Shown: piece by piece, positions 1 to 28,255 of the stretch
How the letters are laid out: each line of letters begins with the position of its first letter
Numbering within the stretch: position 1 is the first letter of the stretch
From: Eubacterium sp.
Lineage (GTDB): Bacteria > Bacillota > Clostridia > Lachnospirales > Lachnospiraceae
DNA: 28,255 nucleotides
Reading direction: 5' to 3'
Assembly (NCBI GenBank): GCA_020844525.1
Contig: JAJGAH010000002.1
Coordinates: forward strand, 1 to 28,255
The notes under the pieces: model-generated
The model's input: only the letters and a program-made list of their open reading frames with translations
Databases searched by the model: none
What the model was told of the DNA's origin: nothing
Translations under genes and position numbers: made by a program

Positions 1-91
1 TATCATACTCCTGCAGAAGCCCCTGGATGATGGCTCTTTTGCCATCTGTCATCTGAACGTGGTGTACTGGTTGCTTTTCTCTTCTTGCCAT
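1..91 (-). CDS. IS256-family transposase, N-terminal 30 residues (partial)
   Basis: Translation from the ATG at 91 starts MARREKQPVHHVQMTDGKRA and continues to IIQGLLQEYD at the window edge. This matches the conserved N-terminus of IS256-family (mutator-type, DDE) transposases of Firmicutes, where a basic leader is followed by a QMT(D/E)GKR segment and a QxLLQEYD helix. A GGAGGG ribosome binding site lies at 101-106, nine bases before the ATG. The catalytic DDE domain would lie outside the window, so it is not possible to say whether the element is intact. The gene points away from the glycan genes and ends their transcription unit. Confidence 0.85.
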   Translation of the reverse strand, partial: MARREKQPVHHVQMTDGKRAIIQGLLQEYD

Positions 92-168
92 AATAATAGG
101 CCCTCCATGAATTAAAATAATTGTATCATGAAAGACCCTATATGAAAACTTTTACAGACTTTTTTTCA
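1..168 (-). mobile_element. 5' end of an IS256-family insertion sequence (outer edge approximate)
   Basis: A transposase start typical of the IS256 family runs off the window edge. Upstream of it is an AT-rich stretch containing ACTTTTACAGACTTT (about 149-163), which resembles the ACTTTTACA part of IS256-type terminal inverted repeats as I remember them. The outer boundary is therefore placed near 160-170, but only one end is visible, so neither the inverted repeat nor the target-site duplication can be confirmed. It sits about 60 bases beyond the stop codon of the neighbouring glycosyltransferase gene. Confidence 0.6.
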
Positions 169-225
169 AACTCTCGAATAAGTATCATACTCGTTTTCAT
201 AATAATCCAATCGGCAATCAGATTC

Positions 226-1185
226 CTATTTCTGGATTATCGTTCCAAAAACTTTTTCAGTATCACTGTAGAATCTATCTCTGGCTCCGTTGATCCATAC
301 TCTGTAGTCATTAAAACCGCTTTTGGATGAATCATAGTTTTGGAGCAGAAAACGGACTGCATCAATAATAGCTGGAACAGAATCCTCGTTGTCGTCGAAC
401 TTGTACTTATCAGGAATCGGGACGTCCTCTCGAAAAGCGGCCGCTCCTCTCCTGTCTGTGATTATACAGCATCCGTTGATTGCCGCCTCCCTTGGAAGCC
501 TGTCCATTCCGGGATGATTGCCGAAATCTATATACACCTTGCTCTCCTGCATCGTATCCCGCACTTCATCATAAGTCATATCAATCAGCGAAACCCATGT
601 GATATCAGGAGCATAATTCATCAAAAGTTTTGTGAATTCAATGCCCTTCTTCGGGTTGTATAATACCTGATCTTTTTTTTGCTTTTCGGTATTATCCTTT
701 GCTTTTGATATATATGAATCGTTCAGATAATCGGATATATAGAATATTTTTTCCTCAGGAATACCCATTTCGTCGATACAGTATCTTCTGGCATATTCGG
801 ACTGGACAAAATGATAATCATAATACAGATTGATAAATTCGCTCAGCAGGTCTTTTCCAAACACCCCATTTTGCTCAAGAAAATTGTCTACGCTAAGCCA
901 CCACATGATTTTCTTTGAGTGTTTCAGCATCGGCATTTTATTGATAGTCATAATTTCAGGGAAAATAAAATAATTATCTGGAGCATCATCTGCCTTTAAT
1001 GTATATGGATTTTCATAATGCAGATATTCATCACATATAGGCGATGAATACTTTTGTGTGTCATACGGCGGGAAAAACATCTGTGCATCATAATCCATAT
1101 CACGTAGCGCTCTGCACAGCTGATTCATAGCTTCCGGCCCACCGCTGGCTTTATTGGGAATACAAATGATATAAATTCTGTTCAT
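226..1185 (-). CDS. GT-B-like glycosyltransferase (GT4-like), 319 aa
   Basis: The protein starts MNRIYIICIPNKASGGPEAM, the usual first beta strand and glycine-rich acceptor loop of a GT-B fold enzyme. A Rossmann-like C-terminal half follows, with the segment VYIDFGNHPGMDRLPREAAI (about residues 218-237) and then CCIITDRRGAA, which resembles the donor-nucleotide-binding region of family 4 transferases. The canonical E-x7-E pair is not clear, so the exact family is uncertain. No membrane segments are seen and the protein is probably cytosolic. It is the last gene before the IS256 element. A 38-base gap separates it from the acyltransferase upstream, which suggests co-transcription. The sugar and acceptor cannot be deduced. 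The reading frame is complete and shows no sign of damage by the nearby insertion sequence. Confidence 0.75.
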   Translation of the reverse strand: MNRIYIICIPNKASGGPEAMNQLCRALRDMDYDAQMFFPPYDTQKYSSPICDEYLHYENPYTLKADDAPDNYFIFPEIMTINKMPMLKHSKKIMWWLSVDNFLEQNGVFGKDLLSEFINLYYDYHFVQSEYARRYCIDEMGIPEEKIFYISDYLNDSYISKAKDNTEKQKKDQVLYNPKKGIEFTKLLMNYAPDITWVSLIDMTYDEVRDTMQESKVYIDFGNHPGMDRLPREAAINGCCIITDRRGAAAFREDVPIPDKYKFDDNEDSVPAIIDAVRFLLQNYDSSKSGFNDYRVWINGARDRFYSDTEKVFGTIIQK

Positions 1186-1223
1186 TACCTTTACCTACAA
1201 AAAATACCTTTCACGCAGTTACT

Positions 1224-2237
1224 TCAGAAGAGACCAGACTCCCAGTCACAGGCACTCCTGACTTCCATCCCTAACGCAGAAGCTTTATCTAGATATACTA
1301 AAGACCTGACATCATTTCCTGCCACATATACATCTGCATGATAAAATGAAGAATCACCGTTTGAAACTTTTATTATTCCATCACATTCTTTCGAAAAATC
1401 GTCCAAAACCTTTTCTACACCCTGATAAGTACTGTCGCTCTGAACAAATAAAGGGATATTAACGATTAGAAGCTGCCTGTTATCTCTCATGTATGCTTCC
1501 ATGAAAGACCTCATGACCTTTTCCCATAGAGGCAGCGGTGCATTACAGTCAAGAACGAAATAAAAAATCTTTACTCCTTCTTCTTTCATTCTGTTCATCA
1601 AATCAGTAAATTCAGAGTTAGGAATCTCTGCAGGCTCTTTATAATACCTATCTGCAAAAGCTTTAGGATCTTTCATTTCAGGAACCCTGTCCTGAATAGT
1701 CTGATCGTCCCAGTTCCACCATCTGATCTGCATCAGTTTTGAGATAGTTTCTTCATCAAAACGATATTTCACTACTCTAGCAGGATTCCCCACAACGACA
1801 GCATAAGGCGGCACATCTTTTGTAACAACAGCTCCCATGCCTATCACTGCACCATCACCTATATGAACCCCACCTAATATCCTGACTCCGTCCCCTATCC
1901 ATACGTCATTTCCTATAATGACATGATAGTGATTATTTTCATAATAATGGTTTAAGTCCTGCTGAGCCGGGTCAATAGTGTTGTCAAAATCTTTAAATGG
2001 AAAATTTGAAACCAGATGATGATCATGATTAAACCCTATTTCTAAGACTATCCTTTTTGCAATAGACGTATATCTGCCAATAGTAATATGGCCTCTGACA
2101 GCACCTGAATCTATTGCCATACCAGATACGTACGATTTTCTTCCTACTGTAAGGCAATAATAATCTTTCCCATCCTCAGTAACACTAAGGTCCAAGTCTT
2201 TATTTAATGTGTTATTAAATCTTACCTGCTGTTCCAT
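1224..2237 (-). CDS. CatB-like left-handed beta-helix acyltransferase with extra C-terminal domain, 337 aa
   Basis: The first ~200 residues form a hexapeptide-repeat (left-handed beta-helix) acyltransferase of the CatB/xenobiotic acyltransferase type. Evidence is [19 protein letters not shown], the histidine-containing [13 protein letters not shown] segment, [40 protein letters not shown] and [12 protein letters not shown]. Such enzymes transfer acetyl or other acyl groups from CoA to sugar hydroxyls or amines. Residues ~205-337 form an added domain I do not recognise; it ends in an alternating hydrophobic segment ([20 protein letters not shown]) that loosely recalls a GT-B C-terminal half. 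The frame opens further upstream at a GTG (2249), but AAGGTG at that point is the ribosome binding site, nine bases before the ATG at 2237, so the start is placed there. Likely role: O- or N-acylation of a surface-glycan sugar. Confidence 0.8.
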
Positions 2238-2267
2238 TTTTCTCATCACCTTCTTTACAGAAATCTT

Positions 2268-2447
2268 CTAGATAAAATAATCCGCCACCTTCTTAATCAT
2301 ATCTGTGCGGAGCATATACTTGTAAAAAAGGTTTCAATCTCTCTATCCATCTCTTCTGGCAGTCTATCAGGATTCTCTATATATGTCTTACTAAACTCAA
2401 CTGTTTTTTTTATACACTCTTTTATATGCCACCTCGGCTTCATTCAT
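2268..2447 (-). pseudogene. Frameshifted C-terminal remnant of an unidentified gene
   Basis: Immediately after the truncated rfbG, a different frame opens with MNEAEVAYKRVYKK. If one base is removed from the A8 run (plus-strand T8 at 2404-2411) it continues as TVEFSKTYIENPDRLPEEMD. A second single-base shift in a T6 run gives KYMLRTDMIKKVADYFI, ending at TAG 2268-2270. Neither segment matches the C-terminal half of CDP-glucose dehydratases, so this looks like the tail of another gene joined to rfbG by deletion and then decayed. I do not recognise the family. Both shifts lie in homopolymers, so sequencing error is an alternative explanation for the frame breaks, although not for the foreign sequence. 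Confidence 0.4.
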
Positions 2448-2856
2448 TATTCTTATAAACTTTATCGGTTGTGATTATCACCGATGAACGAACACAGTCA
2501 GTCAGCCTGATACACTCCAGTATATTTACTGTTCCCATCACATTGGTTTCATACGTATAAACCGGATTTTTATATGATTCCCTCACTATCGGCTGAGCCG
2601 CCAGATGAAAGACAATCTGTGGTCTGCATTCATCAAAAACCTTTTTCAGGTGATTCAAATCCCTTATATCACCACGGATGTCATTTACGGCATCAAGCCC
2701 TGCCATCTCGAATAAAGAAGGCTCTGTCGGCAGACCGAGAGAGTATCCAGTCACCTCAGCACCAGCGTTTATAAGAATTTTTGAAAGCCATGTTCCCTTG
2801 AAACCAGTATGACCTGTAACAAGCACTCTTTTATTTTTGAAAAAATCAAGCATCAT
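2440..2856 (-). pseudogene. rfbG: CDP-glucose 4,6-dehydratase, truncated after 138 codons
   Basis: The N-terminus (VLVTGHTGFKGTWL, then FHLAAQPIVRESYKNP and SSVIITTDKVYKNNE) is characteristic of CDP-glucose 4,6-dehydratase, the short-chain dehydrogenase that converts CDP-glucose to CDP-4-keto-6-deoxyglucose with bound NAD. Family members have about 355 residues, whereas this frame stops with TGA at 138, directly after the TTDK strand and before the region that holds the catalytic YxxxK pair. The expected continuation (W-x-YGYRE, then LGGxDPYSxSK) is absent in all frames downstream, so this is a deletion or recombination junction rather than a simple nonsense change. The NAD-binding GxxGxxG is present, but no active enzyme is expected. 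It follows rfbH by 25 bases, the normal order for 3,6-dideoxyhexose pathways. Confidence 0.85.
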
Positions 2857-2881
2857 ATGCCTATCTGCTCCTTGATCTTTA

Positions 2882-4240
2882 TTACTTCCTTACTGCCTCT
2901 TTAATAATCTGTGCCATATAGTCTATCATCTCATCTGTCATTCCCGGATAAACACCGACCCAGAAGGTATTTGACATAATAAAATCAGTCTGTTTCAGAT
3001 TCCCAACAACTCTGTAGGCCGATGTTCCTCTGATTTCATCAAAGCACGGCTGCTTTATGATATTCCCGCTGAAAAGCAGCCTCGTTTGAATATTATGAGA
3101 TTCTATGTAATTTATTACATCGTTTCTGTTCAGTCCACTCTCTGGTCTTAGAGATATCAAAAAACCGAACCATGACGGATCTGAATTTTCCACAGGCTCT
3201 GGTAAAATAATCTGTTCCTCCAGATCAGAAAGCTGTTCATGAAGTCTGGACCAGTTGTGCTTTCTTATTTTAATGAATTCTGGAAGTTTCTCTAACTGAG
3301 CTAATCCCACAGCAGCCTGCATGTCAGTCACCTTCAGATTATATCCCAGATGACTGTAGACATATTTGTGATCATAGCCATGTGGTAATTCACCATAATC
3401 ACCATCAAATCTGTGGCCACAGGTGTTGTCCCTGCCAGACGGACAGTAACAATCCCTTCCCCAGTCTCTGTATGAAAGTATCAGTCTGTTCAGAAGCGGG
3501 TTGTCCGTATAAACTGCACCACCCTCTCCCATAGTCATATGATGCGGAGGATAGAATGATGATGTACCTATATCACCCCAGGTGCCAGTATACCGTGTCT
3601 TACCATCTATAGTATACTTAGACCCTAAAGCATCACAATTATCCTCAATAAGCCACAGATTATGCCTGTTACAGAAATCTCTTACCGTCTTTATATCAAA
3701 CGGATTTCCAAGCGTATGTGCAAGCATTACAGCCTTTGTTTTTCCAGGTGTATATGCCTCCTCGAGCATAGTGACATCCACATTATACTGCGGTATAGTC
3801 AAATCTACAAATACAGGAACAGCACCATACTGAAGCACTGGATTTACTGTAGTCGGAAAGCCACAGGCAACTGTTATTACCTCATCGCCACGCCTGATTG
3901 CTCTCTCTCACAGTTCATTGGCAGTAAGTACACTAAAAGCTATAAGATTCGCTGAAGATCCTGAATTTACCAGATGAGCATATCTGACACCAATCCATTT
4001 AGCAAACTCTTCCTCAAACTGCTTGGAAAAGCGGCCAGTAGTAAGCCAGAAGTCAAGACAGGCATCAGTCAGTGCCTGCATCTCTTTTTCATCATAAACT
4101 CTCCCACCATAGCCCATACGGTCTCCCGGCTTGAAATCGCTATGATCATTTTCACTTTTTTTGAACTGATTATAATAATCCCCGACCATAGCCTTAATCT
4201 CTGCTCTGGCCTCTTCTTCACTGTTCCATTTTTTAATCAT
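2882..4240 (-). pseudogene. rfbH: CDP-6-deoxy-xylo-4-hexulose-3-dehydrase, interrupted by an in-frame TGA
   Basis: The two open stretches 4240-3911 and 3907-2882 are in the same frame and join into one RfbH/E1-type DegT-family enzyme of 451 residues plus one nonsense codon. The stop is TGA at 3908-3910 (codon 111), where the family has Gly-Glu-Arg; GGA to TGA is the simplest change. The rest is well preserved. SSFYPPHHMTMGEGG carries the family's His in place of the PLP-binding Lys. Cys202, Cys264, Cys266 and Cys274 reproduce the C-X~60-C-X-C-X7-C iron-sulfur motif of E1. RfbH makes the 3-deoxy intermediate of CDP-3,6-dideoxyhexoses such as abequose and tyvelose. The start ATG at 4240 follows AGGTGA (4246-4251); an in-frame GTG at 4249 lies within that site. 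Restart at the Met near 3838 would lack the N-terminal 134 residues. Confidence 0.9.
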
Positions 4241-4297
4241 ATATATCACCTGTAAATAAATTCTGGCTTTTTAATTAGTAGTTTTCCAATCAGTTAG

Positions 4298-4327
4298 ACT
4301 ATACCATTCAAATATCCTGGTTATCAA
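4298..4327 (-). promoter_or_regulatory. Sigma-A-type promoter for the rfbH segment
   Basis: On the minus strand TTGATA (4327-4322) and TATAGT (4303-4298) are separated by 18 bases, five of six matches to each consensus box. It lies between the upstream terminator (4337-4373) and the rfbH start at 4240, so it would drive rfbH, rfbG, the acyltransferase and the glycosyltransferase as a unit separate from the ATPase. Inferred from sequence only. Confidence 0.55.
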
Positions 4328-4336
4328 ACTTTTAGT

Positions 4337-4373
4337 AAAAAAGTACGGTAAATCGTCATGAATCTACCATCCC
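4337..4373 (-). terminator. Rho-independent terminator downstream of the ATPase unit
   Basis: In minus-strand RNA GGAUGGUAGAUU (4372-4361) pairs, with a few G-U wobbles, with GAUUUACCGUAC (4354-4343) around a six-base loop, and six U residues follow (4342-4337). It ends transcription from the ATPase and the remnant gene just before the rfbH promoter. The same hairpin type occurs at 6617-6652. Confidence 0.75.
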
Positions 4374-4393
4374 TAAGTTAATATTTTTGTACT

Positions 4394-4546
4394 TTACCCC
4401 TGCTTCAACTCATCATCTGGCTTATATGACTTGAGCATCTCCAAAAACTCTTCCTTTGGAACATTGTACTTTTTCTCAGCCTTACTGGCAGCCACATCAT
4501 ATTTATCTTTCCAAATCGGCCCATGTGAAAAATCAAATTTAAGAAA
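4394..4546 (-). pseudogene. C-terminal remnant of an unidentified gene
   Basis: A frame without a start codon runs from just after an in-frame TAA (4547-4549) to a TAA at 4394-4396. It reads FLKFDFSHGPIWKDKYDVAA, then SKAEKKYNVPKEEFLEMLKS and YKPDDELKQG. The charged, helical and in-frame character and the terminator 20 bases downstream suggest the real 3' end of a lost gene rather than chance. I cannot assign a family. The rest of the gene is absent; the ATPase gene ends 16 bases before it. Confidence 0.4.
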
Positions 4547-4561
4547 TTATTCTATCACAAA

Positions 4562-5878
4562 TCACTCATACCTCTTTATATTCCAGGTCATATACATCGG
4601 CAGGTTTATCGTGCGGGTGTTTTCACAAAAGTTTTCAGCGATATTTTTGCGTGAAATTTTAAAACCGGTCTGCGGAGAATATTTTTTGCAGAAAATCCGA
4701 TAGCTCTTAGCCTGTGTATTGTCAGCGGCTTTTACTTCAACAGGGACAACTGAATCGTCTCCATCATATATAAAATCCAGCTCAGCCGTATTCCCGGATC
4801 GCCAGAAGTATGGACTTTTCCCAATCGATACCAGCTCCTCATAAACAAAATTCTCAGCCATTGCTCCTTTATATCTGATGAAGCTCCCACTGCCATTAAT
4901 GATAGTCTTGGGGGATAAACCAGACCGAACACGTAGAAGACCCAAATCACAGAGATAGACCTTGAAATATGAATAATTGGCAAAGCCCGAAAGCGGAAGC
5001 TCCGGTTTCTCCACCAGGCACAGCTTATATATGATTCCCGCATCAATCAGCCATTCAAGCGCATCCTCAAGATCAGCCGAACGTTTACCCTCTTTTACAT
5101 GAGAAAAAACGAATTTGTTGTTTTCCCTGGCAAGCTGCACCGGCACAGAGTTCCAGATCATCTTAATCTTTGGAACCTCGGACAGTGGCGCATGCTTTGC
5201 GAAATCAGACTCGTAATCATTTAAAATTTCGTTCTGTACATCAGTTACCTCGTCATAGTCATGAGTCTCTGACCAAACCTTCACAGCTTCAGGCATACCA
5301 CCAACTATGTAGTAGTCATCGAGCAGTTTTTTCATAGGAACAGAATAAAGATCTGGTATCTCCCTGTCAAATGGCCAGTCAGAGAGCGTCTGGATGAAAT
5401 TTTCTTCACCGCAGGCTATGGCAAATTCCTTAAAATTCATCGGATACAGCTGCATCCGATTTACTTTTCCAACAGGAAAAGAAATATTCTTATGTGTCAA
5501 TGCCACACCAAGAAGAGAACCCGCCGCAATCAAGTGGAGACCGCGCAAATCCTCACAGAAATATTTAAGAGCAGTAACTGCCTTCGGGCATTCCTGTATT
5601 TCATCAAAAAATAAAAGCGTCTGACCAGGAATGATATCTGCTTTTTTCAGCCGGCTGATCTCAGTTACAATTCTGTTTACGTCAAAATCATAATCAAACA
5701 GCGCAGAGACAGACCTGTCCTGTTCAAAGTTTACCACAACCAGATTTGAAAAATTATTCCTTCCGAATTCCTCAACTATATAAGTCTTACCGCACTGCCT
5801 TACCCCGGTAAGGATAAGAGGTTTCCTTCGATTATTATTTTTCCACTTGATAAGGTCTTTGATGATTTCTCTATACAT
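4562..5878 (-). CDS. AAA_14/DUF4143 ATPase, 438 aa
   Basis: Residues 1-~200 form a P-loop ATPase of the AAA_14 type, with Walker A GVRQCGKT (25-32) and Walker B LLFFDEIQE (88-96). The segments LIAAGSLLGVAL (about 116-127) and VGKVNRMQLYPMNFKEF further on are typical of this family. The C-terminal DUF4143 half ends with WRSGNTAELDFIYDGDDSVV then PVEVKAA, the ELD...EVK pattern of a PD-(D/E)xK nuclease-like fold. These proteins are very common in Bacteroidetes and Firmicutes genomes; their biological role is not established. The length is normal and the frame intact. GAGG precedes the ATG by about six bases. The gene has its own promoter flanked by palindromic repeats, so it is an independent, probably autoregulated unit within an accessory zone. 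Confidence 0.9.
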   Translation of the reverse strand: MYREIIKDLIKWKNNNRRKPLILTGVRQCGKTYIVEEFGRNNFSNLVVVNFEQDRSVSALFDYDFDVNRIVTEISRLKKADIIPGQTLLFFDEIQECPKAVTALKYFCEDLRGLHLIAAGSLLGVALTHKNISFPVGKVNRMQLYPMNFKEFAIACGEENFIQTLSDWPFDREIPDLYSVPMKKLLDDYYIVGGMPEAVKVWSETHDYDEVTDVQNEILNDYESDFAKHAPLSEVPKIKMIWNSVPVQLARENNKFVFSHVKEGKRSADLEDALEWLIDAGIIYKLCLVEKPELPLSGFANYSYFKVYLCDLGLLRVRSGLSPKTIINGSGSFIRYKGAMAENFVYEELVSIGKSPYFWRSGNTAELDFIYDGDDSVVPVEVKAADNTQAKSYRIFCKKYSPQTGFKISRKNIAENFCENTRTINLPMYMTWNIKRYE

Positions 5879-5889
5879 AACAGCCTCGT

Positions 5890-5948
5890 ATCTGCAAAAG
5901 TCATAGGAGTTTTGCAGATATTATAGCAAAAGTCATAGGAGTTTTGCA
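5890..5948 (-). promoter_or_regulatory. Promoter with two palindromic operator-like repeats upstream of the DUF4143 ATPase
   Basis: Two identical 22-base copies (plus strand 5894-5915 and 5926-5947) consist of GCAAAA, the core GTCATAGGAG and TTTTGC. Each is itself an inverted repeat, and the starts are 32 bases apart, about three helical turns. In the copy nearer the gene, the arms extend to a perfect ten-base repeat, ATCTGCAAAA ... TTTTGCAGAT (5890-5919). A minus-strand -10 box TATAAT (5925-5920) lies exactly between the copies, and TTGCAA (about 5949-5944) 18 bases upstream could be the -35. The distal copy therefore covers the -35/spacer, and the proximal one the start site and 5' end of the mRNA. 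This suggests repressor binding to both faces of the promoter, or an RNA stem-loop at the 5' end. Confidence 0.65.
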
Positions 5949-6039
5949 ATCCACCACTTGACAACACACTCTGCTTCTTTCCGAACGATTTTGCTTTATA
6001 TATTTACCACATGACACGCATTAAACACCAACAATGTAA

Positions 6040-6312
6040 TTATTTACCAAAAAGATCAGCATGAGTGCCAGTACGATCAAGTCTTAATTCCTTACCAACC
6101 TGTTTATAAATCAAAAGCCAATCTGACCCAATGTGACATTCTCTATAACCTGAATAATTGCCAACTAGTGAATGGTCTTAATTTTTATCGGGCAAATTCT
6201 CAGGAATCCTTAACTTATTGATTATATCTTGAAGTAGTGATAAGTCATATCCACGTTTGCAGCAGATTTTAAAATCTCTCTTGAATTTTGAAGAATATCG
6301 TACATCTAACAT
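6040..6312 (-). pseudogene. yafQ: YafQ-family RNase toxin with a premature stop
   Basis: The frame reads MLDVRYSSKFKRDFKICCKR through LRIPENLPDKN, then TAA at 6178-6180 (codon 45), and continues without shift as DHSLVGNYSGYRECHIGSDW to RTGTHADLFGK with the natural TAA at 6040-6042. Without the nonsense codon it would be a 90-residue YafQ-type mRNA interferase (RelE superfamily), the usual length. In E. coli YafQ the catalytic residues (His50, His63, Asp67, His87) all lie in the part that would not be translated here. The conserved DHSLxGNYxGYRECHI, WLLIY and TGTHADLF motifs downstream of the stop are intact, so the mutation is probably recent. Its ATG follows the antitoxin stop by one base, so the two were translationally coupled. 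Confidence 0.88.
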
Positions 6313-6313
6313 A

Positions 6314-6523
6314 TCAATCCGCCATTAATTCATTAAACAGCTCTGCTGTAGTTCCGCTAAATGTAGTTCCGCCACCATTCTCTAATTCATGAATTCCTTC
6401 TAGCGTTTCATCATTCGGAGTATCATCCGGAACTGCCGCACCCTGTAAATAGGATAATACATAAATCATTTTGCTGTCCGGTATCAAGTCTATTAGATTT
6501 TTTGCCATTTCCTTATATCTCAT
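6314..6523 (-). CDS. Antitoxin of a YafQ-type toxin-antitoxin pair, 69 aa
   Basis: The small protein MRYKEMAKNLIDLIPDSKMI then YVLSYLQGAAVP resembles a Firmicutes antitoxin family whose helix reads LLDxIPDxKMxYVLxYLQG and which is found next to RelE/YafQ toxins. The acidic, disordered C-terminus (residues ~30-69, ending in ELFNELMAD) would be the toxin-wrapping part. The frame is open from a GTG at 6538, but GGAGG within that extension is the ribosome binding site, eight bases before the ATG at 6523, so the ATG is the start. It ends one base before the toxin ATG, a classic antitoxin-first operon. The toxin is broken while this gene is intact, so it now appears to be an orphan antitoxin. It may retain DNA binding. 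Confidence 0.75.
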   Translation of the reverse strand: MRYKEMAKNLIDLIPDSKMIYVLSYLQGAAVPDDTPNDETLEGIHELENGGGTTFSGTTAELFNELMAD

Positions 6524-6602
6524 ATTGATTGCCTCCACATAATCTCAAAAAACAGGATTTAAATCAACACATATCTTTTATCATTCTTTACGACTAACTC
6601 AG

Positions 6603-6615
6603 TGTTATTATAACA
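6603..6615 (-). promoter_or_regulatory. Extended -10 promoter and 13-base palindrome before the antitoxin gene
   Basis: The minus strand has TGTTATAAT, an extended -10 element, at 6615-6607. It lies in a perfect palindrome TGTTAT-t-ATAACA (plus strand 6603-6615), which would place a dimeric repressor directly on the -10 box. No good -35 box is seen 16-18 bases upstream, where the terminator hairpin lies. About 80 bases separate it from the antitoxin start. Antitoxin autorepression is the usual control of such pairs. Confidence 0.45.
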
Positions 6616-6616
6616 T

Positions 6617-6652
6617 AAAAGAGACGGTAAATCACCACTGATCTGCCGTCCC
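6617..6652 (-). terminator. Rho-independent terminator after the Rpn remnant
   Basis: In minus-strand RNA GGGACGGCAGAUCA (6652-6639) pairs with UGAUUUACCGUCUC (6634-6621) around a four-base loop, with three wobble or mismatched positions, followed by UUUU (6620-6617). It would stop read-through from the glycan operon and the Rpn remnant into the toxin-antitoxin pair. Stem sequence and design match the terminator at 4337-4373. Confidence 0.8.
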
Positions 6653-6684
6653 TGAGTAAATCAATTCACATGTGTAGCTGATAA

Positions 6685-7133
6685 TCATGACAAAGCAGGC
6701 TTCTTTTTATTTATAATAGCCTCGACCTCATCTGTACTGATACCTGCCACACTCGCTATCAGTTTTAATGTACAACCCTGCTGATACATATTAAGAATAA
6801 ATTTTTCACTCTCCTGCCTGGCACCTTTTTCAATACCTTTTTCAATACCTTTCTCAATGCCTTTTTCAATGCCTTTTTTAATGCCTTTCTCTTCGATTCC
6901 TTCGCTCAAATTACACATGACGCTCACGTCCTCTCTCAAGTCTCTATTTATTGGAATGTTATATTCATGCTCTATGATTTCAAGCTTTGCCTCTTGCTGT
7001 AATTCACTCGATAGCAATGCTCCAATCAGCCGATGAAGTTCATACTTCTCGCCGCGCTCAGGTACCTCATTTCATTATAAAAGGCACAGAGCATAAAATC
7101 AATTGAATTTTCTGCGAAAAATAAGCAGGCCTT
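6685..7133 (-). pseudogene. C-terminal remnant of an Rpn/PD-(D/E)xK-type nuclease, frameshifted
   Basis: Only the tail of a Lachnospiraceae-type Rpn (recombination-promoting nuclease / transposase-associated) protein is present. Starting directly after the stop codon of the TIM-barrel gene, one frame reads LFFAENSIDFMLCAFYNEMR then YLS. At about 7050 two extra bases in a GCGC run shift the frame, which then continues as GEKYELHRLIGALLSSELQQ, EAKLEIIEHEYNI, VMCNLSEGIEEKG, five KGIE-type repeats and a final helical segment ending at TGA 6685-6687. The N-terminal nuclease domain is absent. The 110-residue open frame inside it could begin at a TTG but has no ribosome binding site. A non-functional relic is the best reading. 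Confidence 0.8.
6824..6895 (-). repeat. 12-base tandem repeat encoding KGIE units
   Basis: Six near-identical 12-base units (plus-strand CCTTTTTCAATA/G; the last is degenerate) encode consecutive Lys-Gly-Ile-Glu repeats in the Rpn remnant. Such repeats are usual in this family and expand or contract by slippage; the repeat unit is a multiple of three, so frame is kept. Confidence 0.85.
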
Positions 7134-8075
7134 TTACATCTCATCCAGCCTATTTGAGAAGTAACGCCCTATCGCAGCGATCATATGCAGTGCCTCTGGC
7201 CTCAGCTCCTCAGGAAAGGAAGTAAGCACCGGTGCTGTCTCGAAGTTCAGCACTCCGTCAAAGCCCGATTTCTTCAATGCTCTTAAGAAGCCATCCCAGT
7301 CTGTCGATGGCTTGTTTTCTCTTGTCTTTGTAAAAGTAAACGGCATCTGGTGCAGATCCCTCTCACCATCATTATCATGGATATGGAGAACCTTAATCCT
7401 CTTTCCAAGAATCGTCATAAACCTTTCGAGATCGATTCCGGCGATATTCGCATGGCCGGTATCCAGGCAGAAACCTAACACCTCGCATCCATACTGCTCA
7501 TTTATTCTATCTATTCTCTCAGCCGCCTTCCTCGCATTACAACAAGGGCCCTCTTTGATATGACCACCTGTAGAAGTATAGATATTTTCTATGCAGGTAA
7601 CCTTTCCCATATCCTTAGCCATTGGGAGAATAGTATGAAGAAAGTTCTCGGTAGCTTCCCACTCTGCCTCTTCAGTACCATAGTAATCCTTAACCTTAAG
7701 GCCATGCACCACTATATATTTACACCCGAGAAACTCACTTAATTGAATGCTCTTTGGCGCCATCTCATGAATCAGATATTCATTGACGCTATCCTTTGCT
7801 GTCGGAATCCAGTTCGGATAAGGCATATGCATCTGATGGATTCTGATACCGCACTTCTTTGCTGCCTCTACATGAGGTTTGAAAAAATCCTTCAGCTCAT
7901 CAATGCTCTGATCAAAAAATCCATTCAATCTGTCCTGATAGAGATCAGTATTTTTTAGATACATATTAAGAGAAAAGTCAGCACAGTCAAAGCCTGCTGC
8001 CTTCATCATTTTAAATCCTTCCTCGGGATTCTCGTCTTTTACGATGTTGTGTGTCTGCACGCCTATTTCAAGCAT
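7134..8075 (-). CDS. Sugar-phosphate isomerase/epimerase, TIM-barrel (AP endonuclease 2-like), 313 aa
   Basis: This is a single-domain xylose-isomerase-like TIM barrel. Predicted metal-site residues are all present: Glu163 (VTCIENIY), Asp205 and His208 (FCLDTGHAN), His231/His233 (VLHIHDND) and Glu279 (VLNFETAP). Family members use a divalent metal to isomerise or epimerise sugars, or hydrolyse sugar-like substrates; the substrate here is unknown. The length is usual. A GAGGAA ribosome binding site precedes the ATG at 8075. It is the last intact gene of the glycan operon, 83 bases after a paralogous barrel fused to a Rossmann-like module, and its own stop codon abuts the Rpn relic. It probably acts on a sugar or sugar nucleotide used by the operon, but this is inferred only from position. 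Confidence 0.85.
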   Translation of the reverse strand: MLEIGVQTHNIVKDENPEEGFKMMKAAGFDCADFSLNMYLKNTDLYQDRLNGFFDQSIDELKDFFKPHVEAAKKCGIRIHQMHMPYPNWIPTAKDSVNEYLIHEMAPKSIQLSEFLGCKYIVVHGLKVKDYYGTEEAEWEATENFLHTILPMAKDMGKVTCIENIYTSTGGHIKEGPCCNARKAAERIDRINEQYGCEVLGFCLDTGHANIAGIDLERFMTILGKRIKVLHIHDNDGERDLHQMPFTFTKTRENKPSTDWDGFLRALKKSGFDGVLNFETAPVLTSFPEELRPEALHMIAAIGRYFSNRLDEM

Positions 8076-8158
8076 ATCGTTTCCTCACAATGTCTGTTTG
8101 AATATCAAAAACCTTTTGCAATCACCATCTGTCTGTAAAATCTTTTACTAAATGCAGA

Positions 8159-9493
8159 TCATGCGTTTTTCCAAAGACCTTTAAGTCTGGTCCTTGCCTC
8201 AGTATTCGGGTATCTGTCGCTGTAATACTCAATCTTCGATTTAATCCCCATTGATTCTAACTGCGAACGGATTTCTGTATAATACTCATTACAGATAAAA
8301 ATTCCTGTATCTTCAGGCAAGTTCTTCAGACTCTCAGGAGACTTAATCTCCAGTCCACAAAACTCCTCACCCCACCGATTGCTATTGTTATCACAGGTAA
8401 AAAGTGGAGGATATTTCTCACCGTAATCCATCATGTAATTCCGGCACATATTGCCAGCGCCAAAAAGCACCACATGAGAATACTTAGAGATAGTCTGCTC
8501 CATCGTAAGCTGCCAGACAAAGAAGTCAGAAACAGTCTTAGCAAACGCAATAAGCTGCGGCCATATAAATACCGGGAATGCTGCTAAGGTGTCTGACATT
8601 GAAAAAATAACCGGCCCGTCATATTTTATTTTTCTAAGTCCACGAATAACTGAACGCCAGTCTGTATCAGCATTAGCCAGGTCTCCACCAATTCCACGTG
8701 ACGCGCAGGAAAACGGCAGCATCTCGCAGTCTTCATTTCCATTGTTATCAGTGAGAATAACTGCATCTATATAATTACCAAGTACTGGTGTGATCTCATC
8801 GAGATCCTGGCCACAGACATTTACATGGCCGATATTAAGGCAGAAACCAAAGGCATCTCTGCCAATTATATTTCTGGAATCTTCGTTAAGCTCATTGAGC
8901 CATTCAACAGCCTCGTCTGCATCAGAAAGTATTCCTCTGACCAAATGCCCGCTGTGGTCACGGCATTGATTCTGCAATAGAATCTTAAATTCTTTATCTG
9001 GATGCTTTTCAGAATACTCCTTTAGTATTGGAATAAAAGACCTGTAGAATTCGATATTTACATCTTTTTCTTTCTCAAGCGGTATACCAACAAAGAGCGG
9101 TGGCACAATACACCACTTGCAGCCAGACTCCATCGCACACCTGACACTTGATGCTGAGAGTACGCGCTGGTAATCATTCATAAGCGGATTCGACCTGTCA
9201 AGCGGGATCACTGGAGCCATTGCACCTTTCACCTGTATACCATTACTGTTACAGGCATCAAGAAACGGCTTAACCGTCTCACCAATCCTTTCAGGCTCAT
9301 CTGGAAGAAAAACCTCTCCCTCGGCCTTTGCATCATTACGGCTTCTAGTCATATGTTTAAAAATTCCTGGTGGACAGGCATTTCTGAAATCAAGCAGTGC
9401 ACCTGAAAAGCCAGCCTTCCTGACATCAGAAATATTTCCTTTAGGCTGTTTGAATCGTTTGAAAAGCCCATAAGTATCAAAAATTACATCCAT
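8159..9493 (-). CDS. Degenerate TIM-barrel epimerase paralogue fused to C-terminal Rossmann-like module, 444 aa
   Basis: Residues 1-~325 align by eye with the neighbouring 313-residue isomerase (GFCLNIGHVNVCGQDLDEI against GFCLDTGHANIAGIDLERF), but the metal-site residues have changed: Glu to Gln174 (LLQNQC), Asp to Asn220 (CLNIGH), the HIH pair to ILT (246-248) and Glu to Ser298 (IFSMSD). This suggests a non-catalytic barrel or one with a different chemistry. Residues ~340-432 carry the module shared by this operon: VVLFGAGNMCRNYM, LFTCDNNSNRWG, LEIKSPESL, then IRSQLESMGI. The start ATG at 9493 follows AGAAAGAG. It lies 46 bases after the 802-residue multidomain gene and 83 bases before the intact paralogue. 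It might regulate or scaffold its active neighbour; this is inference. Confidence 0.8.
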   Translation of the reverse strand: MDVIFDTYGLFKRFKQPKGNISDVRKAGFSGALLDFRNACPPGIFKHMTRSRNDAKAEGEVFLPDEPERIGETVKPFLDACNSNGIQVKGAMAPVIPLDRSNPLMNDYQRVLSASSVRCAMESGCKWCIVPPLFVGIPLEKEKDVNIEFYRSFIPILKEYSEKHPDKEFKILLQNQCRDHSGHLVRGILSDADEAVEWLNELNEDSRNIIGRDAFGFCLNIGHVNVCGQDLDEITPVLGNYIDAVILTDNNGNEDCEMLPFSCASRGIGGDLANADTDWRSVIRGLRKIKYDGPVIFSMSDTLAAFPVFIWPQLIAFAKTVSDFFVWQLTMEQTISKYSHVVLFGAGNMCRNYMMDYGEKYPPLFTCDNNSNRWGEEFCGLEIKSPESLKNLPEDTGIFICNEYYTEIRSQLESMGIKSKIEYYSDRYPNTEARTRLKGLWKNA

Positions 9494-9539
9494 AATCTTT
9501 TCTCTTTCTAAAAAGCCATATTTTAAAAAGCCGCATTCA

Positions 9540-11948
9540 CTAGCCCTTTAACAGGCTCTCCCTGATTTGTGTAGAGCTTGTCCCGTTAGTATATGGAAGA
9601 AAAACGAGCTCAGACCCGTGCCCTTCGAGATATCTCTTATCTGCCAGCCAGCCCGAATCCTGTGCGTAATCACTTCCTGAAAATTGTACGTCAAAGTGGT
9701 ACATATTGTAAATATCCCTGGTGCCGGCCATGTCTATCGGTATCTCAAAGACCTCATCCACATATCTGCAGGCCTTTACGATCTCCATTCGATCCCTGCA
9801 TGGTATTACAGGCTCTCTCTTTTTTGAGCGTCTGACCTGCTCATCTGAGACAACCCCTACAATCAGGTAATTGCACTGCTCCTTCGCGCGTCGAAGAAGA
9901 TTCAGGTGTCCTATATGAAAGAGATCAAAGACGCCAGCCACATAACCCACATTGTATTTTTTTGTCTGGCTCTGGTTATTATCTGACGTGGCTACATCAA
10001 CCGGCTCTTCATTTTTATAAGAATTTCTCTGCCATGGCAGCTCGTATGATCTATGCCTGTAGTAAACTCCTATATGCCTCGCACCAAGAGATTTTGCCTG
10101 TTCATAGGCGTCCTGAAACCTGAGCATACATATTATTACTTTATATGAATCAGGGTCATGGTCTTTTAAAACATCAGGCGGGAAGACTTTTTTCCCATGA
10201 AAATCCGTTCCCCACTTATTCCTGTTATTATCAAGAATCCCGGCGATTTTTAGATGCTTACTATAAATCTCAAGAAAATACGCCGCATACTGACCGGCAC
10301 CAAATACGAAAACCTGAAGCCTGTCAGTATCCTTAAAGATATTAAGGAAAATCTTCTCATACTCAGATTCAGAATAATTCATTCTAAGGCGATTATCGCC
10401 GATATTTTCATAATCACCTCTATGGGCAGAGTCGTATTCGCCAAGGAATGAAACATTTCGAAGCTTATGCGCGAAACTGTTTCCAATCGTATCCCACATA
10501 TTTCTGTATTGATACAATCCATACCGCTTCAGCATCTCGTCCCTGCTGATAAATCTTGTAATCTGAGGCGTAGATAGAACACCAATTACTCTATCAAGCA
10601 GCGCATTTAGCGGATAATCATCAAACCTGAACTCCTGATCATAGAACAGGAACTCTCCATCACTTATAAAGCAGTTCAAAGGAACCATATCTATATAGCA
10701 ATGCTTCAGGCATATCCCCAAGTCCGCCTCATCAGCATCCTGAAAAAATGAGCCATAGCCATTCTTTTTCAGAAAATCATACGCACTAACTTCTGATACC
10801 TCTGATGAGCTCTTTATATTCTCTATAAATCTGTCAAGTTCCTTAAAAAAGAGCTCTTTATCAGAATCAGCAAGTCTCGTAAAATGGCTCACACCATTTT
10901 CTGCATCAATAAAAGGCATTTCATATCCGTCAGAACTTAAGCAACCATTTACGACATGAATACCATGAGCATTCAAATCATCCTGTAAGGATACCATATC
11001 CTTTAGATGCTCTGTCCCCTCTTCATACAAAGGCTTCTTTATTACTTTTTCATCTCCAATACAGGTGGCAAAATCAAGTTTTCTGCCACGGTCCATTGTC
11101 AAGGTTACATGCTTAATATCATTAGCAGTTTCACGAAGCAACCTACCAGATAATTCAAATAGAAATCCATTAGCCATCTCATGGAAAAGCCTGCTGCCAG
11201 AAATACTCTGCAGAATCTGGTTCTCCTGCAGAAACACCGTATCCGGATGATTATAATCAGTAAAATACCGTCCAGAAATCTCCTCATTCGGAAAAGTATC
11301 CTCACGGTAAATCAATTGAGGAGCTTCAATAGACGGATACACCGAATAGCAGTGCCGGCATACAAGACCTGCCCCATCAGTCATTCGTTTGATTTCTTCA
11401 TTGGAATAGCATCTGCCATCCATCTGGCGGAATTCATTTTCATCTACCCTGTAGTAATCCTCTATACTGTCGAAATTACAGCCAGTAAACTTATCTCTGT
11501 CTCCACAGAAATACCTGAGACCAAACCTGTTGTCAGTTCCCAGGAGAAAAATGCCATCCTTCTTCAAATAATCAGCTAAGATTTTAAGCAATTTTTCGGG
11601 CACATGGCAGTACTCCAATACTCCGATGCAGATGATATAATCGTATTTATCAGTATCATCTTTTTTTAATTCATTCTTATCAGATATGTACTCCTGATCT
11701 TTAGGTTCACTAATATCTAATAATGAAGAATCATCAATACTGTAGCTCGTTACATCCAGACCTTTTGATAAGAGAAACTCACGAAAAACATCTCCACTGT
11801 TTTCTCCCTCAACAAGTAATGCTCGAATCTTATGATCACTCTGTTTGTCTGTCATGAAAGGATACCAATTGATGATACCTAGAGGAAGATGATAAATGAT
11901 ATCCTGTGCCATTTTTTTTTGAATCTGTTCCTGTGCTTCTGTAAACAT
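9540..11948 (-). CDS. Four-domain protein: methyltransferase, kinase-like, Rossmann-like module, cytidylyltransferase (802 aa)
   Basis: Domains in order: a class I SAM methyltransferase-like region (about 40-210), with a degenerate glycine loop VEGENSG (46-52) and DYIICIGVLEYCH (103-115). Next is a phosphotransferase-like region (about 265-460), with Lys304/305 (KVIKKPLY), YIDMVPLNCF (Asp420, Asn425) and a metal-site-like YDQEF (Asp437). The shared module (543-640) follows, with VFVFGAGQYAAYF and GILDNNRNKWG. Last is a TagD-type cytidylyltransferase (about 666-802), with FDLFHIGHLNLL (His678, His681) and GTSSTQIRESL. Methyltransferase plus kinase recalls WbdD, which caps O-antigen chains in Gram-negatives. 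The ATG at 11948 lies two bases after the upstream stop with no clear ribosome binding site, so translational coupling is likely. An A9 tract covers codons 10-13. A role in making and attaching a phosphorylated or CDP-activated group is inferred. Confidence 0.82.
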   Translation of the reverse strand: MFTEAQEQIQKKMAQDIIYHLPLGIINWYPFMTDKQSDHKIRALLVEGENSGDVFREFLLSKGLDVTSYSIDDSSLLDISEPKDQEYISDKNELKKDDTDKYDYIICIGVLEYCHVPEKLLKILADYLKKDGIFLLGTDNRFGLRYFCGDRDKFTGCNFDSIEDYYRVDENEFRQMDGRCYSNEEIKRMTDGAGLVCRHCYSVYPSIEAPQLIYREDTFPNEEISGRYFTDYNHPDTVFLQENQILQSISGSRLFHEMANGFLFELSGRLLRETANDIKHVTLTMDRGRKLDFATCIGDEKVIKKPLYEEGTEHLKDMVSLQDDLNAHGIHVVNGCLSSDGYEMPFIDAENGVSHFTRLADSDKELFFKELDRFIENIKSSSEVSEVSAYDFLKKNGYGSFFQDADEADLGICLKHCYIDMVPLNCFISDGEFLFYDQEFRFDDYPLNALLDRVIGVLSTPQITRFISRDEMLKRYGLYQYRNMWDTIGNSFAHKLRNVSFLGEYDSAHRGDYENIGDNRLRMNYSESEYEKIFLNIFKDTDRLQVFVFGAGQYAAYFLEIYSKHLKIAGILDNNRNKWGTDFHGKKVFPPDVLKDHDPDSYKVIICMLRFQDAYEQAKSLGARHIGVYYRHRSYELPWQRNSYKNEEPVDVATSDNNQSQTKKYNVGYVAGVFDLFHIGHLNLLRRAKEQCNYLIVGVVSDEQVRRSKKREPVIPCRDRMEIVKACRYVDEVFEIPIDMAGTRDIYNMYHFDVQFSGSDYAQDSGWLADKRYLEGHGSELVFLPYTNGTSSTQIRESLLKG

Positions 11949-11950
11949 AT

Positions 11951-13276
11951 TTAAAAAATAAAAATATTATCGCTGTTAACTCCATATCCCAGCAACTGCG
12001 CCTCAATATCTATAGAGTTTTTCTTATTAGCTATAAAATAAACTACATCGCAATATTTTTCAACTGAGGTTTCTGGATCAACTATTAGGGCCTCATCTAT
12101 ATAGCTGTCATATTTTGACTTATCATTATCCACAAAGCAAAGTGGTTTCAGACCTAACGGAAGAACATATTCCTCAAGAAACCTTCTTCCTCTCTGACCA
12201 CTCCCGAAAATCACAAATGGTCTCTTCAGATTTAGGAGAGTCTCTTTCAGTTCTTCTTTTATGCTCTGCATCAGCAGATTCTCTGTCTTAATCTTTTCAC
12301 TATAGCTTTTCTGGTTATATGTAAAAAGCCATATATCCTTTAGCGATTCTCTTGTCAAATTGCTGAAAAGAATATTGCCTTTTTTCCATTCATTTCTGAT
12401 AAGTCGAGAGAACCACTCACACGGCTCCTTATAGAATGTAGAATCAATGTTATAATCCTCCGATATGAGAACTTTTTTTGATTCAGGCAATACTGTATCT
12501 ACAAGTCTTGTGACTATACACTTCCTGTGCGACTCAAATATCTCATCAGAGATTATCTGATTCTCAAATATCCTTTTCCATTCCTGATATGCATATATAA
12601 AGCACTTTTTATTCAGAGTTGATGCCCCTTCTCTATTCTCTGTATAAATATAGAACGGTTCATTCAAATACTCTGCTCTCTCCGCATAGCACAGGACCTG
12701 CGTAACAAACCCAATGTCCTGAAAAGCAGCACCAGCTGACTCATTTAACAGGATATGATTATCAATTATAAACTGCCTTTTATATATACCTGTCCAAATG
12801 CTCATATCCATAGTGTGCAATAGTGGCATCTGCTTTGGATTTAAGATATTATTATATAGCTTGTCAGATTCTAATATTTTCCTCTTATTTTTCTTTCCAT
12901 GAGAAAAAGCCAAATAATCACTCTTAATGAAATCAAGCTTATTATTCTCAGATTCTCCAAAAAGCTTCTCGAGCATATCGCTTTCTATCTGGTCATCCGA
13001 TTCAACTATGGAAATGTATTTTCCATTTGCCATAGATATTCCAAGATTTACCTGATAACCATAGCTTTTTTTATCACTATGAATAAGTGTAATTCTTGAG
13101 TCGCTTTCAGCTTCTCTCCTGATGACTTCAAGAGTGCCATCAGTTGAACCAGCATCGATGCAAAGTATCTCTATTTCCTTTAGTGTTTGAGTTCTGACGC
13201 TCTCAATACATCTCTGTATGTATTGAAATACATTAAGTGACGGTATTATTACTGACACTTTTTCTTCATAAATCAT
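11951..13276 (-). CDS. GT2 glycosyltransferase with C-terminal Rossmann-like module, 441 aa
   Basis: Residues 1-~230 form a family 2 (GT-A) glycosyltransferase, with VSVIIPSLNVFQYIQRCIES at the N-terminus, LCIDAGSTDGT (38-48) and the metal-binding VESDDQ (91-96, where DD occupies the DxD position). A helical linker precedes the module at 351-441: FVIFGSGQRGRRFLEEY, LCFVDNDKSKYD, IVDPETSVEKY and VVYFIANKKN. Such enzymes add a sugar from a nucleotide donor to a growing oligosaccharide at the cytosolic membrane face; the sugar is unknown. No membrane helices are apparent. The stop codon is two bases from the start of the 802-residue gene downstream, and the upstream GT4 gene ends 33 bases before its ATG, so it sits inside the operon. 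Confidence 0.88.
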   Translation of the reverse strand: MIYEEKVSVIIPSLNVFQYIQRCIESVRTQTLKEIEILCIDAGSTDGTLEVIRREAESDSRITLIHSDKKSYGYQVNLGISMANGKYISIVESDDQIESDMLEKLFGESENNKLDFIKSDYLAFSHGKKNKRKILESDKLYNNILNPKQMPLLHTMDMSIWTGIYKRQFIIDNHILLNESAGAAFQDIGFVTQVLCYAERAEYLNEPFYIYTENREGASTLNKKCFIYAYQEWKRIFENQIISDEIFESHRKCIVTRLVDTVLPESKKVLISEDYNIDSTFYKEPCEWFSRLIRNEWKKGNILFSNLTRESLKDIWLFTYNQKSYSEKIKTENLLMQSIKEELKETLLNLKRPFVIFGSGQRGRRFLEEYVLPLGLKPLCFVDNDKSKYDSYIDEALIVDPETSVEKYCDVVYFIANKKNSIDIEAQLLGYGVNSDNIFIF

Positions 13277-13309
13277 GCTATTCCAGTCATCCTTTAAAAG
13301 CTCAATTTT

Positions 13310-14776
13310 TTAGTCTGCCTCTGTTTCTAATAGGTTTTGATTACCAAAAATTGAATGTTTAGAATTCGGTCTCCAGTTTTTTATAGTTAATTCTATTTCG
13401 TTGTTTAATCTTTCACTAAATGAATCCATTGAATAGTGATTTAAATAAACCTGACGTGCATTATGGCGCATTTCTCCAAGATTTTCGTAATTTTCAGCCA
13501 CATATTTCATCTTTTCAGACAATCCTTTAACGTCCTCACCATGAAAGAGGAATCCGCTCTCACCATCAATGATGTAATCATTATCACCGGCAGTATCTGC
13601 TACTATACATACTTTAGCATTCATCAATCCCTCATTTACGGCAATAGGTAGTCCCTCATGCCTGGATGGACATACCACTACATCGATTTGAGGATATATA
13701 CTTTCCAACTCCTCCCTGCTCATTTCTCCCTTCCAGATGATATTGGGATTTTTATTAGAAAGTTCCATTACTTCATCAAAAAATTCTGATTTACTACCAG
13801 AACCTATCATCCAAAATTCTGCAGGTACATTACAGATTTTAAAATATTCCAGTGCTGCCTTCACAAAAACATCTTGTGCTTTTAATGTATATATGTTTGC
13901 AATAATTGCAAAGTTAATCTTATAATACTTGGATTTATCTTTTATCTTCGTATTGTAAAAATCTAATAACCCATAATTCATAATTGTTACCGGTAAATCT
14001 GGCCAAACAGAATTTAGATTATCTTTCACATTTTCACATACAGCAACCGTATGAATCCCTGTAAAACTAGGCTTAATAATATTACAATGATATATTATAT
14101 TTGTAATATGAATTATATCATTAGTTTCATGAACCCACCATAAAACTGGCTTTATCTTACTAAATTCGCAGGCAGCAGAAATATTTGTATATACGTTAAC
14201 TAACACAAAATCACAATTTTTTGCAAGTAACAATTCCTTTTTTCCTGGAAGATTTAAGGCTGGTGCCACTACAACAACAATTCCTTTTTCATTAATTTCT
14301 CTCACAAGTCTTAAATCAGCACTAGGTGCAGCAATACAGACTTTTTTATTATTATTTTTTAATACTAGCGCAGCAGAAATACATGCCATAGGTGCACCTG
14401 TGTAATTCAACTCATTACTAATAATAATAACATCTGCCGAGAAGTTGTGGACATTAGTTCCGTAATATTTAATTTCCCCCTGTTTTTTCATAGCAGTAAT
14501 AAATTCAAAAGAATAAATTTTACTCGCTGGAATTCCTAAAGAAATTAATTGATTATTGATTTCCTCAAAAAATTTATTGCTTACAGCAATAATAATAATA
14601 TCGTATTTAAATTTTGAAATAACATCCGGTGAGATAATCTTTTTGCCAATAAAGTCTTGTCCCCATAAAGAACTATTATTATCAGCAAAAGCTAAAATAT
14701 TAAATTCTTTAGGTAACATACCTACTCTTTTTTTCAGATATGTTCCTGTTCCAAATATGATTGTTCTAATCATCAT
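13310..14776 (-). CDS. GT4 glycosyltransferase with N-terminal Rossmann-like module, 488 aa
   Basis: The N-terminal ~100 residues are the shared module (IRTIIFGTGTYLKKR, LAFADNNSSLWGQDFIG, KIISPDVI, YDIIIIAV, INNQLISLGI). The remainder is a GT-B family 4 transferase: acceptor-side VIIISNELNYTGAPMACISA, donor-side FAIIANIYTLKAQDVF, and the E-x7-E signature in VVCPSRHEGLPIAVNEGLM, followed by DNDYIIDGESGFLF. It probably uses a UDP-, GDP- or CMP-type donor to extend the operon's oligosaccharide. The frame opens at GTG 14782, but AGAAGAAAG lies eight bases before the ATG at 14776, and another ATG follows directly at 14773; either could be used. A 100-base gap without clear signals separates it from the upstream rhamnosyltransferase gene. 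Confidence 0.9.
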   Translation of the reverse strand: MMIRTIIFGTGTYLKKRVGMLPKEFNILAFADNNSSLWGQDFIGKKIISPDVISKFKYDIIIIAVSNKFFEEINNQLISLGIPASKIYSFEFITAMKKQGEIKYYGTNVHNFSADVIIISNELNYTGAPMACISAALVLKNNNKKVCIAAPSADLRLVREINEKGIVVVVAPALNLPGKKELLLAKNCDFVLVNVYTNISAACEFSKIKPVLWWVHETNDIIHITNIIYHCNIIKPSFTGIHTVAVCENVKDNLNSVWPDLPVTIMNYGLLDFYNTKIKDKSKYYKINFAIIANIYTLKAQDVFVKAALEYFKICNVPAEFWMIGSGSKSEFFDEVMELSNKNPNIIWKGEMSREELESIYPQIDVVVCPSRHEGLPIAVNEGLMNAKVCIVADTAGDNDYIIDGESGFLFHGEDVKGLSEKMKYVAENYENLGEMRHNARQVYLNHYSMDSFSERLNNEIELTIKNWRPNSKHSIFGNQNLLETEAD

Positions 14777-14876
14777 AAGCACTACTTTCTTCTTAAATTG
14801 TAATCAATTACATGCAAATGAAAGAGCTGATATTTGGAAAATTTTATATGTCAAATGCATGAACATTTCGTCTAAC

Positions 14877-16160
14877 TTACTTTACACCACAATATTTACC
14901 CATGACTCGTTTCGAATAATCTTGTTTTGCCTGTACTATCATTTCTGATATATCCTTAGACCGTTCTTCTAGAGAAACAGTATTATTTAATACATTCAAA
15001 ACCTCATCCCAAATAAACTCATAAGCACTTCCACGAAATTTATTCTTGCAATAAAGTGCATTGCGATACTGATAATAGTAGCGCAGCGGACCATACTTAT
15101 TTGTATTATAAATGTGTCCGTTAATATTTATCTGCTTCTCATCCTTATCTCCCAACTGATGATATAAAAAACAGTCATTCAATCTTATAGTCTGGTACCC
15201 ATGCATCATACACCTTACAACAAAATCTGTATCTACTGAATCTATAAACAGATTTTTGTCATAACCTCCAATAGCTTGAATAGTTCTGATTCGCTGCAGC
15301 ATACCACTTTGCGCAATAAAATATGTATGAGTGCAAAAAGGGAAAACTGACTCTTTAATAGAATGAACATCTTTCTCACATGAAACCAGCTGAGGCGATA
15401 CGACAGCAACATCTTCTGTACATTTATCAGAATTAATAAATTTCCTCATGCCAGTAATCATATCTTCTTCTAGTACGCTATCTTGATCAAAAGTCAGAAT
15501 CCAATTGTAATCAGAATTTGCAAGTTTCTCTGCCAATAGGTTGATGGGATCCCCCAGACCAATGTTATTGCCATGGTTCCAATAATATTCCGTATTCTCC
15601 GGAAAATTTGCCTTTTCAAAAAAAGATTTGTTATCACTAGGCGAATTGTCAAAGATCACAAGATGGTCAAGTTCTTTAGCATACTGCTTCACATATGAGA
15701 AATTTGCCTCTTTGGGATAATACATTATGGTCAATCCACATATTTTCTCTTTTCTAACAGGGATTAATTGAACATCATCAGTTTGAATTATTTTTGACAA
15801 AGGCAGTTTACCAAAAATAATATCTAAAATATCAATTACCTTTTCATTTCGTCCATGTTCTTTGATGTATTTCCGTGCAAACCGTTCTATGCCATTAGAA
15901 AGCACAAAAATAACATCACATTTTACTTCTTCTGGTGCAAATACATGATGTCCTGTTTTCAATATGGTTCCCTGCTTTGACGGATACATATCATATACGC
16001 CACTCAGATAAACTGCATTAGGATCATACATCTGTAAAAATGCTATACCACGATTTCCAGCACCCCAAAGCATCATTTTTTTTTCATGATCACGATAGTA
16101 TGAAATTAGACTATTTATTGTATTATACCCACTATCCAACCAATTGAATAACGATTGCAT
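14877..16160 (-). CDS. Rhamnosyltransferase-like GT2 with N-terminal Rossmann-like module, 427 aa
   Basis: Residues ~25-115 hold the shared module (MMLWGAGNRGIAFLQMY, LSGVYDMYPSKQG, HHVFAPEEV, CDVIFVLSNG); its DNN position is here YDMYPS. From ~140 on it is a GT2 enzyme of the dTDP-rhamnosyltransferase group: VIFDNSPSDN, the NNIGLGDPIN loop, WILTFDQDSVLEEDM (Asp225, Asp227) and the late VRCMMHGYQTIRLNDCFLYH with LGD. The rhamnosyl preference is based on this signature set and is not certain. AAGGTGA lies seven bases before the ATG at 16160. A run of nine A residues in codons 26-29 (plus-strand T9 at 16076-16084) lies just before the module and directly precedes an in-frame ATG. Confidence 0.87.
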   Translation of the reverse strand: MQSLFNWLDSGYNTINSLISYYRDHEKKMMLWGAGNRGIAFLQMYDPNAVYLSGVYDMYPSKQGTILKTGHHVFAPEEVKCDVIFVLSNGIERFARKYIKEHGRNEKVIDILDIIFGKLPLSKIIQTDDVQLIPVRKEKICGLTIMYYPKEANFSYVKQYAKELDHLVIFDNSPSDNKSFFEKANFPENTEYYWNHGNNIGLGDPINLLAEKLANSDYNWILTFDQDSVLEEDMITGMRKFINSDKCTEDVAVVSPQLVSCEKDVHSIKESVFPFCTHTYFIAQSGMLQRIRTIQAIGGYDKNLFIDSVDTDFVVRCMMHGYQTIRLNDCFLYHQLGDKDEKQININGHIYNTNKYGPLRYYYQYRNALYCKNKFRGSAYEFIWDEVLNVLNNTVSLEERSKDISEMIVQAKQDYSKRVMGKYCGVK

Positions 16161-16203
16161 TTCACATCACCTTTTTAATTGCGCAGTTAAAAACGTCAAA
16201 TTA

Positions 16204-17922
16204 TTAACATTTTTCACTAAAAAGTCCTGGTACTTTTCGTTCAAGTTCCCATCGATAATAATTATTTATATCTATTAAATCAACTGCTTGATGATGCGAT
16301 CTGATAGTACCTAAATCAACAATTTTATCACTAAAAACAGGAGTTTCTAATACTTTTTCTAGTTCTGGCTTCGGTGTAATACCATCCTCTTCCATCATAC
16401 TAATATTTCTGAATTCTTCATGACTATATGTACCCCAATTCAAAATCTTGGTAAAGAAAACTTCATCTATTCCAAGCTGCTTGCCCCATTCTGCGAAAAG
16501 AGGCATCTCTTTATAATTCATCCTCTGTACTACAAAATTGAATCTAAGATATGATAGCTCTCCACTATGTCTGAGCTTTGCCGCATATTCCATATTTCTC
16601 TTTAAGATATCAAACCGTCCACCTCTCCTGATTTTTTCATATGTCTCAGGTGTCGCTGCATCTATAGAGACTGTCATCATTATTTTTGCATCAGTATGTT
16701 CTCTAAGCTCTTTCCATTTAGCAGGTGTGAACAGAAGTCCATTTGTCAGAAGTCTGAAATACTTGACATTCTTCATAGCTGGATCATCATAAATAGACTG
16801 ATAAGCTTTTGTCATCAGTACCTCACCATCACCAGCCATGATGAGAAATTCACATCCGGGTAATATCTCCTTTCTAAATGTGTCGGCAATACCTTGTATT
16901 TTTCTTTGATCTTCATCTCTAGCAAATCTATAATCTGAACGACATGTAATACACTTCAGATTACAAGTGTAATCAAAACCAACTAATACTGTATTGGGGC
17001 TATTTTCAAACCTTGGATATGGTTCTGCCAGATTGTATTGTTCACTTAAATGTCTTCCTACAAACAATGGACACATATCTGTCCTACAAAAAGAATATGT
17101 CCTGTTTACATTTGACAGACACATAATTTTATGTATATTTGAGTTCCAGAGAGCATGAAACTTATGAGTATTAACGATATATCCCAGACTGTTATCAATA
17201 AATGTGCTGCAGCAACAGATAGTATTGCCCTGACTACCTATTTCCGCATGATTTAACATTGTATTACAGTTGAAATCATACACCTTTTTTTCAAAAATGG
17301 TCTGTCTAAGCATCATACTAGGGTAAGACATAAAGTCATAAAACTTACAATAATCCTTATTATAAACAAGACCTTTGCTTTCCAGGAAATTGATTATATC
17401 ATCATTTTTTACAACTGTAACAATAATGAAGTAATCTTTCCAATCAATAATATCATTTGGCTTAACAATCTGGTAACCAAAAAGTTTTTCCTCTTTAGGA
17501 TTTGAGTCAATAACTTTTTCTACATCAAACCATTTATTCCATCGAATGAAAGCTTCCCCTTTGCGTCCAGCTCCCCAAATTAGAATAGGTTTTTTCTCCG
17601 GATTCAAAACTGAATCATCTAAAACATCGAAAAAATCTTCTTCATAAAAATAATCTTTTCCATATTTATAGCCAAGCTTATCTAAGAATTTAGTTTTAGC
17701 CGATTTATCAAAATCACAAACAATAATAGCATCAAATTTGTTTCTATTACCCGTTATTTCATTCTCTGATATAATCGGCGCTGAAATTATCCTATTAAAA
17801 TCTTTTGGTGTTTCATTTTTTGATGCAAAAGCTAGAGAAATATTCAGTTTATCGAAAATATATAAAAAATCTTTTGATACTCTGTTAATACCATATATCG
17901 CATAAGTTAAATTATGGTTCAT
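16204..17922 (-). CDS. Radical SAM enzyme with two N-terminal Rossmann-like modules and a SPASM-like Cys-rich segment, 572 aa
   Basis: Two modules are in tandem: 1-95 (LTYAIYGINRVSKDF, degenerate) and 111-197 (ILIWGAGRKGEAFI, KVIDSNPKEE, IVKPNDIIDW). A cysteine-rich part follows (ICCCST at 235-240, Cys268, Cys279, Cys284), with FHALWNSNIHKIM and FCRTDMCP, resembling a SPASM auxiliary-cluster domain. The radical SAM core comes last, with CNLKCITC (Cys320, Cys324, Cys327) in the CxxxCxxC pattern and MAGDGEVLMTKAY. In known SPASM proteins the auxiliary domain follows the core; here it precedes it. It may carry out an oxidation, epimerisation or dehydration of a sugar or peptide. The ATG at 17922 follows AGAGG and the upstream stop by a single base, so translation is coupled. 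Confidence 0.85.
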   Translation of the reverse strand: MNHNLTYAIYGINRVSKDFLYIFDKLNISLAFASKNETPKDFNRIISAPIISENEITGNRNKFDAIIVCDFDKSAKTKFLDKLGYKYGKDYFYEEDFFDVLDDSVLNPEKKPILIWGAGRKGEAFIRWNKWFDVEKVIDSNPKEEKLFGYQIVKPNDIIDWKDYFIIVTVVKNDDIINFLESKGLVYNKDYCKFYDFMSYPSMMLRQTIFEKKVYDFNCNTMLNHAEIGSQGNTICCCSTFIDNSLGYIVNTHKFHALWNSNIHKIMCLSNVNRTYSFCRTDMCPLFVGRHLSEQYNLAEPYPRFENSPNTVLVGFDYTCNLKCITCRSDYRFARDEDQRKIQGIADTFRKEILPGCEFLIMAGDGEVLMTKAYQSIYDDPAMKNVKYFRLLTNGLLFTPAKWKELREHTDAKIMMTVSIDAATPETYEKIRRGGRFDILKRNMEYAAKLRHSGELSYLRFNFVVQRMNYKEMPLFAEWGKQLGIDEVFFTKILNWGTYSHEEFRNISMMEEDGITPKPELEKVLETPVFSDKIVDLGTIRSHHQAVDLIDINNYYRWELERKVPGLFSEKC

Positions 17923-17923
17923 A

Positions 17924-19465
17924 TCAATTCCTCTCTAACGCCAATCTTAGTATTTCATCCAATGAAAGAATAATACAATTATCTCCAACCTTTTTCGCTA
18001 ACTTTTGCTTTATTCCTGAATAGTCATATTGAACTGTAACTATTATTAAATCTGGATCTGGAAGCTTTTCAGTTGGTCTGAAAACCTGTACATCTGGATT
18101 ACTTCCGGCTTTATTATCAATCGCCCCAATCAAATTAACTTTTTCTTTTTTTAACTGCTTTACCAAATGTTTTCCAAGCATTCCTATGCCATATATCATG
18201 ACTCTTTTGCCAGAATCCTCTGGAAAGCCATCTGATATTCTGCCATCATTTTCCATCAGACGAATCCATTCATCCATTATCTCCCAATAACCATGATACC
18301 TGTCACATGTCTTCTGAATCGCTCTGTTTTCATCTGATAGAATCAGAATCTGCTTTTTATAATCAAAAGTCACATTACTACTGGATGCTTTTTTTACAGC
18401 CGAAGAAACAGCCTCCAAAAACTTGTAGCCGTATCTCTCGTCTGGCTCTAAATACATCCCCTCGCCCCATTCATTCCAGGCATTTATAAAAACAAATGGA
18501 GATTTCATTTTCCTGGCTTTTACTATTATCTGAGTCATCAAGTGTTCAAAAAGTTCAGGGCTTCGTCCGTAAACTACCGAACCGCCATTTTCTCTACGCG
18601 GTGTATCATCATAGCCTGGAAATGCTCCAAGACACTGTCCCTCTTCAGTCGGCTTGAATATCATTTTTTCACAGATTTCAGAGTAATCAATAGCTGACAT
18701 TACACCCTTGCCATTGTCAAACTTTCCTGTAAAAAATCTGCTCATTGTATCCTGAGGTTCCTGCAAGGTACTACATGATAAACCTTTTGTCTTGTAATCT
18801 CTAGTATTGGCACCAATAGAAAATATACCATCTAATCCATCACTTCTTGCTAATTCATTCCAAACATCAAGCATCTCTTTTATACACGAGATTTTATCAG
18901 TCTTATAAAACATAAAAACCGGGCTATTCCCTACCTTGATATATCTCGGATCCATAAAAAATGGTCTTAAATACTCATAATGGTTGATCCAGTCCTGCTT
19001 ACTGCCATAATCCTGTTCTAGAAGTATCCCAGAATCATCCTCGCCAGAATATTTTCTGTCGAACTTTGCTGACCATGGATTTCCTTCCCCCTCAGACATT
19101 TTACTCCAAGAACGAACCCAGGATTCATTTGCCCAAGAGAAGCAAAATGGCATGTCGATGTCTTTCCACCTTAATAGATTTTCTGCTGGTTTTTCAAGGA
19201 TTTTTCTGCCATCTTTGAAATAATAATGATAGATACACATTCCATCAATACTATATTTTTTCATGAGATTAGCCTGCTGCTGCATTACAGTTTTATCCAT
19301 TAAATCATAGTAGTTATGATTCAACGGTACATTTGGTTGCTCATGACCATCAAACAGCGGTCTTGCAGCCTTAACAGCTACCCAGTCTGTAAATCCCTCT
19401 CCCCACCATTTATCATTTTCAGGTACTCTGTGATATTGTGGAAGGTACATAGCAATAATTCTCAT
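17924..19465 (-). CDS. WbsX/GH99-like glycan biosynthesis protein with C-terminal Rossmann-like module, 513 aa
   Basis: The N-terminal ~370 residues are a WbsX-family protein (GH99-like TIM barrel found in O-antigen and capsule loci): IIAMYLPQYHRVPENDKWWG, GFTDWVAVKAARPLF, PFCFSWANESW, and FINAWNEWGEGMYLEPDERY. Members are annotated as glycosyltransferases or endo-mannosidase-like enzymes; the activity is unproven. Residues 420-513 are the operon's shared module (KRVMIYGIGMLGKHLVKQL, NLIGAIDNKAG, VFRPTEKL, PDLIIVTVQYDYSGIKQ). The frame is open further upstream, but GGAGGAGG lies six bases before the ATG at 19465 and the protein family begins there. The start lies inside the preceding GT2 gene, with a 47-base overlap. 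The stop is one base before the next start. Confidence 0.88.
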   Translation of the reverse strand: MRIIAMYLPQYHRVPENDKWWGEGFTDWVAVKAARPLFDGHEQPNVPLNHNYYDLMDKTVMQQQANLMKKYSIDGMCIYHYYFKDGRKILEKPAENLLRWKDIDMPFCFSWANESWVRSWSKMSEGEGNPWSAKFDRKYSGEDDSGILLEQDYGSKQDWINHYEYLRPFFMDPRYIKVGNSPVFMFYKTDKISCIKEMLDVWNELARSDGLDGIFSIGANTRDYKTKGLSCSTLQEPQDTMSRFFTGKFDNGKGVMSAIDYSEICEKMIFKPTEEGQCLGAFPGYDDTPRRENGGSVVYGRSPELFEHLMTQIIVKARKMKSPFVFINAWNEWGEGMYLEPDERYGYKFLEAVSSAVKKASSSNVTFDYKKQILILSDENRAIQKTCDRYHGYWEIMDEWIRLMENDGRISDGFPEDSGKRVMIYGIGMLGKHLVKQLKKEKVNLIGAIDNKAGSNPDVQVFRPTEKLPDPDLIIVTVQYDYSGIKQKLAKKVGDNCIILSLDEILRLALERN

Positions 19466-20657
19466 TGACCTCCTCCAATTCTTGTAATTTTCTTTCAGTA
19501 TATTCAGAATCAATCCATTTCTCTTCAACTCTTAAAATTTTTTCTTCTGGAATTCTCTCATCTAGCAAATCATTTACAATACTGTCAGCAGTATTAGGAT
19601 TTGTCACTGCTATGATCACATAATCAAATTCCATCTCTAGCAATTTATTTACAGGAGAAACATGCTTTCCCAAAGATTTATAATAAGAATACTGCCGATC
19701 AACCCACCCAGTGAGCACTAGATTTTTTGGAAACTTATCATGTATTTCTTCTCCAAATACACCAGCACCGTAAATGACAATTCGTTTACCAGGTAATATT
19801 TTTCCAAACGGATATAGTCCAAAAAAATCGCTAAAATACTCATATCCGCCCAATAATAAATTTTGAATAATAAGCCAGTCTATTTTCTTTTGTATGAATT
19901 TATAATTTCTAATGCTAGTAGCAATTGAGTGTAAAATAAACCCCCTCAATAATTTTTGATCAACTACCGTACTTTTTGTATGTAAATGATTGCAAGATGA
20001 TGCTTCTTGACGATAAAAATACGTAACACGTGGTAAAAAAGCGACACGTTTAGCACTAAGAAGACTGTATATCGTACACCCCCAATCCTCTCCATAACGA
20101 ATTCTCATATCCATTTTCATAAATGACTCTTGAATAATCACCTTCGAAAAAAGAACTGGAAACAAAACACCACCTAATTGCATTTCAAAAAAGCGTGGTT
20201 TGAGAAAATTTTCCAAAACCTCAATGCCTGATATTACTCCTGATAAAACTTGAGATTTTCTTCCATATTTTCCATCCTGATAACGCTGTTGAACTCCGAA
20301 TACAATATCGGCACCTGTTTTAGATTGTACCTCCTTAAAAGAACTACAGTAATCTGCTGTGACAAAATCATCAGCATCAACAAACATCACCCAATCTCCT
20401 AATGCATGTTCAACACCATTTTTTCTTGCAGCATTCTGCCCTCCATTTTTTTGATATATATAACGAAATCTCCCGTCCTCTGAAATATATCGATGGCAAA
20501 TGTCTGCTGTTCTATCCTTTGACCCATCATCTATTAAAATAATCTCTATATTTGAATAATTCTGAGTTTTCAGACTATCTAGACATTCCACTAAATTTCG
20601 TTCACCATTATATATAGGTACAATAATTGAAATCAGTTTATCTATTTTCCTTTCCAA
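19419..20657 (-). CDS. GT2 glycosyltransferase with C-terminal Rossmann-like module, 412 aa
   Basis: GT-A family 2 signature: LISIIVPIYNGERNLVECLD, ILIDDGSKDRT and the metal site VMFVDADDFVT (Asp94, Asp96, Asp97), then a family-typical FGVQQRYQDG and RYGEDW. Residues 290-~385 are the shared module (KRIVIYGAGVFGEEIHDKF, LTGWVDRQYSYYKSLG, FDYVIIAVTNPN, LLDERIPEEKIL). The start is TTG at 20657 by reading frame; there is no ATG before the first conserved strand and the ribosome binding site is weak (GCGGA), so the exact start is uncertain. The last 15 codons overlap the start of the WbsX gene in another frame, and the ribosome binding site of that gene is encoded by the LEEV part of the C-terminus. 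A 79-base gap separates it from the radical SAM gene upstream. Confidence 0.86.
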   Translation of the reverse strand: MERKIDKLISIIVPIYNGERNLVECLDSLKTQNYSNIEIILIDDGSKDRTADICHRYISEDGRFRYIYQKNGGQNAARKNGVEHALGDWVMFVDADDFVTADYCSSFKEVQSKTGADIVFGVQQRYQDGKYGRKSQVLSGVISGIEVLENFLKPRFFEMQLGGVLFPVLFSKVIIQESFMKMDMRIRYGEDWGCTIYSLLSAKRVAFLPRVTYFYRQEASSCNHLHTKSTVVDQKLLRGFILHSIATSIRNYKFIQKKIDWLIIQNLLLGGYEYFSDFFGLYPFGKILPGKRIVIYGAGVFGEEIHDKFPKNLVLTGWVDRQYSYYKSLGKHVSPVNKLLEMEFDYVIIAVTNPNTADSIVNDLLDERIPEEKILRVEEKWIDSEYTERKLQELEEVNENYCYVPSTISQST

Positions 20658-20736
20658 ATAATATCCGCTATATTACAACATTTTCTATATGCATGTCTGA
20701 TCTTTATTGTTTTCTATTAAATTTCAAAATAAATCA

Positions 20737-21918
20737 TTATGATTTTTTGGTTGCAAACATACATTTTCTACATATCACACTTTCATCTAACTCATTGTTC
20801 ATTTTTTTGATAATATTTGTCATTACCTCAGAATGCTGTATTTCATCATATGATTCTGTATTCAAGTTACCTAATACATAATCCAAACCGAAGTCATTAC
20901 AACATAACACCAATGATCCATCTGGCAAAAGCACATTATGATTTAATACTCTTGACCTGCTGCAAGATATTTTCCCTGATAAATGTTTTGATACAAGTTT
21001 ATTATTGTCATTTTCCAAATTTCCCGCTCTGTCACTCATTTCACAATAAATTTTCAATTTTCCTGAAGTAATTGCTGTTACTTTTTCACTAGGTTCAAAC
21101 TGACAATTTGCGCCAGTCAAAAATGGTGTACCATCAAGTCTTTTTGCAGCAACAATCTTCCTTATTTTACTCAGATATTCATCTGTCACTGGAATATTGG
21201 CATAACCAAATCTATCAGTTGTATGTAATACTACTTTTTCAAATGGAATTTTCAAAATTTTATCAATACCATCTTCATCTATTCCTTGCAGAGTAGTAAA
21301 TAGTGCCTGTTTAAAGCCTTTATTATTAGCGTATTCCATCATTTCTATAGCTTCTGGATTAAAAAAAGGTTCAACAAAGCCTGACCAGTCTAAGATTGTA
21401 TTCTCCGGAATCTTATCCATGAATTGCATAAAATCTTCAAGTGTCATCATGGATTTTCTATGATTATAATTTTTATAATATCTATCAAGCAACAAACTCT
21501 GTGGACAAAACTTACAGTTAACCGCACATCCGATTTTTGGAGTCACCTCAATAATCGGGCTATTAAACCTAAGTTTCTCTTCGTTATCTAACATCAAAAT
21601 CCATTCAGGTAAAGAAACAATCTCATTAATTCCTGCTTCTCTTAAGCTATTTTCAATATTATTTTTACCATGCTGTAAAACACCCATTACTACAGATTTC
21701 TGACCTATAGCGTTAATTAATTTTTCATAGCTTAAAACATTCAAGTCATCAACAATGGTTTGGTTATCTTTTAAACTAGTAACACAAAAACCTGAAATAT
21801 TTATGTTGTTCTGTCTGCATAATTTTAAAACTATTCGTCCTACTTTGCCTGCGCCATATATATACCTAGGCTCTGGTAAATTTATAATCTCATTTATATA
21901 GCATGCTAAATTATCCAT
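20737..21918 (-). CDS. Radical SAM/SPASM enzyme with N-terminal Rossmann-like module, 393 aa
   Basis: Residues ~15-110 form the module (PRYIYGAGKVGRIVLKLC, ISGFCVTSLKDN, LNVLSYEKLI, SVVMGVLQHGKNNIENSL). The radical SAM core starts near 120, with CAVNCKFC (Cys131, Cys135, Cys138) in CxxxCxxC form, LDWSGFVEPFFNPEAIEMME as the GGE-like region and KVVLHTTDRFGYAN. The C-terminus is a SPASM-like domain with CSRSRVLNHNVLLPDGSLVL then CCNDFGLDYVLGNLN and a final CRKC. The architecture (core, then SPASM) is the usual one, unlike the other radical SAM protein in the operon. AGG precedes the ATG at 21918 by seven bases. It lies 14 bases after the GT32-like gene. A sugar- or peptide-modifying role is inferred from context; the substrate is unknown. 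Confidence 0.87.
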   Translation of the reverse strand: MDNLACYINEIINLPEPRYIYGAGKVGRIVLKLCRQNNINISGFCVTSLKDNQTIVDDLNVLSYEKLINAIGQKSVVMGVLQHGKNNIENSLREAGINEIVSLPEWILMLDNEEKLRFNSPIIEVTPKIGCAVNCKFCPQSLLLDRYYKNYNHRKSMMTLEDFMQFMDKIPENTILDWSGFVEPFFNPEAIEMMEYANNKGFKQALFTTLQGIDEDGIDKILKIPFEKVVLHTTDRFGYANIPVTDEYLSKIRKIVAAKRLDGTPFLTGANCQFEPSEKVTAITSGKLKIYCEMSDRAGNLENDNNKLVSKHLSGKISCSRSRVLNHNVLLPDGSLVLCCNDFGLDYVLGNLNTESYDEIQHSEVMTNIIKKMNNELDESVICRKCMFATKKS

Positions 21919-21932
21919 AAAAGTACCTAAAT

Positions 21933-22967
21933 TTATTTAAACCAACTCATATTACCATGATGAATCCAAAAAGTTTTATCTGTTACCTTAACCTTCCCTG
22001 AATGTTGATTTTTCCCTTGAAAAATCATAGGATAGATATTCATTCCATCCACATTTTGAAACTTATTATTAATTTCTATTCCATATTTTATTAAAACTTT
22101 CAATGAATGAGTTCCACAGCTTGTTTTATCAACGCTTCCATCTTGCCTTACAAATTTACAATCATCATAATAATCACGTAATTTTCTTATAATATCCATA
22201 TTAGGTACGCTTCCGAAGCCAGAGCCAAGATTCATTGTCAAACTTCCATCTATGCACCCAAAACATTTTTGAAATAATAGTTGATCGGGCTTTTTAATTA
22301 ATTCTATATCTGTATCTAAATATATACCTCCATACTTATAAAGAACGTCAAGTCTTAAGTAATCTGGAACAAACCCCCAAATTTGTTTTTGATAAGCCTG
22401 ATACATATATTTATTCTTTTTAATATCATAATTGCTTTCATTCCACTCTATAAATTCATAATCAGGGCAAAGTTTTTTCCAATTTTCGATGTTTCTTGTG
22501 ATAGATTCGGGTTTATTTCCACCAAACCAAGCATAGTGTATTATTTTTGGAATTATTGGGTTATCATTCTCTTTTGAGGGAGCTAGATATGTAGAGCTTT
22601 CAAGCTCGACATCCGAAGTTTCATCCAAAGAAGCAACCTGAATATCTACACCTGATAAAATATTATTTAAGCCCTCATAAATTTGTTCATAGTAAATACT
22701 TGTTATTAGAATAAAAATTTTATCAGGATCATAATTCAAAATATCTTCTGCAGAAATTATTGGGATATCTTTACCTTGATAAGAGACACTACCTCCCACT
22801 TTTGAGCGATTATTATCTGCATAAGCAATCAGATTATCTTCTAACCCCCAAATATAAAAGTACATTGCTACTCTTTGACCTTGAAGGCCAGTACCAAAGC
22901 ATATTACTTTTTTTCCTTTTATCAGTTCCTTTAACTGATGAATTGACATTGGTTTGAGTCTTATCAT
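21933..22967 (-). CDS. GT32-like (DXD) glycosyltransferase with N-terminal Rossmann-like module, 344 aa
   Basis: Residues 18-~110 hold the module (KKVICFGTGLQGQRVAMYF, IAYADNNRSKVGGS, IPIISAEDIL, KIFILITSIYYEQIYEGL). From ~137 the protein is a Gly_transf_sug/GT32 (OCH1-like, capsular polysaccharide synthesis) transferase, with IPKIIHYAWFGGNKPE, PDYLRLDVLYKYGGIYLDTD (DTD at 218-220), LNLGSGFGS-like MNLGSGFGSVPN and WIHHGNMSW at the end. Such enzymes use UDP-sugars and a divalent metal. AGAAGGAA lies upstream of the ATG at 22967. The intergenic gap to the FkbM gene is 71 bases with no terminator. No membrane anchor is seen. Confidence 0.88.
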   Translation of the reverse strand: MIRLKPMSIHQLKELIKGKKVICFGTGLQGQRVAMYFYIWGLEDNLIAYADNNRSKVGGSVSYQGKDIPIISAEDILNYDPDKIFILITSIYYEQIYEGLNNILSGVDIQVASLDETSDVELESSTYLAPSKENDNPIIPKIIHYAWFGGNKPESITRNIENWKKLCPDYEFIEWNESNYDIKKNKYMYQAYQKQIWGFVPDYLRLDVLYKYGGIYLDTDIELIKKPDQLLFQKCFGCIDGSLTMNLGSGFGSVPNMDIIRKLRDYYDDCKFVRQDGSVDKTSCGTHSLKVLIKYGIEINNKFQNVDGMNIYPMIFQGKNQHSGKVKVTDKTFWIHHGNMSWFK

Positions 22968-23038
22968 ATATTCCTTCTCTGCTCTTTATTCATTTTCTAT
23001 TGTAATAACATTTACAAACTAACAATTTTTTGCAAATT

Positions 23039-24010
23039 TCAAATATAAAGCATAATATCTTTTCTAGCTAAAATAATATTCTCTACTGTACGAGCATACA
23101 CATAATAGTTGCTCATAAAATCATATTCTTTATCAGTATCAGGAGCCTCAAAAACGATAACTTTAAAAGGCCATCGTTTTAAATCACATGACTGTAATAT
23201 ATCTATATCAAGTCCTTCTACGTCCAAAAAAAGAATATCTGGAGCCTCATCAAAATTTTCACTCAATATCTTATTAATCGGTTCTACCTCAACATTAATC
23301 TCTTCGCACTTATATCCTCTATCGATTACTTCATTAGCCAATGATTTCGAGAATGTTGAATGTCCCAAAAGATTAGGAAACATATAAAATTTCGCAGAGC
23401 TAGAACTGATGTCCCCCCCCGCTCCCATTTTTAAAAGTTTATCTTGTGGTCTATAATCTTCTATCAAATCCCAGCAAGTAGGATTGGCCTCTACCAAAAC
23501 TCCTTTATAATCCGGCATCGTTGAAAACAATTCATTTAACAGATAAGAATTGTTTCTAAAGACAGGATGACATACACCTATTTCTAAAAACTTGACTGAT
23601 TTGAGAGCGATTTGCTGAATCAGCGAAAATACCAACAAATCTTCGCATGATTTACCATTAATTTTTGGAACTACATGTCCAGATTTAAGAATAATATCTA
23701 CCAAAGGATAAATAATAACATCTATCTGTCCGTGGTCGAATGGTTTAATCTGCTCTAATATTTCTTTCTCGTATATTGCATAAATAACAACTAACACTTT
23801 ATTGCTCTCAAGTTCAAGAGCATCAGGTCCTTTTACTATTACCCCATTAATAGTTTTTCCAACATTTTTTTCAGTTCCATCAATAACATAATCCATGTCG
23901 AAATAGTCTTGTCTATAATGAAGACGAAAAAGCATTCCTGTTCCCCAACCTATCACTTTACTATATTTCGATTTTAATTCATGATTAGTTATCCTACTAA
24001 AATATCTCAT
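23039..24010 (-). CDS. FkbM-family methyltransferase with N-terminal Rossmann-like module, 323 aa
   Basis: Residues ~12-110 carry the module (SKVIGWGTGMLFRLHY, DYVIDGTEKNVG, VIVKGPDAL, KVLVVIYAIYEKEI). Residues ~125-323 form an FkbM-type SAM-dependent methyltransferase: VKFLEIGVCHPVFRNNS as SAM loop, GVLVEANPTCWDLI, then INVEVEPINKILSE and DILFLDVEGLDIDIL, the hallmark D-x-E-G segment. It would O-methylate a sugar. The frame extends 17 codons upstream, but AAGGA is placed ten bases before the ATG at 24010 and the module begins just after it, so this start is preferred. A run of eight G residues (plus-strand C8 at 23413-23420) lies in the methyltransferase part at MGAGGDI and could allow frame switching. 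The downstream gene follows after 71 bases. Confidence 0.87.
   Translation of the reverse strand: MRYFSRITNHELKSKYSKVIGWGTGMLFRLHYRQDYFDMDYVIDGTEKNVGKTINGVIVKGPDALELESNKVLVVIYAIYEKEILEQIKPFDHGQIDVIIYPLVDIILKSGHVVPKINGKSCEDLLVFSLIQQIALKSVKFLEIGVCHPVFRNNSYLLNELFSTMPDYKGVLVEANPTCWDLIEDYRPQDKLLKMGAGGDISSSSAKFYMFPNLLGHSTFSKSLANEVIDRGYKCEEINVEVEPINKILSENFDEAPDILFLDVEGLDIDILQSCDLKRWPFKVIVFEAPDTDKEYDFMSNYYVYARTVENIILARKDIMLYI
23413..23420 (-). repeat. G8 homopolymer within the FkbM methyltransferase gene
   Basis: Eight consecutive C on the plus strand (G8 in the coding strand) encode Ala-Gly-Gly in the FkbM methyltransferase. In an AT-rich gene this is unusual and is the kind of tract that gains or loses bases by slipped-strand pairing. 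In the present state the frame is open. Confidence 0.9.
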
Positions 24011-24083
24011 AGAAATCATTTCCTTCCATATTTCTATCTCTTTTATTGTAAACAGGCACAAAATATTAAAACAAATTATACCT

Positions 24084-25337
24084 TTATATAGTATATTTAT
24101 TTTTTTCTTCTTGAATATATTTTATGATTAGATCACTTATTTTATCACTGGCATCTCCAGTCTTAACCCATCGCAACTGTTTAGTCATTTGCTCTGTTTG
24201 TTTTATGTAATTACTAGTATCAAACGAAGCTATTTTATCTTCCATTTCCCGATTGTTTCTAATCACAACAAACGGCACTTCAATATCAAAGTCCGGTGCC
24301 ATCTGCTTATTACTTGTTATAGTATCGTCATCATGTATCTCAAAGCAAAGGTTCCCACGATCTCCTACATACTCTTCTATATCGTCCATATATAGAAATA
24401 CCGGTATGCCATAGGCTCCTGCCTCAAATCCTACTGAACTGAAATCTGTTACTACGGCATCTGAGGCTGCTATAAGCCAATTCGTATCGTCCTCTTTGCT
24501 TACATCTATTACACTTGGATTGGAGACACTTTGGGTTGCAGCCAGCTGTGGATGTAATTTTTCAAGTACATACCATTCTCCACCAAATTTCTCATGCAGA
24601 GACTTTTTCAACAGATTTATATCTATAGAGGTCTGCTCTGAAAAAACCTGCCTGTTTATTTTCATTCCTGACTCTCTATATGTAGGAGCATAGAGCACAA
24701 TCCTACTATCAGATGGAAGCTTGTATTTTTTTCTGACAGAAGCCCTAACCTCTTTTCTATCATAAGACATCACATCTTCTCTCGCCTGACCGAGCTTTAG
24801 AATCGTGCCATCATACACCATTCCTTTAACGAAAACCTCTTTCGACCAATCATTACTTACTATAAGGCGATCTATCATATCTGAATCATTCTTGCTGACC
24901 AGATAGGCTATCCTAGAAAATTTATCTCCACGCCATAGTCCTATTGGCTTGAAGCCAACACATCCATGCCAGGTATTTATGTAATACTGTTCTCTCCTCT
25001 TTACCGTCCCTAATGGCTTTCTATAATTATCTATCCAAACCTTCGACCGTGTCAGCCAGTAGGCACTGCTCCAGAGCGTATTTGGAACCTCTCTGATATA
25101 ATCTGGAAAAGTGTGCTCACCTGGCTTATTTACAAGCCAGACGAATTTGAGACTTGGGTCCTCTTTATGCAGTTCCTGTACTATGTACTTAGGATTGCAG
25201 CCGAAACCTCCCTTACCCTCGAAGGTGCAGACACTTATCAGCTTTTTATCGATGGGAAATATCCTGCATAAATAGAAGGCAGCACTGTAGAATGCTGCCT
25301 TTAATTTTCTATAGGCTATGTATTGGCGCTCATTCAT
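24084..25337 (-). CDS. CDP-glycerol glycerophosphotransferase family protein (TagB/TagF-like), 417 aa
   Basis: The protein is a GT-B-like alditol-phosphate transferase (Glyphos_transf family). Features are FEGKGGFGCNPKYIVQEL near residue 40, YINTWHGCVGFKPIG (about 119-133), KLGQAREDVM, VLYAPTYRESG (about 214-224) and VTDFSSVGFEAGAYGIPVFL then YMDD. Teichoic-acid enzymes of this family transfer glycerol- or ribitol-phosphate from a CDP donor to a membrane-linked glycan at the cytosolic face. Here the donor could be the product of one of the two cytidylyltransferase domains in the operon. The frame begins at GTG 25346, but AAAGGTG there is the ribosome binding site for the ATG at 25337. That ATG overlaps the LicD stop by eight bases (ATGAATGA), which indicates coupled translation. 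It lacks the module found in the next eleven genes. Confidence 0.9.
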   Translation of the reverse strand: MNERQYIAYRKLKAAFYSAAFYLCRIFPIDKKLISVCTFEGKGGFGCNPKYIVQELHKEDPSLKFVWLVNKPGEHTFPDYIREVPNTLWSSAYWLTRSKVWIDNYRKPLGTVKRREQYYINTWHGCVGFKPIGLWRGDKFSRIAYLVSKNDSDMIDRLIVSNDWSKEVFVKGMVYDGTILKLGQAREDVMSYDRKEVRASVRKKYKLPSDSRIVLYAPTYRESGMKINRQVFSEQTSIDINLLKKSLHEKFGGEWYVLEKLHPQLAATQSVSNPSVIDVSKEDDTNWLIAASDAVVTDFSSVGFEAGAYGIPVFLYMDDIEEYVGDRGNLCFEIHDDDTITSNKQMAPDFDIEVPFVVIRNNREMEDKIASFDTSNYIKQTEQMTKQLRWVKTGDASDKISDLIIKYIQEEKNKYTI

Positions 25338-26271
25338 AGTCCACACCTTTTTTTATGTGATGCTTCTTCATATACTTCTTCTGCTTCCCATAAAATGGAT
25401 AGTCGTGGGCTGCCTGGCCATTGTGAAAAGTCATGTAATCGTCGCCGTAGTGCTCCTCAAGCACTGCTTTATACCCAACGGGTACTGGAATTTTGATAAA
25501 CTCAAATGGCTGATAGATGACTGACTCAAAGTTTTCTATCGGAATAGAATAGTCCGCGCTCGTATTGCCATTGAACCTGTTGAACTGCAAGCCAGCCCTG
25601 CTGCATCCATCGTCTGCTCCATACATGCCTATTATAGAATCGGCGAGACCATAGAGCTGCGGAAGCACATCTTTTGAAGTATCTATCTCTATTCCCATGA
25701 CATCTTTAATCTTCTGGAGGATGTCATTCCTGTCCTGCTTCGAAGATTTGGCCTGCTGCCACACACCAATCCCAGCAAGGGCGAGTGCCAGTAGTCTGCT
25801 CTGCAGCTTCTGCGACTCGGGATTATCAGGCATCCAGTCTATAGGATATATGTCTATTCCTGTGATATATGGGCAGCCACAGAAATAGTCTGTATCTATA
25901 TGTCCCAGGTCTGCGTACGAATTTCCATTTGCAACCTCTGGAAAAATATTCATACGGTCGGAATTCCAGAACGACCTGAAGTAGAGTCCGTCAGGCAGCT
26001 CACTAGAAACAACACTCTGGAATTTATTGTAGTCTTCTCTCATGAAGGCTATATCGATGTCGTCATCCCACGGAATAAAGCCCTTATGTCTGATGGCTCC
26101 AAGCAGTGTGCCAAAATGTGCGAAATATTTAATCTGATGCCTCTGGCAGATATCATCAATTACTGAAAGAATCTTAAGCTCGGAAGCCCAGCAGTGTTTC
26201 ATTTCAGACGTAACTAAAAAGTCGTTTCTGACTTCCTCTTTATAAAAATTCTCCGGAACTTCAAACTTCAT
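25330..26271 (-). CDS. LicD-family phosphotransferase, 313 aa
   Basis: The LicD signature is clear: YFAHFGTLLGAIRHKGFIPW then DDDIDIAFMREDY (about 50-79), followed by GIDIYPIDWMPD (about 138-149). LicD proteins transfer phosphocholine, or related phosphoryl-alcohol groups, from a CDP-activated donor onto a sugar of a teichoic acid, capsule or glycan. GGGG precedes the ATG at 26271 by five bases. It lies next to a cytidylyltransferase fusion upstream and a CDP-alditol transferase downstream, consistent with a CDP-activated group attached to the surface glycan. Whether the group is choline cannot be told, as no choline kinase or transporter is in view. Length and motifs are normal. Confidence 0.92.
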   Translation of the reverse strand: MKFEVPENFYKEEVRNDFLVTSEMKHCWASELKILSVIDDICQRHQIKYFAHFGTLLGAIRHKGFIPWDDDIDIAFMREDYNKFQSVVSSELPDGLYFRSFWNSDRMNIFPEVANGNSYADLGHIDTDYFCGCPYITGIDIYPIDWMPDNPESQKLQSRLLALALAGIGVWQQAKSSKQDRNDILQKIKDVMGIEIDTSKDVLPQLYGLADSIIGMYGADDGCSRAGLQFNRFNGNTSADYSIPIENFESVIYQPFEFIKIPVPVGYKAVLEEHYGDDYMTFHNGQAAHDYPFYGKQKKYMKKHHIKKGVDYE

Positions 26272-26328
26272 TTAAACCCCATTCTTAAGCTTTCTTACTT
26301 TCACTTATTTTTATAAGCATATTTTTTG

Positions 26329-27690
26329 TCACTTGTTTTTGAACGCTGTCTTCTTATACTCGCTGTATTTTTCTATGATCTCGGCCATGACTATCGACTC
26401 CTTTGCAGTAAGCTTGTAACCGTTTCTGGAAAGTCCGGCTATTTTTCTAATGAATTCGCTGATCTCATATCTGAGTCCATCGCCTCGAAATGGCGGATCA
26501 TATGACTCGATCTTAGACGCGTCCTCATACCTGACCTCAAAATGCTTCATAAGCCACCACGGAGACTGCGCGAGTATGTATCCTTTCGTCCCCGAAATGA
26601 CAAGCTGTCCTTCGGTCTTAACGGCAACCCCTGTCCTGGCAGATGCCATTGCCCTGTCATAATATATTTCCATTTTATCATATATATCGACACCATTTTC
26701 ATCAAATATACTGTGAAAGGAAATATCTCTGTAATTCGTTCCGAGAAGCTTTATTATCGGCACCAGAACCGACGGGCCAAATTCATAAAAAGCACCTCCA
26801 TATTTTGCATCGGTTCTCTCCCTTGAATCTGCCGTCGCAAGCCTTGTGAAATCAGCCTCGATGTCTACGATCTCACCTATTTTACCACTTGTAGCTACAT
26901 TTATAAGTTCCTGAAAACCCGGACTATACGCTGCCTTTACAGCTTCAAGAAGCACTAATTCTTTTGATTCCGCAAGATTATAGAGGTCCTGTGTCTCATG
27001 CTTTGTAAAAGCCAGTGGCTTTTCTGAGAGGACGTGTCTGCCTGCGAGCAGTGCTCTCTTCGCATAATCAAAATGTGTCTCGTTTGGCGAAGCGATATAG
27101 ACTGCATCTATATTTTCAAGGAATTTCTCATAGTTCTTAGTTTCATATAGAAGTGATGGAAAACTCTTCTGACACACTTCCAGAGTCTCAGTATTTTTAT
27201 CTGAATTGTAGGCTGCTATGATCTGTGCGCCGCTGATGTATTTCGACTCGGACATAAATCGAGGAGCCATTCGCCCAGTCCCGACGATTCCAATCCGAAT
27301 CGGCTGAAACATATTTGACCTTATCGCCGTCGATGAGATATCCGGAGTACGCGGCAGATAGACCACTTTGCAGAACTGATTCAGATAGTCGAAAGTGCCA
27401 ACCCAGTCACTTCCGACTGTGAAAATATCAACTTCATATCTCTGGATGTCCTCTATCTTCTGACCCTCATGATCTTCTATTATAATCTGATCTGCGAATC
27501 CAGTGTCCTTTACATGCTGGACTCTCGTAAGCACATCCTCGACAACATTTATTTTTCCACGGTTCTCATCGAAGTGCTCTGAGGTGACACCTACGATCAG
27601 ATAGTCGCCAAGCGCCTTTGCGCGTTTCAGGAGATTGTAATGTCCCTGGTGGAACAGATCGAATGTACCGTAAGTTATAACTTTAGTCAT
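26329..27690 (-). CDS. Fusion of TagD-type cytidylyltransferase and Gfo/Idh/MocA oxidoreductase, 453 aa
   Basis: Residues 1-~128 are a glycerol-3-phosphate cytidylyltransferase-like nucleotidyltransferase: VITYGTFDLFHQGHYNLLKR (His14, His17), VGVTSEHFDENRGK and ISSTAIRSNM (118-127). Residues ~131-453 are a Gfo/Idh/MocA oxidoreductase: IRIGIVGTGRMAPRF as NAD(P)-binding loop, AVYIASPNETHFDYAKRALL and HVLSEKPLAFTK with the signature EKP (223-225). The pair in one chain suggests that an alditol-phosphate or a related compound is made by reduction and then activated with CTP, as for CDP-ribitol, where the reductase is however of another family. The order here is cytidylyltransferase first. The upstream region has AGAGAGAG near the ATG at 27690. 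It is followed by LicD after 57 bases without a terminator. Confidence 0.9.
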   Translation of the reverse strand: MTKVITYGTFDLFHQGHYNLLKRAKALGDYLIVGVTSEHFDENRGKINVVEDVLTRVQHVKDTGFADQIIIEDHEGQKIEDIQRYEVDIFTVGSDWVGTFDYLNQFCKVVYLPRTPDISSTAIRSNMFQPIRIGIVGTGRMAPRFMSESKYISGAQIIAAYNSDKNTETLEVCQKSFPSLLYETKNYEKFLENIDAVYIASPNETHFDYAKRALLAGRHVLSEKPLAFTKHETQDLYNLAESKELVLLEAVKAAYSPGFQELINVATSGKIGEIVDIEADFTRLATADSRERTDAKYGGAFYEFGPSVLVPIIKLLGTNYRDISFHSIFDENGVDIYDKMEIYYDRAMASARTGVAVKTEGQLVISGTKGYILAQSPWWLMKHFEVRYEDASKIESYDPPFRGDGLRYEISEFIRKIAGLSRNGYKLTAKESIVMAEIIEKYSEYKKTAFKNK

Positions 27691-27718
27691 AGTTATACTA
27701 TCTTTGATTCTCTCTCTT

Positions 27719-28198
27719 TTAAATATATTTTACCGGCAAATCCTGATCTTTTATCTCATTATAAATAATATACAAGGTGTTTAGTTTATCAGTATTTCCA
27801 GTATTCCTGTAAATATCCATCAACTTTTTTACCATACCCTTTTTATCCACTGTATCATATACCAAAAAAGCGCTGAGTGCTGGTAAAGATATCTCACCAT
27901 CAGCTATTTGCGCTGTAAGTTCTTCATACGCACTTTCTTCCATGCCAAGCTCCATGCGACGCAGAAGAAAACGTGTCTGTATATATTTGTGATGCATCTC
28001 ATCATAAGTCTTGCAGTCGCTAAAAAAATTTCTGCTGACACCTGCCATACTTTCACCTTCGTAAATTTTATACATCACACCATCAATAAGAAGATCTGTA
28101 TTTTTTGCACCACTGCTATTATATTTTATAATTAGTGTATGCTGATTAACCGCATTTTCAGCAATCAGCAGGTTATACCGCGGAAAAAATTTCCGCAT
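27719..28198 (-). CDS. Unrecognised protein, 159 aa
   Basis: I do not recognise this protein. It starts MRKFFPRYNLLIAENAVNQH, continues with a beta-rich part (TLIIKYNSSG, TDLLIDGVMYKIYEGES) and then a helical C-terminal two thirds rich in Leu, Glu and Lys. There are no membrane helices, no signal peptide and no catalytic motifs that I can name. TAA precedes the ATG directly in the same frame, and no strong ribosome binding site is visible, so the start may be translationally coupled to a gene that ends beyond the window. Another frame is open from the window edge to a TAA near 28157 and may be the end of that upstream gene. The stop lies 28 bases before the cytidylyltransferase fusion. Expression with the operon is likely; the role is unknown. 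Confidence 0.6.
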   Translation of the reverse strand: MRKFFPRYNLLIAENAVNQHTLIIKYNSSGAKNTDLLIDGVMYKIYEGESMAGVSRNFFSDCKTYDEMHHKYIQTRFLLRRMELGMEESAYEELTAQIADGEISLPALSAFLVYDTVDKKGMVKKLMDIYRNTGNTDKLNTLYIIYNEIKDQDLPVKYI

Positions 28199-28255
28199 TT
28201 ATATATAACGGCCGCATATCTGTGGTCAAAAACAGTACCTTGAAAAAAGCACAAA

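Follow-up and report, generated by a model that had tools for sequence, protein, structure and literature searches.

A small Rossmann-like module on eleven neighbouring glycan-assembly genes of a Eubacterium species

The gene array

The window analysed here is a 28,255-nucleotide stretch of a Eubacterium sp. genome of the family Lachnospiraceae (assembly GCA_020844525.1, contig JAJGAH010000002.1, positions 1 to 28,255). Within the window, the same small Rossmann-like module is found on eleven neighbouring genes that build or decorate glycans, with twelve segments in total (Table 1). A first-pass annotation, made by a model from the sequence alone, had pointed out these genes and segments by eye, and all of them were recovered where it had placed them: the module is N-terminal in six proteins (g04, g05, g06 with its two copies, g09, g10 and g11), C-terminal in four (g01, g03, g07 and g08) and internal in one (g02). 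Calling the partners otherwise unrelated was a slight overstatement, as two partners are GT2 enzymes of a single cluster and another two belong to the radical SAM enzymes. The reading frame of the FkbM gene (g11) begins at 24061 by its first start codon, a position that had been given as 24010, and the true start of g07 is probably the ATG at 19465. The adjoining TagF-type gene is module-free in the window, and a class of TagF relatives in other genomes bears the module. The type A flagellin modification of C. difficile is a phospho-N-methyl-threonine, whose genes encode a methyltransferase, a nucleotidyltransferase and a TagF-like protein; g02 and the TagF gene may echo this set.

Table 1 Genes, module segments and module-free neighbours in the window
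Feature	Position	Strand	Evidence
g01, xylose-isomerase-like TIM barrel + C-terminal module	8159..9493	-	Pfam AP_endonuc_2 2.5e-9
g01 module	8198..8488	-	alignment; held-out E 8e-15
g02, methyltransferase, APH-like kinase fold, module, cytidylyltransferase (802 aa)	9540..11948	-	
g02 module, internal	10041..10328	-	held-out E 5.5e-16
g03, GT2 glycosyltransferase + C-terminal module	11951..13276	-	Pfam; module HMM
g03 module	11954..12232	-	held-out E 9.2e-12
g04, GT4 glycosyltransferase + N-terminal module	13310..14782	-	Pfam; module HMM
g04 module	14498..14773	-	held-out E 4.9e-18
g05, rhamnosyltransferase-like GT2 + N-terminal module	14877..16160	-	Pfam; TIGR01556 under cut-off; module HMM
g05 module	15810..16085	-	held-out E 1e-8
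g06, radical SAM enzyme + two N-terminal modules	16204..17922	-	Pfam Radical_SAM; module HMM
g06 module copy a	17620..17919	-	alignment; marginal alone, E 0.052
g06 module copy b	17326..17598	-	held-out E 1.1e-7
g07, WbsX-type protein + C-terminal module	17924..19528	-	Pfam Glyco_tran_WbsX 2e-116; module HMM
g07 module	17945..18214	-	held-out E 3.8e-10
g08, GT2 glycosyltransferase + C-terminal module	19419..20657	-	Pfam; module HMM
g08 module	19515..19796	-	held-out E 2.3e-8; PglD_N 21.9 bits vs cut-off 23.4
g09, radical SAM/SPASM enzyme + N-terminal module	20737..21918	-	Pfam; module HMM
g09 module	21595..21879	-	held-out E 1.4e-10
g10, GT32-type glycosyltransferase + N-terminal module	21933..22967	-	Pfam Gly_transf_sug, Caps_synth; module HMM
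g10 module	22617..22922	-	held-out E 3.9e-10; Methyltransf_14 24.1 bits, cut-off 23.5
g11, FkbM methyltransferase + N-terminal module	23039..24061	-	Pfam Methyltransf_21; module HMM
g11 module	23693..23971	-	held-out E 1.6e-5
TagF-type glycerophosphotransferase, module-free	24084..25346	-	Pfam Glyphos_transf
LicD family, module-free	25330..26271	-	Pfam scan
Cytidylyltransferase-Gfo/Idh/MocA fusion, module-free	26329..27690	-	Pfam scan
TIM barrel, module-free	7134..8075	-	Pfam scan

Homology of the segments

Chance resemblance was assessed with HMMs built from the other window segments and run against the 20 window proteins together with 2020 shuffled or reversed decoys. The held-out segment was recovered in 10 of the 11 genes (E<=1e-3), the FkbM gene being marginal at 0.083 against a best decoy of 0.14. 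With relatives from other genomes added, and each window protein held out, all 11 genes were recovered at E<=1.6e-5. Even then, the first copy of g06, the 572-aa radical SAM enzyme, was marginal (E 0.052, 11.0 bits, against 6.9 bits for the best decoy); this copy is degenerate, with the second loop glycine and the acidic residue lost in the alignment. The nine module-free window genes, one of which has a true NAD Rossmann domain, gave a best E of 15 with the window-only HMMs and 25 with relatives added, and the Gfo/Idh gene gave 20 and 25, respectively. Profile-profile comparison of 17 partner classes placed 109 of 136 pairs at a probability of at least 90, with a median of 96.7 over 81 columns. 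The lowest pair reached 0.27; among the pairs listed, nearly all low ones involve profiles of 4-6 sequences, four of which the TIM-barrel class profile fails to match. Two single-sequence controls, both weak, reached at most 19.6 (SDR) and at most 27.3 (Gfo/Idh, except 70.8 against the standalone class). The held-out HMMs with their decoys and the class profiles rule out chance resemblance, and the observation made in the first-pass annotation is confirmed.

Nearest known domains

Sequence and fold comparisons are best read as placing the module among small Rossmann-like accessory domains, as kin of those of WbaP/FlaA1 (PF13727), PglD/NeuD (PF17836) and C2185-like proteins (PF22674), with ligand binding predicted. 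The likeness to PglD_N and CoA_binding_3 named in the first-pass annotation holds for the fold and for remote similarity of sequence. For PglD_N, the cut-off of 23.4 was reached by none of the whole proteins (g08 21.9 bits, g02 17.5 bits, the other nine without a listed match); in a translated search of the organism's own genome, the g08 stretch scored 23.9 bits, just above it. PglD and NeuD join this domain, at their N terminus, to a left-handed beta-helix (LbH/hexapeptide) sugar acetyltransferase, whereas a Pfam scan of the eleven window genes found no such acetyltransferase domain. The module has the same fold as PF13727 (CoA_binding_3, the WbaP DUF), a family with no Pfam match in the window proteins or among the 15 families of the scan of excised modules. 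In WbaP/FlaA1-type proteins (PDB 8t53, 3nkl) the domain is part of one enzyme and comes after a membrane bundle of four helices, whereas the module occurs on a variety of enzymes encoded in one gene cluster. The elements listed for the AlphaFold2 model of the g04 module (14471-14773, 101 residues, pLDDT 95.1) include none that corresponds to the beta-hairpin of WbaP. C2185-like_N (PF22674) also has the same fold. Against its Pfam cut-off of 27, the excised g04 module scores 27.4, whole g04 24.5 and g08 15.4, and 70 of 100 modules had no match to this model at the threshold used. The solved protein of that family (PDB 2g6t), which its family name and organism suggest to be CAC2185, is titled uncharacterised. 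The C-terminal domain of C-methyltransferases (PF08484) is matched above the Pfam cut-off by the g10 module, and the 4rv9 profile gives E 0.0039; here, such a domain is borne by glycosyltransferases, radical SAM and other enzymes.

Domains of proteins that bind nucleotides or CoA, namely Rex, WbaP, succinyl-CoA synthetase and the PerB acetyltransferase, are among the closest folds and profiles. Enzymes of the classical NAD(P) type are matched by the module profile as well (1.6e-5 for dihydrodipicolinate reductase and 3.9e-5 for a shikimate dehydrogenase fusion), so more than one class of ligand is conceivable. In addition, 2-Hacid_dh_C is matched by 9 of 100 modules (E<=0.01), and Foldseek finds the inositol dehydrogenase 3cea (8e-4); descent from NAD(P) Rossmann proteins, or a ligand in common with them, is possible. 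Here, one domain type marks most genes of an array across many enzyme folds and is also found as small anchored proteins, where the relatives met in the PDB and in the literature are single enzymes. A literature search weighted to open journals found no paper on a module common to such gene sets.

Recurrence in related genomes

The module system is not confined to the window, and the array pattern is repeated in related gut bacteria, mostly flagellated ones. Recurrence in operons with more than five copies had been proposed as support, and more than five module genes were found in 46 of the 59 loci longer than 20 kb around one array gene (39 of 51 once ten near-identical loci are removed). These ten are among the 80 named loci; they were dropped from the analyses of within-locus similarity, ORF coverage and multi-TM proteins and kept in the 46/59 count. 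The module is borne by 394 of the 502 ORFs of 220-900 aa that lie between array ends on the same strand. The kinase part and the module occur together on 81 ORFs in the 80 loci kept; the 563 places found by g02 patterns need not all be full g02 genes, as both patterns lie in the cytidylyltransferase part. Care must be taken with genome-wide counts of hits, which include Rex repressors: 19 of 43 hit genomes have only Rex-sized ORFs (about 210-250 aa) by open-frame reading. Large counts are lower bounds, since the first genome survey scored at most 17 candidates per genome. The set of 303 modules contains one Rex and one PglD-like acetyltransferase, spotted by eye.

Sampled module genes are mostly glycosyltransferases, TagF, FkbM, TIM-barrel proteins and other methyltransferases, and the module-free genes interleaved with them often encode SDR epimerases/dehydratases and nucleotidyltransferases. 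The module is mainly found on assembly and decoration enzymes and less on makers of nucleotide sugars. This division of labour is not strict, because the 60 sampled module-free interleaved genes include 8 GT2, 4 GT4 and one each of WbsX, TagF and DUF4422. The array pattern hints at a control or assembly part common to the whole pathway.

A probable flagellin glycosylation setting

Flagellin was found in 39 of 39 family genomes with at least six hits and in 70 of 73 with at least three; in a sample of genomes lacking hits, the figure was 12 of 40 (Fisher p 4e-12 and 6e-14, respectively). The three hit-bearing genomes that lack flagellin (G127, G159 and G180) have three hits each. In the window's genus, the figures are 3 of 3 genomes with at least five module-profile hits, some of them Rex-sized ORFs, versus 1 of 13 others (p 0.007). 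The window's own genome has flagellin on another contig (G000:C24) and so counts as a flagellated host; flagellar genes, flagellin and Maf included, were not recognised on the 28-kb window contig. Flagellin or Maf lies within 50 kb of 17 of 34 arrays, one of these by a weak Maf-like match (G321:C42, 36 bits), and the other half have neither within that distance on their contig. The 34 are the arrays fetched or read off in genomes searched for flagellin, some known by a single module position, and the crude expected flagellin proximity of 9-12% comes from assumed cluster numbers, with no simulation. For instance, the array of G203 adjoins a dehydratase, Maf, flagellin, FlgN, FliS, FliD, FlaG and FlgK. 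By a crude hydropathy threshold, 31 multi-TM ORFs were found in 25 of 80 loci, only 4 of the 31 between array ends, which within these loci weakens a canonical lipid-linked capsule locus.

For the gene set, the likeliest identity is a glycosylation island for flagellin or a similar cytosolic protein. The first-pass annotation was right about recurrence in other operons and had not foreseen this setting. Flagellin glycosylation islands of Clostridium and Geobacillus likewise have variable gene sets beside flagellin, in many cases with Maf; the available text of these reports mentions no shared module (PMC13317340, PMC5109656), and the window contig differs from them in its lack of recognised flagellar genes.

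Predicted ligand and possible functions

Of 432 modules from 18 partner classes, 418 and 413 retain the respective GxG glycines, and 343 have an acidic D after strand 2. Conservation of this loop and acidic residue favours a ligand. Class-balanced conservation is 1.48 at the ligand edge, 1.53 in the core strands and 1.05 in the helices, a comparison of secondary structure only. In the available text of one report, UMP, UDP and UTP stabilise the WbaP domain, UMP inhibits full-length WbaP (4.1 uM), and a role as one-size-fits-all regulator is put forward for the domain (PMC10942596). Among the relatives met in the PDB and in the accessible parts of papers, a reported ligand was seen only for WbaP. 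The reading we prefer, with a probability of about 0.4, is an accessory domain of the WbaP-DUF/PglD_N kind that responds to a nucleotide and is common to the enzymes of what are often flagellin glycosylation islands. The module would bind a nucleotide common to all steps; a nucleotide or nucleotide sugar of the uridine or cytidine type is the likeliest, with NAD also possible. The module would then tune or position its own enzyme, so that the whole pathway could respond to a single pool, in line with the proposal made for WbaP. Against this stand the V found in place of D in 72 of 432 modules and the lost loop of g06 copy a. Nor is it obvious that the radical SAM, FkbM and TIM-barrel partners would use nucleotide sugars. 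If the module does sense a common nucleotide, it would be a pathway-wide control point for flagellin and other glycans in gut Lachnospiraceae.

The history of the module bears on how its copies could act. Modules on the same enzyme type in other genomes have a mean column score of 1.58, and within-locus similarity is 0.623 versus 0.617 +/- 0.007 for permuted loci, with 104 of 500 permutations reaching the observed value. Spread by duplication inside this operon is thereby rejected; of the earlier picture of a shuffled module, recurrence on many enzymes stands and the spread of one module over this operon is not supported. As grouping follows the partner enzyme and not the operon, the modules are old fusions, and a common small ligand fits better than an operon-specific docking code. 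Strong grouping by partner class would also be seen if each fusion aided only its own enzyme, for example by closing over the donor, a role that may apply to C-methyltransferases whose C-terminal domain is similar; the array would then reflect how common such fusions are in these enzymes. Similar domains do occur singly on solved enzymes (FkbM 2py6, the mycarose C-methyltransferase 4rv9, WbaP). Such a partner-specific part is nevertheless unlikely, given the small copies without a recognised catalytic domain and a module that is N-terminal, C-terminal or internal on many folds and covers most ORFs of the arrays.

That module carriers act mainly on the growing glycan could also mean that the module holds a nucleotide- or phosphate-linked carrier of that glycan, much as assembly lines recognise theirs, and genes for a cytidylyltransferase, TagF and LicD, within the array or adjoining it, suggest building blocks linked through phosphate. 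We consider this very improbable: Pfam recognised no carrier gene in the window, and if these are flagellin islands a carrier is not expected, since Maf-dependent glycosylation, in the available text of one report, acts on flagellin before chaperone binding and export (PMC4065374).

The main rival of a response to a common nucleotide, our preferred reading, is docking. The loci contain 38 small module proteins, four cut by the locus edge and some near-identical, and 25 have a hydrophobic N-terminal segment; a Pfam scan of four gave no match. Docking stays a live option because some copies are anchored and have no recognised catalytic domain. Modules would bind each other (homo- and heterotypically) or a membrane-anchored standalone module, and so gather the enzymes into one assembly at the membrane, possibly close to the flagellar export gate. 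Tandem module copies exist, carriers are mostly enzymes of the growing glycan, and the domain makes most of the inter-chain contacts of WbaP in the text available (PMC10942596). We regard docking as possible and rather doubtful, since modules show no operon-specific similarity and the helices are less conserved than the ligand edge and core strands. Both ideas can be merged into a universal plug, in which anchored standalone modules would nucleate a multi-enzyme flagellin glycosylation factory, enzymes would dock via the same domain with the bound nucleotide as switch, and pathways could be re-programmed by swapping module-bearing enzymes between islands; this is speculative and unlikely. Docking would provide a simple addressing system for glycan enzymes. 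On either reading, enzyme coordination becomes testable with small soluble domains, and the module can be used as a sequence marker to find glycan-assembly genes. A helix upstream of the module, seen in relatives and not reported for g07, is common to WbsX-class relatives and the anchored standalone proteins.

Reality and spread of the module

The first-pass annotation had placed a Rossmann-like module of about 90 residues on eleven consecutive genes (g01 to g11), and this holds. The twelve excised segments could be aligned, with one invariant glycine and a second nearly invariant. Leave-one-out HMMs, run against 20 window proteins and 2020 decoys, recovered 10/11 held-out genes at E<=1e-3; for g11, which encodes the FkbM methyltransferase, the result was marginal. 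Adding relatives and again holding out each window protein brought all 11 genes to E<=1.6e-5, leaving copy a of the radical SAM gene g06 as the sole marginal segment (E 0.052). The nine module-free window genes, one of which has a true NAD Rossmann domain, stayed at E>=15 (window-only HMMs) and E>=25 (relatives added). Because held-out genes are recovered while module-free genes stay at high E, the module is real and chance resemblance can be ruled out. The 20 listed window ORFs of >=150 aa are all encoded on the minus strand. The window is a complete contig (C2, 28,255 bases) of an assembly (2.53 Mb, 384 contigs) that is 69% complete.

A profile search of GTDB genomes with g02, the methyltransferase/kinase-fold/module/cytidylyltransferase gene, found relatives of the whole gene or of a part of it at 563 or more positions. 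The 80 loci kept are, going by record titles, mostly from Lachnospiraceae, and Selenomonas ruminantium HD4 and other Selenomonadaceae are among them. The closest named record among the matches listed is L118 (Lachnospiraceae MAG, LCO1), with 95% identity over g02. The module is present on 498 of 1262 ORFs in these loci, and more than five module genes occur in 46/59 loci longer than 20 kb (39/51 with near-identical loci removed), bearing out the suggestion that such operons recur. Since the longest same-strand run in these longer loci is 11, the row in the window is among the longest without being unique. Of 299 genomes sampled in the family, 162 match at least once at E<=1e-6; three or more matches occur in 73 and six or more in 39. 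Up to 17 candidates were scored per genome, and the repressor Rex adds single matches. Across the phylum, 43 of 249 genomes match at E<=1e-8, 19 of them judged Rex only.

Partners and evolution

Same-strand ORFs of 220-900 aa between array ends number 394 with the module and 108 without. The partners in 60 module genes, hand-picked from 100 sampled with most g02-class members left out, include GT2 (23), GT4 (6), TagF, FkbM and TIM barrel (5 each), as well as GT8, GT32/Caps_synth, GT-D, GT10 and other methyltransferases. In 60 interleaved module-free genes, the best 25 of 42 families, in overlapping categories, include SDR epimerase/dehydratase (11), MobA-like NTP transferase (8), IspD (5) and NTP_transferase (3), but also GT2 (8), GT4 (4), WbsX, TagF and DUF4422 (1 each). 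As carriers are mostly transferases and module-free genes are often SDR or NTP-transferase genes but include some GTs, the module marks mainly, not exclusively, steps on the growing glycan.

Compared across loci, modules score 1.58 per column when their partners belong to one enzyme class and 0.62 when they belong to different classes; different classes within the same locus score 0.623. When loci were shuffled within classes, the value was 0.617 +/- 0.007, and 104/500 shuffles reached the observed same-locus score. Likeness follows enzyme class and not locus, contrary to the first-pass picture of a module shuffled over one operon; on this comparison, modules appear to travel with their enzymes. 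Recent duplication within the operon is rejected, as same-locus modules are no more alike than those of shuffled loci. The same values speak against an operon-specific docking code, and a docking role, ranked second, is rather unlikely; a general docking surface may still be offered.

Conservation and possible function

Conservation was assessed in 432 modules; these come from 71 loci that include the window, after removal of ten near-identical ones. An aromatic residue precedes the two loop glycines, which are conserved in 418 and 413 modules. At the position that follows strand 2, 343 modules have D and 72 have V. Ligand-edge loops and strands show a class-balanced relative entropy of 1.48 and 1.53, versus 1.05 in helices and 1.01 in other loops. 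The sequence pattern is that of a nucleotide-type site retained whatever the partner, and is compatible with various ligands. The V-type modules form a second subtype, common on RgpF- and Caps_synth-type partners, and may bind another ligand.

The closest relative with reported biochemistry that was met is the WbaP domain. It is reported that uridine nucleotides stabilise this domain, that it makes most inter-chain contacts and that the enzyme is inhibited by UMP (4.1 uM); a general regulatory role is proposed for the domain (PMC10942596). For EpsZ in complex with a response regulator, the corresponding domain is reported to contribute to the modelled dimer interface (PMC12802240). Because of the WbaP-domain biochemistry and the EpsZ interface, we tentatively favour a shared nucleotide-responsive accessory domain (probability about 0.4). 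Partner-specific help to the module's own enzyme, ranked third, is improbable, and carrier recognition, ranked fourth, highly so.

Small anchored module proteins

The 80 loci also encode 38 small module proteins without a recognised catalytic domain (four cut by locus edges, a few near-identical); in 25 of them the module is preceded by a hydrophobic segment at the N-terminus. Many are 157-171 aa long, with one such segment, a helical stretch and then the module; the table gives three examples. The upstream helix is common to small proteins, WbsX-class relatives and one GT4-class relative. A Pfam scan of four small proteins gave no match, and no module match was seen in a small ORF of the window's own incomplete genome. 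The fold itself is already known, with single relatives in the PDB. A module shared by most genes of an array of this type, together with anchored copies that lack a recognised catalytic domain, was not found described in searches of an open-access library.

Flagellin and Maf setting

Multi-TM ORFs are few (31 in 80 loci, 4 of them between array ends), and flagellar genes were therefore looked for. Flagellin (PF00669) is present in all 37 genomes asked first (34 with at least six matches, three with four or five) and in 33/36 other genomes with at least three, including the remaining five with at least six. Within the family this gives 39/39 genomes with at least six matches and 70/73 with at least three, versus 12/40 without a match (Fisher p 4e-12 and 6e-14, values that are too small because related genomes are not independent). 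Maf (PF01973) is found in 17/37 first-asked genomes versus 5/40 without a match (p 0.002). Flagellin or Maf lies within 50 kb on the same contig for 17/34 arrays checked. For example, the neighbours of the G203 array are dehydratase, Maf, flagellin, FlgN, FliS, FliD, FlaG and FlgK. By BLAST, flagellin-like genes occur in 8/80 named loci: L131, L137, L144, L149, L150 and L151 (these last three near-identical), L188 (match confined to the C-terminus) and L195.

In the window's genus, flagellin is present in 3/3 genomes with at least five matches versus 1/13 others, some matches being Rex-sized ORFs. A flagellin glycosylation island is likely for the window itself, and stays at that strength because the genome's flagellin sits on another short contig. 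Flagellin was not found in G127, G159 and G180 (same family) or in G014 (window's genus, 77% complete), each with three module-profile matches. The module may therefore be used for other glycans as well.

The core enzyme g02 and neighbouring genes

Pfam names a methyltransferase and a cytidylyltransferase in g02, which also has the module, and leaves the middle part unnamed. The model of this part (residues 196-538, pLDDT 91.9) matches APH-fold small-molecule kinases, a predicted assignment at fold level and no pointer to drug resistance. The kinase part and module occur together in 81 ORFs of the 80 loci. The cytidylyltransferase is closest to ethanolamine-phosphate and glycerol-3-phosphate enzymes; on that basis, g02 is a candidate for making a methylated CDP-activated group. 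TagF-type transferase and LicD genes adjoin the array.

The window's genome has a second module cluster, L031 (G000:C20, 13 kb). Its module genes encode an unnamed protein of 741 aa that weakly matches HAD, a GT4 and a third product of 455 aa, and adjoin WbsX, LicD and ribulose-phosphate 3-epimerase genes.

Positions of features in the window and in related loci
Feature	Position	Remark
g02	window 9540-11948	
V-type module, example	window 21595-21879	
WbsX (g07) and upstream GT2 gene	window 17924-20657	listed ORFs overlap 110 bases; about 47 with likely WbsX start at 19465
AAA_14/DUF4143 ATPase	window 4562-5878	within glycan locus; possibly recent insertion
Cytidylyltransferase-Gfo/Idh/MocA oxidoreductase fusion	window 26329-27690	beside LicD and TagF genes
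Small anchored module protein	L113:3221-3697	
Small anchored module protein	L097:7633-8115	
Small anchored module protein	L156:2665-3141
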